This document shows, piece after piece, positions 1-64,000 of a stretch of 64,000 nucleotides of DNA. A program made the position numbers and the translations under genes. The notes under the pieces are model-generated. The model did not search any database. It saw only the letters and a program-made list of their open reading frames with translations, and was not told the origin of the DNA. The stretch comes from Opitutaceae bacterium TAV5 (GTDB lineage Bacteria > Verrucomicrobiota > Verrucomicrobiia > Opitutales > Opitutaceae): contig CP007053.1 in NCBI GenBank assembly GCA_000242935.3, positions 4,015,001 to 4,079,000 on the forward strand, written 5' to 3'. The first letter of the stretch is position 1. Every line of letters starts with the position of its first letter.

Positions 1-600
1 CCAAACTCCAAACCGGCGGCGTCAGCCGCCGCCGCCGGCGTCGCCGAATCGATCCGCATCTGTCAGGAAGAAGTCGCCCGGCTCGACGGCATCATCACCC
101 ACTTCCTCGAAGCCATCCGCCCGCGCCCGCCCGATCTCGCCGAGACGGACCTGATGGAAGTCCTCGGCGAAGTCCTCCACTTCCAGCAGCGCGAACTCGA
201 GGACCGCGACATCGTCATCGACGCCGAAATGGCTCCCGGCGTCCCCTGCGTGATGGCCGACCGCGACCAGCTCAAGCAGGTATTTTTCAACGTCATCAAA
301 AACGCCGTGCAGGCCATGAAGCCCGGCGGCCGCCTGCGCATCAAGTCGCGCGCCGACGACGACTACGTCTATCTGCTCTTTGGCGACAGCGGCAGCGGTA
401 TCCGCCAGAAAGACCTCGCGCAGCTCTTCCAGCCCTACCACACGACCAAGGCCGACGGCACCGGCCTCGGTCTCATGATCGCGCAGCGCATCATGCGCGA
501 GCATGGCGGCCAGATCGGCATCGAAAGCCGCGAGCACGTCGGCACCGTCGTCACCCTGCAATTCCCCCGGAAGGAACGCCGCGTCCGCCTGCTGGAATGA
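1..600 (+). CDS. Sensor histidine kinase, C-terminal part (5' end outside window)
   Basis: The frame is open from base 1, so the gene begins upstream; 199 residues are visible. The first ~50 residues read as the second helix of a HisKA dimerisation domain ([19 protein letters not shown]); the phospho-accepting His lies outside the window. A complete HATPase_c domain follows: N box (FNVIKNA, nt ~289-309), G1 box DSGSGI (nt 385-402) and G2 box GTGLGL (nt 457-474). This is the ATP-binding module that phosphorylates the missing His, which then passes phosphate to a response regulator. The order resembles NtrB/AtoS-type cytoplasmic kinase cores. No response regulator follows, so its partner is either upstream or elsewhere. 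Family assignment is firm; the signal sensed is unknown. Confidence 0.93.
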
Positions 601-613
601 CGGACGGATCGTC

Positions 614-699
614 GTGGCGCGGGCGTCTCGCCCGCTTCTGCGGGAGGTGCCTCCCGGGGCGGCGCTCCGCGCCGTCTGCGGGCGGGACGCCCGCGCCAC
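614..699. repeat. REP-like inverted repeat in a 336-bp intergenic gap
   Basis: Two 22-nt arms (614-635 and 678-699) are inverted copies with one mismatch, and the 42-nt spacer is itself GC-rich with short internal pairing. The right arm core GGGACGCCCGCGCCAC recurs at 48052-48067, where all 22 nt of the arm are identical, and with one change at 20789-20810, so this is a dispersed repeat family. It lies just after the kinase stop and could end transcription, but no T-run follows. The rest of the gap (700-936) holds AT-richer DNA that probably contains the promoter of the next gene; I could not define its boxes. Confidence 0.8.
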
Positions 700-936
700 T
701 TCCCAGGCATGCGTAACATCAGATCTATAATTCATCGTCCGTCATTCGTAATTTGTCGGTTTTTTATGCTTGTTTTTCGACTTGCCCGAAGCACGCTGCG
801 CGCCGAATTCAACCTGCTTTTCACCCTTTGATCCGCGTCTTTCCCTCAAATTTGAAGAAACCTGCTTTCGTGATTTGACTCGCGTCGCGCGAGGCATTTT
901 GGCTCCCCCGGGAACCACGCTAAAAAAACACAATTT

Positions 937-1734
937 ATGGCAAAATCATCCAACGCTCTCGACTGGTGCATCGTTCGTCTTGGCGAAGATCACAACTGGT
1001 GGGTCGACGAAGTCAGCGACCCGGTGCGCTGGGATGTTGACGGGCTGAGCATCATTGACCCCCGCCAGGTGGCGCATGTTCTCGAACTCGTCGAACCCCT
1101 CCGCGATTACGGCTTCGATGAAGATCTGCTCGAGGCGGCCTTCATCGCCTTCCGCATCGAGCGCGATGCCGGCGAAGGCCGCGTCCGCCTCAAGCGGGTG
1201 AAGGATTCGCTGGTCGAATCCGACGACAAGCTTTTCGCCCTGGCCGATGTTCTCGACGAGGAAAACGGCCCCTACGCCGACCTCCTCGACCACCTCACCC
1301 GGTGCCGCGTCAAGCTGCTCAACGACATCTTCGAATTCGAGTCCAAGCTCACGGTCGATGAGGTCGAGGACGAGATCCGCGAGGACCAGAACGCCAGCTT
1401 CATCGAAGGCAAGGCGATCCACTGTTTCGAGGAGCTCTGTGCCATCCTCGAGTACACGCCCGCCGGCTGGGATGCCGACGAGGACAGCGACGAGCGCGCC
1501 ACCGGCGAGGAAGACATCGACGACGAGGATCTCCCGGAAATCGACGACGCCGACGAGGAAGCTCTCAAGGGCGACGAATCCCTCAAGTGGGATGAGGACG
1601 AGGAGGAGGAAGACGACGAGGAAAAGTCCGAAGACAAGGATGAGGACGAGGAGGACGAAGAAGAAGAGTCCGGGGATGGTGACGACGATGAAGACGAAAA
1701 ACCTTCACGCAGTCGCAGCAGCCGCCGGAAATAA
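937..1734 (+). CDS. Acidic hypothetical protein with Asp/Glu-rich tail
   Basis: Encodes 265 residues and no family I recognise. Residues 1 to ~180 look globular and mixed alpha, with a conserved-looking opening (NALDWCIVRLGEDHNWWVDE) and several amphipathic helices. From about residue 181 to 257 the chain is almost entirely Asp and Glu with a few Ser and Lys, then it ends in a short basic tail (RSRSSRRK). There is no signal peptide or membrane segment, so it should be cytoplasmic. Acidic tails of this type are found in nucleic-acid mimics, histone-like chaperones and ribosome-associated proteins, but nothing here selects among these. The gene stands alone and ends at a strong hairpin shared with the convergent ABC operon. 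Confidence 0.8.
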   Translation: MAKSSNALDWCIVRLGEDHNWWVDEVSDPVRWDVDGLSIIDPRQVAHVLELVEPLRDYGFDEDLLEAAFIAFRIERDAGEGRVRLKRVKDSLVESDDKLFALADVLDEENGPYADLLDHLTRCRVKLLNDIFEFESKLTVDEVEDEIREDQNASFIEGKAIHCFEELCAILEYTPAGWDADEDSDERATGEEDIDDEDLPEIDDADEEALKGDESLKWDEDEEEEDDEEKSEDKDEDEEDEEEESGDGDDDEDEKPSRSRSSRRK

Positions 1735-1772
1735 TCGTTTGTTCCCCCCGATCGATCACCCATGATTGCCAT

Positions 1773-1802
1773 CGGAGCGGCGGCGTCCCCGCCGCCGCTC
1801 CG
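1773..1802. terminator. Strong bidirectional hairpin between convergent genes
   Basis: A perfect 13-bp stem (1773-1785 with 1790-1802) closes a 4-nt loop. It sits between the stop codons of the acidic-protein gene (+) and the ABC permease gene (-). There is no T-run on either side, so it is either a U-less terminator or a barrier to read-through from both directions. Confidence 0.6.
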
Positions 1803-1811
1803 TAATGCAGG

Positions 1812-2918
1812 CTAGTGCCCGCCGAAGATCCGGCGGAGGTTGCGGATCACGCCGCCCGGCGAATTGCGGAGGTTGTCGATCGCCACGGCCACGATGATGA
1901 CCGCGCCCATGACGATCTCCTGCGTGTACTGGGGCCAGCCCATCTTCACGCCGCCGTTGCGCAGGATCGTGATGATGAGGGCGCCGATCATCGTGCCGAG
2001 GATGGTGCCGCGTCCGCCGAGCAGGCTGGTGCCGCCGATGACCGCCGCCGCGATCACGAAGAGTTCGTAGCCGATCGCCTCGGTCGGCTGCCCGATCGAG
2101 CCGAGCCGGGCGAAAAACACCACGCCGGCCAGACCGGCGAAAAAGCCGCCGATCACGTAAACGAGCACTTTGGTCCGTGCGACCGGCACGCCGCAAAGGA
2201 CGGCGGTTTTTTCGTTGGAGCCGATAGCAAAGATATGCCGCCCGAGCCGCGTGTAGCGCAGGAAAAGCGCGGTGAGAATGGCCATCACGATGACGAGCCA
2301 CACGCCGGCAGGGAGGAAGGGCCAGGTGAAAACGGTGGGCGCGGGTTCGAGCAGACGCGAGATCCACAGATCCTGAACCTCGGCGGGCGGGTAGATGTTT
2401 TGCTCGCCTGCCACGAGTTTGGCGAGGCCGCGCGCCATCTGCATCGTGCCGAGCGTGATGATGAAGGGCACGATCCGCAGGTACGTGATGAGCAGGCCGT
2501 TGAACAGGCCGATGAGCGCGGACACAGCCGTCGCCCCCAGCAGCGCCAGAATCGGGAGAAGGACGGGGTGTTGCAGCACGAGCTTGTTGTCGGCCGGCCC
2601 GAGATCGAGGATGTACGCGGTGGTGATCATCGCCAGGGCGATGACCGAGCCGGCGGAGAGATCGATGCCGCCGGCGATGAGGATGAGGGTCATGCCGATG
2701 GCGGCCATCGCGACGACAGCGATGTCCTGCAACATGAGTTGCGTGTTGGCGTCGGAGGTGAAGCCCTTGGTTCCGGGCGTCAGCACGACGAAAAACAGGT
2801 ACACGGCAACCAGAGCGGCAACACGCCCGAGGAGGTTGAGCAGGCGCGCGGATTTCAGGCCGGCGGATTTCGCGGAGGAGGCGGGGACGGAGGGAGTGGC
2901 AGGTTGGGTCTTGTTCAT
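1812..2918 (-). CDS. Sugar ABC transporter permease (RbsC type)
   Basis: A 368-residue, highly hydrophobic protein of the BPD_transp_2 / ribose-xylose permease family, which forms the inner-membrane channel of CUT2 sugar importers. About eight to ten membrane segments are visible from residue ~30 onward, after a polar Pro/Ala/Ser-rich start. Family features include the GGIDLSAGSV motif and the later GGTSLLGGRGTILGTMIGAL stretch. It is the last gene of the set binding protein > ATPase > permease, all on the minus strand. The 256-bp gap to the ATPase gene contains a palindromic repeat element. The substrate cannot be read from the sequence; the neighbouring fucU-like gene suggests a monosaccharide such as fucose. 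Confidence 0.92.
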   Translation of the reverse strand: MNKTQPATPSVPASSAKSAGLKSARLLNLLGRVAALVAVYLFFVVLTPGTKGFTSDANTQLMLQDIAVVAMAAIGMTLILIAGGIDLSAGSVIALAMITTAYILDLGPADNKLVLQHPVLLPILALLGATAVSALIGLFNGLLITYLRIVPFIITLGTMQMARGLAKLVAGEQNIYPPAEVQDLWISRLLEPAPTVFTWPFLPAGVWLVIVMAILTALFLRYTRLGRHIFAIGSNEKTAVLCGVPVARTKVLVYVIGGFFAGLAGVVFFARLGSIGQPTEAIGYELFVIAAAVIGGTSLLGGRGTILGTMIGALIITILRNGGVKMGWPQYTQEIVMGAVIIVAVAIDNLRNSPGGVIRNLRRIFGGH

Positions 2919-2991
2919 GAAAAGGCGGGAGATGCAGGGTCGGGGATTTTTCTTTCTGGCGTCTGATTCTGGTGGACTGATGACCGGGCAG

Positions 2992-3108
2992 GAATGGCCA
3001 CAAAAAACACAAAGGCCCTTTCTGCCCGACGGGAATCTCCCGTGCGCCTATAGGCGCGATGGACGGCTGCATGCGCGGCTTGTTTTTTTGTGTTTTTTGT
3101 GGCCATTC
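2992..3108. repeat. Inverted-repeat element A (22-bp perfect arms, nested hairpins)
   Basis: Arms 2992-3013 and 3087-3108 are a perfect 22-bp inverted repeat containing CACAAA units 9 nt apart. Inside lie two further perfect hairpins: ACGGGA/TCCCGT at 3029-3043 and a 14-nt palindrome GCGCCTATAGGCGC at 3044-3057. The element sits inside the ABC operon between ATPase and permease and could reduce or process the downstream message. It shares its general plan with elements at 7023, 7588 and 55743. Confidence 0.85.
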
Positions 3109-3174
3109 ATTTCTTCGGTTTCATCCGTAGTCGGAAGTTCGGCAGGAAGGCTGATGAAGAGAAACCGGACGGGT

Positions 3175-4740
3175 TCAGTGTTCGCCGCGGGCGGTCTGGC
3201 CGGTGGCGGCGAGCATGAGGGATTGTTCGGTCCATTCGGAGACGGGGCGCGCTTCGCCGAGGACGCCCCGCGTCATGACGGCGATGCGGTCGCAGATGCC
3301 GAGCAGTTCGGGGAGGTAACTGCTGACCACGAGCACGGCCTTGGGCGGACGGCCGGCGGCGGGATCGCCGACGGCGAGGCGGTCGATCCAGGCGTAGATT
3401 TGCGCCTTGGAGCCGACGTCGATGCCGCGCGTGGGCTCGTCGAGCAGGAGCACGTCGCAGTCGTGGTGAAGGAGGCGGGCGATGGCGACTTTTTGCTGGT
3501 TGCCGCCGGAGAGGGCTTCGACGGGCTGGTCGCCGGATTCGCACTTGATGGGGAAGTCGCGAATCCAGGGCGCGGCGGCGGCGCGCTGGGCGGACGGGGT
3601 GACGAAGCGCCAGGGGCCGAGACCTTCGAGCCGGGAGAGGGTGATGTTTTCCGCGATGGAGAGGTTTTGCGCGAGGCCCTCGGTCTTGCGGTCCTCGCTG
3701 ACCAGGCCGATTCCCTGGCGCCAGCGGGCGGCGGGGGTGTCACCGGTGACGCCGGCGGCGGCAGCGGCGGTGAGGGTCTCGACTTTCCCGCCGGTCACCG
3801 GATCGATGCCGAAGAGGGTGCGGAGCATCTCGGTGCGGCCGGCGCCGATGAGGCCGGCGATGCCCACGACCTCGCCGCGGCGCAGGGTGAGGCTGGCGCG
3901 CCTGGGTAGTTTTTCTCCGGATACTCCGGAGGTTCGCAGCACGACTTCGCCGGCCGTGCGCGCGGAGCGGGGATAGAGGTCCCTCACTTCGCGGCCGACC
4001 ATCATCGCGATGATGCGGTCCACGGGGACTTCGCCGACCTTGCCGCCGCCCACGCTCTGGCCGTCGCGCAGGACGGAGAAGCGGTCGCAGAGCGCCTCGA
4101 CTTCCTCGAGGGCGTGGCTGATGTAGACGATGCCCACACCCTTGTCGCGGAGGCGGCGGACGAGGGCGAAGAGTGCCTGCACGTCTTTCTGCGTGAGCGA
4201 GCTGGTGGGTTCGTCGAGGACGAGGACCTTGCAGCCGGCGGCGACGGCGCGGGCGATCTCGACGAGCTGCTGGCCGCCGACGGAGAGGTCGCCGGTGACC
4301 GTCTCGGGGGCGATGTCGGGCGCGCCGACTTCGTCGAGGGCGCGGCGGGCGGTGGCGCGCATGGTCTTCCAGTCGAGCAGCGGACCGCGGACGGGTTCGA
4401 TGCCGAGGAGAATGTTTTCCATCACGCTGAGGTGGGGGGCGAGCGCGAGTTCCTGGTAGATCATGCACACGCCGAGCGAGCGGGCGTGGAGGGGATTTTT
4501 GGGGAGGTAGGGCCGCCCTTCGAGGGTCATCGTGCCGGCGTCGGCGGCATGCGCGCCGGAGAGCACTTTCATGAGCGTGCTCTTGCCAGCGCCGTTTTCC
4601 CCGATGAGGGCGAGCACCTGGCCGCGTTCGACCGCGAGATCGACGCCGCGCAGGGCATGCGTGGCGCCGAAACGTTTGTGGATGCCGGTGACGGTGAGGA
4701 GAGGGGGGGCGGTGCTGGTGGAGGAGGCGGCGGGCTTCAT
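3175..4740 (-). CDS. Sugar ABC transporter ATP-binding protein, double NBD (RbsA/MglA type)
   Basis: The 521-residue length fits the CUT2 family, in which two ATPase domains are fused. N-terminal domain: Walker A GENGAGKST at residues 48-56, signature LSVGGQQ and Walker B VLVLDEPTSSL. C-terminal domain: the usual degenerate Walker A (GLIGAGRTE), an intact signature LSGGNQQKVAIARLL and Walker B VLLLDEPTRGID. The protein powers import through the permease at 1812 with the binding protein at 4860. It starts 119 bp after the binding-protein stop. A poorly conserved insert (roughly residues 320-335, Ala-rich) lies in the second domain. The assignment is firm; the sugar is not. Confidence 0.95.
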   Translation of the reverse strand: MKPAASSTSTAPPLLTVTGIHKRFGATHALRGVDLAVERGQVLALIGENGAGKSTLMKVLSGAHAADAGTMTLEGRPYLPKNPLHARSLGVCMIYQELALAPHLSVMENILLGIEPVRGPLLDWKTMRATARRALDEVGAPDIAPETVTGDLSVGGQQLVEIARAVAAGCKVLVLDEPTSSLTQKDVQALFALVRRLRDKGVGIVYISHALEEVEALCDRFSVLRDGQSVGGGKVGEVPVDRIIAMMVGREVRDLYPRSARTAGEVVLRTSGVSGEKLPRRASLTLRRGEVVGIAGLIGAGRTEMLRTLFGIDPVTGGKVETLTAAAAAGVTGDTPAARWRQGIGLVSEDRKTEGLAQNLSIAENITLSRLEGLGPWRFVTPSAQRAAAAPWIRDFPIKCESGDQPVEALSGGNQQKVAIARLLHHDCDVLLLDEPTRGIDVGSKAQIYAWIDRLAVGDPAAGRPPKAVLVVSSYLPELLGICDRIAVMTRGVLGEARPVSEWTEQSLMLAATGQTARGEH

Positions 4741-4859
4741 GGGAGTTATGGGAGAAATGAGAGATACGGGAGCTATGGTTCGGGAGGCAGAAGGCGGGAG
4801 GGGGAGGGGGGAGCCATATCTCCCCTGTCTCCCATGGTTCCGGCAGCGGTGACCGGCGG

Positions 4860-5831
4860 CTACTTGCTGTCTTTGGTCTTCACGGTCACACCGGTGTCGA
4901 CGAGCGCCTCGACCGGTTCTCCCTTGATGTGGGCGACGACCGACTTCACGCCGAGGTAGCCCATCTGGAAAGGGGCCTGCACGACAAGCGCGTCGATCAC
5001 GCCGTTGTCGAGGCCCTGGAGGAGGAGGGCGGAGTCGTCGAAGCCGACGAAGCGCGCCTTCACCTCGACGCCTTTTTTGCGGAGAGCGTTGACGGCATTG
5101 TAGGTGCCTTCGGCCGAGGGCTGGTTGGGGGCGAAGATGCCGTCGAGTTCGAGCTTGTTGTTTTTGACGTAGTTGCCGAGGAGCGTTTCAGCCACGCGCT
5201 GGGCGCCGGCCATGGAGCCGTCGGTGAACTGCTGGGCAACGATCTTGAAGGCGCCGTCCCTGGCGAGCCGCTCGGTAAAACCGTCCTCGCGCTGGCGGGT
5301 GCTGGCCGAGCCTTCGGTGAAACGGATCATGAGCACCTGGCCGCCGTAAGCGGGTTGGGGGCCGACGAGTTTGATGAGGGTGTCGGCGGCGGTGTTGCCG
5401 GCGGCCTTGTTGTCGGTCGAGACGTAGTTGATGTAGTCGCGCCCCTGTCTGGCGGCGAGGGGAGAGTCGATGATGGAGATGGGCAGGCCGCGGCGGGCGG
5501 CGGTGCGCACGTGGGGCGCGAGGGCCTTGTCGTCGCACGGGGCGAAGACCATGCCGTCGATGCCGGAGGTGGCGAGGTTGTTGAAGATGGCGATCTGGTC
5601 GGCGACCTTGGAGTCGTCGAGCGGGCCCTGCCATTCGATCTTCACGTTGAGTTCCTCGCCGGCCTTGCGGGCGCCGGCCTCGACGGATTTCCAGTAGGAG
5701 TGGGTGGTGGCCTTGCCGACGACGGCGATGGTGAGCGGTTTGCCGGAATCGGCGGCGGAGGAGACGACAGGTGTGAGGAGCGCGGATACGGCGAGTGCCA
5801 GGCGGGCGAGCATGCGGGATGGAGTTTTCAT
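4860..5831 (-). CDS. Periplasmic sugar-binding protein (RbsB type)
   Basis: Encodes 323 residues. A signal peptide is visible (basic start, hydrophobic run LARLALAVSALL, cleavage near SSAAD at ~26). The mature part is a type I periplasmic binding fold (Peripla_BP_4): it opens with KPLTIAVVGKATTHSYW, has the inter-domain pattern DGMVFAPCDDKAL and the closing GVIDALVVQAPFQMGY. It should capture the sugar and deliver it to the RbsA/RbsC-type proteins encoded next on the same strand. As first gene of the transporter set it is probably the best expressed. It follows the aldo/keto reductase gene after 90 bp, so the transporter and the enzymes may share a transcript. Confidence 0.93.
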   Translation of the reverse strand: MKTPSRMLARLALAVSALLTPVVSSAADSGKPLTIAVVGKATTHSYWKSVEAGARKAGEELNVKIEWQGPLDDSKVADQIAIFNNLATSGIDGMVFAPCDDKALAPHVRTAARRGLPISIIDSPLAARQGRDYINYVSTDNKAAGNTAADTLIKLVGPQPAYGGQVLMIRFTEGSASTRQREDGFTERLARDGAFKIVAQQFTDGSMAGAQRVAETLLGNYVKNNKLELDGIFAPNQPSAEGTYNAVNALRKKGVEVKARFVGFDDSALLLQGLDNGVIDALVVQAPFQMGYLGVKSVVAHIKGEPVEALVDTGVTVKTKDSK

Positions 5832-5921
5832 GGGTTTGGCGGATATGCGGTTCGATGTATTTTGTGCCAGGGTAAAGCGTGAAAGAGAACAGAAGGGGAG
5901 GGGAAACCGGAAGCGGGAGAG

Positions 5922-6968
5922 TCAGGCGCGGATGATGCCGTCTTCGTCCCAGAGGTCACGCCAATCCTGGTTTTCTTTCCAGAGAAAAACCTGGCCCTTG
6001 ATGAGGCGGCAACGGCGGTCGGCGGCGGCGATGTCGGCCATTTCCTGCGAGGTGAGCGGGTCGCCCGTGACGGCGGCGAGGTTGGCGAGGATGTTGCGGC
6101 GTTTGGTCGAAAACGGGATCGGCGTCTGCCCGCGCTGCGCGGCCCACTTGAGGCAGATGGCGGCGGGGTGGACGCCGTGCGCGGCGGCGATGCGGAGGAT
6201 GACGGGGTCTTCGAGCGGCGAGGTGTCTTCGGGCGTGCGGTCGCGTTCGGGGCGGCCGGGAGAGCCGAGCGGGCAATAGCCGACGGGCACGATGCCCTCG
6301 CGACGGACGAAATCGAAAAGCTCCGGCTGCTGGAAATGCGGGTGCAGCTCCATCTCGTTGACGGCGGGCAGCACGCGGGCGTCGCGCAGGAGGAGGCGGA
6401 GCTTGGGGATCGTCATGTTGGACGTGCCGATGTGCCGGACGAGTCCGCGGTCATGGAGCGTTTCGAGCTGGCGCCACGTTTTCATGAACTCCGCATGGAT
6501 ATACGGGCGGGCATCGGGGCTGCGTGAGGCGACGTCGCAGCCGGGCGGGTGGAAGTTGGGGAAGGGCCAGTGGACGAGGTAGAGATCGAGGTAATCGAGA
6601 CCGAGGTCGGTGAGCGATTTTTTGAAGGCGGGGATGACGTCGGCCTCGGCGTGTTTGTCGTTCCAGAGTTTCGACGTGATCCAGAGATCCGCGCGGCGGA
6701 TGCCGGTATCGGTATCGAGGATACGGGAGAAAACCTCGCCGATTTCCTGCTCGTTGCCATAAACGGCAGCGCAGTCGAAGTGGCGGTAGCCGAGCTCGGC
6801 CGCGGCGAGGACGGCGGCGGCGACTTCGCCGGGCGCGGCATGATCGGAGCCGAAGGTGCCCATGCCGATGCCGGGCATGCGGGCGCCGCCGGCGAGCGTG
6901 CGCTGCGGGACGAGGGCCGGGTCGATGGCGTCGGGGGCGTTGCGGGTGAAGGAGGGGAGAGCGGGCAT
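5922..6968 (-). CDS. Aldo/keto reductase
   Basis: A 348-residue NAD(P)H-dependent carbonyl reductase with a (beta/alpha)8 fold. With the start at 6968 (MPALPSF) the catalytic tetrad is intact: D65 and Y70 in HFDCAAVYGNE, K100 in ITSKLWN, H133 in LVHWPF. An upstream in-frame ATG at 7028 would add 20 residues overlapping a repeat arm, so I reject it. The C-terminal part carries the family phosphate-binding stretch (PIPFSTKRRNIL), modified from the usual IPGT/S form. Between the transporter and the mutarotase/dehydrogenase genes, it probably reduces or oxidises the imported sugar or its aldehyde product. The substrate is not known. Confidence 0.9.
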   Translation of the reverse strand: MPALPSFTRNAPDAIDPALVPQRTLAGGARMPGIGMGTFGSDHAAPGEVAAAVLAAAELGYRHFDCAAVYGNEQEIGEVFSRILDTDTGIRRADLWITSKLWNDKHAEADVIPAFKKSLTDLGLDYLDLYLVHWPFPNFHPPGCDVASRSPDARPYIHAEFMKTWRQLETLHDRGLVRHIGTSNMTIPKLRLLLRDARVLPAVNEMELHPHFQQPELFDFVRREGIVPVGYCPLGSPGRPERDRTPEDTSPLEDPVILRIAAAHGVHPAAICLKWAAQRGQTPIPFSTKRRNILANLAAVTGDPLTSQEMADIAAADRRCRLIKGQVFLWKENQDWRDLWDEDGIIRA

Positions 6969-7022
6969 GGCGGAAGAGGGGAAGATAATGACGAATCCAA
7001 TGGCTGCTTGATCGGTGTAAAA

Positions 7023-7120
7023 AACCACTAATACACACTAATGGACACTAATGAATCAGTCTGTTTACCATAAATGGATTCTGTGGTTTTATCAGTGTGC
7101 ATCAGTGTGTATCAGTGGTT
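7023..7120. repeat. Inverted-repeat element B with decameric tandem repeats in both arms
   Basis: The right arm contains three tandem decamers (ATCAGTGTGC, ATCAGTGTGT, ATCAGTGGTT at 7091-7120). The left arm (7023-7054) is their inverse with period 10 (ACTAATACAC, ACTAATGGAC, ACTAAT). About 27 of 32 positions match between the arms. It fills the gap between the aldo/keto reductase and FucU genes. The period-10 arms are shared in plan, not in sequence, with the elements at 2992, 7588 and 55743. Confidence 0.85.
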
Positions 7121-7140
7121 AAAAAGTGTTTGCGTGATTT

Positions 7141-7578
7141 TCATCGGGCGACCGGCGTGACGCCTTTCTTGAGGAGGATGTTGCCGTATTTGGCGGTCTC
7201 GCCGGTCATGACGACGGCGAAGGCGGAGCGGGTGCGTTCGTAAAACGCGAAGCGGTCGATGCGGGTGATCGTAGCGCGTTCGGGTGCGTGCTTGCGGAGC
7301 GGCGCGAGGTAGGCGGCCTCGACGGCGGGATCGAGGGCATCGCCCTCGACCGCGGCCATCATCACGACGGGATCGGGCACGTAGGAGTCGAGTTCGAGGA
7401 GCGGCAGGATGCCGTCGAGCAGGCCGGCGATGCGCAGGCCGTCGGCGCGAAGCACGCGGGCGTTGAAGCTCTCGCCGGGGAAGTGCGCGTCGGCGAGAAC
7501 GATTTCGTCACCGTGCCCCATGCGGGCGAGGACGGCGAGGAGGTCGGGACTGATGAGCGGGGAGATACCTTTGAGCAT
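7141..7578 (-). CDS. fucU: L-fucose mutarotase family protein (FucU/RbsD)
   Basis: Encodes 145 residues, close to the ~140 typical of FucU. The start [20 protein letters not shown] followed by [17 protein letters not shown] is characteristic of FucU: the H in the GHGDE box and the DAHFP box form the active site. The enzyme interconverts alpha and beta anomers of a free sugar in the cytoplasm, feeding isomerase or dehydrogenase steps. Its place beside an RbsABC-type importer and two oxidoreductases fits a pathway for L-fucose or a similar deoxy-sugar. Inverted-repeat elements flank the gene on both sides. RbsD, the pyranase relative, is the alternative; the opening residues favour FucU. Confidence 0.85.
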
Positions 7579-7587
7579 GTGGAGATG

Positions 7588-7695
7588 GAAGTTTGAATTT
7601 TGAAGTTGGGAGTTTGAAGTTGGAAGTTTGTGGGGAAGTCCCGGGCGGACGCTTGCGGATTGTCACCCGCTTCAAACTACCAACTCCCAACTTCC
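7588..7695. repeat. Inverted-repeat element D with GAAGTTGG-type tandem units
   Basis: The left arm (7588-7630) repeats a GAAGTTGGGAGTTTG-like unit about three times. The right arm (7671-7695) is the inverse and shares a 14-nt exact match. The element lies between the dehydrogenase stop and the mutarotase start, so FucU is bracketed by two elements of similar plan. Confidence 0.75.
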
Positions 7696-7715
7696 CCGCC
7701 GACGCCAGTCGGCGG
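7696..7715 (-). terminator. Hairpin just after the alcohol dehydrogenase stop
   Basis: An 8-bp perfect stem (CCGCCGAC with GTCGGCGG) and a 4-nt loop directly follow the dehydrogenase gene on the minus strand. There is no T-run, so this is only a candidate stop or attenuation site. Confidence 0.4.
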
Positions 7716-7718
7716 TCG

Positions 7719-8801
7719 TCAGCCGGCGGCCGTCAATTCCTCGTCGAAGCAGACGGCGACTTTTCCGCAGCGGCCGCTGGCCATGAGGGCGTAGGCGTCG
7801 GAAACCTTGTCGAGTGCGAAGCGGTGCGTGATGAGATCGGCGGGATGGAGATTCCAGCGCACGAGGCGCTCGACAAGTTCCTCCATCCTCCAGATCGAGG
7901 TGACCCAGGAGCCGTAGAGCGTTTTCTGGTCGTGGATCATGTCGGGCGAGGGATTCATTTCCATACCGCCGCCCTCGCCGATCATGACCATGCGGCCCCA
8001 CTTGCGGGTGGCGCGGATGGCGGTGGCCCGGGCGGAGGCGTTGGCCGAGCATTCGACCGCACGCTCCACGCCGTGGCCACCGGTAAGGGCGCGGACCTGG
8101 GCGACGTTGTCGGGTCTGGACTTGAGGGCTTCGTCGCAGAGGCCGAGGTCGCGGGCGATTTTCAGCCGTTCGTCGATGACGTCGATGCCGATGATCTTGC
8201 GCGCACCGAGCTTGCGGCAGAGCGCGCCGGCGGCGAGGCCGACGGGGCCGAGGCCGGTGACGAGCACGGCGTCGTTGCCGCTGATGCCGATCTTTTCGAG
8301 CCCTTCGTAAACGGTGCCGAAACCGCAGGCGACCTGTGCGCCGTCGGCGTAGGAGAGTTCACCGGGCAGGTGGACGAGGTCCTTTTCCTCGGCGAGCAGA
8401 TATTCGGCCATGCCGCCGTCGCGCTGCCAGCCGTAGGCGCGGCGGTATTTCTCGCTGGTGCAGGAAATCATGTAGCCGCGGCGGCAGTCGTTGCACACGC
8501 CGCATCCGGAGATGTGATACACGATGACGCGGTCGCCCTCGCGAAAGCGGCGGCAGCCGGGGCCGGCCTTGATGATCTGGCCGCAAGGCTCGTGGCCGGC
8601 GATCACGCCCTGGTAGCCTTCGGGACCCTTGCCGAGATGTTCATGATAGATGCAGCGGATATCGGAGCCGCAAATGGTGGAGCACTTCATGCGCAGGAGC
8701 ACCTCGCCGTGGCCGGGCGACGGGACGCGGTGGACCTGGAGTCGGGTGGTGCTGTTGCCGGGAAGCACGGCAGCGTTCATCTGGTCGGGAAGGGAAATCA
8801 T
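7719..8801 (-). CDS. Zinc-dependent alcohol/sugar dehydrogenase (MDR family)
   Basis: Encodes 360 residues of a medium-chain dehydrogenase. Catalytic zinc ligands are C44 (CGSD) and H70-E71 (GHEPCG); the structural zinc site is intact with C100, C103, C106 and C114 (GCGVCNDCRRGYMISC). The nucleotide site reads GLGPVGLAAG. This combination fits threonine/sorbitol/L-fuconate-type dehydrogenases that act on polyols or sugars with NAD(P). I chose the start at 8801 (MISLPDQM); the second Met at 8780 is possible, and upstream extensions lack any conserved residue. It is transcribed away from the AraC gene, with 195 bp between, so that regulator probably controls this block. Confidence 0.9.
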   Translation of the reverse strand: MISLPDQMNAAVLPGNSTTRLQVHRVPSPGHGEVLLRMKCSTICGSDIRCIYHEHLGKGPEGYQGVIAGHEPCGQIIKAGPGCRRFREGDRVIVYHISGCGVCNDCRRGYMISCTSEKYRRAYGWQRDGGMAEYLLAEEKDLVHLPGELSYADGAQVACGFGTVYEGLEKIGISGNDAVLVTGLGPVGLAAGALCRKLGARKIIGIDVIDERLKIARDLGLCDEALKSRPDNVAQVRALTGGHGVERAVECSANASARATAIRATRKWGRMVMIGEGGGMEMNPSPDMIHDQKTLYGSWVTSIWRMEELVERLVRWNLHPADLITHRFALDKVSDAYALMASGRCGKVAVCFDEELTAAG

Positions 8802-8869
8802 GGTGAAGGATTTGATGGATTCACGTGGTAACGGAGAGTGGCAGGGTCCGCCGGTTCGTCGGGACGGGG

Positions 8870-8937
8870 CCGGATAACCGGATATGGAAGCGAGCATCAG
8901 CGTAACATCGCAGGGCGGGACATGGAATTGCCGGATA
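8870..8937. promoter_or_regulatory. Three CCGGATA direct repeats between divergent genes
   Basis: CCGGATA occurs at 8870-8876, 8878-8884 and 8931-8937 in the 195-bp gap between the dehydrogenase (-) and AraC (+) genes. Closely spaced direct half-sites are typical of AraC-family binding. Function is inferred from position only. Confidence 0.35.
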
Positions 8938-8996
8938 TGACCGCTTGATGGATATCCTTGACCTGTAATGGGGGTCCCGGATGCTGCGGTTTTCCC

Positions 8997-9890
8997 ATGT
9001 CCGCCCAGACCCAGCCGCCGCCAGGTTTTATTTCTCCCCGGATCGGGCGGCACCGGCATTTTTTTGCGGACCTGGCCCCGTCGCACGCGCCGGGCGTGGC
9101 CGTGGCCTGCGGGGGCTGGGAACAGTGCGCGCCGGATTACGTGGTGGAGAGGTCGCATTTCCCGTTTCAGGCCATCGAGTTTGTGAGCCAGGGGAAGGGC
9201 TGGCTGAATCTTCCGGGGCGGCAGGCGCGACTTTGCCGGGGCTCGCTGTTCAGCTACGGAAGGGACACGCCCCACTGGTTTTGCAGCGATCCGGACGATC
9301 CGATGGTGAAGTATTTTGTGGATTTTTCAGGACGCGATGCCCCGGCGCTGGTGGCGGATTTGCAGAGGGCGGGCACGATCCAGGTGGCGCGGGCCGATGT
9401 CATCCAGGAATGGTTCGAGCAGTTGCTGGATGCGGGGGAGCAGGCGGGACCGGGCGCGGCGCGGATCTGCGCATTGCTGGGGGAGCTGATCGTGCGGCAT
9501 GCGATGGCGAACCCGTTGCGGACGGAGGAGGGAGCGGGCGCGGCCTCGCTGGTGGCGTACGAACGTTGCCGGGCGGCGTTGCGCAAAAATTTCCTCAGGC
9601 TGGCGAGCGCCGGCGAACTGGCGCGGGCCTGTCATCTCGACATCGCCTACATGACGCGGCTGTTCCGGCGCTACGGCAACGAGAGCCCGTACCAGATGCT
9701 GGTGCGGCTGAAAATGAACCGCGCGGCGGAGCGGCTGGTGACGACCGGCCTGCCGCTGAAGGAGATCGGCGAGGAAGTGGGATTCACGGACCCGTATCAT
9801 TTCTCGCGGGTGTTCAAGCGGGTGTACGGGCTGGCGCCGAAGGTGTTCCGGGATGGGTATCACCGCGGGACGACGGAAATGCGCAGATAG
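8997..9890 (+). CDS. AraC family transcriptional regulator
   Basis: Encodes 297 residues from the ATG at 8997 (MSAQTQPPPG); a TTG start at 8958 would add 13 residues without conserved content. The N-terminal half is an AraC_binding cupin (VAVACGGWEQCAPDYVVERS onward, with GKGWLNLPG and GSLFSYGRDTPHW). The C-terminal ~100 residues form the double helix-turn-helix: the first is LASAGELARACHLDIAYMTR, and the second contains IGEEVGFTDPYHFSRVFKR. Such proteins bind a sugar and activate nearby catabolic genes. Divergent placement from the dehydrogenase-mutarotase-reductase-ABC block makes that block the likely target. The ligand is unknown. Confidence 0.9.
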   Translation: MSAQTQPPPGFISPRIGRHRHFFADLAPSHAPGVAVACGGWEQCAPDYVVERSHFPFQAIEFVSQGKGWLNLPGRQARLCRGSLFSYGRDTPHWFCSDPDDPMVKYFVDFSGRDAPALVADLQRAGTIQVARADVIQEWFEQLLDAGEQAGPGAARICALLGELIVRHAMANPLRTEEGAGAASLVAYERCRAALRKNFLRLASAGELARACHLDIAYMTRLFRRYGNESPYQMLVRLKMNRAAERLVTTGLPLKEIGEEVGFTDPYHFSRVFKRVYGLAPKVFRDGYHRGTTEMRR

Positions 9891-9910
9891 AAATGCGCGG
9901 CACAGGTGGC

Positions 9911-12757
9911 TTACCGGGACAAGGTGACAGTCTGGCCCGTTTCCGTGGCGCCATCCGGGCGGATGACGGTGAGCCGGAGATCAACCCGGCCGACGTCGCC
10001 GGACAACGGGAGCGTGAATTCCCAAGGGTAGGAGGAATCCGCAAGGCGCTGCGTTTCCCTGTTTTTGTCGTCGGGGAACGTCACGGTCAGCGTGGCCTCC
10101 TTCACCTGCGAATCGTCTTCCTGCAGATACGCGAAGAGCGTCGTGAGGTTTTTGCCGAAATCGAGAACGAGGGCACGCAGGCCTCCGGTTTTGTCTTCGA
10201 CGTAATCGTTTTCCCATACGCTGCCGGGAGCGGGAGGAGTGGTGGCGGCGGTTTGCAGATCGCGGGCGAAGCCGGGGCGCGGGGTCACGCCGGGAATCAC
10301 GACCGCCACGATGCCGCGGGCAGGCACATCGAGTGCGAGGCGTCCGTCGCGGACAGCAAGAGACCGGGAGGAAGCGTTGTTGATCCAGTGCTCTGCCTGG
10401 AGTGTCGTACCGGAGAGGCCGGACACGCGCGCAGGGTCGATCACTGCTGTGGCGCGGACGGGCGAGCCGGACTCGTTGGTGAAGGCGATGCCGATGGCAT
10501 GGCCGGTGCGGACGGAGAGGTGGTTGAGTTCGACAGTGCCTTCGGTTTTGACGAGGTCGCGCGGCATCCAGAGCCAGGCTTCGGGTAACGAATAAAACTT
10601 CCCGGCACGGTCGCCAACGAACTGGCTCTTCAGGTAGGCGTAGCCTTCGATGTAACGCGAAGGGAACACCACTCGATCGCCGGAACGGGCGCGCACGTCG
10701 GTCACCAGATAATCGAGCAGGATGCTCATTTGAGGCCAGATGTGGTTGTAATGAAATGAGTTTACGCTGAGCTCCCTGTGCGGGCGCAGCGGGTAGTCGG
10801 CTTTTTCGTAGATCGTGGTGCGGGCGGTGTTGATGTGGTAGCCGGGGAAATTGAGATAGCGGCCAATGATGGCGGAGCGGGCGATGTCATGCAGGAAGGT
10901 GTCACCGGTGAGCGCGGCGATACGGAGCATCCAGGGCGCATGGTTGGCCATGAAAATGGCGCGGTGCCCGGCAGAGGTGCCGGATGACTCGGGCGTGAGC
11001 CCGATTTCGGAGAGCCGCCACGCGGGCACCCGTTCCTCGGGTGCTTGCATCTGTTCGTGGCCCTTGCGCCGGAGATACCAGTACATGGGGGCGAGGCCGC
11101 CTTCGTTGACCGTGATCTCCTCGTCGGGCACGCGGGGACACATCCAGATATACATGGCGAAACGGCGCGCGCCTTCGCGGGCGGCATCGAGATAGCGGCG
11201 GTCGCCGGTGGCCTCGTGGAGGCGCACGAGTTCGATCCAGTGCGGGGCATGCGAAGTCCAGAAAAAGAGTTCGCCGGCATCGCGATCGATGAAGGAAGTC
11301 GCGGGTTTCGTGTAACGGCGTTCCAGATACGTGTCGGCGCCGCGTACGGCTTTTTCCAGAAAAATGCGGTCGCCGGTGTTTTCCCAGAAAGCGAGCATCT
11401 GGCGCCAGTCGCCGGCGGGGCCACCGCGGGCGGCGACCTGCCCGGCAAGATGGAGAAGGGCGGGGCTGCGGCCGCCGCTGAGGCCGTAGAGCGCGGCGAG
11501 TTCGCTGGCGGTGGTGGCGGGGCCCTTGAGCGCGCGCGAGGGATTCTGGATTTTCTGGTCGGGGTCGAGGCTGAAGAGCGTTTTTTCCCGGGAAAGCATG
11601 AACTCGGCGATGGGGTAGCCGATTTCGTCAAACGCACGCCGGTCGTCGGCCACGATGGCCATGTTGATCGGGTTGAGCGAGGAGACGTTCTTGACCGCAC
11701 CGGGAACGTCGGTGGAGTAGGCGCAGCCTTTCAGCTTGCGGACGAACCACGACCACTGGCTGAGACCATAGGCGAGCATGTTGTCGAGCGTGGTGTTGAG
11801 GGAGCCGATGGCGTTGTGGCGGAAGTCGCGGAATCCGTAGAGGTCGCGCGCAAGGTGCTCGAAGACGTCGGGAATCGGGGCGCGGGCCTCGACGAGGCGG
11901 ACTTTGAAGGTGAAGGCTTCGCCGGGGGAGCGATGCGAACCGGGACCGCCGAGCACGGGAGCGAAGAGCATGCCGCGAAATGCGCCATCGCGGTCGCGCG
12001 TGGCAATGCCGAAGCGGCTGTTGGCGAAGGCAGGCAGGGGTTGAAAGGGCAGTTCGTCGGGTTCGGCGATGACGCCGGTGGTGCGGCCATCCTTGTGTCG
12101 GACGAGGGCGGCGGGAAGCGGGCAGAGATATGCAGGCGTGAGGAAGGAGCGGTCGGGCACGCGTTTTTCCGTCCAGATGAGCGGCTGCCAGATTTCGGCC
12201 AGATCGGCGGATTCGACGCGGGGTGCTCCGGTGTACCCGACCGAAAAATACGCACCGATTTTGGAAACAAGGGTGAAGGTGAGCAGAGGCAGGCTCTCGG
12301 CGGTCCCGGAGGCGGGCGGAGTGAGCGTGGCGGTGAGCGTGAAGCGGGGGTCTTCGGGAAACTCCCAGCGGGTGATGCCGTCGGCGCCGGTGGTGGAGCG
12401 GGTGGCGCGCAGGGAGACCACCTCACCGGCGGCGAAGAGGTTGGCGGTGCGACCGTCGGCCGCGGCATCGAGAATGCTGTCGTCGAAGCCGTCGCCTGCG
12501 ATCGCGGCGTCGCGCTGGACGGCGGCGTAGTCGGATCGGCCTTTGTCGTGCGCAAGCCAGGTGGGGACATTGTAGCTGACGGCCTTGACGCCAGCGGGGC
12601 GCATGGCGACCTGCGGATCGGTGTCGCGGATGAGGACGACGAACCGGGAGGCAAACACTGTCGGGTTGTCCGCATCGGAGCCGGTCGCGTGCGCCGTCTT
12701 CACAACCAGGAGGAAGACGCCCAATGAAATCAGGAAGCGAGGCAGAGGGTGGCGCAT
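9911..12757 (-). CDS. Large secreted protein, predicted helical-toroid enzyme (paralogue of 14127-17615)
   Basis: Encodes 948 residues from the ATG at 12757 (MRHPLPRFLISLGVFLLV), which gives a clear signal peptide cut near AHATG. I do not recognise a named family. The first ~320 residues look like beta-sandwich; the middle (~350-700) has many helix pairs, with motifs such as DRDAGELFFWTSHAPHW and NHAPWMLRIAALTGD as in (alpha/alpha)6 polysaccharide lyases and hydrolases; the last ~250 residues look like beta domains. It shares FPGYH..., YNHIWPQ... and RSGDRVVFP blocks with the 1162-residue protein at 14127-17615, so the two are paralogues. It is the last gene of the locus, 47 bp after the SGNH hydrolase. 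Inferred role: attack on the main chain of an unknown glycan. Confidence 0.8.
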   Translation of the reverse strand: MRHPLPRFLISLGVFLLVVKTAHATGSDADNPTVFASRFVVLIRDTDPQVAMRPAGVKAVSYNVPTWLAHDKGRSDYAAVQRDAAIAGDGFDDSILDAAADGRTANLFAAGEVVSLRATRSTTGADGITRWEFPEDPRFTLTATLTPPASGTAESLPLLTFTLVSKIGAYFSVGYTGAPRVESADLAEIWQPLIWTEKRVPDRSFLTPAYLCPLPAALVRHKDGRTTGVIAEPDELPFQPLPAFANSRFGIATRDRDGAFRGMLFAPVLGGPGSHRSPGEAFTFKVRLVEARAPIPDVFEHLARDLYGFRDFRHNAIGSLNTTLDNMLAYGLSQWSWFVRKLKGCAYSTDVPGAVKNVSSLNPINMAIVADDRRAFDEIGYPIAEFMLSREKTLFSLDPDQKIQNPSRALKGPATTASELAALYGLSGGRSPALLHLAGQVAARGGPAGDWRQMLAFWENTGDRIFLEKAVRGADTYLERRYTKPATSFIDRDAGELFFWTSHAPHWIELVRLHEATGDRRYLDAAREGARRFAMYIWMCPRVPDEEITVNEGGLAPMYWYLRRKGHEQMQAPEERVPAWRLSEIGLTPESSGTSAGHRAIFMANHAPWMLRIAALTGDTFLHDIARSAIIGRYLNFPGYHINTARTTIYEKADYPLRPHRELSVNSFHYNHIWPQMSILLDYLVTDVRARSGDRVVFPSRYIEGYAYLKSQFVGDRAGKFYSLPEAWLWMPRDLVKTEGTVELNHLSVRTGHAIGIAFTNESGSPVRATAVIDPARVSGLSGTTLQAEHWINNASSRSLAVRDGRLALDVPARGIVAVVIPGVTPRPGFARDLQTAATTPPAPGSVWENDYVEDKTGGLRALVLDFGKNLTTLFAYLQEDDSQVKEATLTVTFPDDKNRETQRLADSSYPWEFTLPLSGDVGRVDLRLTVIRPDGATETGQTVTLSR

Positions 12758-12804
12758 GGGAAGGGTGGGGTGAGGGGCGAGATCGGTTTCCGGATTTTCG
12801 GGCA

Positions 12805-14130
12805 TCATGGCCGCGCGTCGGGGAGCAGGAATCCGCAGAGATAGAGCTGATGGGGCGTGAACGCAGCCGGATCCTTTGGCGAGTGACCGCGGCGTTTCAA
12901 TATCGGGATTTTGTCGATTTGCTCGTCGAGCAGCTCCACGCGCACTGTATGCGCGCCGGACTCAAGCGCATGCGGAAACCACCACACCGCGAGCCGGTAG
13001 TGGCCTTCCACGCTGAACGAATCGAAAAACGTTCCGGTTGCCGGCGGGAGATCGTCCACCGTTACGCGGAAGCGGCCATTGTCGGGACCTTTCATACCGA
13101 GCAGTCCGATGGCAGTCCCTTTGAAGGGAGTTGTGACCGATGTTCCCGGTTGCGTCGCCAGCCAGAGCGGAGGCGTGAGTTGGGCCGGTTGCCAGGCGGT
13201 GCGTTTGTCACCCGCGGGGATTTGCTCCCAGGCACCGGAACGGCTGGCGGAGGCGACAGGGACGATGCCTGCGTGTTCCCACGGCGCCGTTGTCAGAGGC
13301 AGGGGCAGGGCATGCGGCCGGGAGGATGGGGAGGTGCCGGCGGGAGGGGTCATCATCTGTTTCAGGGCCGGACCGATGATTGAAAAGTACAGGCGGTGTC
13401 CCGCTGGCAGCGGGTGAATGCCGTCGGAGGTGAACACGGTGCGTCCGTCCTGGTCACGTCCCAGCGCATCGAGCCCTTGGGATGACCCGCGCATCACGAG
13501 TTTCCCGGCGGTGGCGAGTCGCGCCACCTCGGTTCCAGGGTGGAGGGAGGGGATGCCGTAGTGCGCGGCCACTTCATCCATCACCCGGCTTGTTTCCGGA
13601 CTGCGTCCGGCTTCGTAGTCCGGGAGCTGATCCTGACTGACGGTGTAAATGAAACAGATATCGGTCGACGGGTTTACCTGCCACGTCTGGCGGACGATAC
13701 CTTCCATCGCCTCACGTATCCGGGTTTCGGTGGCAGCGGAATCGTTGACGGCAAACTCCACGAAGAGGAGGTCCGGGCGATACTCGATCACCTGCGTTTC
13801 CAGACGGCATGCTCCAAAATCCGAACCGGTGCCCGGGATGGCGGCAAAAATCTCCTCCACCGTCGTCTGCGGGAACTCCCGTTTCAGAAAATCAGTCGTG
13901 AGGGTGCGCCATCCCCAGGACGCCGTGATGCTCCCGCCAAGATACGCCACGCGTACCGGTTGGCCCACCTGTACTTTGGCCTGGATGTTGGGAAGACCGG
14001 CGCGGAGATTGACCGTCGGCAAGGGCGCCGGCGAACGGGTTGCATCGACGGTTTCCGCTGCAGTCAGGGTGCAGGCGACGAGCATGGGGAGAGCGTGACG
14101 GAAAACGATGTGCAGGAGATCTCGTTTCAT
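12805..14130 (-). CDS. Secreted SGNH/GDSL hydrolase (carbohydrate esterase-like)
   Basis: Encodes 441 residues with a signal peptide (hydrophobic run up to TAAET, ~26). The SGNH blocks are present: nucleophile S67 in YLGGSITASWGW, the N129 block in EFAVND, and the D236-x-x-H239 pair in SDGIHPLPAGH. A C-terminal beta-domain (residues ~270-441) probably binds carbohydrate. Such enzymes typically remove acetyl or other acyl groups from polysaccharides outside the cytoplasm. The start overlaps the stop of the preceding large enzyme by 4 bp (ATGA), which suggests translational coupling. Flanked by two paralogous helical enzymes, it probably de-esterifies their substrate. Confidence 0.88.
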   Translation of the reverse strand: MKRDLLHIVFRHALPMLVACTLTAAETVDATRSPAPLPTVNLRAGLPNIQAKVQVGQPVRVAYLGGSITASWGWRTLTTDFLKREFPQTTVEEIFAAIPGTGSDFGACRLETQVIEYRPDLLFVEFAVNDSAATETRIREAMEGIVRQTWQVNPSTDICFIYTVSQDQLPDYEAGRSPETSRVMDEVAAHYGIPSLHPGTEVARLATAGKLVMRGSSQGLDALGRDQDGRTVFTSDGIHPLPAGHRLYFSIIGPALKQMMTPPAGTSPSSRPHALPLPLTTAPWEHAGIVPVASASRSGAWEQIPAGDKRTAWQPAQLTPPLWLATQPGTSVTTPFKGTAIGLLGMKGPDNGRFRVTVDDLPPATGTFFDSFSVEGHYRLAVWWFPHALESGAHTVRVELLDEQIDKIPILKRRGHSPKDPAAFTPHQLYLCGFLLPDARP

Positions 14131-17100
14131 CGGGAGGCGGTACCGGAAAGGGTGAGGTCATCGGTGACGGTTTGCCGGCCGTCCGCAGTGGTGAGGCGGA
14201 GACGGAATTTCGCGGGACGTTCCACCGGCCACGGATACACGGTAAGTTCGAAGGGGAAGCGGTCCACGACGCGTGGAGTAGCGGGGGTGTCGCCATCGAT
14301 GAGAAGTTCGACCTTCGATCCTTCGGCGGGGCGGCCGGTGAGGCAGAGGTAGAGCGAATCCTTGCCGAAGGGAGAACGGATGCGCCAGGCGTGCAGCGTT
14401 TCCCAGGGGCCGCCGAGGTCGGCGGAGATGGGCCCGGCGGTGACGGGCGGGAGGGCGGCGGCCTTTTCCGGCGCGGCGGTGGAAGCGAAGCCGAGGGCGA
14501 CGAGGCCTCGCGGAGGAACGGTCAACGAGGGCGTCCATGGGGCCGGTTCGGTGGCGGAGGCGCCGGGCGCAGCGGTGCGGACGAGCACGGGTTGCTGCGT
14601 GTCCACCCGGAGCGCGGCGGCGTCGAGCTGGACGCGGGCGGGGCGGGCGTCGGAGGCGTCGTTCATGAGCACGACCCAGAAGCGCTCCGGCGTACGCGCG
14701 GCGATCCAGTTGAGGCCGGGGTCGTCCACGGTGACGCCGTGCGGGAGGAGCGGGCGGGCGTCGTGCTCGCCGAAGATCTCGCCACCGCCCTGGCCGAAGA
14801 CGCGGTTGTTGAACCAGACGTAACCGGCCTGCTGCGCCCAGGGGAACTTGATTTCGCCGCCGGAGCGCAGTTCGGCCTCGGCGAAGAGCCAGTCGAGCGT
14901 GAAGGCGAGATGCGGGGGGATGTGGTGATAATAAATGCTGGTGACGTCCGGGCCTTTGTAGGGGTAGCGGGCGGATTGGGGGAGGTCGGTGAAGCCGCGC
15001 AGGTAGTAACCGGGATAGTTGCCGAAGCGGCCGACGATGCCGTTGCGGGCCGAGTCGCGGTAAACGGGATCGCGCGTAAGGGCGTGGAGGCGGAGGAGTG
15101 AGGGCGTCCAGCTGGACATCAGGATCGTCTGGAAGCCTTCGGTTTCGCCGCGGCTGGCACCGGCGAAGAAGGTGGAAGGCTGTTCGAGGCTGAGGCCGAC
15201 GGGAGAAACGATCCAGGCCGGGACGGTGTGTTCGAGCACGTCGCCGGGCTGGCGCGGCCAGCCGAGCCGGAAAGGCTTGCCACCGCGCCACCACAGGTGG
15301 GTGTTGCCGATAAAATCGTTGCCCTTGTGGATGAGTTCGGGCGCGGCAAGGTTGCCGGCAGGCGGCGCGGGTTGGGAGCGGAGGCCGGCGACGGTGAGCA
15401 TGGCGCCGGTGCGCGCGGCCTCGAGCCAGCGGGCATCGCCGGTGAGTTCGTGGAGCGCGAGCAGATCCCACCAGACGGGGATGAAGTCGTGGTTGTAGAA
15501 GGGGGCGTAGCCGATGTCGCCGGTCTTGCGGCCGTCGATCTCGCGGGCCACCCACTCGGCGGCCTGGCGGACGGCCGTATCCAGGAGATCAGGACGCGGT
15601 TCGAGGCGATAGAGGGCGAGGGTGTCGGAGAATTTTGGAATCCAGTGCTGCACAGAGCCGGCGCGGGCGGCGCGACGCGCGAGGTCGGCGAGCCAGGGGT
15701 TGGCGCCGGGGCCGAGAAGCGAGTCGAGCCCCTGCCAGTAAGCGGCACCATAGTAGCGGCTGGGGGTGGCGAGGCGCACGGCTTTTTCATCGGCGTAAAC
15801 GGGCTGGGTTTTCGGCACTTCGAGCGCGAAATGCGCGGCGGTGCGGGTGAGCGTGTATTCGATGGTGGGCAGGGCGCGGGAGACATAGAGCGCCTCGTCG
15901 TCGGCGAGTACGGCGGCGGAAACGACGGCGAGAGGCGCGGAGTGGGTGACGGTGCCGGGCGCTTCGATGTTCCAGAAACCCTTGAGGCGGGCGTCCCAGC
16001 CGCCGGCGTCCTCATCGGTCATGAGCGTGAAGATGTTGCGCGCGGCCCGGGTGATGGATTGCTCGACGGGGTGGCGGTAGTCGGTGACGTTGAAGATGCG
16101 TTGCGTGGCGTAGGCGAGGGTGTCGCGCCAGTCTCCGGCGCGGGCGAACACGCGCCAGCGCAGGGTGTGCGTTTCGCCGGCACGCCAGCGGGAATCCTCG
16201 AAACCGAGGACGGGCTGAAAGACGGCGGGCTGGAGGCGTCCATCGTCGGCCTGGAGCGCGAAGCCATAGCGGGCGTTGCGGACGTGCGGCCATTCGAAGG
16301 GGATGCCGGCGGGCGAGGCGGCGACGCCGAGGGTGAGAGCGGGGAGGGCGCCATCGGGCGGGAGTTCGATGAGAGAGAGCGGTTGCGGGGTGACGGTGTC
16401 GGGCACCATCTTGGCGCCGACGGGGCGGCGCTGGAACTGGTAGAGCGGCGGAAGGAGATTGAACGTCACGTCGGCGGGGGTGTGCGCGGCGAAGGGGGCC
16501 GAGACGACCGAGTAGTATCCGTCGGCCCAGGCGGCAAGGGTGGTTGTGACTTCGAAGTCGCCACGTCCCGGGGCGACGCGCCAGACGGAGCGGGCGGTGA
16601 TCTTGCCGGTGTCGTCCGCGAAGGCGAGTTCGGCGCCGCCGTCAGGAAGTGCGTGGGCGGAGCGGGCGGTGAGGGTGGTCAGGGGGGCGGCTCGCCAGGG
16701 ATTGTCGGCGTCGGCCCCGGTCGTGTAGTCGCGACCACCGACGCGGACGCGGAGGGCGTTGGCGGGGTTGCGCCAGCGGGGGTTGATCTGGCCGGTTTCG
16801 AGGGTGTTTTCCGCGGTGTGGAGGATGAAGAGGCTTTCGGGATCGTTGCCGGAGTCGGGGTCGCCGGGGAGGGGAATCCAGCCGTCGGGGGCATCGGGCG
16901 TGGCAACCTCGGTGATGCGGCGGACGGAGCCGTCTTGCGAAACGAAGCGTATGCGGATCCGGTCGCCGGCGAGCGTGGCGACCGGCGTGGCGGGCGCAGC
17001 ATGGCCCGCGGTGGCGCGGACATTGTCGGCGATCCGGGGAGGACCGGAAACGGGGGCGGGTTTGAGGACGAGCGGGGTGACGCGGTGGCGGAGCAGCGCG

Positions 17101-17615
17101 GCGCGGGAGAGCGCGTTGGGGTCGAGCGTGGCGTCGGTGGTGAAAAGGAGCGCGTCGCAGCGGCCGTAGAAGCGGGTGACGTCGATCAGCTCGATGGCGG
17201 TGTCGCCGGCGGGGAGCGGGAGGGTGCCGAGTTTTTCCCAAGCCCATTCGTCGTGCCCGTGCCGGCCGGCCTCGCCGGGGAGGCGGGTGCCGTTGATGGC
17301 GACGGCGTAGCGGCGGTCGCCCTGGCGGGTGTGGACAAAGTCAACGGCGCGCGCCCACATGGTGTAGTTGCCAGCCGATGACACGTTGATGGCGGTAAAC
17401 GCGTTGAGATCGGAGCCGGAGGCGCGCAGGATGCGCGGGCCGAACGAGCCGCCGCGTGTCTCCTGCAACCAGCCGCCGGTGAACTGGAATTCGCCGGCGA
17501 GAACGAGCAGGGTCCGGGGCGCGGGTGTCGCCGCAGAAAGGCCGAAGGGCTGGAGGCCGAAAGCGGAAAGGAAAAGCGCTGTCAGGCAGAGGATGCGTTG
17601 CAGGATGGTTTTCAT
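14127..17615 (-). CDS. Very large secreted protein, predicted helical-toroid enzyme (1162 aa)
   Basis: Encodes 1162 residues with a signal peptide (LCLTALFLSAFGLQPFGLSA). Residues ~30-180 resemble a ligand-binding beta-sandwich (FTGGWLQETRGGSFGPRILR, YTMWARAVDF); ~230-560 are beta-rich; ~600-930 are helical repeats (DLLALHELTGDARWLEAART, HALTRDPVYRDSARNGIVGR) typical of (alpha/alpha)6 enzymes; the last ~200 residues are beta again. It is paralogous to the protein at 9911-12757 in the helical part. No family name can be assigned from memory. It overlaps both neighbours by 4 bp (symporter upstream, SGNH hydrolase downstream), so all three are probably made from one message. Inferred role: extracellular depolymerase with its own binding module. 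Confidence 0.82.
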   Translation of the reverse strand: MKTILQRILCLTALFLSAFGLQPFGLSAATPAPRTLLVLAGEFQFTGGWLQETRGGSFGPRILRASGSDLNAFTAINVSSAGNYTMWARAVDFVHTRQGDRRYAVAINGTRLPGEAGRHGHDEWAWEKLGTLPLPAGDTAIELIDVTRFYGRCDALLFTTDATLDPNALSRAALLRHRVTPLVLKPAPVSGPPRIADNVRATAGHAAPATPVATLAGDRIRIRFVSQDGSVRRITEVATPDAPDGWIPLPGDPDSGNDPESLFILHTAENTLETGQINPRWRNPANALRVRVGGRDYTTGADADNPWRAAPLTTLTARSAHALPDGGAELAFADDTGKITARSVWRVAPGRGDFEVTTTLAAWADGYYSVVSAPFAAHTPADVTFNLLPPLYQFQRRPVGAKMVPDTVTPQPLSLIELPPDGALPALTLGVAASPAGIPFEWPHVRNARYGFALQADDGRLQPAVFQPVLGFEDSRWRAGETHTLRWRVFARAGDWRDTLAYATQRIFNVTDYRHPVEQSITRAARNIFTLMTDEDAGGWDARLKGFWNIEAPGTVTHSAPLAVVSAAVLADDEALYVSRALPTIEYTLTRTAAHFALEVPKTQPVYADEKAVRLATPSRYYGAAYWQGLDSLLGPGANPWLADLARRAARAGSVQHWIPKFSDTLALYRLEPRPDLLDTAVRQAAEWVAREIDGRKTGDIGYAPFYNHDFIPVWWDLLALHELTGDARWLEAARTGAMLTVAGLRSQPAPPAGNLAAPELIHKGNDFIGNTHLWWRGGKPFRLGWPRQPGDVLEHTVPAWIVSPVGLSLEQPSTFFAGASRGETEGFQTILMSSWTPSLLRLHALTRDPVYRDSARNGIVGRFGNYPGYYLRGFTDLPQSARYPYKGPDVTSIYYHHIPPHLAFTLDWLFAEAELRSGGEIKFPWAQQAGYVWFNNRVFGQGGGEIFGEHDARPLLPHGVTVDDPGLNWIAARTPERFWVVLMNDASDARPARVQLDAAALRVDTQQPVLVRTAAPGASATEPAPWTPSLTVPPRGLVALGFASTAAPEKAAALPPVTAGPISADLGGPWETLHAWRIRSPFGKDSLYLCLTGRPAEGSKVELLIDGDTPATPRVVDRFPFELTVYPWPVERPAKFRLRLTTADGRQTVTDDLTLSGTASR

Positions 17616-19642
17616 GGAATGGAAAGAGGAGCGACCGGCGGATGTTTTTTTTCTGTTTTCGGGCTTTCGGGTGTTTCTGTCTCGTGGATTTGCCCGTCGT
17701 CGGACGCGTCGCGCTGTTTCTCACGGAGAAGGCGGACAAGGGCGACGAGGTCGCGCGAGCCGCCCCACAGGAACCAGATGACCGTGCCCGTGCCGACGAT
17801 CGCGCTGACGAGGATCACGAAGAGCCAGAAGCCGGCCCAGACGTTTTTGCTGAAGCCGATCGTCAGCCCGAGGATCGTGCCGAGGACAAAGATGAGCGTC
17901 CAGAAGCCGGTCCAGCCGAGTTTGAAAAGGTAGATGGCATTATCGCCGCGGGTGAAGTTCCGGGTGAAGCCGAGCACACGTTTCCAGCGAGGCAGCCCGG
18001 CGAGATCGGGAACGGAGACGGCCTCGCTGGCGAGGGCGTATTGGCCGCGGTGGAGAATGCGGTCGAGATTGGCGGGTTCGCGGCAGGTGGCGAGCGAGAC
18101 GAGGACGTAGCTGACGATGCTGGTGGCGTAGGCGATCATGGCGAGCCAGGCGCCGTTGACCGGAAACTTTGGCGCGAGCGCGACGAGGGCCGGGATGTGC
18201 GGCCAGGCGGCTTGCAGCGTGATACCGATGATCGCCACTGCGCAGCCGGAAATCATCGCCGTGTACGCGCCGGCAGTGGTGCCGCGTTTCCAGTAAAGGC
18301 CGCCAATGATGACCGCTCCGGAGCCGCCAAGATAGATCGTGCCGGTAAGCAGGAAATACATGAAGAGGTAGTCGCGCAGGGGGAAGAAGGCGCTCCAGCA
18401 AAACGCGAACACGGCGACAAACACGATGGAGGCGCGCAGCAGGAAGAGGTGGGCGCGCTGGGAGAGCGGCGGCTTGCCGTGGCGGAAGGGAAGCACGACA
18501 TCCTGCACGAAGATGGAGCCCCACGAATGCAGGTAGGAGTCGTCGGTGGCGACGGCGGCCATGACCATCGCGGCGGCGAGCAACCCGACGATGCCGGCGG
18601 GCAGCAGGGCGACGAGGGTGACAGGCACGGTCATCTGGGTGGCGGTCTGCGGGTCGCCGATGGCGGCGAGGGAGGTTTGCGCGGATTGCTGCACGGCGTC
18701 GTAGCCGGCGTGATGCAGGACCACGTAAGCGGCAATGGGCAGGATCATGAGCATGAGATAGGTGACGCCGTTGCGCCACTCGGCGAGCACGCGGGCCATC
18801 TTGGCTTCGTGCGGGGTGCGCGCGGAAGCATTGTAGCCGGAGGTCCCCTGCCAGCCGAGGCAGTTGTAAAACGCCTTGAAGGCAAAGATGGCAAAAAACC
18901 AGAAATTGAAATCGCTGATTTTTGACTGGTCAAAGGGATCGAGCAGCGACTTGCCGGGGGCGGTGGCGGAGAGCGCCTCGACGGTGTGTCCCCAGCCGAC
19001 TTTGTAGAAGACGACGGCCATGAGGACGAGGAACACAATGTTGAGGAACTGCGCCTGGAAAAAATCGGTGACCATGACAGCGACCATGCCGCCGCCGAAA
19101 ACAAGCAGGAGCGCCATGCCGAGGAAAAGCGCCATGATGACAAGCAGCGTGCGCACCTCGACGCCGGCAATGGTGAGCGTTTGCGGCAACCCGCAGAAGT
19201 GGATGAAGAAGTTGGCGACGATGCCGGGAAACACGCCGTAGTTGAGAACGCCCGACACCCACGTGAGCACGCCGGCGAAGATGCGGAAGCGGCGCGAGTA
19301 GCGCATTTCGAAAAACTGCGCCATGGTGAGCGCGCGCGTTTCGCGGAACCGGTAGGCGACCCAGCCGCTCATGGCCACGACCATGGCGATAGGGGCGAGC
19401 ATCATGCCCCACCAGTAGGCAGCGAAGCCGGCCTGGTAGAATTTTTCGAAGTTGGCGATGATGCTGGTGACGCCGAATGCGGCGATGCCTTCCGAAAGCG
19501 TGAGCAGGTAGCGTCCGGCGCAACGGTTGGCGGCGAGGAAATCGGAGACGCTGCGCGTGTAGCGACGTATCCACAGCGCCACGCCGGCCAGAGCGATGGC
19601 GGCGGCGATAACGATGGACCAGTCGAAGGGAGTCAGATGCAT
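17612..19642 (-). CDS. Sodium:solute symporter (SSS family)
   Basis: Encodes 676 residues from the ATG at 19642 (MHLTPFDWSIVIAAAIAL); the longer frame upstream lacks membrane character. About 13-14 membrane segments are visible, with SSS landmarks such as YTRSVSDFLAANRCAGRYLL, GYNASARTPHEAKMARVLAE and a late TGTIYLGGSGAVIIGGLYWK region. The C-terminal tail (residues ~640-676) is polar and charged. It probably imports an oligo- or monosaccharide with Na+ after extracellular digestion by the downstream enzymes. It follows the pseudopilin by 77 bp and overlaps the next gene by 4 bp. Confidence 0.92.
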   Translation of the reverse strand: MHLTPFDWSIVIAAAIALAGVALWIRRYTRSVSDFLAANRCAGRYLLTLSEGIAAFGVTSIIANFEKFYQAGFAAYWWGMMLAPIAMVVAMSGWVAYRFRETRALTMAQFFEMRYSRRFRIFAGVLTWVSGVLNYGVFPGIVANFFIHFCGLPQTLTIAGVEVRTLLVIMALFLGMALLLVFGGGMVAVMVTDFFQAQFLNIVFLVLMAVVFYKVGWGHTVEALSATAPGKSLLDPFDQSKISDFNFWFFAIFAFKAFYNCLGWQGTSGYNASARTPHEAKMARVLAEWRNGVTYLMLMILPIAAYVVLHHAGYDAVQQSAQTSLAAIGDPQTATQMTVPVTLVALLPAGIVGLLAAAMVMAAVATDDSYLHSWGSIFVQDVVLPFRHGKPPLSQRAHLFLLRASIVFVAVFAFCWSAFFPLRDYLFMYFLLTGTIYLGGSGAVIIGGLYWKRGTTAGAYTAMISGCAVAIIGITLQAAWPHIPALVALAPKFPVNGAWLAMIAYATSIVSYVLVSLATCREPANLDRILHRGQYALASEAVSVPDLAGLPRWKRVLGFTRNFTRGDNAIYLFKLGWTGFWTLIFVLGTILGLTIGFSKNVWAGFWLFVILVSAIVGTGTVIWFLWGGSRDLVALVRLLREKQRDASDDGQIHETETPESPKTEKKHPPVAPLSIP

Positions 19643-19719
19643 GGAAAACGAAGAGCAAGGGCACCGGGAGGCGAGCGCCATGCTGGAAAACGGGAAAATG
19701 ACGATGAAGGGAAATACGA

Positions 19720-20445
19720 CTACCAGGGTGTGAGAGCGGTGCCGGTGGGACTGCGATCCACTCCCCGCCAAAACATGGATGCCTGGCTGTAAGGCATGCG
19801 CTTCTGCTCGGGTGGCGGGAAATCATTTCCGCTTTCAGGTGGACGAAGCCGGTCGACATGACCGTCAGCAAACACACAATAAACCCATCCATCGTTGCGC
19901 GGAGCAGCCTTCCCCATTTCCAGATTGATGCTGTAGGAGTCCCCGATCAGCACCGTCCTTGATGGCATGGCAATCTGGCTGAACTGGAGTGGCGTCGCGG
20001 GCGTAGTGCGTATGCCCGAAGTGGTGTATTGGCTCAGGTAGGCATTGTATCCATACGAACGACAGGCGTCTTTTTTTTCCATCAATGGAGTGACGAAGAC
20101 AGTGCGACCGTAAACTTCCATGAAACGATCATAGGTATCGGGGGAGGGGGGCATCGAGGGCAAGGGACGTCCCGGATGGAGGATTTTCCAGAGTTCGTGC
20201 AGCCAGTAGTGGCCGGTGTTCGAGTCACCGTCATATACCGGGAGTTTCTGATTGTTTTCAGTGACGAAAATCTGGGTGGCGGCGCCGAGCTGGCGGAGAT
20301 TGCTCATCGACGTGGCCATGCCGGCTTTTTTCCGGACACTGCCGACGACCGGGATCATGATGCCGGCGAGGATGCCGATGATGGCGATGACGGTGAGGAG
20401 CTCGATCAGGGTGAAACCCTGGCGGGGGCGGGATGCGTTTTTCAT
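19720..20445 (-). CDS. Pseudopilin-like protein with H-X9-DG-type C-terminus
   Basis: Encodes 241 residues. It opens with a type IV/II prepilin leader: basic MKNASRPRQ, then [19 protein letters not shown], with cleavage expected before F and E at +5. The SNLRQLGAATQIF stretch and the C-terminal CVFADGHVDRL mark the family seen in Planctomycetes and Verrucomicrobia (prepilin N-cleavage plus H-X9-DG domain, TIGR04294-like); here the His before the DG is not obvious (NDGWVYCVFADG). It should be an inner-membrane-anchored periplasmic protein processed by prepilin peptidase. It sits 12 bp after the GH36-like gene and 77 bp before the symporter, so it is part of the glycan operon. Its task is unknown; see findings. 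Confidence 0.9.
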   Translation of the reverse strand: MKNASRPRQGFTLIELLTVIAIIGILAGIMIPVVGSVRKKAGMATSMSNLRQLGAATQIFVTENNQKLPVYDGDSNTGHYWLHELWKILHPGRPLPSMPPSPDTYDRFMEVYGRTVFVTPLMEKKDACRSYGYNAYLSQYTTSGIRTTPATPLQFSQIAMPSRTVLIGDSYSINLEMGKAAPRNDGWVYCVFADGHVDRLRPPESGNDFPPPEQKRMPYSQASMFWRGVDRSPTGTALTPW

Positions 20446-20457
20446 GGGGAGTCGGGT

Positions 20458-22569
20458 TTATGGAGTCAGGGTGAAAGGCTGACCGCCGGCGGGGAGGTCG
20501 ATACGAAGAAGACCGGCAGCGGAATGCCAGACAAGAACAGGACCGGCTTCGGCCCCGGTCAGCGTGACGGAGCCGGCGTCGGGAGCAATTTCGAAGCAGG
20601 TGACGAAGACCGGCGGCAGGTATTTTTCGGGGTTTCCCACCAGCGCCCAGCCGCGAATGACAGGTGAGAGAATCACGAAGGCGTCAGTGAGGGGTGCGAG
20701 GGTGAAGGTGACGGCGGGATCGTCGGCCGGGAGAAGGCGGGCGGTGCGGGCAAGGGTATCGTAAAGGAGGACCGGGTGGTTTTCGGAAGCGGGCAGGACG
20801 CCCGCGCCACTCGCCGGGAGCATGGCGTCGCGGTATTGGAGATCGTCCATGTGCCATGCGCCGCGGACGGTTTTCCCGGGGTGAGTGAGATTATAGGCGG
20901 CCAGTGCGGCGCAGCCGTGCGGGAGCGGGGCGATCACGCGGTACGCCTCGTTGTCCTCGTAAGGATCCATGAATACGCTCTCGGGCGTGGGAACTGCCGG
21001 AGCGAGCGGGCGCAGGATTCGACCGTCGGAAAGATGGAGCGGCGTGATCAGCTCGCGGACGAAATCGTCGGGATGATCGGAGAGATAAACCGGACCGCCG
21101 GAGATCGCCTTGCTGCGCGCCATGAGCGGACCGGCCACGCGGTCGCTGCTGTGAAACATGTCGTGATCGCCCCACACGGTCTGGCCCATCCAGAGCATGT
21201 TGCCGAGGGAATTGTGCAGATGGTGCTTCGCGCGCCAGGCGTCCTCCTTCTTGTAGTCCTCGCTGCATCGCATGACTTGCGACACGGGTTGATGAAGGAT
21301 GCACAGGTTGTTGTGAGCCATGCAGCCGATGACGGCCTCGAAATGCGCGGCGACGGATTTTTCGAGTCCGTGGCGGCAACCGGCGGCGGCAACGACGGCG
21401 TTCCGGACGTTGGATGATCCGGCGTACTTGCGAAGATTGGCGGCCTGGTTGTCCACCTTGAGGAAATCGAAACCGGCCTCGTAAACAGGTTTCGTGAAAG
21501 CTTCGTAAAAGACATCACCGTCGCCGGGCTGTTCGCCGGGGAGTTTTGCGGAATCGGGGGCGTCGTCGAGCGGGACGAGGTGACTGTCGATGTCCGTGCC
21601 GAGAGTGTGATCGGCAGCGATGCCGCCCCAGTAGCCGTTGTGGTTGAGCCAGAGGCCGAGCCAGCGCAGGCGCGGATCGGCGTCGGCGGCGGCGCGCACG
21701 GGAGCCCAGCCGCGGGGGAATTTTTCCGGGTGCGGATGCGCGCTGTGCAGGCAGCGGGCGTGCAGGGCGGCGGAGACCTGGCCGGGACCGTCGGCGGCGC
21801 CTTCACGGGTTTCGATGAGCGGGTCGGTGGCGCGGCTGCCGTCGTCGATGTGGCCGTCGTCGATCAGGGCCCAGCGTACGGGCACGGGAGAGGCGGCGAG
21901 GGCGCGGAGGGCGCCGGTGATGATGCGTTCGTTGATGTCGAGCTTGAACTCCTCGAACGAACACCAGCCGAGATACTCGAAAACCTCCGGGTAATGTTTG
22001 TCGCGGCGGAGACGGCCGACGCCGCGCATGGCCGGGTGCGCGAGGGCGATTTCCCAGACGCGGGCGCAGGCGGCGTAAGGACTGGAGGCGCGCGCGCAGG
22101 CAAGGAGGGGGAGTTCGCCGGTAAAGGTGGCGTCGGGGGCGCCGTAGTGCGACGCCTCGATACAGAGGGCGGCGGCATCGACGTCGCCCTGGAGCCAGGC
22201 GACTGACCTCATGCCGGCGAGCGGGAGAAGCGCGAGATAATCACCCTCGGCAAGTTCGAAGAGAGCGAACATGCCGCCGCGTTTGGCATGATGGAGTTCG
22301 TCGGCGGAACGGAGCGGAAGGGGGTGACACTGATTGTAGCCTTCGGGCCAGAGGTCGAGGTCGGGATTGATCGCATGGCGCTGGAACGGGGCATAATAGC
22401 AGCAGGTGCTCCATGCGGGGAGGATGACGGGCGCCGCCGCAAGCAGGCCATCGGCGCGTGGTACGGCGTTATGTAACGAAATTATAAATACGATTTCGTC
22501 GCCTGCGACCGGGAGACGGGCGGCGAGATCGAGGACGAGGACTTGCGGTTCTGTGTCGACGGCGGGCAT
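20458..22569 (-). CDS. GH36 / raffinose-synthase-like alpha-galactosidase
   Basis: Encodes 703 residues without a signal peptide, so probably cytoplasmic. The TIM-barrel region contains LGWCSFEEFKLDINE, WALIDDGHIDDGS, the nucleophile D373 in FDFLKVDNQA, and an acid/base candidate D438 in RCSEDYKKED. These fit the Sip1/raffinose-synthase branch of glycoside hydrolase family 36. It would act on alpha-galactosides carried in by the symporter; hydrolysis rather than transfer is an inference. A 22-nt REP-like sequence is embedded in the coding region near the C-terminus (residues GAGVLPA). It follows the CBM-like gene by 31 bp and precedes the pseudopilin by 12 bp. Confidence 0.87.
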   Translation of the reverse strand: MPAVDTEPQVLVLDLAARLPVAGDEIVFIISLHNAVPRADGLLAAAPVILPAWSTCCYYAPFQRHAINPDLDLWPEGYNQCHPLPLRSADELHHAKRGGMFALFELAEGDYLALLPLAGMRSVAWLQGDVDAAALCIEASHYGAPDATFTGELPLLACARASSPYAACARVWEIALAHPAMRGVGRLRRDKHYPEVFEYLGWCSFEEFKLDINERIITGALRALAASPVPVRWALIDDGHIDDGSRATDPLIETREGAADGPGQVSAALHARCLHSAHPHPEKFPRGWAPVRAAADADPRLRWLGLWLNHNGYWGGIAADHTLGTDIDSHLVPLDDAPDSAKLPGEQPGDGDVFYEAFTKPVYEAGFDFLKVDNQAANLRKYAGSSNVRNAVVAAAGCRHGLEKSVAAHFEAVIGCMAHNNLCILHQPVSQVMRCSEDYKKEDAWRAKHHLHNSLGNMLWMGQTVWGDHDMFHSSDRVAGPLMARSKAISGGPVYLSDHPDDFVRELITPLHLSDGRILRPLAPAVPTPESVFMDPYEDNEAYRVIAPLPHGCAALAAYNLTHPGKTVRGAWHMDDLQYRDAMLPASGAGVLPASENHPVLLYDTLARTARLLPADDPAVTFTLAPLTDAFVILSPVIRGWALVGNPEKYLPPVFVTCFEIAPDAGSVTLTGAEAGPVLVWHSAAGLLRIDLPAGGQPFTLTP
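20789..20810. repeat. REP-like 22-mer inside the GH36-like coding sequence
   Basis: This copy differs from the copies at 678-699 and 48046-48067 at one position (GGGCAGGACG for GGGCGGGACG). Here it is translated on the minus strand as part of ...SGAGVLPASEN..., in frame and without disrupting the protein. Confidence 0.75.
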
Positions 22570-22600
22570 GGGTGCGGGTGACGGGCGGGCCGGGCTGCGA

Positions 22601-23314
22601 TTATTCGAGGATCAGTTCGAGCACGGGATAAACGGCGCGGGCCTCGGGGCGGTTGTCCTTGGAATAAAAGGCGGCGCCCGGTGCCTTGTTGCCGCCTTCG
22701 CTGGTGACCACGAGCGTGATGATCGGGAGCGGCTCGCCGAGCGCGGGAGCGGCGGGGAGTGGCGAGGAACTGCCGCCGCGGGCCAGCGCCCAGTTGACAT
22801 AACCGGCCAGACGCTCGGGCGAGAGCCGGAACGGTTCACGCGATTCGAAGGCGCGGGCTTCGGAAAGATCGACCTCTGTCGAACCAAGGCGCACCGCGCC
22901 GGCGGTTCTGGTGACAACCTCGAGGGAAGCCGCTGCGAGGGGAGAGGTTTCCCAGATGACGGTTTTTTCGTCCCACGCCGCGGGTTTTACGCCGGTCACG
23001 CCCCATACGGCGAAGGGAACGGGTTCCGCGGCAGCATCGCCGATCCGGGAGAGCGGTATGAGCAGGAGCGTGGCGGACTTCACGGAGCGGCCCGAGCGGA
23101 TGACCGGCGCGAGTTCGAACTGGAGGAGCGTGCGGCGGATGTTGCCTTCGCCGCGGTTGGCGACGGCGAGCGCCCTGGGATTTTCCGATACGCTGTTGTC
23201 GCTGCGCACGAAGGCATCCTGCGCCGGCGTGAGGCGGAGGGTGTCGGAGAAAAGCCCGGAAGGCTGAAGGGCCAGCAGGGCGGAGAACAGGAGGAGGGTT
23301 CGGACGGGTTTCAT
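22601..23314 (-). CDS. Secreted carbohydrate-binding-like protein (CBM96/DNRLRE type)
   Basis: Encodes 237 residues with a signal peptide (TLLLFSALLALQPSGLFS). The mature part opens with LTPAQDAFVRSDNSVSENPR followed by NRGEGNIRRTLLQFEL, the signature of the DNRLRE/CBM96-like beta-sandwich often appended to alginate- and pectin-active enzymes. Here the module is a whole protein with no catalytic part. It probably binds the target glycan at the cell surface or in the periplasm. It lies between the PEP-CTERM autotransporter-repeat gene (47 bp upstream) and the GH36-like gene. Confidence 0.75.
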   Translation of the reverse strand: MKPVRTLLLFSALLALQPSGLFSDTLRLTPAQDAFVRSDNSVSENPRALAVANRGEGNIRRTLLQFELAPVIRSGRSVKSATLLLIPLSRIGDAAAEPVPFAVWGVTGVKPAAWDEKTVIWETSPLAAASLEVVTRTAGAVRLGSTEVDLSEARAFESREPFRLSPERLAGYVNWALARGGSSSPLPAAPALGEPLPIITLVVTSEGGNKAPGAAFYSKDNRPEARAVYPVLELILE

Positions 23315-23361
23315 GGAAGGGATCGGAAGGGAATGACGGGAGCGGGACGGCGCGGGACAAA

Positions 23362-25485
23362 TTACCGTTTGCGGCGGCGCAGCACGGCGGTGGCGGCGAG
23401 GATGCCGGCCCCGAGGAGCGCGGCGAGGGCGGCGGGTTCGGGAACGGCAGTCACGAGGAAGCCGAAATCGTTGCCGCCTGCGCCGAGTTGGTAGCTGGCG
23501 AGGAAGGTGTTGTTGCCGAGCGTGAAAATCCGTCCCTCCTCATAGCCAAGGAAGCTGCCGGCGATCGAACCTGTGCCGGTATTTTCGAGAAGGATGAGCT
23601 GGGTGTCGAACGCGAGCGCATCGAGACCGGCCAGCGAGGAGATATCGAGCAGGGCTCCGGCTGCGATGGTCACGGGGCCGCCGACCTTGAGAGTGAGCAC
23701 CGAGGTGGTCGAGGACGGAGCCAGCGACACCGCAAATCTGCCGCCGTCATCGAAGGAGAGGCTTTGGCCGACAACGCCGCCCGTGGCGCCGCCTCCGGCA
23801 AAAATGCCGCCGGCGCGCACGATGACGTTGCTGGAGGGCAGGCTGGTCGTGAGGACGAGACGGCCGGCGTCGACAGTCGTTGCGCCGGAATAGTCCATCG
23901 ACCCGCTGCCGCCGGAGAGCACCAGCGTGCCGAGGCCGGCTTTGGTGAGGCCGCCGTTTTTGATGCCGGTGGTGATCTCGAAATCTTCGTCGGCCGCGCC
24001 GTCGTTGATCGTGAAGATGCGGTCGGCGCCTCCCAGGTCGATGTGGCCGTTGCCGGCGCCGCGGATGATTCGCGCCCCGGAGTCGACGCCGGTGGCGTTG
24101 GTGTAGGTCAGGTTTCCGCCCAGCCTGAGAACGCCGGAGGCGGAGGTGGCGGTGTCGTAAAGCGAGAGCGCGTTCAGGATGCTCGCGCTGCCGTCATGGG
24201 TGATCGACAGGCCGCCGGCGCCTGTTTCGAGCACGCCTCCGATGGAGCGCGTGCCGGCGCCCGTCGTGACCGCCACCGCGCCGCTCGAAAGCGTCGCGCC
24301 GCCGGAGACGGCGAACGTGCCGCCTCCGAGCGATAACGAGGCGACCGTTTCGGTCAGCCCGGAATCGAGCCGCACCGTGCCGCCGGTGACGGCGATGCCG
24401 GCGGTGTCGGCGATCTGGTTGGAGCGCGCCCAGACGACGGAGCCGGCGGAGACGGCGAGATCGCCGGCGACGGCGTCGGTGCCGTCCGCCTTGTCGAGCG
24501 TGAGCGTGACGCCGCTGGCGGAAACGGCGGTCGCGCCCGTGAAGGTGTTGGCCGCCGTATCCGTGGAGCCGTTACCGAGGACGACCTTGCCGCTGCCGGC
24601 GAAGGTCAGCCCGTTGCCGGCTCCGGTAAACGCGCCGCCAAGCGTGAGGGTGTTGGCAGCGTTATCGAGCGTGACGGTGTGAATGGCATTCGAACCCTGA
24701 AGGGAGCCGCCGTTCGTGAAGGCGAGATTGCGCGTGGCCGCCGCGCTGAAAATCGTCACGTTACCCGCGAAGTTGAGCTTGTTGGCGAGCGAGCGGTCGC
24801 TGCCGCCGGTCGTCCGCAGGAGGCCGCCTTTCAGGGTCAGGTCACCGCTGCCGAGCGTGGTGTTGTTGTTGAGGGCGAGGCGCCCGCTGTTCAGGACAAC
24901 GCCGCCGGAAAACGTGGAGTTGGCGGCATTCAGGACGACGGTGCCGCTGGAGGAATAATCAACGACCAGGGCTCCGGAGCCGCTGATGGTGCCGGAAAGC
25001 CAGAGATTGCCGGCATTGGCGCCGGCGCTCGTGATCGAGGTGTCCGCATCGAGCCGGAGCTGGGCGGCGATGGTTCTGTCCGCGCTGCTGGCCGAATTGA
25101 ACTGGATCTGGGGGAGGAGAGCGCCGTTGGCGGTGAAAACGAGCTTCTGGCCGGCGGATGCGGCAATGTTGATCGTACCGGCGCTGTTGCCGCTGAACCG
25201 GAGAATGTTGAGGGAAAAATCCCCCGCAATGTCGTTGGTCGCCGTCCAGGCGGAGCCGGTATGGGCAAATTCCAGCACCGTGGAGGCGTCGGAAACAGGG
25301 GCCGTGGCGGGGGTCCAGTTGGCATCCGTACTCCATGTCCCGTCTCCCGAAGGACCGTTCCAGATGCTGTCGGCGCGGCCGGCGGGGACGGCGATTGCAG
25401 AGGCCAGAAGCACAAACGCGAATGCGGCGGGAACCGCACGCACGGCGGGAGAAAAACGTCCGGAGGCAGGGATGATGGTTGTCAT
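23362..25485 (-). CDS. Autotransporter-repeat PEP-CTERM surface protein
   Basis: Encodes 707 residues from the ATG at 25485 (MTTIIPASGRFSPAVRAVPA), with a signal peptide cut after VPAGRADS. An in-frame ATG at 25554 would add a basic leader and overlaps the operator region, so I reject it. The body is Gly/Ser/Thr/Ala-rich and made of autotransporter-associated beta-strand repeats (STFSGGVVLNSGRLALNNNT, NTFTGATAVSASG) predicted to form a long beta-helix. It ends in a PEP-CTERM sorting signal: AVPEPAALAALLGAG, a hydrophobic helix, then RRRKR. PEP-CTERM proteins are exported and cut by exosortase. First gene of the 25485-9911 run, it is probably a surface adhesin or glycan-capture protein. Two AACGTT-centred operators lie directly upstream. 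Confidence 0.88.
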   Translation of the reverse strand: MTTIIPASGRFSPAVRAVPAAFAFVLLASAIAVPAGRADSIWNGPSGDGTWSTDANWTPATAPVSDASTVLEFAHTGSAWTATNDIAGDFSLNILRFSGNSAGTINIAASAGQKLVFTANGALLPQIQFNSASSADRTIAAQLRLDADTSITSAGANAGNLWLSGTISGSGALVVDYSSSGTVVLNAANSTFSGGVVLNSGRLALNNNTTLGSGDLTLKGGLLRTTGGSDRSLANKLNFAGNVTIFSAAATRNLAFTNGGSLQGSNAIHTVTLDNAANTLTLGGAFTGAGNGLTFAGSGKVVLGNGSTDTAANTFTGATAVSASGVTLTLDKADGTDAVAGDLAVSAGSVVWARSNQIADTAGIAVTGGTVRLDSGLTETVASLSLGGGTFAVSGGATLSSGAVAVTTGAGTRSIGGVLETGAGGLSITHDGSASILNALSLYDTATSASGVLRLGGNLTYTNATGVDSGARIIRGAGNGHIDLGGADRIFTINDGAADEDFEITTGIKNGGLTKAGLGTLVLSGGSGSMDYSGATTVDAGRLVLTTSLPSSNVIVRAGGIFAGGGATGGVVGQSLSFDDGGRFAVSLAPSSTTSVLTLKVGGPVTIAAGALLDISSLAGLDALAFDTQLILLENTGTGSIAGSFLGYEEGRIFTLGNNTFLASYQLGAGGNDFGFLVTAVPEPAALAALLGAGILAATAVLRRRKR

Positions 25486-25520
25486 GGTCGGGAGGGGTTG
25501 CGGGTGGAAAACAGGATTTA

Positions 25521-25570
25521 GGAAACGTTTTCGACAACATTTCCTTTTTATCAAGAAGGAAAACGTTTCC
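25521..25570. promoter_or_regulatory. Pair of LacI-type operators (AACGTT-centred) at the head of the glycan operon
   Basis: GGAAACGTTTTC at 25521-25532 and GGAAAACGTTTCC at 25558-25570 are near-palindromes, and each is close to the reverse complement of the other; their centres are 38 bp apart. LacI-family sites are commonly built on a central AACGTT/CG step. They lie 36-85 bp upstream of the PEP-CTERM start and before the divergent LacI gene, so they probably control both. Confidence 0.7.
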
Positions 25571-25659
25571 GAATCTTATTTCGTTGGATAATTGAAAGTT
25601 AAAATTTAGAGACAACACACTTGCGCTGTCGGGCCGGGTGGATTGTTGTTTCTCGCATC

Positions 25660-26808
25660 GTGATTCGCCGTTCCCGACGCATTTCCCGCACGCCTGCCAC
25701 TTTGGTTGCCACGACCGAATCCGGCGGCTCCACCGTGAATGGCGGGCGTGTGCCAGGCATCCGCGAACTGGCGGCGGCGGTGGGGCTGAGCGTGAGCACG
25801 GTGTCGCGGGCGATGAACAACCGTTACGGCGTCGACGTGGAAACACGCGAGCGGGTCATGGCGGCGGCCCGGGAAATCGGTTACGTGCCCGACGCGGCGG
25901 CCCGGCGGCTCAAGTCGCATCCGCGGCTCCGTGTCGAGGTGCTTTTCTCTCCGTATCCGGGACCCAATCACGAAATCAACCCGGCGGCGCTGGCGACCTT
26001 GCAGGCGCTGCGCGAACGGGCCGCGGCGCGCGGGATCGCGCTTGCGGTGCGCGAACTGACGGACACGCAGCCGCCCGTCGAAGTCGCGGCAGACCTGGCG
26101 GCGCACGTGGCGGAGCAGGCCTTCGATGTCGCGATCACCTACGGGCATTTCCATGATGAAACGCTCGCCGTATTGCGCGACGGGGGGCTGCCGGTCGTGT
26201 GCCTGCAAAGCCCGGCCGCCGCTCCGCGCCAGATCGGCGTGACGGTGGACACGGCGGCCGCGGCGTATCAGATAACCCAGTACCTGGCGGCGCTCGGCCA
26301 TGCGCGCATCGCGCTCGTCGCCGGACCGGTCGAGGCGCTGCACCATCGCGGTTACCATCGGGGTTTTACGGAGGCGGCGGAGGAGTTCGGGCTGGAGTCA
26401 CCGGAAGCGTGGCGGTTTTCACTCGCGCCGCAGGCACTCAACGAGGCCGGCGCCGCGGCCGCGCTGGCGCCTTTGCTGGCGAAGCCCGCGGCCGAGCGGC
26501 CCACGGCGATCGTTTTCGCGTCGGACTGGCTGGCGATGGGCGGGTTGCGTGCCGCCGGAGCGGCAGGGTTGCGCGTGCCGGACGACGTGAGTCTGGCGGG
26601 CTTCGACAACGTGCCCGCCGCGGCCGGCCTGAAGCCGGCGCTGACCACGTTCGATGTCCATCACGACGCGATGGCCGACGCCGTCCTCGACGCTGCGATC
26701 GAGTTGATGGAAAACCCGCACGCTCCCGCCACGCCGGAGCAGGCCGCCCGCAGGGTGATGGCCGATCTCGTCAAGCGGGCGTCATGTGCGCGACAGGGGC
26801 GTCGATGA
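25660..26808 (+). CDS. LacI family transcriptional regulator
   Basis: The helix-turn-helix is GIRELAAAVGLSVSTVSRAM, followed by the hinge VPDAAARRLKS and a periplasmic-binding-protein-like sensor domain (EVLFSPYPGP, HARIALVAGPVEALHHRGY, AIVFASDWLAMGGL, VSLAGFDN). The start is uncertain: GTG codons at 25660, 25735 and 25750 and a TTG at 25621 are all in frame, and a start at 25735 would place the HTH closest to the N-terminus as in most LacI proteins. Divergent from the large glycan operon and beside two operators, it is the likely repressor of 25485-9911. It belongs to a different subfamily from the LacI proteins at 41197 and 58879. Its 3' end overlaps the convergent flavoprotein gene by 38 bp. 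Confidence 0.9.
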   Translation: MIRRSRRISRTPATLVATTESGGSTVNGGRVPGIRELAAAVGLSVSTVSRAMNNRYGVDVETRERVMAAAREIGYVPDAAARRLKSHPRLRVEVLFSPYPGPNHEINPAALATLQALRERAAARGIALAVRELTDTQPPVEVAADLAAHVAEQAFDVAITYGHFHDETLAVLRDGGLPVVCLQSPAAAPRQIGVTVDTAAAAYQITQYLAALGHARIALVAGPVEALHHRGYHRGFTEAAEEFGLESPEAWRFSLAPQALNEAGAAAALAPLLAKPAAERPTAIVFASDWLAMGGLRAAGAAGLRVPDDVSLAGFDNVPAAAGLKPALTTFDVHHDAMADAVLDAAIELMENPHAPATPEQAARRVMADLVKRASCARQGRR

Positions 26809-28351
26809 TCGATTCCCCGTTGCCGCCCGCGGATTCATCGAACCGGCCGCTTCCGCCCACCGGTTCCAGAAGCATGCGCACCACGTCGGCGGCGCCGTAA
26901 CTGTCCGCCCCCGGTTGCAGGTAGCGGGCGATCCCGGCCACATCGGCGCCTGCGGTGACGAGGGGCAATTCCTCGGCGAGGGGATCGCCGGAGGCGCTGG
27001 CGGTTTTGCCGGACAGGCGCTGGCCGAGGCCGACCGCGGAGAGCAGCGCATTGCAGAGGCATTTGCGTCCCGCGCTTTCACAGGCAGCGCCGCCCTTGCG
27101 CACGAAATCCGCTTCCGGCTCGGCGGAACAACGATACCCCAGAGAACCATCCGGACGCCGCCAGGTCTGCCGCATGTATCCAAGATCGCATATACGTTTG
27201 CGGGCCGCATAGGGCGCAGCGTCCGAGAGCGTGTCACCGAGCTGGAGCACCTTGAAGGGAAACCCGGTGGGTGAGGCGCGAGGATCGGTAAACACCCCGG
27301 CGCGACCTTCACGGCTGAGCGCGCAGGCGCGGCGTTTGATGTCGGCGGAAAGCCCGGATTCCCGGCAAAAGGCAAAGGCCGTGCCGACCTGCACGCCGGT
27401 CGCGCCCTGGGCAATCGCATCCGCCAGCCGGCCGGTCCGGGCGCAGGCTCCGGCCAGCCAGAAGGGCACGCCGAGTTCGCGGATTTTGGCGAGGTCGGGG
27501 ACATCGCGCGGACCGTAAACGGGCTCGCCATCGTCGCTCAGTTGCAGGGCGCCTCGCGGGGGGGCGTTGTGACCGCCGGCAGGTTCGCCTTCGACGACGA
27601 AACCATCCACGCGGCCGTTGGCCTTGCGGGCCAGCGTCGTGGCGAGCGGGGCAGAGCTCACGATGGCGAGAAAATAAGGACGATCGAGCGCGGGCGGAGT
27701 CGTCGGCGGCGCCGGAGATGCGGCAGAGGCAGGCTGCGCGGAAAACGAGGCTGCGAAAAACTCCGCGGGATCAAACCTGACGCGAGCCGTCGCGCCCGGT
27801 TCGGCGTCCTCGACGGGCAGGTCGAGTTCGGCGGCCTCGCCGCGCGCGAAGCGGTCGAGCACGCCGGGGATGGCTCGCGGGATACCCGCGCCCATGAGCA
27901 CGTAGTTCACGCCGGCGAGCATGGCCCCGTAGAGTGAGGCCATCGTGGGGAAGGCGATTTTTTCCAGCAGGTTGATGCCGATCACGCCGTCGTGTCCCTC
28001 CCTGGCGAGAAAGACTTCCACGAAATTGGCGACCACGGTGAGTTCCGTCAGGGCCTGCGAGGGCGTCACGGATGGCATGGGCACTGCCAGGTACGGTTTC
28101 CCGGCGGGTTTGCCGCCGGGTATGAAATAGCGGTCGAGGATGCGGGCCGTCATCGCCGGGACGGGGAACTGGCCGAGGGCACGTCGCAGGTGACCGTCGA
28201 TGTCACCCTGTTGCAGGCTGCGCGAGAGCACGACGGCCAGAATCGTGCCGGACACGACGCCCAGCTGGCCAAGTTGCGATACGGTGCGAGCCAGACGCCA
28301 GCCCGAAACGGCGACGCCCATACCGCCCTGAATGATAATCGGGTGTGACAT
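26771..28351 (-). CDS. Nitronate monooxygenase / 2-nitropropane dioxygenase-like flavoprotein
   Basis: Encodes 526 residues, longer than ordinary NMO (~320-360) because of inserts around residues 190-240 and a ~150-residue C-terminal part. The TIM-barrel FMN-binding signs are present: IIIQGGMGVAVSGWRLA at the N-terminus, the active-site-type stretch EGEPAGGHNAPPRG and the phosphate-binding GATGVQVGTAFAFC. Several Cys in the C-terminal part (YRCSAEPEADF, RKCLCNAL) are unusual. Family members oxidise nitronates or act as FabK-like or PfaD-like reductases; this length with an extra domain is nearer to the long uncharacterised class. No neighbour explains its role in a glycan cluster. Confidence 0.82.
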   Translation of the reverse strand: MSHPIIIQGGMGVAVSGWRLARTVSQLGQLGVVSGTILAVVLSRSLQQGDIDGHLRRALGQFPVPAMTARILDRYFIPGGKPAGKPYLAVPMPSVTPSQALTELTVVANFVEVFLAREGHDGVIGINLLEKIAFPTMASLYGAMLAGVNYVLMGAGIPRAIPGVLDRFARGEAAELDLPVEDAEPGATARVRFDPAEFFAASFSAQPASAASPAPPTTPPALDRPYFLAIVSSAPLATTLARKANGRVDGFVVEGEPAGGHNAPPRGALQLSDDGEPVYGPRDVPDLAKIRELGVPFWLAGACARTGRLADAIAQGATGVQVGTAFAFCRESGLSADIKRRACALSREGRAGVFTDPRASPTGFPFKVLQLGDTLSDAAPYAARKRICDLGYMRQTWRRPDGSLGYRCSAEPEADFVRKGGAACESAGRKCLCNALLSAVGLGQRLSGKTASASGDPLAEELPLVTAGADVAGIARYLQPGADSYGAADVVRMLLEPVGGSGRFDESAGGNGESIIDAPVAHMTPA

Positions 28352-28365
28352 ATGATTGTTCTATC

Positions 28366-28391
28366 CTCCCCGGAGTCGACTCCAGGGGGAG
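28366..28391. promoter_or_regulatory. Palindrome upstream of the flavoprotein gene
   Basis: A perfect 12-nt core GGAGTCGACTCC (28372-28383) is extended on both sides by CTCCCC and GGGGGAG with one unpaired base. It lies 15 bp before the start codon of the minus-strand flavoprotein gene, in a position suited to a repressor site. No regulator can be matched to it. Confidence 0.45.
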
Positions 28392-28554
28392 AAAACCAGC
28401 GTGGCGGCTGCTTTCTTAAACCGCTTGCAGGGGCTCAAAGGAAGGGGCATCTGCCTGGAAACAGTGGTATTCCATGAGCTACTGATGGCAGGTAGATATT
28501 ATTATGTGTCGATCGAAGGAGGCAGCATGACGGGAAAGGATGCTCAACCGTGCC

Positions 28555-30972
28555 TCAGGGCGTGACAAAACCCGCTCCCGCCTCCCGGACCGTGGTCTTG
28601 CCTGGAATCGTCAGCAACGGAAAGGCCACCCGGCGCATGCCGGCGCGGTCGATTTCCATGCCCGGGTCGCCGGTGATATCGAAAAGCGTGGTGCCATCAG
28701 GACCCGGCCGCGCGGCGTCGACCTTGAGGCCGCGTCCGCTGCCGTCGGCAAATCGCAACAGCAACCAGCCCGAGGGCGGACGCGCCAAGGTGCCGGCGAC
28801 GCGGAGCGTGGCGTTTCCGTTGTTTTCCGGGCTGGCGTCGGCGGGAGCGGGCAGGCGGGTGAGCGAGAGCACGTCGACGGGCGAGGCGTGCGGACCGGAA
28901 ACCAGCGTGGAGCCTCCGCGTGCGAGAACGGTGCCGGCGGCGGCCCAGCGCCAGGCGTTTTGTGCGCCGCCATCGGCCGCCGTTGAAACGCCGGCGGCCC
29001 GGCCGCGCAGGCTCCATTCGCCGATAGCGGCGGGACGATCGGGAAGCGCGAGCATCCAGAAGTCGGTGCGACCTCCGGCGAGGTCGATCCTGGCCAGCAC
29101 CGCCGAACCGTCTGCGGAGCGTCCCCAGGTGATGCCATCGATTTTCGGGCGCTCGCCTTTTGCGACCGGTTCGTGGATGGCCGCCCACAGCGTGATCTCC
29201 GATGAGCGCACTTCGCGGCGGCGATAAAGATGCCAGCCGGGGAAACTGTCCTTCTTCGCTGCATCCTGGGCGGTGGGGCGCACGCGTGGCATCCGGCTGA
29301 GCCAGCTCGTCGAACCTTCCTGCGGAGCGAGAAACATGCGGATGGCGACGCCGCTTTTTTCCCCGGTCCAGGTGACGTTGAAATCGCTGCGGGTGTCCAC
29401 GCGTTGCGGCGAGCGCAGCAGGTGGCGCCAGCCCTTGTCCGCGGAGGCGGTGCCGCGCAACACGGCGGCCATTGTCTCGCCAGCCGCGACCAGCGGAGCG
29501 GAGACCGTTTGCGCGGCAGCCTCGTCTTCAGTCTGGCGCAGGTATGATTCGTGGACCGCGCCGCCTTGCAGCCAGAATGCGTCGACAACGTAACCGGACC
29601 GGGGTCCGGTCCGCACCTGGATCAGCGTGCGTTCCGACCGTGTGATGCCCTCGAAGGCCGGACCGGGCGAGGCGGCGGTGATGGCGCTGACCTGTCCGCC
29701 GGAGGCCGTGCCGTCATCGTAATCGAGCAGGGCGCTGCGCGCCCAGTGGCCGCCCCAGGGGCCGAACGGGCCACGCGGCCGCTGCAGGGCGGCGGGCTCG
29801 GCCACGGAGGTGTTGTGGGCGAGGGGCGACATGTGGAAGTAGCGGTTGTTGGCCGGCTGGAACGGATAACCGGCGTCGGGGAGCACTTCCTGCCCGTGCG
29901 CCCAGAGCTGGAGGGAGAGGCGGCTGTCGTGGAGGTGGCCGCCGCCGTAGCGCCCGCCGCCGGTGAGCCGCGGGACGGAGAGGTGCAGCTCCATGTCGGA
30001 GCCGGCGAGGATGAAGTGCCCGAAATCCGGATACGCGCGGGTTTGGGGAGCACGGGGCGAGGCTCCGGGCAACGGCGTCCAGTGCGTGTCGTTGACCGGC
30101 ACGGCGCGTCCGCCCGGCATGGTGAAGCCGTTCTGGACGACTTCGAGCATCCGGAGCCGCGCGGCGAGATCGCTCAGCCCCGCGGTGTCGACCGGCGCGA
30201 GGCCGGAGTCGGCGGCGGCCTGCAGCATGGGGATGAGCAGCCTGAGGTTGCCGGTGACCTGGCGGGCGTAGGAGACGGTGCCTTCCTGCCACATGTTGTC
30301 GGCATCCCAGAAAACCGGGTCCCATGCGAGCTGGCGGGCGAGGGCTTCGCACCGCAGCAGGAGCGGACGGTCGCCGAGCACGAGCGCGAGGCTCGCGGCG
30401 TGGCGCAGCCCGAACGGCGTGTAATTGGTGACCATGCCGGGCTGGTCCATCAGTTTCAGGAATGCGGCGCTGTACCTCCGCAGCCATGCGTCCACTTCGG
30501 CTCGCCGGAAGGGCGTGGAGCCGTTCTCGCGCCAGACGGGCGCCTCGCGCACCAGGGCAAAGGCGATCACGGCGGGGTAGGGGATGAACTGGCCCTCGCT
30601 GTGACCCTTGACCGGCGGTTCGGAAAACGGCCGGGAGGCGAGGCCGCCCAGGATGGCGGCGGCGCGTTCGGCTGCGGCCTGGTCGCGTTCGCGGTTCCAG
30701 AGATGGGCGAGTTGCCAGGCGGTCCATTCGACCGGCGGCCGGATACTGGAAATGACGGGCTTCGAGCCCTGCGCCTGACGGAAAAGGACGTCGGGCGGGG
30801 TGGCGCGGGCGTCGCGGGTGGCGGTTTGCAGGGTGGCGACGGAAACGACGGCCTGCGTGCCTGTCGCGGCATTCTCGAACGGCTCCCGGGAGGCGGCCGG
30901 AACGGACGGGAGAGCGGCAAGAACGGAAAAGACTGACAGGAGGGAACGCAGGCTTCGGTTCGGGCGATTCAC
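28555..30972 (-). CDS. Secreted heparinase II/III-like polysaccharide lyase
   Basis: Encodes 805 residues from a GTG start at 30972 (VNRPNRSLRSLLSVFSVLAA), which produces a signal peptide; the ATG further upstream would add a Pro/Arg-rich leader. Residues ~60-380 form helix pairs of an (alpha/alpha) toroid (GMVTNYTPFGLRHAASLALV). The heparinase II/III C-terminal beta-domain starts with RYGGGHLHDSRLSLQLWAHG and EVLPDAGYP, containing the conserved His of the family. It should cleave an acidic polysaccharide by beta-elimination in the periplasm or outside. The pseudopilin gene lies 101 bp upstream on the same strand. The exact PL family (PL12, PL15, PL17 or PL21-like) cannot be settled from reading. 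Confidence 0.82.
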   Translation of the reverse strand: MNRPNRSLRSLLSVFSVLAALPSVPAASREPFENAATGTQAVVSVATLQTATRDARATPPDVLFRQAQGSKPVISSIRPPVEWTAWQLAHLWNRERDQAAAERAAAILGGLASRPFSEPPVKGHSEGQFIPYPAVIAFALVREAPVWRENGSTPFRRAEVDAWLRRYSAAFLKLMDQPGMVTNYTPFGLRHAASLALVLGDRPLLLRCEALARQLAWDPVFWDADNMWQEGTVSYARQVTGNLRLLIPMLQAAADSGLAPVDTAGLSDLAARLRMLEVVQNGFTMPGGRAVPVNDTHWTPLPGASPRAPQTRAYPDFGHFILAGSDMELHLSVPRLTGGGRYGGGHLHDSRLSLQLWAHGQEVLPDAGYPFQPANNRYFHMSPLAHNTSVAEPAALQRPRGPFGPWGGHWARSALLDYDDGTASGGQVSAITAASPGPAFEGITRSERTLIQVRTGPRSGYVVDAFWLQGGAVHESYLRQTEDEAAAQTVSAPLVAAGETMAAVLRGTASADKGWRHLLRSPQRVDTRSDFNVTWTGEKSGVAIRMFLAPQEGSTSWLSRMPRVRPTAQDAAKKDSFPGWHLYRRREVRSSEITLWAAIHEPVAKGERPKIDGITWGRSADGSAVLARIDLAGGRTDFWMLALPDRPAAIGEWSLRGRAAGVSTAADGGAQNAWRWAAAGTVLARGGSTLVSGPHASPVDVLSLTRLPAPADASPENNGNATLRVAGTLARPPSGWLLLRFADGSGRGLKVDAARPGPDGTTLFDITGDPGMEIDRAGMRRVAFPLLTIPGKTTVREAGAGFVTP

Positions 30973-31073
30973 GGTAAGGACAGGAAGAAGGGGCGGATGT
31001 CGTGGACGGACGGGAATGGACAGGAGCCGTGCAGGGGCGCGTCCCTGTCTGCCTGGCCGATCCATCAAGCCTG

Positions 31074-31718
31074 TCAGTTGTTCACGTGGAAGACTTTTGT
31101 CCAGGAGGGATCGACGACATATTCAACGTGTCCGTCCCAGTAGGCCACATTGATACCGTTGCCATGCATCCATTCGGGCCTGCCGCCTTTTACGCAATTC
31201 TCGAATTTCGCGTCACTCAGATAGTCGTTGGTATCAGGGGTGACGGCGTCGGCAAACTGGGGAACCCGGGTGAGTTGTCCCAGTTCCGATTCCAGGCTGA
31301 TGGTCCTGTCGGGCTTGAGCAGGATATAGGAAATCGTTTTCCACTGGCCGGCGAAAGGATTTGTGGCGTACTGCTCCAGGGCATCACGATCGGACGGACA
31401 CTGGAAAAGCGGGGTGGTTTTTTTCTCTTCCGGATTGGGCTTCAGGTAGGTGTAGAGCTGTTCAAACCAGTAAACGGTGCCTCCCTGACCGTCGTCCGTA
31501 ACGAAAGGGGAGGTGATCACCCTTCCCCGGTTGTCATGGGTGAAGAGCTGGGAAGCCAGGCAGAGCTGCCGGAGATTGCTGGCGCAGTTTACCCTGCGCG
31601 CGGCGCCACGAACCTTGCCGGTGACCGGGATGATGATCGCGGCCAGAATGCCGATGATCGCGATCACCGTGAGAAGTTCGATCAGGGTAAAACCGCGACG
31701 GGTGTGCTGAGTTTCCAT
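31074..31718 (-). CDS. Pseudopilin-like protein with H-X9-DG C-terminus
   Basis: Encodes 214 residues: leader METQHTRR, then [20 protein letters not shown] with E at +5, SNLRQLCLASQLF and Cys residues at about 40 and 48. The H-X9-DG ending is exact: H in WMHGNGINVAYWDGHVEYV is nine residues before DG. It is one of seven such genes or fragments in the window. It sits directly upstream of the heparinase-like gene and is preceded by an AT-rich likely promoter, so the pair may form a two-gene unit. Confidence 0.92.
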   Translation of the reverse strand: METQHTRRGFTLIELLTVIAIIGILAAIIIPVTGKVRGAARRVNCASNLRQLCLASQLFTHDNRGRVITSPFVTDDGQGGTVYWFEQLYTYLKPNPEEKKTTPLFQCPSDRDALEQYATNPFAGQWKTISYILLKPDRTISLESELGQLTRVPQFADAVTPDTNDYLSDAKFENCVKGGRPEWMHGNGINVAYWDGHVEYVVDPSWTKVFHVNN

Positions 31719-32046
31719 ATCTAATAAGTGATAAATTTAAGAATTTTTAACAAAACTGATTTTGTAAAGCAAAATTCATGCCTGAACGGTGAAGTCCGGG
31801 AAGAATGCTTGGTTTTAGGGGGCGAATCAGCAGATTCTTCATCGCGGAAGAGGGAGGAATCGGCGGACAGGAATCACGGTTCTGCTGACCGGAAATAATA
31901 AGAGAACGCCCGATTTTTATCGTTATGTCAGCCTGATGCGGCTCAACAGGGGGCGTACGTGTGGCCCGGAGCGGCGGTTCGCCGCGTGCGTCCCGTCGAA
32001 ACCGCCAACGGGTTTGGCGCTGGCGGCGTGCCGGCCACCTTTCCGG
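31719..32046. other. Intergenic region (328 bp): promoter-like AT-rich part and glpK 3' hairpins
   Basis: The part next to the pseudopilin (31719-31800) is strongly AT-rich and holds a perfect inverted repeat ACAAAA-CTGA-TTTTGT at 31750-31765, a candidate operator or promoter-proximal site. The part next to glpK holds GC-rich short hairpins (31971-31985; CCGCCA/TGGCGG at 32002-32026) without T-runs that might end glpK transcription. I see no gene here. Confidence 0.5.
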
Positions 32047-33591
32047 TCATATGGGCAGCGCCCAGCCTTTGGCTCGTTCGACGGCCCGGGACCAGCCGCG
32101 GCGAAGGGCATCCATATCGGTTTGCGGGCGCGAAGGCCTGAAGGTTCCTTCCGTATCGGCTTTCCAGATATGATCGAGCGCGGCGCGGTTTTCCCAGACG
32201 CCGGCGGCGAGGCCGGCGAGGAAGGCGGCGCCGAGGGCGGTGGTCTCGATCTGGCGCGGGCGGATGACGGTGGCGCCGAGCAGGTCGGCCTGGAATTGCA
32301 GCATCGTGGCGCTGCGGGCGACGCCGCCGTCCACGCGCAGTTCGCGCAGGCGCAGGCCGCTGTCGCGCTCCATGCAGGTGATGAGATCGGCGCTTTGCAG
32401 CGCGATGGATTCGAGCGCGGCGCGGCAGATGTGGGCGCGGGTGGTGCCGCGGGTGAGGCCCACGAGCGCGCCGCGCGCGTACGGGTCCCAGTGCGGCGCG
32501 CCGAGGCCGGCGAAGGCGGGCACGAGGAACGCGCCGCCGGCATCCGGCACGCTGGCGGCGAGTTCGTCGAGTTCGCGGGCGGTACGGACGAGCTGGAGCT
32601 CGTCGCGCAGCCACTTGACGGCCGCGCCGCCGACGAAGACGGAGCCTTCGAGCGCGTATTCGATGGCGGTGCGGCCGCCGCCGGGCCGGTCGAGGCGCCA
32701 GGCGACCGTAGTGAGCAGGTTGTTACGCGAGGCCACGGCTTTTTCGCCCGTGTGCATGAGCAGGAAGCAGCCGGTGCCGTACGTATTCTTGACCATGCCG
32801 GGAGTGCGGCAGGCCTGGCCGAAGAGCGCGGCCTGCTGGTCGCCGGCGATGCCGGCGATCGGGACGCCGGCGGGCGAGAGGTGAGGCGCGACGTGACCGC
32901 AGATTTCGGAGCTGCTGCGGATTTCGGCGAGGAGCGAGCGGGGGATGCGGAAGAGGGAGAGCAGGTCGTCGTCCCATTCGCCGGTGTGGATGTTGCAGAG
33001 GAGAGTGCGGGAGGCGTTGGTGATGTCGGTGGCGTGGACTCGGCGGCCGGTGAGTTGCCAGAGGAGCCAGGTATCGACGGTGCCGAAGAGGAGGCGGCCG
33101 GCTTCGGCATCGGCGCGGGCGCCGGGCACGTGATCGAGAATCCAGGCGAGTTTGGTGGCGGAGAAATACGGGTCGAGGCGGAGCCCGGTTTTTTGAGTGA
33201 CGAGCGGCTCGACGCCGTCGTTGCGGAGGCGTTCGCAGGCGTCAGCGGTGCGGCGGTCCTGCCAGACGATGGCGTTGTAGACGGGTTGTCCGGTGTCGCG
33301 ACGCCAGACGAGGGTGGTCTCGCGCTGGTTGGTGATGCCGACGGCGGCGATGGCCTTGGCGGAGAGGCCGGCGCGGGCGAGCGCCTCCACGGCGGTGGCG
33401 CTCTGCGTGGCCCAGATTTCGAGCGGGTCGTGTTCAACGTGGCCGGGTTGCGGATAGATTTGAGCAAACTCCTTCTGGGCGATGGCGACGGCTTCGCCGG
33501 TGTCGTCAAAAACGATGGCGCGCGAACTGGTGGTGCCCTGGTCGAGAGCGAGAATGTGGCGCGGGCGGCGGGCGGGGCGGGATGTGCTCAT
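32047..33591 (-). CDS. glpK: Glycerol kinase
   Basis: Encodes 514 residues, close to the usual ~500. FGGY-kinase landmarks are intact: [16 protein letters not shown] at residues 17-32, [19 protein letters not shown], the [11 protein letters not shown] active-site region and the C-terminal [20 protein letters not shown]. These are diagnostic of GlpK rather than other FGGY sugar kinases. It makes sn-glycerol 3-phosphate from glycerol and ATP in the cytoplasm. No glycerol facilitator (glpF) or G3P dehydrogenase is next to it; instead it lies between two pseudopilin genes in a polysaccharide cluster, 69 bp after the second. Its place here may reflect a glycerol-containing glycan, or chance. Confidence 0.95.
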
Positions 33592-33660
33592 GCCACAGGA
33601 TAGGCATGATCGCGGCGGGGCAACAAGTCAGGTGTGGTTGATGGCGGGAAGGCCGGCGGC

Positions 33661-34260
33661 TCACTGCGGGTTCCAGAGCTGCGGTTCTTTCGCAGCGTCG
33701 GGAAACGCGGTGTTTTTGAGCACCGATCCGTCCAGACGGACGGCGTGGGCGACGGCATCGTGACGGTATTCGATGACGGCATCGGCAATGTTTTCCTCGA
33801 TACGGAAGTTGCCGGCGTCTGCGAGAAGGAGCGGGTTGGTGGCGATGCCGGAGAGGCGGGTGTTTTTGAGCAGCGTGTTGAAACCGTAGCTGAGTCCGTA
33901 ATAGGGAGTCTCGTCGACGGGGCAGAGGTAGATTTTTTCCGCGCCGCGGGGCCAGACGGCATCGTTGTCGTGCGAGACGAGCCACGGGTAGATGCGCCGG
34001 TGCCAGCGTTGTCCGGTCACCAGTTCATCGGTGTCGGTTGCCGTGGTTTCGTAGGGAAGGCGTTCGTTGTTTTCCTGGGCAAAGAGAATGAAGGCCGTCT
34101 GGAGTTGCCGCAGGTTGGAAATGCACTGGACGGCGCGGGCTTTTCCCCGGACGGCGCCGACTACAGGGATGAGGATCCCGGCGAGAATCCCGATGATGGC
34201 GATGACGACCAGAAGTTCGATCAGTGTGAAGCCGGTGTTGGACAGGCGTGTTTTTTTCAT
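33661..34260 (-). CDS. Pseudopilin-like protein with H-X9-DG C-terminus
   Basis: Encodes 199 residues: [20 protein letters not shown] leader and hydrophobic helix, C[20 protein letters not shown], and the H-X9-DG ending ([17 protein letters not shown]). It is the shortest full pseudopilin here. Its start overlaps the GH130 stop by 4 bp (ATGA), so translation is coupled to that cytoplasmic phosphorylase. This argues that the pseudopilin belongs to the same glycan pathway. Confidence 0.92.
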
Positions 34261-35555
34261 GAGTCGTGAATGACGGATTTATGGAGATTTCCATTCGTCC
34301 GGAGGGATTCTCCCTGCGGGTCGAATGTTTCGACGAAGCGGACCAGAGCGGCGAAGTTGATCCGGGCGACGCCACAGACGGTATCGGCAGCGCCATACGT
34401 CATGAGCAGATCGTCCCCCGAGCGGATTGCTCCGCAGGTAAAGACACACGGGATGGTGAATTCTCCCTCCCGTTCCCAATCGGCCTCTGCGTGGAAGAGG
34501 CGCGCGGCGGCGCGATGGCGAAGCACGGGAAGGCCATCGGGCACGTCTTCAAGGATCATGAAACTCTGGGTGTAGCCGGTGATGTCGTCCTTCTTGCCGT
34601 GATAGGGGAGAAGCCAGCGGCGGGCATCGATACGCAGCGGCGGAGAGCTGCCCCCGACGCGGTTGGCTTCCCAGTCGAGCAACGGTGCGGCCAGCGGCTG
34701 ATCGAGGAAGGCGCGGGTCGCGAGGTCTTCGGGCGAACGGGCGGCCGCGATGAACATGACAGGCTTGTCGGGACAATCGGCGGAGTAGGGACGCGGCGTG
34801 CGCGGGCGGTGGATCATCACGCAGGCAGGTTTTCCATCGATCGGAAGCTTTTCGGGAAAGAGAAACACATCGCGATTGTCGCTGCGCCCGGGATCGCTCA
34901 GCGGTCCGAGATAGACGAACGCGCGGTCATACCGGCGGGCGGCCAAGGCGTCGAGGTCCACACGCCAGAGCGCGGTGACGGTGAGATTCTCGCGGACGGC
35001 CCGCCCCCCGGGAGCATCGGGCTGGCGAGCCCAGGCGGGCGCGCATTGCATGGGATCGTCATGCAACCAGTAAGGGCCGGGCGGGAAAATCCGGCAGGCG
35101 GCGCTCAGGTAAACGCCACCGTCAAAGTCGAAAAGACGCGGGTCCTCGATGCACCCGTTGGCGTAATCGGGAACATGGCGGCCGGAGGGCAGCTCCACGT
35201 GGAGTTCTTCAAACGTAGCACGAAGGCGCGGGTAGAGCGCGGGTGCGGAAAAGTCGGGCGTCCACGTGTCTCCCTCGTCATCGCTCCACGCATAACCGAG
35301 GCAGATCGGATACGGCAGCGGGGCGGCGCGGCCGGCAAACGGACTGCCGGGACCGGAAGCGCGAAAGAGCATGTGTATCCGTTTTTCTCCGGCACGGCGA
35401 AAGATGGCCGGATTGAGAACCATGGCGGAGGCCCAGGGGACATCGGCGCGCGGCACGAGAAAGGGACGCGGTTGCCGGCGGAGCGCGGGTGGCGCAACGG
35501 TGCGGGCGGTGGTGTGTTGCTCGACAGCGAATGGCATGGGGAGAAAAGAGGACAT
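34257..35555 (-). CDS. GH130 glycoside phosphorylase / hydrolase
   Basis: Encodes 432 residues without a signal peptide. Five-bladed propeller motifs of GH130 are visible: VLNPAIF (47-52), GCIEDPRLF with the catalytic-region Asp at 138, [19 protein letters not shown] and [20 protein letters not shown]. The family splits beta-mannosides (or some beta-glucans) with phosphate, giving mannose 1-phosphate; a few members are hydrolases. The basic PRPFLVPR segment near the N-terminus resembles the phosphate-binding part of phosphorylase members. It is first of the coupled pair with the pseudopilin at 33661 and 11 bp after the beta-helix gene. A mannose-containing substrate for the locus is inferred. 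Confidence 0.88.
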
Positions 35556-35566
35556 TTCGGTATTGA

Positions 35567-36757
35567 TCAGGGGAATACGCGTGCGCTCCAGCTGAAGCCG
35601 AGAGCCCGCTCGGGTGCTTCCCTGAAATGCACCTCGAAGGAGTCGGCCGTGCGGTTGTCGACCCAGAAGGAGGAAGACTCGGCCGCGGGTGTGACGGAAA
35701 CGTGGATGGGCGCCTGCATCAGGCCGTGCCGGACGACGACGGATTTTTTGCCGGCGGCGAGGGTGGCCGTGCCGGAATTCCCGGTGCGGGCGGCGGCTCC
35801 GCCGGTGTTGCCCTCGAAACGGTTGCCGCGGTCTTTCTCCATCGGCGGCAATTTTACGCCGGCGGTGCCCTGGAGCACGTTGTCAGCGATGAGGTTGTTG
35901 TGCATCCGGTCTCCGTTGACGGTCTCGATGAACCAGGTGTCGGGCCGGTTGGAGTGCATCCAGTTCAGGGCGATGATGTTGTTGTGGACGTGATTGCCGC
36001 CGCCGCCATCGTCCTCGAGCAGGATGGCGGCGCGGGTGAACTGGTTGACCTCGTTGGCGACAAACCACGTCTTGTTGGTATTGAGCAGGCGGAGCACCAC
36101 GCCGGAGTTGCTGACAAACCAGTTGCTGATGATCCGGTTTTGCGTGGCGTATTCAAGATTCAGGCACACGTCGGTGGCCTGGAAGATCGAGTTGTTGATG
36201 AACAGGCCTCCGGGAACGATGCGGGCGGGAAACGGCCGCGGCAGCGCGGTATCCTGCGTGATTTCAACGCAGGTGCGCATGTAGGCGAAACGGCAGCGTT
36301 CGATGCGAAGAACATCGCCGTTGGCGGCGTGAATGCCGCCGATGGCAGGCGTGCCGACGACGACGAGGTCATAAAACCCCAGGTCCGCATTGAGGTCGGG
36401 ATTGGTTTCGGCCGGTTTGGTCACCGTTTCGAAGAGCCACTTCCCGGAAAAATTGTCGGCGGGGATGATTTTGGTCGAGGCATCCCTGGCCTTGGCGTCC
36501 ATGACGCCCTGAAAAACCACGCGGCGCGTCAGCTTGACCGGCCTGATCAGGGTGTAGGTCCGGGCTCCCAGCACGATAACCCCGCCCCGCTCTCCGAGCG
36601 CGGTGACCGCGGCATGGATGTCAGGATAATGGTCGGCATGCACCACACCGTCGACGGGCTGTCTCGCCTCGGGGAGGCGCGGTGCAGGCGGGGATGCGGC
36701 AAGAACGGAAAGGAGCAGGGACATGGTCAGGGCCAGAGAGAAGACGACAGATTTCAT
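35567..36757 (-). CDS. Secreted right-handed beta-helix protein (pectate-lyase-like)
   Basis: Encodes 396 residues from the ATG at 36757 (MKSVVFSLALTMSLLLSVLA), giving a signal peptide. The body starts with a Pectate_lyase_3-like opening (YPDIHAAVTALGERGGVIVL) and continues in parallel beta-helix coils with Asn ladders (FINNSIFQATDVCLNLEYAT, NHVHNNIIALNWMHSN). It may be a lyase, epimerase or glycan-binding protein; no catalytic pattern could be assigned. It is clearly related to the plus-strand protein at 37901-38899 (shared VPGGLFI-N-NSI and Q-TQ-ISN blocks). It is 11 bp upstream of the GH130 gene. Confidence 0.82.
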   Translation of the reverse strand: MKSVVFSLALTMSLLLSVLAASPPAPRLPEARQPVDGVVHADHYPDIHAAVTALGERGGVIVLGARTYTLIRPVKLTRRVVFQGVMDAKARDASTKIIPADNFSGKWLFETVTKPAETNPDLNADLGFYDLVVVGTPAIGGIHAANGDVLRIERCRFAYMRTCVEITQDTALPRPFPARIVPGGLFINNSIFQATDVCLNLEYATQNRIISNWFVSNSGVVLRLLNTNKTWFVANEVNQFTRAAILLEDDGGGGNHVHNNIIALNWMHSNRPDTWFIETVNGDRMHNNLIADNVLQGTAGVKLPPMEKDRGNRFEGNTGGAAARTGNSGTATLAAGKKSVVVRHGLMQAPIHVSVTPAAESSSFWVDNRTADSFEVHFREAPERALGFSWSARVFP

Positions 36758-36882
36758 TAAAGGATGGATGGCCGGGCCTGCTGGTACGCCCGTCGGGGCG
36801 GGAACAAAGCAGGTTCCGTGCGGCCCGGCCAAATCCGGCAGGCGATGCCGGACCGGCCTGGAAGGCGGGAGGCAGGGCGGGT

Positions 36883-37674
36883 TCAGCGTTGCAGGGAGGA
36901 GATGGTGCCGGGCGATCGGCTCCGCCGGCGCAGGCGGCCGGACAGGAGCAGCAGGGCGCAGGCGCCGCCGGCCAGCGCGGCGGTGGCCGAAGGTTCGGGG
37001 ATGGTGGTGACACTGACTTCGAGATTGTCGATCCAGGCGCTGCCGGTGTAGCTGGCCACTCCGGCCATGCTCTGAAACAGGAGACTGGCCGCGCCGGAGT
37101 TGTTCGCGATGGTGCGGAAGGCGGTATCGGTGACGACGACGCTGTCGTTCACCCATGCGCTGTACGTGCGGGTGTCGAGGTTGTAGTCGATCTTGAGCGA
37201 GTACCACTGGTCGGCGGCATAAGTGACAGTCGAGTTTTGCCAGGCGCCGGTGTCGAGCTGCCAGGAGAAGGTTCCGTTGAGGCCGAACCGCACGCCGCCG
37301 ATCTCCTGGTTGTCGGTATTGCGGAGTTTGACGTAGAGGGAGTCACGGTTGTTGGCCGAGGCACGAATATCGAGACTCACGCTGACGATCCCCGTGCTTG
37401 CCGGAGTGAAACCGGCGACGGCGGAGGGAAATCCTGATACCTCGGCATTGTCGTCAAACCGAAGGCTGCGCTCGCCGCCGCTGGCAACGGTATCGGTGAC
37501 TGCGACGGACGTGTTTTCCGGAGCCGTAACCGTCCAGCCGGCGGGCGCTGCACCCGGGGAGACGGATTCGAAGTTCTCGTTCAGCAGCGGAGCGGCCAGA
37601 CCGGTCGGGGCGCCGGCAGTGATGGCGCCTGACACGACGGCGGAGAATGCGAGGATGCGGAGTGAATGTTTCAT
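36883..37674 (-). CDS. PEP-CTERM secreted protein with lectin-like domain
   Basis: Encodes 263 residues from the ATG at 37674 (MKHSLRILAFSAVVSGAITA). After the signal peptide comes a ~190-residue jelly-roll like laminin G/concanavalin folds: NENFESVSPGAAPAGWTV, SLYVKLRNTDNQEIGGVRFG, YSLKIDYNLDTRTYSAWVND, SAWIDNLEVSV. It ends with the exosortase signal IPEPSATAALAGGACALLLL followed by RLRRRSRSPG and a short extra tail, which is longer than usual after the Arg cluster. It probably binds sugar at the cell surface. It heads the 37674-28555 minus-strand series. Confidence 0.88.
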   Translation of the reverse strand: MKHSLRILAFSAVVSGAITAGAPTGLAAPLLNENFESVSPGAAPAGWTVTAPENTSVAVTDTVASGGERSLRFDDNAEVSGFPSAVAGFTPASTGIVSVSLDIRASANNRDSLYVKLRNTDNQEIGGVRFGLNGTFSWQLDTGAWQNSTVTYAADQWYSLKIDYNLDTRTYSAWVNDSVVVTDTAFRTIANNSGAASLLFQSMAGVASYTGSAWIDNLEVSVTTIPEPSATAALAGGACALLLLSGRLRRRSRSPGTISSLQR

Positions 37675-37900
37675 GATGAGAAAAGGACCGGCGGAGTGCC
37701 GGGTCGCCTGAAGCATACGTCGCTTCGTCGCCGGAAAAAATAGAGGCGCCTGTCGGGGAATATGGATGTTTCAGCTTTTTTGCCGGAACGGCCGGGAGGC
37801 TCCGCAAGGGGATTCGGGTCGCATGAGCAGGTGCGTTCATTGTTTTCGGCAAGACGCTCCATTTATGCTGGTGATCCTTTCTCCCTATACTGGACAGCGT

Positions 37901-38899
37901 ATGAATGATCACATCCTCGAACGTTTGTTGTTTCGTCGCGCTGCACACACGGGTTTGCGTTTCCTGTCGCGTCTCTGCGGGCTGGCCCTGCCGGCACTGT
38001 GTCCGTCTCTCGTCGCCATGACCGTGGTGGTCGGCCCGGCCGATGCGGATTACATCGTGGACGGCAGCAATGACCACGTGGAACTCCAGCAAGCCATCGA
38101 TACCGTCGCGGCAGCGGGAGGCGGCAAGGTGATCCTCCGGCAGGGCATCTACAATTGCGGGGCGGAAATCGTGATCCCGCATGATGGCCGGGTGCGAATT
38201 GTCGGGGAAAAAATGGCCAAGGGTATGGAGGGTGGCGTGATCCTCCGGGCCACGGCAACGCTGACGAATCTCGTTTCAACGGCCGGTTCCGGCAACCCGG
38301 CGACGAATGCCGACCTTTCCCACGATATCCATTTCGAGCACATCACATTCAACGGCAACGGGCGCGTCACCAATGTCGTCAGCCTCACGAATGCCGATTT
38401 TGTCAGTTTTACCTTTTGCCGGGTGATCGGCGGAGTGAACGGCATCGTGACGGTCTGGGACTCCTCGCAGGATCCCACGGCGGCGACCGTTCCCGGCGGG
38501 TTGTTCATCACCAACAGCATTCTTTCCGCCAGCACGGGAATTGCGCTCGATCTCCAGTACCAGACACAGTGCTGGATCAGCAACGTGTGGTTTTCCGGTC
38601 CGGGCACGACATCGACGTGGATCAATTTCAGATCGTCCAACAAGATTCACATCGCGAACTGCGAATTCAACACGGCGACCCAGGCGCTCCGGTTTCAGGA
38701 TACCGGCACCCGCGGATGTCATGATATCACCATCACGGGCTGCACATTTTCGGTGGGCAGCGGCAACAAGTGCTGGACCGAGCAGCGGACGCATGGAGCC
38801 AGCAAACGCGTGCTGGTCAGCGGCTGCATCAACACCGACTCCGCTCCGGCCGACACGCTGGCCGGGGGAAGCGTGCCGCTGGCCTCGGTCGGTTTCTAG
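37901..38899 (+). CDS. Secreted beta-helix protein, paralogue of 35567-36757
   Basis: Encodes 332 residues from the ATG at 37901; other in-frame starts lie at 37766 and 37865. The N-terminus is basic with a hydrophobic run (LCGLALPALCPSLVAM). The body is a right-handed beta-helix: YIVDGSNDHVELQQAIDTVA, GGKVILRQGIYNCGAEIVIP, then coils such as VPGGLFITNSILSASTGIAL and SNKIHIANCEFNTATQALRF. The GSNDHVELQQAID opening is common to pectate-lyase-superfamily proteins. Shared coils identify it as a diverged copy of the minus-strand beta-helix gene 1.1 kb away. Its stop overlaps the convergent AraC gene by 4 bp. Confidence 0.8.
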   Translation: MNDHILERLLFRRAAHTGLRFLSRLCGLALPALCPSLVAMTVVVGPADADYIVDGSNDHVELQQAIDTVAAAGGGKVILRQGIYNCGAEIVIPHDGRVRIVGEKMAKGMEGGVILRATATLTNLVSTAGSGNPATNADLSHDIHFEHITFNGNGRVTNVVSLTNADFVSFTFCRVIGGVNGIVTVWDSSQDPTAATVPGGLFITNSILSASTGIALDLQYQTQCWISNVWFSGPGTTSTWINFRSSNKIHIANCEFNTATQALRFQDTGTRGCHDITITGCTFSVGSGNKCWTEQRTHGASKRVLVSGCINTDSAPADTLAGGSVPLASVGF

Positions 38900-39765
38900 C
38901 GAGGGTCGGGCGTCCGCGACGCGCGCTTGCGGTACGCCTGCGGGCTGATGCCCGTCTTCGTCTTGAACAGCCGGTGGAAATAGGACGGATCGTCAAAACC
39001 CACCCGGCTGGCAATCTCGCATACCTTGATATCGGTGACCTCGAGCAGTTGCATGGCCTCGCGCAGGCGGCGATGATGTCGCCAGGCGGTGAAGCTCATC
39101 GACATCTCCTTTTTGAAGAGGTGTTCGAAGTACGAAACGCTCAGGCCGACTTCCCGGGCGATCGCGCCGACAGAGACCGACCGGGCGAAATTTTTTTCCA
39201 GGAGGATCATCGCCTGGGCGATCTTGCGGTTTCCCGTCCGGGAGGGCGGCTGCAGATCGGCGAGTGCCGAGATGACCGGCTGGCGGACGGAAAGGAAACG
39301 CGCGATCAGACGCGCCGCCGCCAGCAGCCTGGTTTCCGGCACCACCGGCACGGTGCGATGAATTTCCCCGGGGACACGGGGCGGGGGGATTTTCCGGTCG
39401 AGGAAAACCTGGCCGCAAAAAACGATGGCCACCAGTTGTCCGTGATTTTTCAGAGGCACGATGGCCTCGCAGATGCCGGCATGACAAAAGCGGATGAACG
39501 GTTCGTCGTTTTCATTCGCTTCGGCGACGGCGTCATCGATATCGCACTTGCGGCACCGGCGGGCGCCCACCACGTCTTCCTTGATTTTGAGGCAGAAGGG
39601 CGAATTGTGCTGGTAACGTCGGCCGGGCAGCTTGAGATGGGAAAAATAACCGTAGTCGTGAAAGCATACGCGAATCCCCGAGGCCTGTTCGATGTCGCAA
39701 AAGAACGCCTCCAGCTCTGACAGGAAGTCAGGCGCTGCGGATGTCGTTTGCTCGGGAGGAGGCAT
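38896..39765 (-). CDS. AraC-type regulator with PocR sensory domain
   Basis: Encodes 289 residues. Residues ~12-165 form a PocR-type sensor with its Cys set (C58, C71, C74, C94, C99 in FCLKIKEDVVGARRCRKC and FIRFCHAGICEAIVPL); in the family this domain binds small hydrocarbons or redox-active ligands and may carry a metal. Residues ~185-289 hold the AraC double HTH (VGAIAREVGLSVSYFEHLFK and VCEIASRVGFDDPSYFHRLF). It follows the MFS gene by 43 bp on the same strand, making a LacI > MFS > AraC series. It could act as a second-level activator of lyase genes. The inducer is unknown. Confidence 0.9.
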   Translation of the reverse strand: MPPPEQTTSAAPDFLSELEAFFCDIEQASGIRVCFHDYGYFSHLKLPGRRYQHNSPFCLKIKEDVVGARRCRKCDIDDAVAEANENDEPFIRFCHAGICEAIVPLKNHGQLVAIVFCGQVFLDRKIPPPRVPGEIHRTVPVVPETRLLAAARLIARFLSVRQPVISALADLQPPSRTGNRKIAQAMILLEKNFARSVSVGAIAREVGLSVSYFEHLFKKEMSMSFTAWRHHRRLREAMQLLEVTDIKVCEIASRVGFDDPSYFHRLFKTKTGISPQAYRKRASRTPDPR

Positions 39766-39808
39766 GGCGGAAGGTTCTCCGCTGGCGGGGAGGGAAGCCA
39801 GTCTTTCG

Positions 39809-41104
39809 TCAGGGTTCCCCTGCTTTTACCGGTCGCACGCAAACTTTCAGGAGCGCGGCCGCAACCAGATGCAACACTCCCATGACCAGAAACATTCGCT
39901 CGACGCCCAGAGCGCCGCTGATGCGGCCTACGCCATAGTTGAACAGGATTGCGCCGATCGCCCCGAACGCACCCGAGATCGCCCACACGCTGGCCGCGTT
40001 GCCGGCCGGGAATGTGTCGGCGACCAGCGGGCCGAGGAGTAGCAGCCAGACGAGGCACACGAGAGCGACCAGACTCAACAGGATCAGGGTGAGCGTCATG
40101 CCGGGAGCATGGGGCACCAGCATGGCGAGCGGACCGAAGCAGGCGGCGATCATGAGGAGACGCTGGCGGGCTTTCATCGGATCGCCGAGACGGCGGCCGA
40201 GACGGTCCGAGAGGAAACCGACGCCGAGCGCCCCGAGGTTGCCGACGAGAAACGGAATCCAGCCGACCATGCCGGAAGCCTGCAACGAGAGCCCGCGCTG
40301 TTCCTGGAAATAGCCCGGCATCCAGAACAGGCAGAAATACCAGACCGGATCGCTGATGAAGCGGGCCAGCACGATGCCCCACAGGCTGCGCTGCGTCCAG
40401 AGCTTCGACCACGCGAGCGCAGGCGGTTCGGCGGCGGTTGCAAGAGGGGATGATGCCGGATGGGCGACGGCGACGCCGGTCAGTTCCTGTGGTTCACGGT
40501 AAACGAACCACCAGGCGACGGCGAAGCCGATCCCCAGGAGGCCGGGGACGATGAAGGCCATCTGCCAGGAAAACCAGGTGGCGAGCGAGGCGATCATCGG
40601 CGCGGCCACGACCGCTCCGATCGTGCCGCCGGCGCCGGCCAGCCCCATCAGGACTGCGCGGCGGCCGGGCGGAGCCCAGAGCGTCATCGCCCGCATGGTG
40701 CAGGGGTAATTGCCCGGTTCCATGATGCCGAGCAGCGCGCGAAACGCGGCGAAAGCGAAGAACGACGAGACGAGTCCGCAGCCGATCGTGGCCAGCGACC
40801 AGCCCGTGACGAAGATCGTCAGCGCCTTGCGCGCGCCGATCCTGTCCACGACCCAGCCGCTGCCGATGTAGGCAGCCGCGTAACAGAAAGTGAAAACATT
40901 CACGAGGAACGCGTAGCCGGAGTCGTCGAGGGCGAGCGCGGTCTTGATGGTCGGCTTGAGGATGGAAAGCGTCTGGCGGTCGAGGTAATTGAGGAACGAC
41001 CCCAGGAAAAGAAGCACCACGATCCAGGGCAGACGACGTGTTCCGGAGGCGGATACAGGGACGGCGGGCGCGGTGGCGGAGACAGTGACGGAGGCGGTTG
41101 ACAT
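39809..41104 (-). CDS. MFS transporter (hexuronate/ACS family type)
   Basis: Encodes 431 residues and 12 membrane segments from the ATG at 41104 (MSTASVTVSATAPAVPVSAS). The first helix region FLGSFLNYLDRQTLSILKPT, with the NYLDR motif, and the GIMEPGNYPCTMRAMTLWAP segment are characteristic of the anion:cation symporter subfamily (ExuT, GudP type) that imports hexuronates and aldarates. That fits lyases (heparinase-like, beta-helix) releasing unsaturated uronates nearby. It starts 92 bp downstream of the LacI stop on the same strand. Confidence 0.9.
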   Translation of the reverse strand: MSTASVTVSATAPAVPVSASGTRRLPWIVVLLFLGSFLNYLDRQTLSILKPTIKTALALDDSGYAFLVNVFTFCYAAAYIGSGWVVDRIGARKALTIFVTGWSLATIGCGLVSSFFAFAAFRALLGIMEPGNYPCTMRAMTLWAPPGRRAVLMGLAGAGGTIGAVVAAPMIASLATWFSWQMAFIVPGLLGIGFAVAWWFVYREPQELTGVAVAHPASSPLATAAEPPALAWSKLWTQRSLWGIVLARFISDPVWYFCLFWMPGYFQEQRGLSLQASGMVGWIPFLVGNLGALGVGFLSDRLGRRLGDPMKARQRLLMIAACFGPLAMLVPHAPGMTLTLILLSLVALVCLVWLLLLGPLVADTFPAGNAASVWAISGAFGAIGAILFNYGVGRISGALGVERMFLVMGVLHLVAAALLKVCVRPVKAGEP

Positions 41105-41196
41105 GAGCGGACGCCGGACGTTCTTCCGGTCGCCCCGAGCCTGGCAGATATTCCGGAATGAAAAAATGGACGCTTCCGCTTTAGACAGTGGCGGAT

Positions 41197-42333
41197 TCAG
41201 CGGTTTTTCGGGGATGTTTTTCCGGAAACGGCTTGCGTCGTTCCAGGGGCGGAAGCCGCCGGTCGAGTGGTTTTTCCCTCGACCCAGGTGCCGCAGATGA
41301 AGGTGGCCTGCGGATGCGCGGGCAGGCCGACTTCGTGACGCTGGATGAGGCCCGACAGCACATCGGTGGCGGCGCGGCCGATGACCTCGGGTCCCTGATA
41401 AACACCGCTGATTTTTCCATCGGCTTCGGGGCAGTCGAGACTGGCGACCGAGACGTCTTCGGGCACGCGAATGCCTTCGGCCCGCAGCCAGTCGATCACC
41501 GGCAGGATCGGGACAAAGGTGAGCACGGCGTCGGGGCGGTATTTGTAAAACCAGGCCAGAAAACTGTTGCGGTCGAAAGGCGTGCGCACGCCGTCGGGCA
41601 GAAAGGGCGGCACCCGTTCCCGGACGGGGATGCGCGCGGCTTCGTCGCGGGCTCCGGCGGACCAGGCGCGAAACACGCGTTCGTTGCCGCTGTCGCGGAC
41701 GGCCAGCCCGATGCGCCGGCAACCGGCCGCGCGCAGGCGTTCCCAGGCGAGGCGAAAGGTGTGCGCGTGGTGGTTGCACACGGTGTGCATCGATACGGCC
41801 AGCAACGAGTAGGTGATGGACACGCAGGCGAAGTGCCGCCAGTCGAGTTCGAGCGGCGCGGGACGGGGGATCGGCGCGATGATGAGGCCCGAAATGTTGC
41901 GGGTGCGCAGGATCTGGGTGGCGCGGCGGGGCGTCATGTGGTCGCGGTCGAACCAGAACTCTTCGAAATGATAACCGAGCTCGGCGGCGCGCGCCTTGAT
42001 GCCGGCATGAGCGCGTACATACACCGGAGCCTCGCGCCAGCGGTCGGGCGTGTCGAAGGCGGTGACAAACGCCATCGAAAACTGGCTGCGGGGTTGGGGC
42101 GTGCCGGTGCGCCGGTAGGTGCGCAACGCGGAGAGCACCGGATCGGGCCGGTAACCGAGTTCGCGGGCGATGGCCTGGATGCGCTCGCGTGTGGCGGCGG
42201 GGATGCGGAGCTTGTTGCGCAGGGCTTTCGAGACCGTCGTGTGATGCACCCCGGCGAGCCGGGCGATGTCCTTCAGCACAGGCCGGGTGCTTGTATCGCT
42301 CCGAAGCGGGGGAGTGGAGTCTGGTGGGCTCAT
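41197..42333 (-). CDS. LacI family regulator with operator at its start codon
   Basis: Encodes 378 residues from the ATG at 42333 (MSPPDSTPPL). HTH: VLKDIARLAGVHHTTVSKAL at residues 19-38. The sensor domain has the stretch ELGYHFEEFWFDRDHMTPRR, shared with the LacI at 58879 (SLGYKVEEFWIREQGRGAEA), and the same ending TWVEGK, so both belong to one expanded subfamily. The palindrome GGGCTCA-TG-TGAGCCC overlaps its start codon, a strong hint of autoregulation. Divergent from the pseudopilin at 42433 (99 bp between). Downstream on the same strand are the MFS and AraC genes. Confidence 0.92.
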   Translation of the reverse strand: MSPPDSTPPLRSDTSTRPVLKDIARLAGVHHTTVSKALRNKLRIPAATRERIQAIARELGYRPDPVLSALRTYRRTGTPQPRSQFSMAFVTAFDTPDRWREAPVYVRAHAGIKARAAELGYHFEEFWFDRDHMTPRRATQILRTRNISGLIIAPIPRPAPLELDWRHFACVSITYSLLAVSMHTVCNHHAHTFRLAWERLRAAGCRRIGLAVRDSGNERVFRAWSAGARDEAARIPVRERVPPFLPDGVRTPFDRNSFLAWFYKYRPDAVLTFVPILPVIDWLRAEGIRVPEDVSVASLDCPEADGKISGVYQGPEVIGRAATDVLSGLIQRHEVGLPAHPQATFICGTWVEGKTTRPAASAPGTTQAVSGKTSPKNR

Positions 42334-42341
42334 GTGAGCCC
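42326..42341. promoter_or_regulatory. Palindromic operator at the LacI start codon
   Basis: GGGCTCA-TG-TGAGCCC is a perfect palindrome covering the LacI ATG. A second copy, CGCTCA-TG-TGAGCG at 43189-43202, precedes the duplicated pseudopilin. The arm differences are matched on both sides, so pairing symmetry has been kept during divergence. Probably bound by the LacI protein at 41197. Confidence 0.65.
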
Positions 42342-42600
42342 AATCCACGTCTTTGACTTGGTTGTCAAGCACGGCAGGTTGGCCTGCGTTCAGATCGTTC
42401 TCCCCGGTTTCCTCCCCGCAAGGGTTATTCCAATGCACACATTCCCTGACACCATGAAAAACATCCCCTCCGCATTCCATGCTCCGCGTCACTGCTCTCG
42501 GGTGGTTCGCGGCTTCACGCTGATCGAACTGCTCACGGTCATCGCCATCATCGGCATTCTGGCCGCGATCATCATCCCGACTGTCGGCAAGGTCCGGCAG
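42329..42600 (+). repeat. First copy of tandem duplication (second copy 43190-43445)
   Basis: About 260-270 bp covering the operator, the leader region and the first ~55 codons of the pseudopilin is repeated at 43190-43445 at high identity (for example, GTTGGCCTGCGTTCAGATCG is identical in both). Copy 2 lacks 9 nt in the hydrophobic helix. Both copies keep a small hairpin GCAGG-TTGG-CCTGC (42374-42387) in the leader. Confidence 0.9.
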
Positions 42601-43170
42601 AGCGCCTACAAAGCCCAGTGCGGCTCCAACCTCCGGCAACTCTCCCTGGCATTTCTGATGTACACCGAGGACAACAAGGGGATGCTTCCCTACAGCTATC
42701 AGGGCACCAGCGACCCCAAACGATGGACGTTGCTCATCACGGGCAATGACAATAATGGCAACCCTCTCGGTACTGCCTACATACCCGGATTTCACGGGGC
42801 ATTGAAGGATGACAGTCCGATTTTAGGATGCCCATCCGCACGAAGGCTGGGAGGATTACGCGATACGGCTCCCACCTACAGCACAAACCGGAAGATCATT
42901 AACAACAATGACTCCCGGAAAAACATCTCCGAGGTCGAAGTGCCGTCAAAGACCATGATCCTTGCGGATGGCAAGGACGGTTTCAGCACGGTTGACATGG
43001 ACGGCACGACGACGGCCAATTGTCCGGGCTACCTGGATCCCCATGACGGCACGGTAAACCTCGGGTTTGCCGATGGTCATGTGGAAAGCCGTTCACGTAG
43101 CAATTTCCCTCTCTCGACCACATCGTCCGCGGTCGATTACGTCGGTCACATCCTCTGGTGGGGTAAATGA
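42433..43170 (+). CDS. Pseudopilin-like protein with H-X9-DG C-terminus
   Basis: Encodes 245 residues from the ATG at 42433 (MHTFPDTMKNIPSAFHAPRH); a second ATG at 42454 would give a more usual leader length. Leader and helix: [20 protein letters not shown]. It continues with CGSNLRQLSLAFLMYTEDNK and ends with the exact H-X9-DG motif (DPHDGTVNLGFADGHVESRS). It is the intact member of a tandem pair; the second copy starts 125 bp after its stop. Divergent from the LacI gene and preceded by that regulator's palindrome, so it is likely induced by a sugar. It forms a plus-strand series with the lyase gene at 44609. Confidence 0.92.
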   Translation: MHTFPDTMKNIPSAFHAPRHCSRVVRGFTLIELLTVIAIIGILAAIIIPTVGKVRQSAYKAQCGSNLRQLSLAFLMYTEDNKGMLPYSYQGTSDPKRWTLLITGNDNNGNPLGTAYIPGFHGALKDDSPILGCPSARRLGGLRDTAPTYSTNRKIINNNDSRKNISEVEVPSKTMILADGKDGFSTVDMDGTTTANCPGYLDPHDGTVNLGFADGHVESRSRSNFPLSTTSSAVDYVGHILWWGK

Positions 43171-43188
43171 TCCACCGGCGATGGTTCA

Positions 43189-43202
43189 CGCTCATGTGAG
43201 CG
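43189..43202. promoter_or_regulatory. Second copy of the LacI-type operator
   Basis: CGCTCA-TG-TGAGCG, a perfect palindrome with compensating arm changes relative to 42326-42341. It lies 93 bp before the chimeric pseudopilin start and belongs to the second copy of the tandem duplication. Confidence 0.6.
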
Positions 43203-43294
43203 CAATCCGTGTCATTGGCTTGGTTGTCAATCACGGCAGGTTGGCCTGCGTTCAGATCGTTCTCCCCGATTTCCTCCCCGCAAGGGTTATTCCA

Positions 43295-44236
43295 ATGCAC
43301 ACATTTCCTGACACCATGAAAAACATCCCCTCCGCGCTCCATGAGCCACGTCGGCATCTCCCGGCCGTTCGTGGCTTCACCCTGATCGAATTGCTCACCG
43401 TCATCGCCATTCTGGCCGCGATCATCATCCCGACGGTCGGCATGGAGACACAGGCGGCGCAGTGTGGGTCGGGAATATGCAATATCCGGCTTCGTGATAC
43501 GGCGACACAAAACGTCACTTTCGCTTCGTCTCCACCTCTAGCAATTGCGGGGTACACCGCTATTACAAGGGATGATTGGGATAATTGGGAAGTTTCACCT
43601 TCTCCGGCAGTCGGCGGATTTGCTGGAGGTATTCCTGGATTAGCTTATCTGGCTGCATTACCTAATCCTGTATATTCAGACACGTTTTCGGGAGGTCATG
43701 TAAATACAGAAGCTAATTGGTATGAATCTTATCGGGAGGTACCACAGTTTTCCGCTAGTCTGAGCGGTAGCTCGAAAATATTAACTTTCGATCTTACCTG
43801 GATTCCCGACAATACATTTCGACTCTACGTCGATGGTGATTGGTTTACACACCCTGTCTGCTCCATCGGCGAAGAGCCCCCATTGGGTCGTGCTGACTTG
43901 TATATTAAAGGAAACTCAACTTTACTCTTCTCATTATTGGCATCGGGGCGATGTTCTTTGGGTATAGAAGCTTCCACGCTGGCGGTTCTGGACGAATTTC
44001 CAAAAACGGGTAATACATGGCATATTACAGTTCCTGTTGCTGATGATATAAATGAATTGACTTTAATATACAATTATACGTTGGGCACATTGAGAAATGC
44101 CATTTATTCGGCACGTGGTTCATGGCGTATAGATAATATGGTAAATACATATTCTCCTGAAGTATTACCTGATCGGGAATATTCTGCTTGTGGTGAAAAC
44201 ACGGCGCCGCCGGATAATCAGGACCGAGAACCATGA
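43295..44236 (+). CDS. Chimeric pseudopilin: duplicated N-terminus fused to an AT-rich foreign-looking domain
   Basis: Encodes 313 residues from the ATG at 43295 (MHTFPDTMKNIPSALHEPRR). The first ~50 residues copy the neighbour's leader and helix ([20 protein letters not shown], three residues shorter because of a 9-nt deletion). The reading frame then continues for ~260 codons through DNA visibly richer in A and T than anything else here. This part has no H-X9-DG and no resemblance to the pseudopilin body; it looks like a beta-rich secreted domain (KILTFDLTWIPDNTFRLYVD, NTWHITVPVADDINELTLIY, GSWRIDNMVNTY). An open frame of that length in AT-rich DNA suggests real coding. The original pseudopilin C-terminus survives, out of frame, at 44374-44547. 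Confidence 0.7.
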   Translation: MHTFPDTMKNIPSALHEPRRHLPAVRGFTLIELLTVIAILAAIIIPTVGMETQAAQCGSGICNIRLRDTATQNVTFASSPPLAIAGYTAITRDDWDNWEVSPSPAVGGFAGGIPGLAYLAALPNPVYSDTFSGGHVNTEANWYESYREVPQFSASLSGSSKILTFDLTWIPDNTFRLYVDGDWFTHPVCSIGEEPPLGRADLYIKGNSTLLFSLLASGRCSLGIEASTLAVLDEFPKTGNTWHITVPVADDINELTLIYNYTLGTLRNAIYSARGSWRIDNMVNTYSPEVLPDREYSACGENTAPPDNQDREP

Positions 44237-44373
44237 TCGTCGGCGTTCAATCTCTCCCCTCACAATAGTATGGGCTCGAAATCAAAATCATCTTCCCCTT
44301 CCACTTCTGCGGAAGTGTTTAATAGCTACAATTCCACAGTGACCACTGGTGGAAACCAGGCCGGACTTCCGGC

Positions 44374-44547
44374 TCCGCTGATGTGCCGTCCACCATCCTG
44401 GATGACGCGCCGGGGTACAAGGATCCACACGGAGGTACCATCAGCGTCGCGTTCGCCGATGGCCATGTGGAAAGCCGGAAACTCGAAGGATTCCCGGCTG
44501 CTTCTTCGACCGAGGCGATCGACCGTCTCCTCTGGCGTGGAGAGTAA
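44374..44547 (+). pseudogene. Orphaned C-terminal end of an H-X9-DG pseudopilin
   Basis: In the frame starting at 44374 the sequence reads SADVPSTILDDAPGYKDP, then HGGTISVAFADGHVESRKLE and ends ...DRLLWRGE with TAA at 44545-44547. This matches the end of the intact pseudopilin (HDGTVNLGFADGHVESRSRS ... ILWWGK). There is no start or leader, and the frame differs from the chimeric gene upstream. It is the detached tail of the duplicated copy, cut off by the AT-rich insert. Confidence 0.8.
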
Positions 44548-44608
44548 CAAGGTTCCCGGGCCCGTCTGGGTTACCTGCCGCTTCCGCTGTATCCTTCCGT
44601 AATGTGTA

Positions 44609-46696
44609 ATGTTTTCCCTCCGCATCCCCTCGTCCTGCCGTCATGTCGTTCAGGTTTCTTTTTGCGCCGGTTTCTCATCCCTGCTGTTGGTCGCAGGCGT
44701 TGTCCGGGGGGCGCTTGCGAGCGAGCAGGTGAAGCCTTCCTGGGTGGGAGATTCCGACAAGCTGCCTGTCTTCCCGAAGCCTTTTCCGGAAAAGGCGTTC
44801 CCGGAACTGAAGGTGCTGCAGCCGGACGGCTCGCCTTACCGTGTTCCGCAAGAGGACTGGGCCGGCGCCCGCGAACGGGTGGCGAAGGACGCCGGATGGA
44901 AAACCTGGCTGGCGGGTGAACAACGGCAAGCAGACCGCTGGATGGCGCATCATCGTGATCGTGCCGAATGGCGCGCCGGATGGTGGCACGCGTTCGTCAG
45001 CCCGAAGGACGGGTCCTTTTTGGTCTGGACGGAGAAAATCCCCGGCGAGGAAACCGGCACGCTCAAAAGCCGCGCCGGCCATGACGTCGCCATCACCCCC
45101 GCCATCATGGGCGGGTGGGTATACGTTTTCCGCGGGAGACATATCCGGACGGCAAATACGGCGGCGGCGTTCTTTCGGTTGACGGGTGAGGAGCGTTACG
45201 CGGAATGGGCGGCGGCGCAGCTCGATTTTTATGCGGCAAATTATCTCGGCTGGTCGCTGCAAAACGGGGCGCGGATGGCCGGGCAGAGTCTGGAGGAGGC
45301 GATCTGGCTGATCCGGCTGGCGGATACGGCGCGGTTGCTGCGCGACTGGAAAGGCGTGACGCCGGCGCGCTGGCAGACATGGGTGGAAAAACTTCTCCGG
45401 CCGCAGGCCACGCTGCTCAACGATTCGTATCAGGCTATCCACAACATTGCGACCTGGCACCGGTCGGCGTCGGCGCAGGTGGCGCTGCTCCTCGACGACG
45501 GGCCGATGTGGCGGCAGGCGGTCGAGAGCCAATACGGGCTGCGGGCGCAACTGGCCCGCGGCGTGACGACGGATTATTTCTGGTACGAGCAGTCGATGGG
45601 CTACAACAACTACATCGTGAGCGCGGTCGAGCCGTTGCTGACGTTTGCCGGCCTGCTCGGACGGCGCGATGCATTGCGCGAGGAGGCGGCGATCGTGCAA
45701 AACCTTCTGCTGGCTCCTCTCGCCATCCGTTTTCCGGACAACACGCTGCCCAATCCGGCCGATGCCACATCGCGTCCGCGCGTACCGTCAACGTGGTTGT
45801 GCGACGGCTACCGGGTGCTGCCCACCACGCTCGGCCTGAAGCAGGCGGAGAGCGTGCGTTCGTGGAACACGTTGCTTGATCCGCCGTGGAAAGCACCGGG
45901 GAGCGCGGAGATGCCGCCGGTCGAATCGCGCCGAATGGACGGGTCACGGTTCGCCCTGCTCGCGAAAGGCAAGTGGCAGGTGTTTCTGCATTGCGGCCAG
46001 GTGGGCCGTCCGCACGCGCAGGACGAGGCGCTGAACTGGTCGGCGTCGTTCGACGGCGTGGACGTGACCCACGATCCGGGCACGGTGGGTTACGCGTCGG
46101 CCTTGCACCGCGACTATTTCAAGCGGGGGCTCACCCACAACGTGCCGCTGATCAACGGCGAAGGGCAGCAGCCGTGGAAGCCGGGCGAGTTGCGCGAGTT
46201 TGATGCCGCGCGCGGCGTGATGACGGCGGAGCAGCCCGACTACCGCAACGGCGCGCTCGCCCGCCGCACGTTGCGGATCGAGGGCGCCCGGCTGATCGAC
46301 GAAGCGACTGTCCGGCTGAAAAAAGACGGAAGGGATGGAAAAGACGGGAAGGCAGGCGGTGCTCTCGGCCTGGCTCTTCACCTGCAAGGCAAGGTGACGC
46401 TGCCCGCTGATTTCCAACCGGTGGCAACGGCGGCGTTTTCCCGGAACCGGCCCGCGGCGTTTCGTTACTGGAATGACGTCCGCTCCGCCACGTTCGAGAA
46501 CCGGGCGGAGTTCGTGGTCGAACTGGCCGGCGGAAAGCGGTTGCGGGTCAGCGTGGCGACGCCGGGGCGTTTTACCGTTTACCAGGGCGCCTCGCCCGAC
46601 ACACCGCGCCCTGCGCAACGCGCCGGCTTCTACATCGAGAGAGAAGGCCGGGCGGACGAGGCGACTTTCACGACCGAATTGTCCCCTGTGCAATAG
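44609..46696 (+). CDS. Secreted heparinase II/III-like (alginate-lyase-like) enzyme
   Basis: Encodes 695 residues. A signal peptide is plausible (long basic start, then VSFCAGFSSLLLVAGVVRGA). Residues ~60-400 are helix pairs of a toroid, with IHNIATWHRSASAQVALLLD and the active-site-like YEQSMGYNNYIVSAVEPLL. The C-terminal beta-sandwich contains HCGQVGRPHAQDEALNWSAS and DGVDVTHDPGTVGYASALH, typical of PL15/PL17 oligo-alginate lyases and related heparinase II/III proteins. A low-complexity stretch (KKDGRDGKDGKAGG) interrupts the beta-domain near residue 575. It follows the pseudopilin pair on the plus strand, continuing the pairing of pseudopilin and lyase. Exact PL family open. Confidence 0.85.
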   Translation: MFSLRIPSSCRHVVQVSFCAGFSSLLLVAGVVRGALASEQVKPSWVGDSDKLPVFPKPFPEKAFPELKVLQPDGSPYRVPQEDWAGARERVAKDAGWKTWLAGEQRQADRWMAHHRDRAEWRAGWWHAFVSPKDGSFLVWTEKIPGEETGTLKSRAGHDVAITPAIMGGWVYVFRGRHIRTANTAAAFFRLTGEERYAEWAAAQLDFYAANYLGWSLQNGARMAGQSLEEAIWLIRLADTARLLRDWKGVTPARWQTWVEKLLRPQATLLNDSYQAIHNIATWHRSASAQVALLLDDGPMWRQAVESQYGLRAQLARGVTTDYFWYEQSMGYNNYIVSAVEPLLTFAGLLGRRDALREEAAIVQNLLLAPLAIRFPDNTLPNPADATSRPRVPSTWLCDGYRVLPTTLGLKQAESVRSWNTLLDPPWKAPGSAEMPPVESRRMDGSRFALLAKGKWQVFLHCGQVGRPHAQDEALNWSASFDGVDVTHDPGTVGYASALHRDYFKRGLTHNVPLINGEGQQPWKPGELREFDAARGVMTAEQPDYRNGALARRTLRIEGARLIDEATVRLKKDGRDGKDGKAGGALGLALHLQGKVTLPADFQPVATAAFSRNRPAAFRYWNDVRSATFENRAEFVVELAGGKRLRVSVATPGRFTVYQGASPDTPRPAQRAGFYIEREGRADEATFTTELSPVQ

Positions 46697-46712
46697 ACGC
46701 TCGCTGCCGGAT

Positions 46713-46748
46713 GCCGGGGAAGGTGCTCGCAAAGACTCTTTCCCCGGC
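46713..46748. terminator. Hairpin between convergent genes
   Basis: A perfect 9-bp stem (GCCGGGGAA 46713-46721 with TTCCCCGGC 46740-46748) lies between the lyase stop (+) and the stop of the small secreted protein (-). The 18-nt loop is long and there is no T-run, so this is a weak call. Confidence 0.35.
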
Positions 46749-46796
46749 AAGGTAACGGGTGCCGGGGAGGAGGAGCGACCCTGCGGGCGAGGGGTT

Positions 46797-47327
46797 TTAC
46801 GGATGGTTTGTTTCCTGCAACCCGGAGAGCTGCTGGAGGAGCGTGTCGCAGAGAACCGGCTGCGGGTCGAGGTCCTGCATCTCGAGCCGGTAGTCGGACG
46901 GATCCGGGGGCGGGGTGAGGAGCGTGTAGTCGACCGGCATGTTTCCGCGACGGATGATCAGTTTGTAGTCGATATCCGGATTCGGACGGAGGACGGGCAT
47001 GCGGGACAGTGAGCCCGGTTCAGCGGGCCTGATGATGCGCATCCGTGCCAGCGGGGGCGGGACATCCTGGCGGGGAACGATGAGTGGTGGCGGTGTTGCC
47101 GGTTGTGATCCGGGGGAGGGGAAAGAGGACAACGGGGAGCAGGCGAGTGGATTGATGGGTTTTTTCGCCAGCGAGAGTTCGGGGAGCGTCAGTTTTTCGA
47201 CGAACGGAGCGGTGAGTGACGCGGAGGCTTCGGCAGAGGAGCCGGGGAGGTCGCCTGAGCCGGCTGCGGTGACAGGGAAAAGGGCGCACGCGAGAATCGG
47301 GAACACGGGATGGAGGGAAATGTTCAT
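46797..47327 (-). CDS. Small secreted Pro-rich protein, unknown
   Basis: Encodes 176 residues from the ATG at 47327 (MNISLHPVFPILACALFPVT), with a signal peptide cut near TAAGS. The mature protein is rich in Pro, Leu and Asp (QPATPPPLIVPRQDVPPPLA, DYTLLTPPPDPSDYRLEMQD) and has no family I recognise. Repeated xDYxLxxxxPPPDP-like segments suggest an extended chain. It is isolated between the convergent lyase gene and the multi-hairpin element that lies 89 bp upstream of its start. Confidence 0.65.
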   Translation of the reverse strand: MNISLHPVFPILACALFPVTAAGSGDLPGSSAEASASLTAPFVEKLTLPELSLAKKPINPLACSPLSSFPSPGSQPATPPPLIVPRQDVPPPLARMRIIRPAEPGSLSRMPVLRPNPDIDYKLIIRRGNMPVDYTLLTPPPDPSDYRLEMQDLDPQPVLCDTLLQQLSGLQETNHP

Positions 47328-47416
47328 GGCGAGCGTGAGAGTGTATGGCCTGAAGGAAGACACGCCGCGAGAGGATTTCCCGGGAGAAACCGGAAAAGAA
47401 TCCGGGCCGGGAGGAA

Positions 47417-47627
47417 AACCGCTAATGGATTTCGCCAACGGGCGAAATCTTCAAACACCCCTCCGGCTGATCGCCTCCGGAGCACACTGCCGGGGCCTGC
47501 TGATCGCAGGCCATTGAATCGAGTTTTCCCGGTCCGCGATAAGCGGACCCCGACAGTTTCTCGCTGCGACGATCAGTCGCAGCTTCACTCTCAAGATTTC
47601 GCCCGTTGGCGAAATCCATTAGCGGTT
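47417..47627. repeat. Multi-hairpin element with perfect 35-bp terminal inverted repeats
   Basis: Ends 47417-47451 and 47593-47627 are perfect 35-bp inverted copies, and each end is itself a 9-bp hairpin (47428-47449 on the left: GATTTCGCC/GGCGAAATC). Four more hairpins stand inside: 47461-47482 (CTCCGG/CCGGAG, inner GGC-TGATC-GCC), 47494-47512 (GGCCTGC/GCAGGCC, loop TGATC), 47531-47549 (GGTCCGC/GCGGACC, loop GATAA) and 47563-47583 (GCTGCGAC/GTCGCAGC, loop GATCA). No start-to-stop frame of note is present, and no target duplication is obvious. It fills most of the 331-bp gap 47328-47658. It could be a non-autonomous mobile element, a structured RNA or an attC-like recombination site. Confidence 0.88.
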
Positions 47628-47658
47628 CCTTCCTCTCCGGATACATGCCGCCGGCTGT

Positions 47659-47955
47659 TTATTTGACCGTGAAGTGAGCGTTGCTTGCCGCCAGAATGTA
47701 AAAGCTCGCACCGGCAGCCAGGACGATGATGGCGGCTGACACTGCCGCCACTTCACAGGTGGTTTCCCAAAAGGCATCCGCGGCGTCGCCAAGCCATGCG
47801 GGGATTTTCGATTTTTTCGTATCGGAAATTTCCGGACTTCTTGTCGCTTGTGTTATCGCTCCCTGATCCCCGGGCGAAATGTTCCCTCTGGATTGGCAGC
47901 CGGTGTACGCGATGCAGGTAAAGAGGAGCACGGCTATTCTGAACCAGGTTTTCAT
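47659..47955 (-). CDS. Small predicted lipoprotein with C-terminal membrane helix
   Basis: Encodes 98 residues from the ATG at 47955 (MKTWFRIAVLLFTCIAYTGC). The signal ends in an acceptable lipobox (YTGC), so Cys20 would be lipidated. Residues ~55-98 include a strongly hydrophobic segment (VSAAIIVLAAGASFYILAAS) near the C-terminus. No known family. It lies between the multi-hairpin element and the PFOR terminator, with its own strand the same as PFOR but separated by the terminator. Confidence 0.6.
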   Translation of the reverse strand: MKTWFRIAVLLFTCIAYTGCQSRGNISPGDQGAITQATRSPEISDTKKSKIPAWLGDAADAFWETTCEVAAVSAAIIVLAAGASFYILAASNAHFTVK

Positions 47956-48045
47956 GGGAGTGATCGGGGAGCTGTTGCTTGCAGTCACACTGTCTTTTCC
48001 GGACATGAAGACGAGGGTGAAGTACGGGGGCGTGCCGTGGGGAAG

Positions 48046-48067
48046 GCGGGCGGGACGCCCGCGCCAC
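48046..48067. repeat. REP-like 22-mer, identical to the copy at 678-699
   Basis: All 22 nt match 678-699 exactly, 47 kb away. Here it is a single arm without its inverted partner, upstream of the lipoprotein gene and beside the PFOR terminator. Confidence 0.8.
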
Positions 48068-48084
48068 GGTTGCGGAGAGTACAT

Positions 48085-48114
48085 AAAAAGCCCCGCCGGA
48101 GGGACCGGCGGGGC
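48085..48114 (-). terminator. Rho-independent terminator of the PFOR gene
   Basis: A perfect 10-bp GC stem (48090-48099 with 48105-48114), a 5-nt loop and, read on the minus strand, a run of five T (A-run at 48085-48089). It lies 34 bp past the PFOR stop. The clearest intrinsic terminator in the window. Confidence 0.85.
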
Positions 48115-48148
48115 CTGGCAGGGACTCAAGAGGCGAGGGAAAGGCCGG

Positions 48149-51799
<3,651 letters not shown>

Positions 51800-52284
51800 G
51801 TCGTGCGTGTTTGTCGTACAGGGGGCAGTGGTTGCTTGAATTGGTCGTTCTGTCCTCTATGGGGGCCACCATACTCCCGGGGGGGCCGCGCTACTCGGCG
51901 AGCGTTGTGCAAGCCTGTGCATTTCTTGCGGAGGGGTAGCACGGAACCGATCACCGGGGGCGGTTTCTACAGGAGAAGCGCAGGCCGGATGATGAACGGC
52001 AACACGCACTTTTTAAGTTTTTCTTATAATAAGAGAACGGATGATGAACATGGTAGATTTCTTGCAGCAGGATGCGGTCAGGGAAAAACCGGCGAAAGCT
52101 TCGGCCATAAAGGCGGAGCGGGCCTGCGCATGGGCGGAGGTGCAGATTCGGGGTGATGTCAGGGGCGAGAAGAACCTGGACAGCCCCCTGCATCCTTGAC
52201 GGGTGGCACGCCGGCACACGGTGGTCCGTGGGCGGGCAGAATTGTCATCCCGCGCACCAGAGGATGGATCGGAAGGAAACCGGC
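51800..52284. other. 485-bp gap upstream of nifJ; no confident gene
   Basis: The part next to nifJ must hold its promoter, but I could not fix -35 and -10 boxes. A short AT-rich patch with CTTATAATAAG lies at about 52020-52032. Short frames on the minus strand (to ~88 codons) have no start context, signal or family resemblance. The rest is GC-rich without repeats. Confidence 0.5.
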
Positions 52285-53685
52285 CTACTCCGGAGCTACG
52301 TAACCCCTGGGGCCGCCGAGCTTCATGAATTTGCCGTGCACATAAAGGCCGGCGACGAGGGCAAGGACGGCCAGCACGCCGGCAACGACGAAGGTGTAGC
52401 GAAACACGCCGCCGCTGCCATCGATGATGAGCCCCATCACCGGGGCGAGCGCCATGTTGGCAAACGCCGTGCAGACGCTGGCGGCGGAGGCGAACTGGGC
52501 GTACTTCTCATGAGGGAAAAGCCGCTGGCCGAGTGAGGCGGCGCTCGTGAAGTAACAGCCGGAAAGGACGCCATGCGCGACCCAGGCGACAAGAAACGAT
52601 GTGGCCGTGGTTGCGTAAAGGCTGCCGAAAAGCATCACGACGACGTAACCGGCCAATGTGCCGATGGCCATGCGCAGGGGATGAAAGGCATCCGCCATCC
52701 AGCCGAGGAAGAACGAGAGGCTCAGGGAAATCAGGTAGGTAAGCGCAAGGTATTTTCCGTAAACCTCCATGTCCACGCCAAGGCTGCGGGCGTAGGGAAT
52801 CGCAAAGATGTTGATCGGGCCAAAGGCCATCATCGCGACCTTCAGCAATATAAAAACCGAAAGGTAATAGGGATTGGTGAAGCACTCCTTGAGGTAGCGC
52901 TTGGTTTCACGCCACCATCCTCCGGCTCGGCCGGCCAGACCCGATTGGGCAGACGTGGCAGGAGGCGGAGGCGGCGGGTAGCTCCCTTCCTTCACCTTTA
53001 GGCAGGCCCACATGAAGGCGATGCCGTAGAATACGCCGATGAGGCAGAGAATGAGCGTAAAGTGACCGGGCACTTTTCCCATGATCCAGTAATTGAAGAT
53101 CATGCCGTCGATGAGGCTGATGGCGCGGAAAAGTCCGTAAAATCGACCAAGTAGTTCCTTGGGAACTACGTCGTTGATGAGTCCTCCGAAGACGGCGCCG
53201 CCGGCAATGGTGGCAAACTCGAAGGCTGCCCAGAAGACGCCGAAACAGACAACCGCCACGACCATTTCGCTCTGTTCGGGAAAGTGCCCGTGGACCCAGT
53301 GGGCGACGATCGGGGTGACGGCAATGCCGATCATGCCGAAAGCGGCGATGGGCGTGGTGACAATCAGGAAGGGAATGCGCCGTCCCCATTTGCCGCGGTG
53401 CCGGTCGGATTTTACACTGATGACCGGCCCGAGCGTCACTCCGATGAGCGCGGGGAAGGAGCTGATGAGCAGCCCGAAAAGCAGGTTGGGAACATTGAGG
53501 TGGTTGAGGTACCATTGCGCCATGGGGCCGACGGAGCGGTCGCGCATGGACCAGGCAAAGTCACCGAACAGGAGCCAGCAGAAAAGCACGACGAGGCCGC
53601 CGCTGGTGTAGACGAGCGTGCCGGAGCGCCAGGTTTTTGCGGCAGGCGGCGACGAGGGTGGGTTGTCGGCGGTGACGGGTGTCAT
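52285..53685 (-). CDS. MFS sugar transporter (GPH/SLC45-like)
   Basis: Encodes 466 residues with 12 predicted membrane segments. The DFAWSMRDRSVGPMAQWYL start, GKWGRRIPFLIVTTPIAAFG between segments 2 and 3 and the central cytoplasmic loop with a poly-Pro run (GSYPPPPPPATSAQSGLAGR) fit the glycoside-pentoside-hexuronide/SLC45-like branch of MFS. It probably imports a di- or monosaccharide released by the secreted enzyme encoded 136 bp upstream at 53822-55705. Same strand and likely same unit as that enzyme, the pseudopilin and the PEP-CTERM gene. Confidence 0.88.
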   Translation of the reverse strand: MTPVTADNPPSSPPAAKTWRSGTLVYTSGGLVVLFCWLLFGDFAWSMRDRSVGPMAQWYLNHLNVPNLLFGLLISSFPALIGVTLGPVISVKSDRHRGKWGRRIPFLIVTTPIAAFGMIGIAVTPIVAHWVHGHFPEQSEMVVAVVCFGVFWAAFEFATIAGGAVFGGLINDVVPKELLGRFYGLFRAISLIDGMIFNYWIMGKVPGHFTLILCLIGVFYGIAFMWACLKVKEGSYPPPPPPATSAQSGLAGRAGGWWRETKRYLKECFTNPYYLSVFILLKVAMMAFGPINIFAIPYARSLGVDMEVYGKYLALTYLISLSLSFFLGWMADAFHPLRMAIGTLAGYVVVMLFGSLYATTATSFLVAWVAHGVLSGCYFTSAASLGQRLFPHEKYAQFASAASVCTAFANMALAPVMGLIIDGSGGVFRYTFVVAGVLAVLALVAGLYVHGKFMKLGGPRGYVAPE

Positions 53686-53821
53686 AATGGTTGATGGCGT
53701 TGGCGCGATTCACCCACGGCGCAGGGTGCACGATGATACATTCACGCACGGGAGCGCGTTGCGCGATGGAGGGCGGCGAAAGACCGCGAGGCGGTTCCGG
53801 CGTCAGGAGGAGACGCCGGGC

Positions 53822-55705
53822 TCAGAATCGCAGCGAATAAACGAGCGAGCCGGTCGCGGGGATGCTGAGCGTGACCAGCCGTCGAGATGGCAGCGGGGCG
53901 TTTTGTTCCGAGACGCGGGGCTTGCCCCTGGCGCCTGTGTAAGCGAGCTCCACCAGGGGGGCCTTCCGGTTGGCGCGAAGAAGGGTCACTTTGTCACCGT
54001 CGATTTTGAGCGTGTCGTTCGCGGTGAGGATGAAGGGGAAACGCTCTTCAAAATCGCCTTTGGCCGTGATCCGGACGTCGATGCCGGAATCCTTTAGCGT
54101 CACGATTTTGTCTCCCTGGGAACCCAGCGGATAGGAGAGGGCCACATCGCCGTCGGGAAGGTCGGCGGCGAGCGGAAGCGGGGCGGGCGCGGGCTTGCCC
54201 GCGATGGCGAGGGTGGCGTTGATGCCTTCGTATTCAAATGGCAGTGACGCCCCGGGCGCGTGTGTGCCCCAGGATGGCTGATCGTTTTGCGCCTGGCCTT
54301 GCAGCAGGATGCCGGTGTCGGGGCGCCAGAGCAGGCCGAGGCCAAGGCGTTGTTTTCTGGAGGCGCGGGCGCCGGTGGCAAAGGCGCCGTACCAGGCGGG
54401 CCGGCGGGTGTAGTAATATTGGGCGTCGTACCGGGGATCGCGTCGCAAATGGTTGAAGCGGTCCCGGGCCAGGTAGGGCAATTGCTTGCGGGCTTCGTCG
54501 CGCTGGGCCTGGTCGGGATACCATGCGGAAGCGCGGCGCTTTTGGAAAACGTAGGGCGTGTAGGCCCAGAAGTCGCCCACCTTGAGCGGAGCGACTCCCG
54601 GCCAGCCGGAGGTCAGGCGTTCGCGTGTTTGGCGCAGGATGGCGGCCTGTTCCTCACGGGTGCGCGAAAGGGCGCGCGCTTCCGGAATGAATTCGGCCAT
54701 GGGCGTGTTGATCGGGTGAACAACGGGCTGCGACTGGCGGGTCTCGATGGCGCGATTGACGGCGAACCAGTTGGCGCCGGGCTGGAGCAGGGTGTTGTAG
54801 GAGAGAAACTCGAACCAGTGTTTTTCCTCCTCAATGAGCTGATCGGCGAAGGGCGTGCCACGCAGATAGAACCAGGCTCCCGCCGTGTTGGAGGCATGCG
54901 TTCCGAGAGTGTATCCAAAATCCGGACCCTTGGCCTCGTAGAAATAACCGGCGGTGCTTTGGAAGTCGGCGGTGCTTTGGCGGAAGCGTTTTTCCCAAAG
55001 GGCGCGGATCTCGGCGTCGTCGGGATGCAGGTGGAGCCATGCCAGGCCACCGGGCCAGGCGTTGCCATACTGGTTGGTGACAATGGTGGCATGCCGGTAA
55101 TAGTCGTCGCGGGAGAACAGGCGGACAAGGGCCTTGCGCTGCGTGGCGTGGGCGCGCTCGAGGACGGAGGCGTCAATGGGCACGGGGCCGCCGGAGGCGT
55201 CGGGCGCGGTGGCGATGGCGAGAAGCTCAAGGGTTTCGCCGAGGAATTTGGTCATGAAGCCGGTGGCGGCGAGATTCCACTTTTGAGGGCCGTATTCGGA
55301 AAAGGCACCATCCGGAGCCTGGATGTTTCCGATGAAGTCGAGCGCGGCTTCGAGGCGTGCCTTGACGGCAGGATGGCCACGATAAGGATTCCACGTGCGA
55401 TCCGCGGTGTAGAACCAGGCGAGCGAAAGAACGTTCTCCATGATCCGGGCGTTATAGGGCTGGTTGTCCTTGGCATTGCGCCAGACGACGAGGTCGATGA
55501 AACCCAGGTCGGGATCGTTTTCGCGCACGGCATTGGCGAGCTGCGCGAAGTGGGCGAGCGGAGTGACGAGGTCGAGATCATCGTCGCTGAAATCGGCGAC
55601 GGAGATTTTGGAAAAATCAACCGGAGGGACGGGGGACCAGGACGCGCCCGATACGACGGAACAAACGGCGAGCGTGGTGAGGGAGAGGACGGACAGGAGG
55701 CGCAT
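53822..55705 (-). CDS. Secreted helical-toroid enzyme, unknown specificity
   Basis: Encodes 627 residues with a signal peptide (LSVLSLTTLAVCSVVSGASW). Residues ~60-330 show helix pairs (MENVLSLAWFYTADRTWNPY, AALDFIGNIQAPDGAFSEYG, GNAWPGGLAWLHLHPDDAEI) like (alpha/alpha)6 lyases and hydrolases; the C-terminal third is beta-rich (DGDVALSYPLGSQGDKIVTL). It resembles polysaccharide-lyase-like proteins, but I cannot place it in a numbered family. It follows the pseudopilin by 193 bp, the gap containing inverted-repeat element C, and precedes the MFS carrier. Inferred role: extracellular glycan cleavage. Confidence 0.8.
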   Translation of the reverse strand: MRLLSVLSLTTLAVCSVVSGASWSPVPPVDFSKISVADFSDDDLDLVTPLAHFAQLANAVRENDPDLGFIDLVVWRNAKDNQPYNARIMENVLSLAWFYTADRTWNPYRGHPAVKARLEAALDFIGNIQAPDGAFSEYGPQKWNLAATGFMTKFLGETLELLAIATAPDASGGPVPIDASVLERAHATQRKALVRLFSRDDYYRHATIVTNQYGNAWPGGLAWLHLHPDDAEIRALWEKRFRQSTADFQSTAGYFYEAKGPDFGYTLGTHASNTAGAWFYLRGTPFADQLIEEEKHWFEFLSYNTLLQPGANWFAVNRAIETRQSQPVVHPINTPMAEFIPEARALSRTREEQAAILRQTRERLTSGWPGVAPLKVGDFWAYTPYVFQKRRASAWYPDQAQRDEARKQLPYLARDRFNHLRRDPRYDAQYYYTRRPAWYGAFATGARASRKQRLGLGLLWRPDTGILLQGQAQNDQPSWGTHAPGASLPFEYEGINATLAIAGKPAPAPLPLAADLPDGDVALSYPLGSQGDKIVTLKDSGIDVRITAKGDFEERFPFILTANDTLKIDGDKVTLLRANRKAPLVELAYTGARGKPRVSEQNAPLPSRRLVTLSIPATGSLVYSLRF

Positions 55706-55742
55706 GTGGGAATTAGAGGAGAGCCTGAAAATACATTTTTAA

Positions 55743-55843
55743 CCGCGAATGAACGCGAATTCGTGACGGCAGGAGAAGACAGGAGGTATGTATATGATTA
55801 TTTTAACAGGATAATATCGTGTCTGGTTCGCGCCCGTTCGCGG
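55743..55843. repeat. Inverted-repeat element C with CGCGAA period-10 arms
   Basis: Left arm 55743-55759 and right arm 55827-55843 are inverted with 14 of 17 matches; the three changes still allow G-T pairing. Each arm holds two CGCGAA units 10 nt apart. The AT-rich centre contains ATGATTATTTTAACAGGATA. It sits between the pseudopilin stop and the secreted-enzyme start, the same intergenic setting and ~100-bp size as the elements at 2992, 7023 and 7588. Confidence 0.8.
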
Positions 55844-55898
55844 CCAGTTTATCGGATTGGGGGAAGAATTTCGGGAGGCTCCCTTGATTCTCGATTTC

Positions 55899-56702
55899 TC
55901 AATAGCCGATGTGGACGTTGCGACCGAGGATTTCGCCTTTTTTAAACTGGCCGACGTGGCCGTCAACGAAGGCGACGTTGATGGTGTCGCCCGGATGGCG
56001 GTAGCGGAAAATGGCCTTGGAGGTGGGGTCGGGTTCGTCGCTGCTGGTGGCGATGGGCGTGGCACCGGAGGAATCGGTGGCCACGGTGCTGGTTGCCTCG
56101 GTGACGTTGTAGAAGTTGGATTGCGCGCCGCCCTGAGTCTGTTGCGCGGCGTCGGCGAACAGGATGACCTGGGTGGGACGTGGAACCGCGCCTTGCCGCA
56201 GGGGCTTTTTGCCTATACCCGCACTGTCCTTGCTGTCGTCCACCATGATTGCGGGGTGTGCGGCATACGAAACGAGGTTGGTTTCCTCCGCAACCGGGGG
56301 TATGTAGAGCCGCCCCGGACAGACGCCGACGGCGTTGCCCGTGCCGTAAATCTTGTCCGCATTCAGTTGTGTTTTCGAGCCGAGGTAGGGGCGCAGGGTT
56401 TGCGGCCAGAGCAGGGAGCCCGCGTTGTTGTTGTCAGAAGCGGCGACGCCGCTGCCGCCGTTCTGGACGGCGCGGGATGGCGGATAAAAACCGCGTTCGT
56501 CGGCGAACATCAGCGCGGCGATGGCGATCTGGCGGAGGTTGCTTTTGCAGGTGACGGTGCGTGCCGAGGCGCGCACACGCCCGACCGTCGGGATGATAAT
56601 GGCGGCGAGGATGCCGATGATGGCGATGACGGTCAGCAGTTCGATGAGCGTGAAGGCGCGAACGCGGGAAACACGCGGGGATTGGCGGATGATGGAGTGC
56701 AT
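55899..56702 (-). CDS. Pseudopilin-like protein with HX9-10DG C-terminus
   Basis: Encodes 267 residues: short leader MHSIIRQSPRVSRVRA, then [20 protein letters not shown], with A in place of the usual G at -1, which prepilin peptidases tolerate. SNLRQIAIAALMFADERGFY follows. The ending RHPGDTINVAFVDGHVGQFK has ten residues between H and DG. It lies 35 bp after the PEP-CTERM gene and upstream of the secreted toroid enzyme, completing the unit PEP-CTERM > pseudopilin > enzyme > MFS. Confidence 0.92.
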   Translation of the reverse strand: MHSIIRQSPRVSRVRAFTLIELLTVIAIIGILAAIIIPTVGRVRASARTVTCKSNLRQIAIAALMFADERGFYPPSRAVQNGGSGVAASDNNNAGSLLWPQTLRPYLGSKTQLNADKIYGTGNAVGVCPGRLYIPPVAEETNLVSYAAHPAIMVDDSKDSAGIGKKPLRQGAVPRPTQVILFADAAQQTQGGAQSNFYNVTEATSTVATDSSGATPIATSSDEPDPTSKAIFRYRHPGDTINVAFVDGHVGQFKKGEILGRNVHIGY

Positions 56703-56737
56703 GGCGGGGCGAGGTTGTTTTTTGGGAGTTTATGACA

Positions 56738-57463
56738 TTAACGACGACGGATGAAAAGCAAACCGGCGCAGGCAATCAGGCCGAGGAGAAGAGCAGCTGA
56801 TGCGGGCTCGGGGATGGCGGTCAGGGAGCCGGTGAGGGTGAAGTTGTCGAACTCAAGGTTTTGCGTGTTGCCAGCGGCCTGGATATAGATGCGAAACTCG
56901 ACCGTGGTGCCGCCGACGATGCTCTGGTAAACGGAAGACGAAAGAGGAGTGGAAAAGTCCTTTAGCGTACCGTCGGCACGGGTTGGAAGGCCATCGGCAT
57001 TCGATCCCTGAAGGAGAATCTTGTCACTCTCGTTGCCGAATCCGGTGAGGGACGAGAGGACATAAAAAGCGCGGACACTCGAGTCGGATGCGTTACCCGA
57101 ACCTGACGCGGCCTGAAGGGAGACGGAGTCGATGGAAAGCGTGTAACCTTCGGCGACCGTTAGAGAGAAGGAGAGATACGCGGCGTTGGTGAAGGTGTTG
57201 GGAAAGCTGTAGCCGGTGGTGATCGCCGTGGCGGGCGAGACGGTGATCGCCGTGGAGACATAGCTGGTGTTGTTGCGGAGGACGTTGTTGAGATTGTGGG
57301 TCCCGACGGCGGAAGCCGTGATGCCTTCGATGGCCGTACAGGATTCCAGGATGGCGCTGTTGGTGCTGCCTTCGAAATCCCACGTGACGAGCGTGGCGGC
57401 GGGAAGCGTGGCGACCGAGAGCACGACGGCGAATGCCGGAAGGAGTTTGCGGGTAATGTTCAT
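56738..57463 (-). CDS. PEP-CTERM secreted protein, paralogue of 63036-63797
   Basis: Encodes 241 residues from the ATG at 57463 (MNITRKLLPAFAVVLSVATL). The mature jelly-roll-like domain begins ATLVTWDFEGSTNSA and has the blocks LTVAEGYTLSIDSVSLQAAS and GGTTVEFRIYIQAAGNTQNL that also occur in the protein at 63036. It ends with IPEPASAALLLGLIACAGLL and RRR, the exosortase signal. Probably a surface glycan-binding protein. A palindrome at 57572-57589 lies 109 bp upstream, as it does before the paralogue. Confidence 0.9.
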   Translation of the reverse strand: MNITRKLLPAFAVVLSVATLPAATLVTWDFEGSTNSAILESCTAIEGITASAVGTHNLNNVLRNNTSYVSTAITVSPATAITTGYSFPNTFTNAAYLSFSLTVAEGYTLSIDSVSLQAASGSGNASDSSVRAFYVLSSLTGFGNESDKILLQGSNADGLPTRADGTLKDFSTPLSSSVYQSIVGGTTVEFRIYIQAAGNTQNLEFDNFTLTGSLTAIPEPASAALLLGLIACAGLLFIRRR

Positions 57464-57571
57464 ATCGATACGGGGAATGCGGTTAGGATGAATGGCGGGT
57501 GACAGCTTGTGTGCAGAAAGGAGTGCCGGAGGAAAACATGACGATGGCTGGCGCCAGGTCGAACGGTTCAT

Positions 57572-57589
57572 ATTGCACACTTGTGCAAT
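57572..57589. promoter_or_regulatory. LacI-type operator, copy 1 (AT-TGCACA-CT-TGTGCA-AT)
   Basis: A perfect 18-nt palindrome with a 2-nt centre, inside a longer conserved block (GAACGGTTC before it, CGTTGATTGT after it) that recurs at 58822-58862 and 63886-63930. It lies upstream of the PEP-CTERM gene at 57463. In the other two copies a LacI gene starts within 30 bp; here none does. Confidence 0.7.
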
Positions 57590-57738
57590 CGTTGATTGTT
57601 AGATAGTTGTGAAAACAGGGATTTTCCGGGGAACAGGCATTCTCCGGTCAGGATTACCTTCCAAATCTCTTTTTGCGTCTCAACCATCTCCGCCCGAAAC
57701 ATCGGCGGAACGTCCCCACCACTTGTTGAGGGAGAGAA

Positions 57739-58737
57739 TCACCTGGTATCGTTGCGCTTGAGCTTCTCCAGCAGAAAGCCGAACAAATCCGGCCATTTCA
57801 TGCGGGAGTAGTCATTGTTGTAGTTGATCTCGTGTTCGATTCCCGCCGCCTCGAGTTTTTCTGCCAGACCGGCGCCAAAGTTTGCCGAATGCGGCGGGTC
57901 CTTGTAAGGCTGGCCGAGGTTGGGCGGGTTGTCGTAAAAAAGCAGTACGGGCGGATCACCGGGGCTTGCCAGCGTATACGGAGAAAACCTCTGAATCCAG
58001 GGAAGCAGCCTTTCCCGCTTTTCGAGAAATTCCTGCATGCTGCCCAGTCCGAAGGCGTGGTTGCCGTACTGGATATTCGGAATCCATGCCTGCATCTGCC
58101 GGGGATCCAGCGAAGTCTGTGGGACGAATGCCAATACGCAGCGCAGGCGCGTGGACTCGCGCGAAACGGGATCGGGACTCGCCGGCTCCGCCGTATCGGG
58201 ATGAAAGGCCAGCCACAGGGCGGTGAACCCGCCGGCCGATCCCCCGCAGCCGCCGATCCGCTCCTTGTCGATGCGCCATTCATCCGCCTTGCTGCGCACG
58301 AACTGGAGCGCGCGCGCCGCATCGTCCAGGCATGCCTTCACCGGGGGGCTGATCCCTGCGGCGCTGGCATCCGGAATCAGGCGGTAGTTGATCGAAACGA
58401 CCGAAATCCCGGATTCGGTGCACTTGGCCAGAAAGTCCGGGTTGGCCTTGTCTCCGGTCATCCAGCCTCCACCGTGGATGAAAAACAGGAGCGGCGTCTT
58501 GCCGGAGTTGGCCTTGCCTGCCTGATCCGGCGTCGCTTGATAAAAATCCAGCACCTGCCGTTCGTGTTGGCCATAGGGCACATTTGCCAGAGTTGGCTTT
58601 GGCACGGCAGCGGATTCTTGCGCGTGCCCATGTGAACAAACCCCGATTATGACCGCAAGGAGTGCAGGGATGGGGAAACGGGAGCGAAGTGTCATCCGGG
58701 AAAGTATATTTCCCATTGTGATGCTTGGAGTTTTCAT
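57739..58737 (-). CDS. Secreted alpha/beta-hydrolase (esterase/lipase family)
   Basis: Encodes 332 residues from the ATG at 58737; in-frame Met codons at 58716 and 58695 are also possible, and the last gives the most regular signal peptide (MTLRSRFPIPALLAVIIGVC, cut after HGHA). Oxyanion-hole motif HGGGW near 88, nucleophile elbow GCGGSAGG with S167, and late His/Asp candidates in DPPHSANFGAGL and GIEHEINYNNDYS. It fits BD-FAE-type carbohydrate esterases that remove acetyl or feruloyl groups. It is divergent from the LacI gene at 58879, sharing operator copy 2, so it is a likely target of that regulator. Confidence 0.87.
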   Translation of the reverse strand: MKTPSITMGNILSRMTLRSRFPIPALLAVIIGVCSHGHAQESAAVPKPTLANVPYGQHERQVLDFYQATPDQAGKANSGKTPLLFFIHGGGWMTGDKANPDFLAKCTESGISVVSINYRLIPDASAAGISPPVKACLDDAARALQFVRSKADEWRIDKERIGGCGGSAGGFTALWLAFHPDTAEPASPDPVSRESTRLRCVLAFVPQTSLDPRQMQAWIPNIQYGNHAFGLGSMQEFLEKRERLLPWIQRFSPYTLASPGDPPVLLFYDNPPNLGQPYKDPPHSANFGAGLAEKLEAAGIEHEINYNNDYSRMKWPDLFGFLLEKLKRNDTR

Positions 58738-58833
58738 GCCAGGATTGTGACGGGGACAGGACGACGGCTTGCGGTCAAGGAGGAGTGTCGGGACAAAGCA
58801 TGGCAGAAGGCAGCCCAAAGTGGAACGGTTCGT

Positions 58834-58851
58834 AATGCACACTTGTGCAAT
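58834..58851. promoter_or_regulatory. LacI-type operator, copy 2
   Basis: Core TGCACA-CT-TGTGCA at 58836-58849 within the conserved block GGAACGGTTCGTAATGCACA...CGTTGATTGT. It lies 28 bp before the LacI start at 58879 and 97 bp upstream of the divergent esterase. Confidence 0.7.
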
Positions 58852-58878
58852 CGTTGATTGTCTGATGCGTGTGGAGAC

Positions 58879-59922
58879 ATGGAATCCTCGTCCGAAAGAG
58901 TCACGCTCCAACAACTGGCGCGGCGGCTGGGCCTTCATCACGGGACGGTGTCGCGGGCGTTGCGCGGGCATCCGGGGATCGCGGCGGAGACGGTGCGGCG
59001 GGTGCGCGAGCTGGCGAAAGCCCTGGGATACCAGCCGGACCCGTATCTGGCGGGTTTGTCCGCATACCGACAGGGGCGGCGGGCTCCGCATTTCACGGGC
59101 ACGCTGGCATGGGTGACGAACTGGCCGACGCGCGACGGGTGGCGGAGCAATCACGCGTTTCCGCAGTATCTCGACGGGGCGCGGCGGCGCGCGGAATCGC
59201 TGGGATACAAGGTCGAGGAATTCTGGATACGCGAGCAAGGGCGCGGCGCGGAGGCGGCGTTGCGGGTGTTGCAGGCGCGGGGTGTGCAGGGGCTGTTGCT
59301 GGTGCCGCAACCGGAGTCGCATACGCGGCTGGATGCGGATCTTTCGTGGTTTTCGGCGGTGACGTTCGGCACGACGCTGGAGGCGCCGGAGCTCAACGCG
59401 GTGACGAGCCATCCGTATCGCACGATGATTGCGTTGCTGGAGAAGTTGCGCGAGCTGGGTTATCGGAGGCCGGGATTGGCGGCGTCGTGGTTTCACGAGG
59501 AGCGGGTCAACCGGATGTGGTCGGCGGGGTTCTGGGCGTACGAGGCGGAGCGCGGCCGGCGGCGGGGCGTGGTGCCGCCGTTGCTGATGGAGCGGCTGGA
59601 TGGCGGGGACGAAAGGGGGTTTTTCGGGTGGTTGCGCAAGCACCGTCCGGAGGTGGTGATCGCCACGGATCACGGGAAAGTGCGCGCGTGGCTGGAGGGA
59701 GCGGGTTGGAAAATCCCGGAGGAAATCGGGTTGGTGCCGCCGATCACGTCGGATAACTCGTGGTTTTCCGGGATGAACGAGAATGGTCCGGTCATGGGGG
59801 CGGCGGCGGTGGACCTGCTGGTGAGCATGCTGCACCGCAACGAGCGCGGCGTGCCGGAGCATCCGCAGCGGGTGATGATCAAGGCGACGTGGGTGGAGGG
59901 GAAGAGCGTGCGAGGGCAGTGA
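58879..59922 (+). CDS. LacI family transcriptional regulator
   Basis: Encodes 347 residues from the ATG at 58879 (MESSSERVTLQQLARRLGLH); an upstream in-frame codon at 58858 overlaps the operator block. HTH at residues 9-28 (TLQQLARRLGLHHGTVSRAL), hinge GYQPDPYLAGLSAYRQGR, then the sensor domain with VEEFWIREQGRGAEAALRVL and TDHGKVRAWLEGAGWKIPEE. It shares subfamily features with the LacI at 41197, and its first 19 residues match the partial LacI at 63944 at most positions. Operator copy 2 just upstream suggests autoregulation and control of the divergent esterase. Confidence 0.92.
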   Translation: MESSSERVTLQQLARRLGLHHGTVSRALRGHPGIAAETVRRVRELAKALGYQPDPYLAGLSAYRQGRRAPHFTGTLAWVTNWPTRDGWRSNHAFPQYLDGARRRAESLGYKVEEFWIREQGRGAEAALRVLQARGVQGLLLVPQPESHTRLDADLSWFSAVTFGTTLEAPELNAVTSHPYRTMIALLEKLRELGYRRPGLAASWFHEERVNRMWSAGFWAYEAERGRRRGVVPPLLMERLDGGDERGFFGWLRKHRPEVVIATDHGKVRAWLEGAGWKIPEEIGLVPPITSDNSWFSGMNENGPVMGAAAVDLLVSMLHRNERGVPEHPQRVMIKATWVEGKSVRGQ

Positions 59923-60124
59923 TCCCCGGCTGGCCACTGGCCGCCTTGGGCACGCGACGCGGGGTCGATGGGGGCGCCGCGTGTCTTGTCGACGGCGAAA
60001 GCAGGCAAACTTTCGCCCGATCGCGCCGCGCGATAACGTAAGGGAATCACAGGGAGCGACAATCCCGGGGTAGTTGCATTGAGACAAACCCCGGGACATT
60101 ACTGCATGACCAACGCCCACACCT

Positions 60125-60778
60125 ATGATCAAACCACTTCTTGCCTGTCCCGTTTTTGCGGTCGCCTTGTTCGCCGCCGGCTGCTCCTCCGCCTACTACA
60201 ACACGTTGGAGAAATTCGGCTACGCCAAGCGCGACCAGTTGGTAGACCGGGTGGACAAGGCCCGGGAGGCCCAGTCGGAGGCGAAGGAGCAGTTCGCCAG
60301 CGCGCTTGACCAGTTCCTGGCGGTGACGAAGGCCGACGGGGGCGAACTTCAGCGCAGATACGAGTCGCTGAATCGCGAATACAAACGAAGCGAGGAGCGC
60401 GCGGGTGAGGTGCGTTCCCGGATCGACGCCGTGGAGAGCGTGGCCGATGCGCTTTTCAAGGAATGGCGGCAGGAGATCAGGCAATACACCAACGACACGT
60501 TGCGGACCGAAAGCCAGCGGCAGCTCGACACGACGCGGCGCAGCTACGACAACGTGATCCGGTTGATGCGCCGCGCCGCGGGGCGGATGGACCCGGTGCT
60601 CGCGACGTTCCGCGACCAGGTGCTGTTTCTGAAGCATAACCTGAACGCCCGCGCCCTCGCTTCGCTTGACTCGACCAATCGCGAGCTTCAGGCGGACATC
60701 TCGCGGCTCATCGCCGACATGGAGGCGTCGATCCGGGAGTCGGAGGCGTTTATCAAAAACCTGCAAGCCGGCCCGTAA
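60125..60778 (+). CDS. DUF2959 lipoprotein
   Basis: Encodes 217 residues. Lipoprotein signal MIKPLLACPVFAVALFAAGC, lipobox AAGC with Cys20. The mature start SSAYYNTLEKFGYAKRDQLV then DRVDKAREAQSEAKEQFASA is the diagnostic opening of DUF2959. The rest is almost wholly helical with charged heptad-like patterns, so a periplasmic coiled coil is expected. Function of the family is unknown. It stands alone between the LacI gene and a convergent pseudopilin and has no visible link with glycan use. Confidence 0.92.
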   Translation: MIKPLLACPVFAVALFAAGCSSAYYNTLEKFGYAKRDQLVDRVDKAREAQSEAKEQFASALDQFLAVTKADGGELQRRYESLNREYKRSEERAGEVRSRIDAVESVADALFKEWRQEIRQYTNDTLRTESQRQLDTTRRSYDNVIRLMRRAAGRMDPVLATFRDQVLFLKHNLNARALASLDSTNRELQADISRLIADMEASIRESEAFIKNLQAGP

Positions 60779-60835
60779 GGCGCCCGCAGACACCGGGCCG
60801 GCGGATGCGGATGCTTCCCTGTCCACGTAAACGAG

Positions 60836-60850
60836 GAGGCCGTCGGCCTC
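60836..60850 (+). terminator. Short hairpin downstream of the DUF2959 gene
   Basis: GAGGCC-GTC-GGCCTC, a perfect 6-bp stem 57 nt after the stop, without a T-run. Weak candidate. Confidence 0.3.
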
Positions 60851-60974
60851 GTGGCCGATTCCGATCTTTGCGTGAACCTGGAGAGCGGGAAGAGACGCTG
60901 GCCGGGCGAGACGCGAGGTGTGGTTGGGTGATGGAGACTGTTTTCCGGGGGGGGGAGTCCTGGGCGGGGCGGGG

Positions 60975-61724
60975 TCAGTAGGGCCAGTAGTAGTTGCGGT
61001 TGCGCATCTCGCCGGGTTTGAAGGCGCGCACGCTGCCATCGAGAAACACCGCCTGGCAGAGGCCGTTGTGACGGTAGCGGAAATAACCGGCGCTGGCGTC
61101 GTCATCGGCATCGGGGTCCGTGGCGGGGGAAAGGATGGCGTCGGGGTTGGACGGGATGGGGCGGGCGTTCCAGATAAAACCGTGGGATGCGCTTTTGGAG
61201 GACAAGGAGGAAATCTGGGCTCCATCGCCAAAAAAGATGATCTGCGAGCGGTCGGGGACGGCGTCGAGGCGGGGTTCGGGCGTGGTGGCGTTGACCGCGG
61301 CAAGGGTCTTGTTGATGGAGTAGGTGAATCTCGGATACTTGATGCGCGCCGGCACCGGGATTTGCGAGGCGGGACAAATGAAGAGGGGTAGCGTGGCGGT
61401 CGATCCCTGGTCGCCGGTTTCGCCTCCGGCCCAGGGGCGGAGCAGCCAGTTGTAGCCTTTGTCCTGGTCGTCGCCGCGGTAGGGAAACAGTCTGCCGCGA
61501 TTTTCCTCCACATAAAGGAGACCGGCGACGCCGAGTTGCCGGAGGTTGCTGCGACAACTCGCGGCGCGGGCGGTGGAGCGCACTTTGGAAACGGTGGGGA
61601 TGATGATCGCCGCGAGGATGCCGATGATGGCGATCACGGTCAGGAGTTCGACCAGAGTGAATCCGCGCACGACGGATGACAGGCGGGCGGACCGGAGACG
61701 GGGGATTTTGTGTGTGGGGTTCAT
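60975..61724 (-). CDS. Pseudopilin-like protein with H-X9-DG C-terminus
   Basis: Encodes 249 residues from the ATG at 61724 ([20 protein letters not shown]), then [20 protein letters not shown] (V for the usual I), [20 protein letters not shown] and the exact H-X9-DG ending ([20 protein letters not shown]). The start overlaps the stop of the upstream secreted-protein gene by 4 bp, so the two are translationally coupled. Last gene of the unit PEP-CTERM > helical protein > pseudopilin. Confidence 0.92.
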
Positions 61725-63013
61725 GGTGAGGGTGGAGACGAATTCGCCAGCCGGTGGAGCGCCTTGCGCATCGCCCACGCGTTTGCGGTTCCGTTCATGT
61801 CGCTTTGCGCGCCCGCGCGGGCAACACGACGGGGAGACAGGTAGAGATCGTTGGGTGAAATGTAGTAGCGGCCGACAAAGCTGGAAAAGGCTCCGTCGGG
61901 GCACCGATAGCGGGTGAGTTCGGTCAGCGAGGTGTCGATGACGGTGCGAAACTCTTCCGGAGTGAGGGGGAGTCCGGTTTGGCGCACAAGCGCGGCCAGC
62001 ATTTCGGCGGCGTTGCGGATGAAGAAGATTTTGTCCGTCACCGGTTCACTCCGATACCAGGCGAGCGTGCTTTTCCGGAGCCGGGCGGCGAGGGGGACGG
62101 GACGACCGACGTTGTTGCAGAAGGAAACGAACTTGAACGCCCCCGAAAGGCGCACGCTCATGGAGCCTCCCCTGACGAGCCCGGTGTCGGGATTCTGGCG
62201 GGCGCGGATGTTGCGCAAGGCTTCATCGACCAGGGCGCGCTGCAAGGCGGGCTCCTGGGCGCGAATCAGGCGGGCCTGAGAGGAGAGCTGGTCGAGGGCG
62301 GTCCAGGCATTGTCCCACGGGCGCGCGTCCAGCCATTCCCGGAAGGCTTCGACCGAGGCGAGGTGCGCGGGGACCGCCGGGGTGGTGGCCGCGGCAGCGG
62401 CCGTTTTGCGCACAAACAGGAGGCCGATTCCCGCCATGGCCGGGGGAGGGGGGGCCGCCGTCACCGCCGATTTCCCGGGCCCGTGCTCTCCGGGCAACGG
62501 ATGGAGCGGTTTGGCGCCGAGATGACGGAGTCCGTTGACGGAAAAGAGAAGCGCGCGGCCCATCGTCCGCGTGCTATCTTTCATTTCCGGATACGCGGGG
62601 TCGGAAAAGTATCCGGTTTCCGGATCCTGACGCGACTGGAAGAACCGCACGAGGGCGTCTTTCCGGGTGGGGGGCAGTCCGGCCAGTTGCCCGGCGTCGT
62701 TCAGCATCAGCACCGCGAAATACGTGGACTGGATATCCGCCGCGTAGGGGTGTTCCTCGCGTTGCTGTTTCAGTCCGGTTGTTTCGAAAAAGCCGCCGGT
62801 TTTTTCGTCGGCCAGGCTGAGAATCCACGGAACCACACCGGCAAACGCGGCATCCAGGCGTTGCAGTGCGTCGGCCACCGTTGCGTCGGCTGCCGTCGCA
62901 TCGGTGGCTGGCTGCACGTTGGCGACGGCTGCGCTGGCCGCGATCCCGGCGATGAGAAATGCGGCAAGGCCGGCGCGGACGAGGGTGGTGCAACTTGGGG
63001 AATGGCCGTTCAT
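61721..63013 (-). CDS. Secreted helical (alpha/alpha-barrel-like) protein, unknown
   Basis: Encodes 430 residues from the ATG at 63013 ([20 protein letters not shown]), with a signal peptide ending near AAVANV. The mature chain reads as repeated helix pairs with turn motifs of the terpenoid-cyclase/prenyltransferase-like toroid type: [58 protein letters not shown]. Such toroids occur in both lyases and binding proteins; no catalytic residue is clear. It lies 22 bp after the PEP-CTERM gene and overlaps the pseudopilin by 4 bp. Confidence 0.82.
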
Positions 63014-63035
63014 GGCGGGGTTCCGGTCGGGAAAT

Positions 63036-63797
63036 TCAACTGCGGTCGTGGCGGGAGCGGATGCGGCAGAGGCCGGCGACGGCAAGAGCGCCGAGGGCGA
63101 GGAGGAGGGCGTTGGTGGCGGGTTCGGGAATGGGGGTGAGGGTGCCGGTAAGGGTGATGTTGCCGAAGTCAACGGACCGATCGATGGAATCGGTCTGGAT
63201 ATAGATGCGGAATTCAACTTCGGTGCCACCGGCGATGTTCTTGAAGGCGGAATCGGTGAGGGTGACGGAGTAGTCTTTCAGCCCTTCGCTGCGGATGGGC
63301 AGAGTGCCGGGGAAACCGGATTGGTTCCTCCGGTCAAAGAGAAGGACATTGGCGTAGGCACTTCCGACGGGAGCGGTGAATTGGGTGAGATCGGAAAATA
63401 CATAGAAGGCGCGATGGGTGCCGGCAGAGCCGCCAGCAGCGGCCTGAAGCGAAAGCGTGTCGATTGAGAGCCTGTAGCCCTCTTCGACCGTGAGTTTGAT
63501 GGACAGATAAGTGGCATTGGAGAGAACGGTTGAAACAGAATAGGAGGTTTGGGCAGTGCCGGGAAGCAGGGTGATGGCACGGTTGCTGCCGTAGGTATAA
63601 TAGCCGCTACCGGTTCCGGTCCCGAGATTGTTGAGTGTGATCGCGCCGGCACTGACGCCGGTGGCGATGCTGGCGGCATCGGGTTTGAGGAGGTCGCCGG
63701 TGTCTTCGAAATCGTAAGTGACGAGGGTGACAGCCGGCAGCGTGGCGGCGGCGAGGCCGGCGGCAAGGGCGAGCGTGAGGAGGCGGGCGGTGTTCAT
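63036..63797 (-). CDS. PEP-CTERM secreted protein, paralogue of 56738-57463
   Basis: Encodes 253 residues from the ATG at 63797 (MNTARLLTLALAAGLAAATL). The jelly-roll-like body (VTLVTYDFEDTGDLLKPDAA, LTVEEGYRLSIDTLSLQAAA, GGTEVEFRIYIQTDSIDRSV) matches the protein at 56738 along its length. It ends IPEPATNALLLALGALAVAG followed by RIRSRHDRS. First gene of the minus-strand unit ending at 60975 and divergent from the partial LacI gene, with operator copy 3 between them. Confidence 0.9.
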   Translation of the reverse strand: MNTARLLTLALAAGLAAATLPAVTLVTYDFEDTGDLLKPDAASIATGVSAGAITLNNLGTGTGSGYYTYGSNRAITLLPGTAQTSYSVSTVLSNATYLSIKLTVEEGYRLSIDTLSLQAAAGGSAGTHRAFYVFSDLTQFTAPVGSAYANVLLFDRRNQSGFPGTLPIRSEGLKDYSVTLTDSAFKNIAGGTEVEFRIYIQTDSIDRSVDFGNITLTGTLTPIPEPATNALLLALGALAVAGLCRIRSRHDRS

Positions 63798-63898
63798 GGC
63801 GAGAGCGTTGTTCGGATTGTTCTGGTTGCGGGCAGGACGGGGAGAAAAACGTCCGGACCAACGATGCCCGGGGAACCGGAAGAGGTCGAACGCTTCGT

Positions 63899-63916
63899 GG
63901 TGCACGCTTGTGCACC
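63899..63916. promoter_or_regulatory. LacI-type operator, copy 3 (GG-TGCACG-CT-TGTGCA-CC)
   Basis: The outer two base pairs changed together relative to copy 1 (AT/AT to GG/CC), keeping symmetry; one inner pair is imperfect. It lies 28 bp before the LacI start at 63944, exactly as copy 2 does for its LacI gene. Confidence 0.68.
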
Positions 63917-63943
63917 GGCTGATTATCTGCTGGTTACGTGATC

Positions 63944-64000
63944 ATGAATTCTGCTTCCGGGAGGGTGACCATCCAGCAACTGGCGCGGAGCCTGGGCCTG
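63944..64000 (+). CDS. LacI family regulator, N-terminus only
   Basis: Nineteen codons are visible before the window ends: MNSASGRVTIQQLARSLGL. This matches the start of the LacI at 58879 (SERVTLQQLARRLGL), including the first helix of the HTH. It is divergent from the PEP-CTERM gene at 63797. The rest lies outside the window. Confidence 0.85.
   Translation, partial: MNSASGRVTIQQLARSLGL

What the first reader, a model, noticed from the sequence alone, without database searches (positions are those of the whole stretch)
19642..63797. Recurring pseudopilin-LacI-CAZyme modules that look like SusCD-free polysaccharide loci
Seven single pseudopilin genes or fragments (19720, 31074, 33661, 42433, 43295, 44374, 55899, 60975, the 43295 and 44374 pieces being one broken copy) share [18 protein letters not shown] and mostly an H-X9-DG ending. 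Each is next to, or overlaps by 4 bp, a gene for a secreted lyase, helical enzyme, GH130 or symporter, and several units add a LacI gene and a PEP-CTERM protein. No core type II or IV secretion gene is present. H-X9-DG pseudopilins are a known family in Planctomycetes and Verrucomicrobia, but their role is not established. Inference: each is a substrate-specific tip or cargo adaptor of one shared pseudopilus that exports or captures its partner enzyme or glycan, a functional counterpart of SusD-type specificity.
Basis: partly seen in the sequence, partly recalled or inferred. Interest (0 to 1): 0.78.

Follow-up and report, generated by a model that had tools for sequence, protein, structure and literature searches.

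The report
Sugar-controlled operons each with a pilin
This termite-gut bacterium carries about two hundred different pilin-like genes, many placed beside secreted sugar-degrading proteins and behind sugar-sensing regulators, which suggests that it changes part of its surface filament to suit whatever plant sugar it is eating.

Summary
In detail: six intact pseudopilin genes and one decayed tandem copy lie where stated, among polysaccharide genes. It is also a genome-wide rule. G000, which matches Opitutaceae strain TAV5 by size, has at least 207 prepilin-motif places, but one GspG over the family cut-off, one prepilin-peptidase match and no SusD (PF07980). Operon neighbours of pilins look secreted in 138 of 209 cases against 43 of 231 random genes. 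A LacI gene lies divergently within 500 bp of 26 of 207 pilins, against 1.1 expected. Secreted neighbours are also enriched in 80 loci of other, mostly PVC, organisms; the LacI pairing repeats in one of three other genomes tested. The exact partner is not conserved: similar pilins mostly have unrelated neighbours. Best reading: sugar-induced, interchangeable minor pilins with a fixed scaffold and variable head, used for glycan capture or contact by a shared machine. Function is inferred. One 2026 paper already reports such a pseudopilin in an alginate operon; my searches found no genome-scale LacI-pilin-enzyme rule.

The parts
17612..19642 (-). SSF sodium:solute symporter, downstream of pilin 19720
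   Evidence: PF00474 E 7e-20; TIGR00813 below cut-off
19720..20445 (-). pseudopilin 1 (N instead of H at the H-X9-DG position)
   Evidence: TIGR02532 over cut-off; genome place 4035356
20458..22569 (-). raffinose-synthase/GH36-like protein, no signal peptide by my predictor, 12 bp upstream of the pilin
   Evidence: PF05691 E 8e-37
22601..23314 (-). secreted CBM96-like protein
   Evidence: PF24517
23362..25485 (-). PEP-CTERM protein with autotransporter-type repeats
   Evidence: TIGR02601, TIGR02595 over cut-off
25702..26808 (+). LacI regulator, divergent from the unit 25485-17612
   Evidence: PF00356 E 1e-14
28555..30972 (-). secreted heparinase II/III-like lyase, downstream of pilin 31074
   Evidence: PF07940 E 9e-6, 25.8 against cut-off 24
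31074..31718 (-). pseudopilin 2, H-X9-DG present; AF2 model
   Evidence: TIGR02532; model mbc39b36eb7eb, pLDDT 72.3
32047..33591 (-). glycerol-kinase-like (FGGY) gene between two pilins, no signal peptide by my predictor
   Evidence: sequence by inspection; FGGY tally for one unnamed member of the set that contains it
33661..34260 (-). pseudopilin 3, overlaps the GH130 gene by 4 bp
34257..35555 (-). GH130 mannoside-phosphorylase-type protein, no signal peptide by my predictor
   Evidence: PF04041; 9fj8, 5b0p, 7fip
35567..36757 (-). secreted right-handed beta-helix protein
   Evidence: PF13229 E 6e-5, below the curated cut-off
36883..37716 (-). PEP-CTERM-like secreted protein heading the unit
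   Evidence: sequence by inspection; no NCBIfam match at E<=0.001
38896..39765 (-). AraC regulator with PocR sensory domain
   Evidence: PF12833, PF10114
41197..42372 (-). LacI regulator, divergent from pseudopilin 4 with a 60-bp gap
42433..43170 (+). pseudopilin 4, H-X9-DG present; AF2 model
   Evidence: PF07963, PF07596 in the ORF that contains it; model mdc1fe151cc62, pLDDT 70.9
43295..44476 (+). decayed tandem copy of pseudopilin 4
   Evidence: 86% over 253 bp, 76% over 68 bp
44729..46696 (+). heparinase II/III and alginate-lyase-like protein (start uncertain, ORF from 44609)
   Evidence: PF07940, PF05426
52285..53685 (-). MFS transporter closing the unit
   Evidence: PF07690
53822..55705 (-). 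secreted enzyme-like protein without a Pfam match; four copies in the genome (itself and three paralogues), each with a pilin motif in the 1.5-kb flank
55899..56702 (-). pseudopilin 5 (H-X10-DG)
56738..57463 (-). PEP-CTERM-like protein
   Evidence: weak NF038129 and NF038126, below cut-off
57739..58581 (-). BD-FAE-type esterase heading the unit
   Evidence: PF20434 E 2e-22
58858..59922 (+). LacI-type regulator, divergent from the unit 58581-52285 (my caller's start 59002 would cut the HTH)
   Evidence: PF00356 and PF13377 over cut-off
60975..61724 (-). pseudopilin 6, H-X9-DG present (longer start 61778 or 61904 possible)
61721..63013 (-). secreted protein without a Pfam or PDB sequence match, overlapping the pilin by 4 bp
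63036..63905 (-). PEP-CTERM-like secreted protein heading the unit
   Evidence: sequence by inspection; no Pfam or NCBIfam match

Best explanation
These are sugar-regulated catabolic operons, most with their own minor pseudopilin. SHOWN: more than 200 related prepilin-motif places in one genome; the genes share a type IV pilin N-terminal helix and a set of majority head motifs with very variable stretches between; they sit in operons with secreted polysaccharide-active or glycan-binding-type proteins; a sugar-regulator-type gene is often divergent from them; one GspG over the family cut-off, one prepilin-peptidase match and a few assembly ATPase and secretin loci exist for all of them. INFERRED: when a glycan is present, its LacI-type regulator releases the operon and the matching pilin is made, cleaved by the single peptidase and inserted as a minor subunit, at the tip or along the filament, into a shared type II or type IV filament. 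Its variable head touches the glycan, or the glycan-bound surface proteins of that operon, holding substrate at the cell while the co-induced enzymes cut it. It would work like SusD in giving substrate specificity, without being related to SusD. Partner enzymes can be exchanged over evolution because the pilin recognises the substrate and not the enzyme.
For: Number: 173 chromosomal motif places from TIGR02532 and a strict pattern, 207 with the TIGR01710 list (all three lists are capped, so a lower bound). Sugar control: LacI divergent within 500 bp of 26 of 207 pilins against a mean of 1.1 (maximum 5) in 500 shifted controls, and within 1.5 kb 45 of 207 against 3.3 (maximum 11); the 34 places added last show it too, 8 of 34 within 1.5 kb against 0.5 with LacI placed at random. 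Of pilins with a divergent neighbour under 400 bp, 24 of 37 face the LacI cluster, against 7 of 64 control genes. Secreted-like neighbours 138 of 209 against 43 of 231 random genes (OR 8.5, p 1.5e-24) and 33 of 124 genes four places away. In 20 randomly placed 20-kb regions 11 of 62 secreted-like genes touch a same-strand pilin against 3 of 221 others. PEP-CTERM-like neighbours 47 of 210 (one gene counted on both sides) against 4 of 231. Neighbour Pfams: Laminin_G_3, beta-helix, BNR, alginate lyase, heparinase II/III, GH42, GH115, AXE1, BD-FAE, against a household mix in controls, which also holds three heparinase II/III. No PF07980 SusD; 18 TonB plug matches, none within 6.9 kb of the 173 listed pilins. 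Shared machine. Against enzyme adaptor and for substrate contact: non-secreted partners and partner turnover. Other genomes: LacI divergent within 1.5 kb of 5 of 32 pilins of G018 (p 0.001), and LacI upstream co-directional in 3 of 48 of G089 (p 0.002); secreted neighbours 21 of 59 against 41 of 242 in 80 mostly PVC loci (p 0.0035). Precedents: glycan-binding minor pilin in S. sanguinis (PMC9934059, outline and abstract seen); a pseudopilin inside an alginate-induced operon (PMC13274419).
Against: No glycan binding or filament incorporation is shown. LacI pairing is not general: divergent from 0 of 48 pilins in G089 and 1 of 37 in G078 (rough expectation 0.2). CG-centred LacI-type palindromes are not enriched between LacI and pilin (mean best 4.67 against 4.61 of 8). 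14 of 40 pilins with a divergent neighbour face a gene outside the LacI cluster. The ten other genomes of the family have only 3 to 32 motifs, so a large repertoire is not needed there. The neighbour test in family f18 is only a trend (8 of 16 against 25 of 92, p 0.08), and its distant set includes genes of 5 of 20 loci in which my caller found no pilin. In the PVC loci some pilins sit by type II or household genes.
Confidence: 0.4

Rival explanations
1. Export adaptor, the reader's main idea: each pseudopilin is a cargo-specific tip of the shared type II pseudopilus that carries its neighbour enzyme through the outer membrane.
For: Neighbours are mostly secreted-like (138 of 209). The genome has a type II system: GspD-E-F-like genes near 3.79 Mb and a gspG-H-I-K-like operon near 6.0 Mb. 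Co-duplicated pairs exist: pilin pairs with homologous neighbours have mean head similarity 0.103 against 0.057, maximum of 2000 permutations 0.072. PMC13274419 suggests that the type II system could export the alginases (passages).
Against: Operons whose only neighbours are non-secreted by my predictor (31 of 142), and in the window the neighbours of 19720 and 33661; homologous enzymes without a pilin motif in another family (0 of 5 loci, flanks of at most 1.5 kb); similar pilins beside unrelated enzymes (18 of the 20 most similar pairs have no homologous operon neighbour).
Confidence: 0.25
2. Periplasmic or inner-membrane glycan-binding proteins: the prepilin helix is only a membrane anchor, and the heads bind oligosaccharides in the periplasm for SSF or MFS uptake or for signalling, without entering a filament. 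Pfam names the related PF07596 'SBP_bac_10'.
For: SSF and MFS transporters and a phosphorylase without signal peptide occur in the same units. PMC2754498 calls DUF1559 a solute-binding family (passages).
Against: The helix is strongly conserved beyond the motif by which the rows were chosen (V36, I39, I40, G41, L43 and A58 invariant in 61 rows; F, T, L and E are invariant partly by that choice), which a mere anchor would not need; the PDB sequence relatives are filament pilins and a GspG, over the helix.
Confidence: 0.16
3. Expansion of generic adhesive pilins that ride in operons because they are useful with any surface polymer, with no substrate specificity.
For: Partner identity is not conserved across genomes (3 of 14 against 6 of 33); heads diverge with little relation to neighbours; LacI pairing is weak or absent in G089 and G078.
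Against: Individual LacI pairing of many copies here and a distinct pilin per operon would be pointless for a generic adhesin; pilin-pilin adjacency is rare (8 counts over 159 pilins).
Confidence: 0.14

Closest known systems
Alginate operon of Verruconatronum alginivorum AB-alg1 (PMC13274419; passages, section 17 part 1 of 2)
   Same: Opitutales; polysaccharide lyases, an SSF transporter and a pulG-like pseudopilin in one cluster that appeared up-regulated on alginate; 67 homologues of that pseudopilin in the genome; a type II system elsewhere; a further pseudopilin outside the clusters significantly over-expressed on alginate
   Different: One cluster in one strain, single-replicate proteomics; no genome-wide rule and no LacI pairing in the text seen; the authors point to enzyme export
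H-X9-DG / DUF1559 (PF07596) paralogue families of PVC bacteria
   Same: Prepilin N-terminus, C-terminal H-X9-DG-type end, tens of copies per genome: 68 DUF1559 paralogues in Planctopirus (PMC10632474, passages), 74 in Rhodopirellula (PMC2754498, passages)
   Different: Window members score below the TIGR04294 cut-off; the passages seen link the family to essentiality or stress, not to sugar operons
Glycan-binding minor pilin PilC with PilA of Streptococcus sanguinis (PMC9934059, abstract and outline seen)
   Same: A minor pilin giving a filament glycan specificity
   Different: PilC carries a lectin module; the two models here show no added domain
SusD/SusC polysaccharide utilisation loci of Bacteroidota (recalled)
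   Same: Substrate-specific surface component encoded with enzymes and a regulator
   Different: No PF07980 match in the genome, no TonB plug within 6.9 kb of the 173 listed pilins, unrelated protein family
Pili-like fibres and dextran uptake in Planctomycetes (PMC5394234, passages)
   Same: PVC superphylum, macromolecule uptake with crateriform structures and their fibres suspected
   Different: Fibre protein not named in the passages seen; no gene linkage

Membership tests
Type IV pilin superfamily | Class 3 signal with G/A-F-T-L-x-E and hydrophobic helix | tested here: met
   TIGR02532 over cut-off in the 7 N-terminal pieces of 8 proteins scanned; 51-residue helix in both models; PDB hits are pilins over the helix
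Type II major pseudopilin GspG | Score over TIGR01710 cut-off 88.85 | tested here: not met
   6 of 6 intact window pilins 32-41 bits; of 150 scored matches among 289 genome candidates one is over the cut-off, at 5998106, outside the window
H-X9-DG-CTERM (TIGR04294) | Score over cut-off 19 | tested here: not met
   Best 18.8 and 16.7 bits among 8 scanned, no match in the rest, although 73 of 159 genome pilins carry H-X9-DG by pattern
DUF1559 / SBP_bac_10 (PF07596) | Score over gathering cut-off | tested here: inconclusive
   The ORF with pilin 42433 passes (28.5 against 23.3, over 42 of 268 profile positions); the other five were not scanned against Pfam
SusCD polysaccharide utilisation locus | SusC/SusD pair | tested here: not met
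   PF07980 0 in genome (other SusD models not searched); nearest TonB plug 6.9 kb from a listed pilin
Polysaccharide utilisation locus in the loose sense | Regulator plus degrading genes, co-regulated | tested here: inconclusive
   Gene linkage met; expression not testable here; partial precedent in PMC13274419
T2SS minor tip pseudopilin (GspH/I/J/K) | Incorporation at the pseudopilus tip | not testable with these tools
   needs biochemistry; a separate gspG-H-I-K-like set exists
SusD-like function | Surface glycan binding with substrate specificity | not testable with these tools
   no binding data; no added domain in the models

The most novel reading that the evidence does not exclude
The cell builds a re-toolable filament: each glycan operon encodes its own glycan-recognising minor pilin, and LacI-type regulators decide which of some 200 heads are inserted into one shared pilus or pseudopilus. 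This would be a combinatorial, SusCD-free capture system for polysaccharides in the PVC superphylum.
Probability: 0.3. Interest if true: 0.9.

Novelty: new variant of a known kind. Interest (0 to 1): 0.69.

Why it matters
How Verrucomicrobiota and Planctomycetota take hold of complex polysaccharides without SusCD is an open question, and their large pseudopilin families have no agreed role. A statistically strong link between sugar regulators, pilins and secreted glycan-active proteins, in what appears to be a named and cultured strain with a finished genome, makes the question testable: it predicts which pilin should respond to which operon, and gives about 200 natural variants of one head to compare.

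Tried and rejected
Enzyme-specific co-evolution: the head-similarity test is significant in the mean, but only 12 of the 82 pairs reach a similarity of 0.2; the median (0.064) is near background and the correlation with neighbour identity is weak (Spearman 0.19, p 0.10). Conserved pairing across genomes: not seen (small sample, LacI and pilin hits left out, and the G000 gene set is biased towards pilin regions). LacI pairing elsewhere: clear in G018, absent as a divergent layout in G089, 1 of 37 in G078. LacI operators: CG-centred palindromes between LacI and pilin not enriched over Markov shuffles (that script ended in an error after printing these results, and the comparison with other divergent pairs was not completed). 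The Foldseek search gave no hit at E<=0.001; the second model was not searched. PDB sequence search named neither 53822, 61721 nor 28555. Paper searches for H-X9-DG or prepilin, DUF1559, pseudopilin or pilin with Verrucomicrobia, Planctomycetes, Opitut- or TAV2 and with polysaccharide, LacI, glycoside hydrolase or lyase gave one relevant case; listings show only the best 10 to 25 papers, and the library holds only open-licence papers. PMC5615132 and PMC8857213 hold none of my pilin terms in the main text.

Limits of method: genes were called by my own hexamer caller (a length-based caller), signal peptides by a crude pattern, so absolute fractions are rough; the same rules were used on both sides of each comparison. 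TIGR02532, LacI and TIGR01710 lists are capped at 150 scored candidates each. One plasmid pilin place was dropped, leaving 149, plus 24 from the pattern list, of whose 107 matches only the first 100 are printed. 159 unique pilin gene models came out of the regions around 173 places; 158 entered the similarity test. Nine pilin-type neighbours (5 up, 4 down) were dropped before the neighbour counts. The 231 control genes leave out genes within three places of a pilin. Pfam tallies used all 97 upstream, 88 of 113 downstream and 130 of 231 control proteins, and show only the 25 commonest families. In family f18, 15 of 20 fetched loci had a called pilin.

Full report
WHAT IS THERE. The window is bases 4015001-4079000 of contig 1 of a 7,417,673-base genome in two contigs. 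The contig lengths (7,317,842 and 99,831) equal those published for Opitutaceae bacterium TAV5 from a termite hindgut (PMC4358385, whole text read); that the genome is TAV5 is an inference from size alone. The prepilin motif occurs seven times in the window, against 0.15 expected: six open genes and one decayed tandem copy beside the fourth. Around them lie heparinase II/III-like lyases, a GH130, a GH36-like protein, beta-helix-like proteins, a BD-FAE esterase, PEP-CTERM-like proteins, SSF and MFS transporters, three LacI-type genes and an AraC/PocR gene. The corrections are that the neighbours of two of the six pilins (19720, 33661) carry no export signal by my predictor and that the H-X9-DG motif is strict in four of six.

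IT IS A GENOME-WIDE RULE. The genome holds at least 207 prepilin-motif places, about 3% of the 6,096 genes published for TAV5. The same search in 131 genomes of the order finds the motif in 130, with 0 to 59 scored copies each, and 3 to 32 in the ten other genomes of the family (scoring there was capped at 59 per genome), so this genome is an extreme expansion. I fetched the surroundings of 173 places and 20 random 20-kb control regions, called genes and obtained 159 unique pilins. Of these, 143 have a same-strand neighbour within 150 bp. Operon neighbours look secreted in 138 of 209 cases, random genes in 43 of 231, genes four places away in 33 of 124. PEP-CTERM-like ends occur in 32 of 97 upstream and 15 of 113 downstream neighbours against 4 of 231. 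Looking only at the randomly placed regions, 11 of 62 secreted-like genes touch a same-strand pilin against 3 of 221 others. Pfam tallies of neighbours show laminin-G-like lectin folds, beta-helices, BNR propellers, alginate lyase, heparinase, GH42, GH115 and esterases; the control set shows a household mix, with three heparinase-like proteins among 130.

SUGAR REGULATORS. LacI genes lie divergently upstream within 500 bp of 20 of 173 pilins against a mean of 0.9 in circularly shifted controls (maximum 5), and within 2 kb of 40 of 173 against 3.3 (maximum 9). With the larger union the figures are 26 of 207 against 1.1 within 500 bp and 45 of 207 against 3.3 within 1.5 kb; 8 of the 34 newly added places show it, against 0.5 with LacI placed at random. 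The distances fall in two groups, 157-268 bp and about 900-1400 bp. In gene terms, 26 of 159 pilins have LacI as direct divergent neighbour and 17 more have it behind one intervening gene. Among pilins with a divergent neighbour under 400 bp, 24 of 37 face the LacI cluster, against 7 of 64 control genes. My LacI cluster is a single-linkage set that includes GntR-headed sugar-type regulators. A search for CG-centred operator palindromes found no excess.

ONE SHARED MACHINE. Of 150 scored matches only one passes the GspG cut-off (5998106), in an operon with GspH, a prepilin-type GspI-like and a T2SSK-like gene (the K match is below Pfam's cut-off, and I is named by motif and order only). GspD-, E- and F-like genes lie near 3.79 Mb, PilB-, PilT- and PilC-like genes near 6.44 Mb, and a PilQ-like secretin with an ATPase near 6.20 Mb (all but PilT are below NCBIfam cut-offs). 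Thirteen T2SE-family matches exist in all. There is one Peptidase_A24 match. SusD (PF07980) is absent. Eighteen TonB plug matches exist, none within 6.9 kb of the 173 listed pilins. The operon pilins are therefore additional to a canonical pseudopilus and, if assembled at all, must share its machine or that of a type IV pilus.

THE PILIN ITSELF. In an alignment of 61 pilins of this genome the helix is nearly invariant (F, T, L and E partly by the way the rows were chosen), and most rows keep W98, C133-P134, Y149, N152, P171, D179, H204, N209, F212 and D214-G215-H216-V217 (numbering of the 42433 protein; from 35 of 61 for D179 to 58 of 61 for D214) between very variable stretches. Profiles built from each window pilin match 158 of the pilins by the helix; after four rounds 126 to 157 of them match beyond 60% of the query. 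Two AlphaFold2 models (pLDDT 70.9 and 72.3, pTM 0.66 and 0.68) agree on a 51-residue helix, a C-terminal hairpin carrying the DGHV motif and low-confidence variable stretches, with no added domain. PDB sequence relatives are filament pilins and a GspG, over the helix only; the Foldseek hits are weak.

SPECIFIC PARTNER OR SPECIFIC SUBSTRATE? Pilin pairs with homologous neighbours (82 of 12,403) have more similar heads than permuted pairs (mean 0.103 against 0.057, maximum of 2000 permutations 0.072), but the median is 0.064, and only 2 of the 20 and 9 of the 50 most similar pilin pairs have homologous neighbours, though that is well above the 0.7% overall. The 53822 enzyme has four copies here, all with a pilin motif in the 1.5-kb flank; five homologues at 37-44% identity, in three genomes of one other family, have none in the flank held, at most 1.5 kb and shorter at contig ends. 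Across other genomes, genes next to pilins do not map to pilin-adjacent homologues here more than other genes do (3 of 14 against 6 of 33). Of 142 pilins with a non-pilin operon neighbour, 31 have only non-secreted ones. So the kind of neighbourhood is conserved and the exact partner is not. This fits recognition of a substrate better than recognition of an enzyme, but also fits a generic role.

OTHER ORGANISMS. In genome G018 of another family, LacI is divergent within 1.5 kb of 5 of 32 pilins (p 0.001). In G089 it is so for 0 of 48, although 3 of 48 have LacI upstream on the same strand (p 0.002). In G078 it is so for 1 of 37. In 20 loci of these three genomes (15 with a called pilin) neighbours look secreted in 8 of 16 cases against 25 of 92 distant genes, a trend only. 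In 80 loci from Verrucomicrobiota, Lentisphaerae, Planctomycetota and a few others, with 69 called pilins, neighbours look secreted in 21 of 59 cases against 41 of 242 (p 0.0035). Their Pfam tally includes PEP-CTERM, beta-helix, heparinase and LacI-type effector domains, but also T2SSF and household genes.

KNOWN WORK. PMC13274419 (passages; section 17 part 1 of 2) describes an alginate cluster of another Opitutales strain with PL15, PL29 and PL39 enzymes, a symporter and a pulG-like pseudopilin; the cluster appeared up-regulated as a unit on alginate, with one replicate, and that pseudopilin has 67 homologues in the genome. The text seen names one significantly over-expressed pseudopilin, outside the clusters, and does not say whether the one inside was significant. 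It is the nearest precedent and lowers the novelty. Large DUF1559 families are reported in Planctopirus (68, two essential) and Rhodopirellula (74) (passages). PMC9934059 shows that a minor pilin can bind glycans (abstract and outline). My searches found no description of the LacI-pilin-enzyme rule; the library is open-licence only and listings are partial.

VERDICT. The substrate-tuned filament subunit is my favoured reading, as inference (0.40); export adaptor, membrane-anchored binder and generic adhesin remain possible.

Noticed in passing
43295-44476: A tandem copy of pseudopilin 4 has decayed, with unrelated coding-like sequence between its two remaining ends; duplication beside a LacI gene may be how new copies arise.
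   Followed up: partly
G000 C1:2413256-2416621 (L179): Only one Peptidase_A24 match in a genome with over 200 prepilin-motif places.
   Followed up: partly
L173 and L176: Two further regions with a T2SE match, GspF-like genes and odd pilin genes (GFTLLEL, GFTLVEML) that look like separate type IV pilus islands, L173 near a recombinase-like gene (by inspection).
   Followed up: no
G000 C2:49576-54267: The plasmid carries T2SE-family matches and a prepilin motif.
   Followed up: no
window 60125-60778: DUF2959 lipoprotein-like gene convergent with pseudopilin 6.
   Followed up: no
L237 and L244: In two Opitutia records a pilin stands next to a gene 73-76% identical to a TAV5 gene that looks like a branched-chain aminotransferase (name by inspection); possibly a separate conserved household pilin.
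   Followed up: no
family rows: The ten other genomes of the family have only 3-32 motifs against over 200 here, so the expansion looks specific to this lineage.
   Followed up: partly
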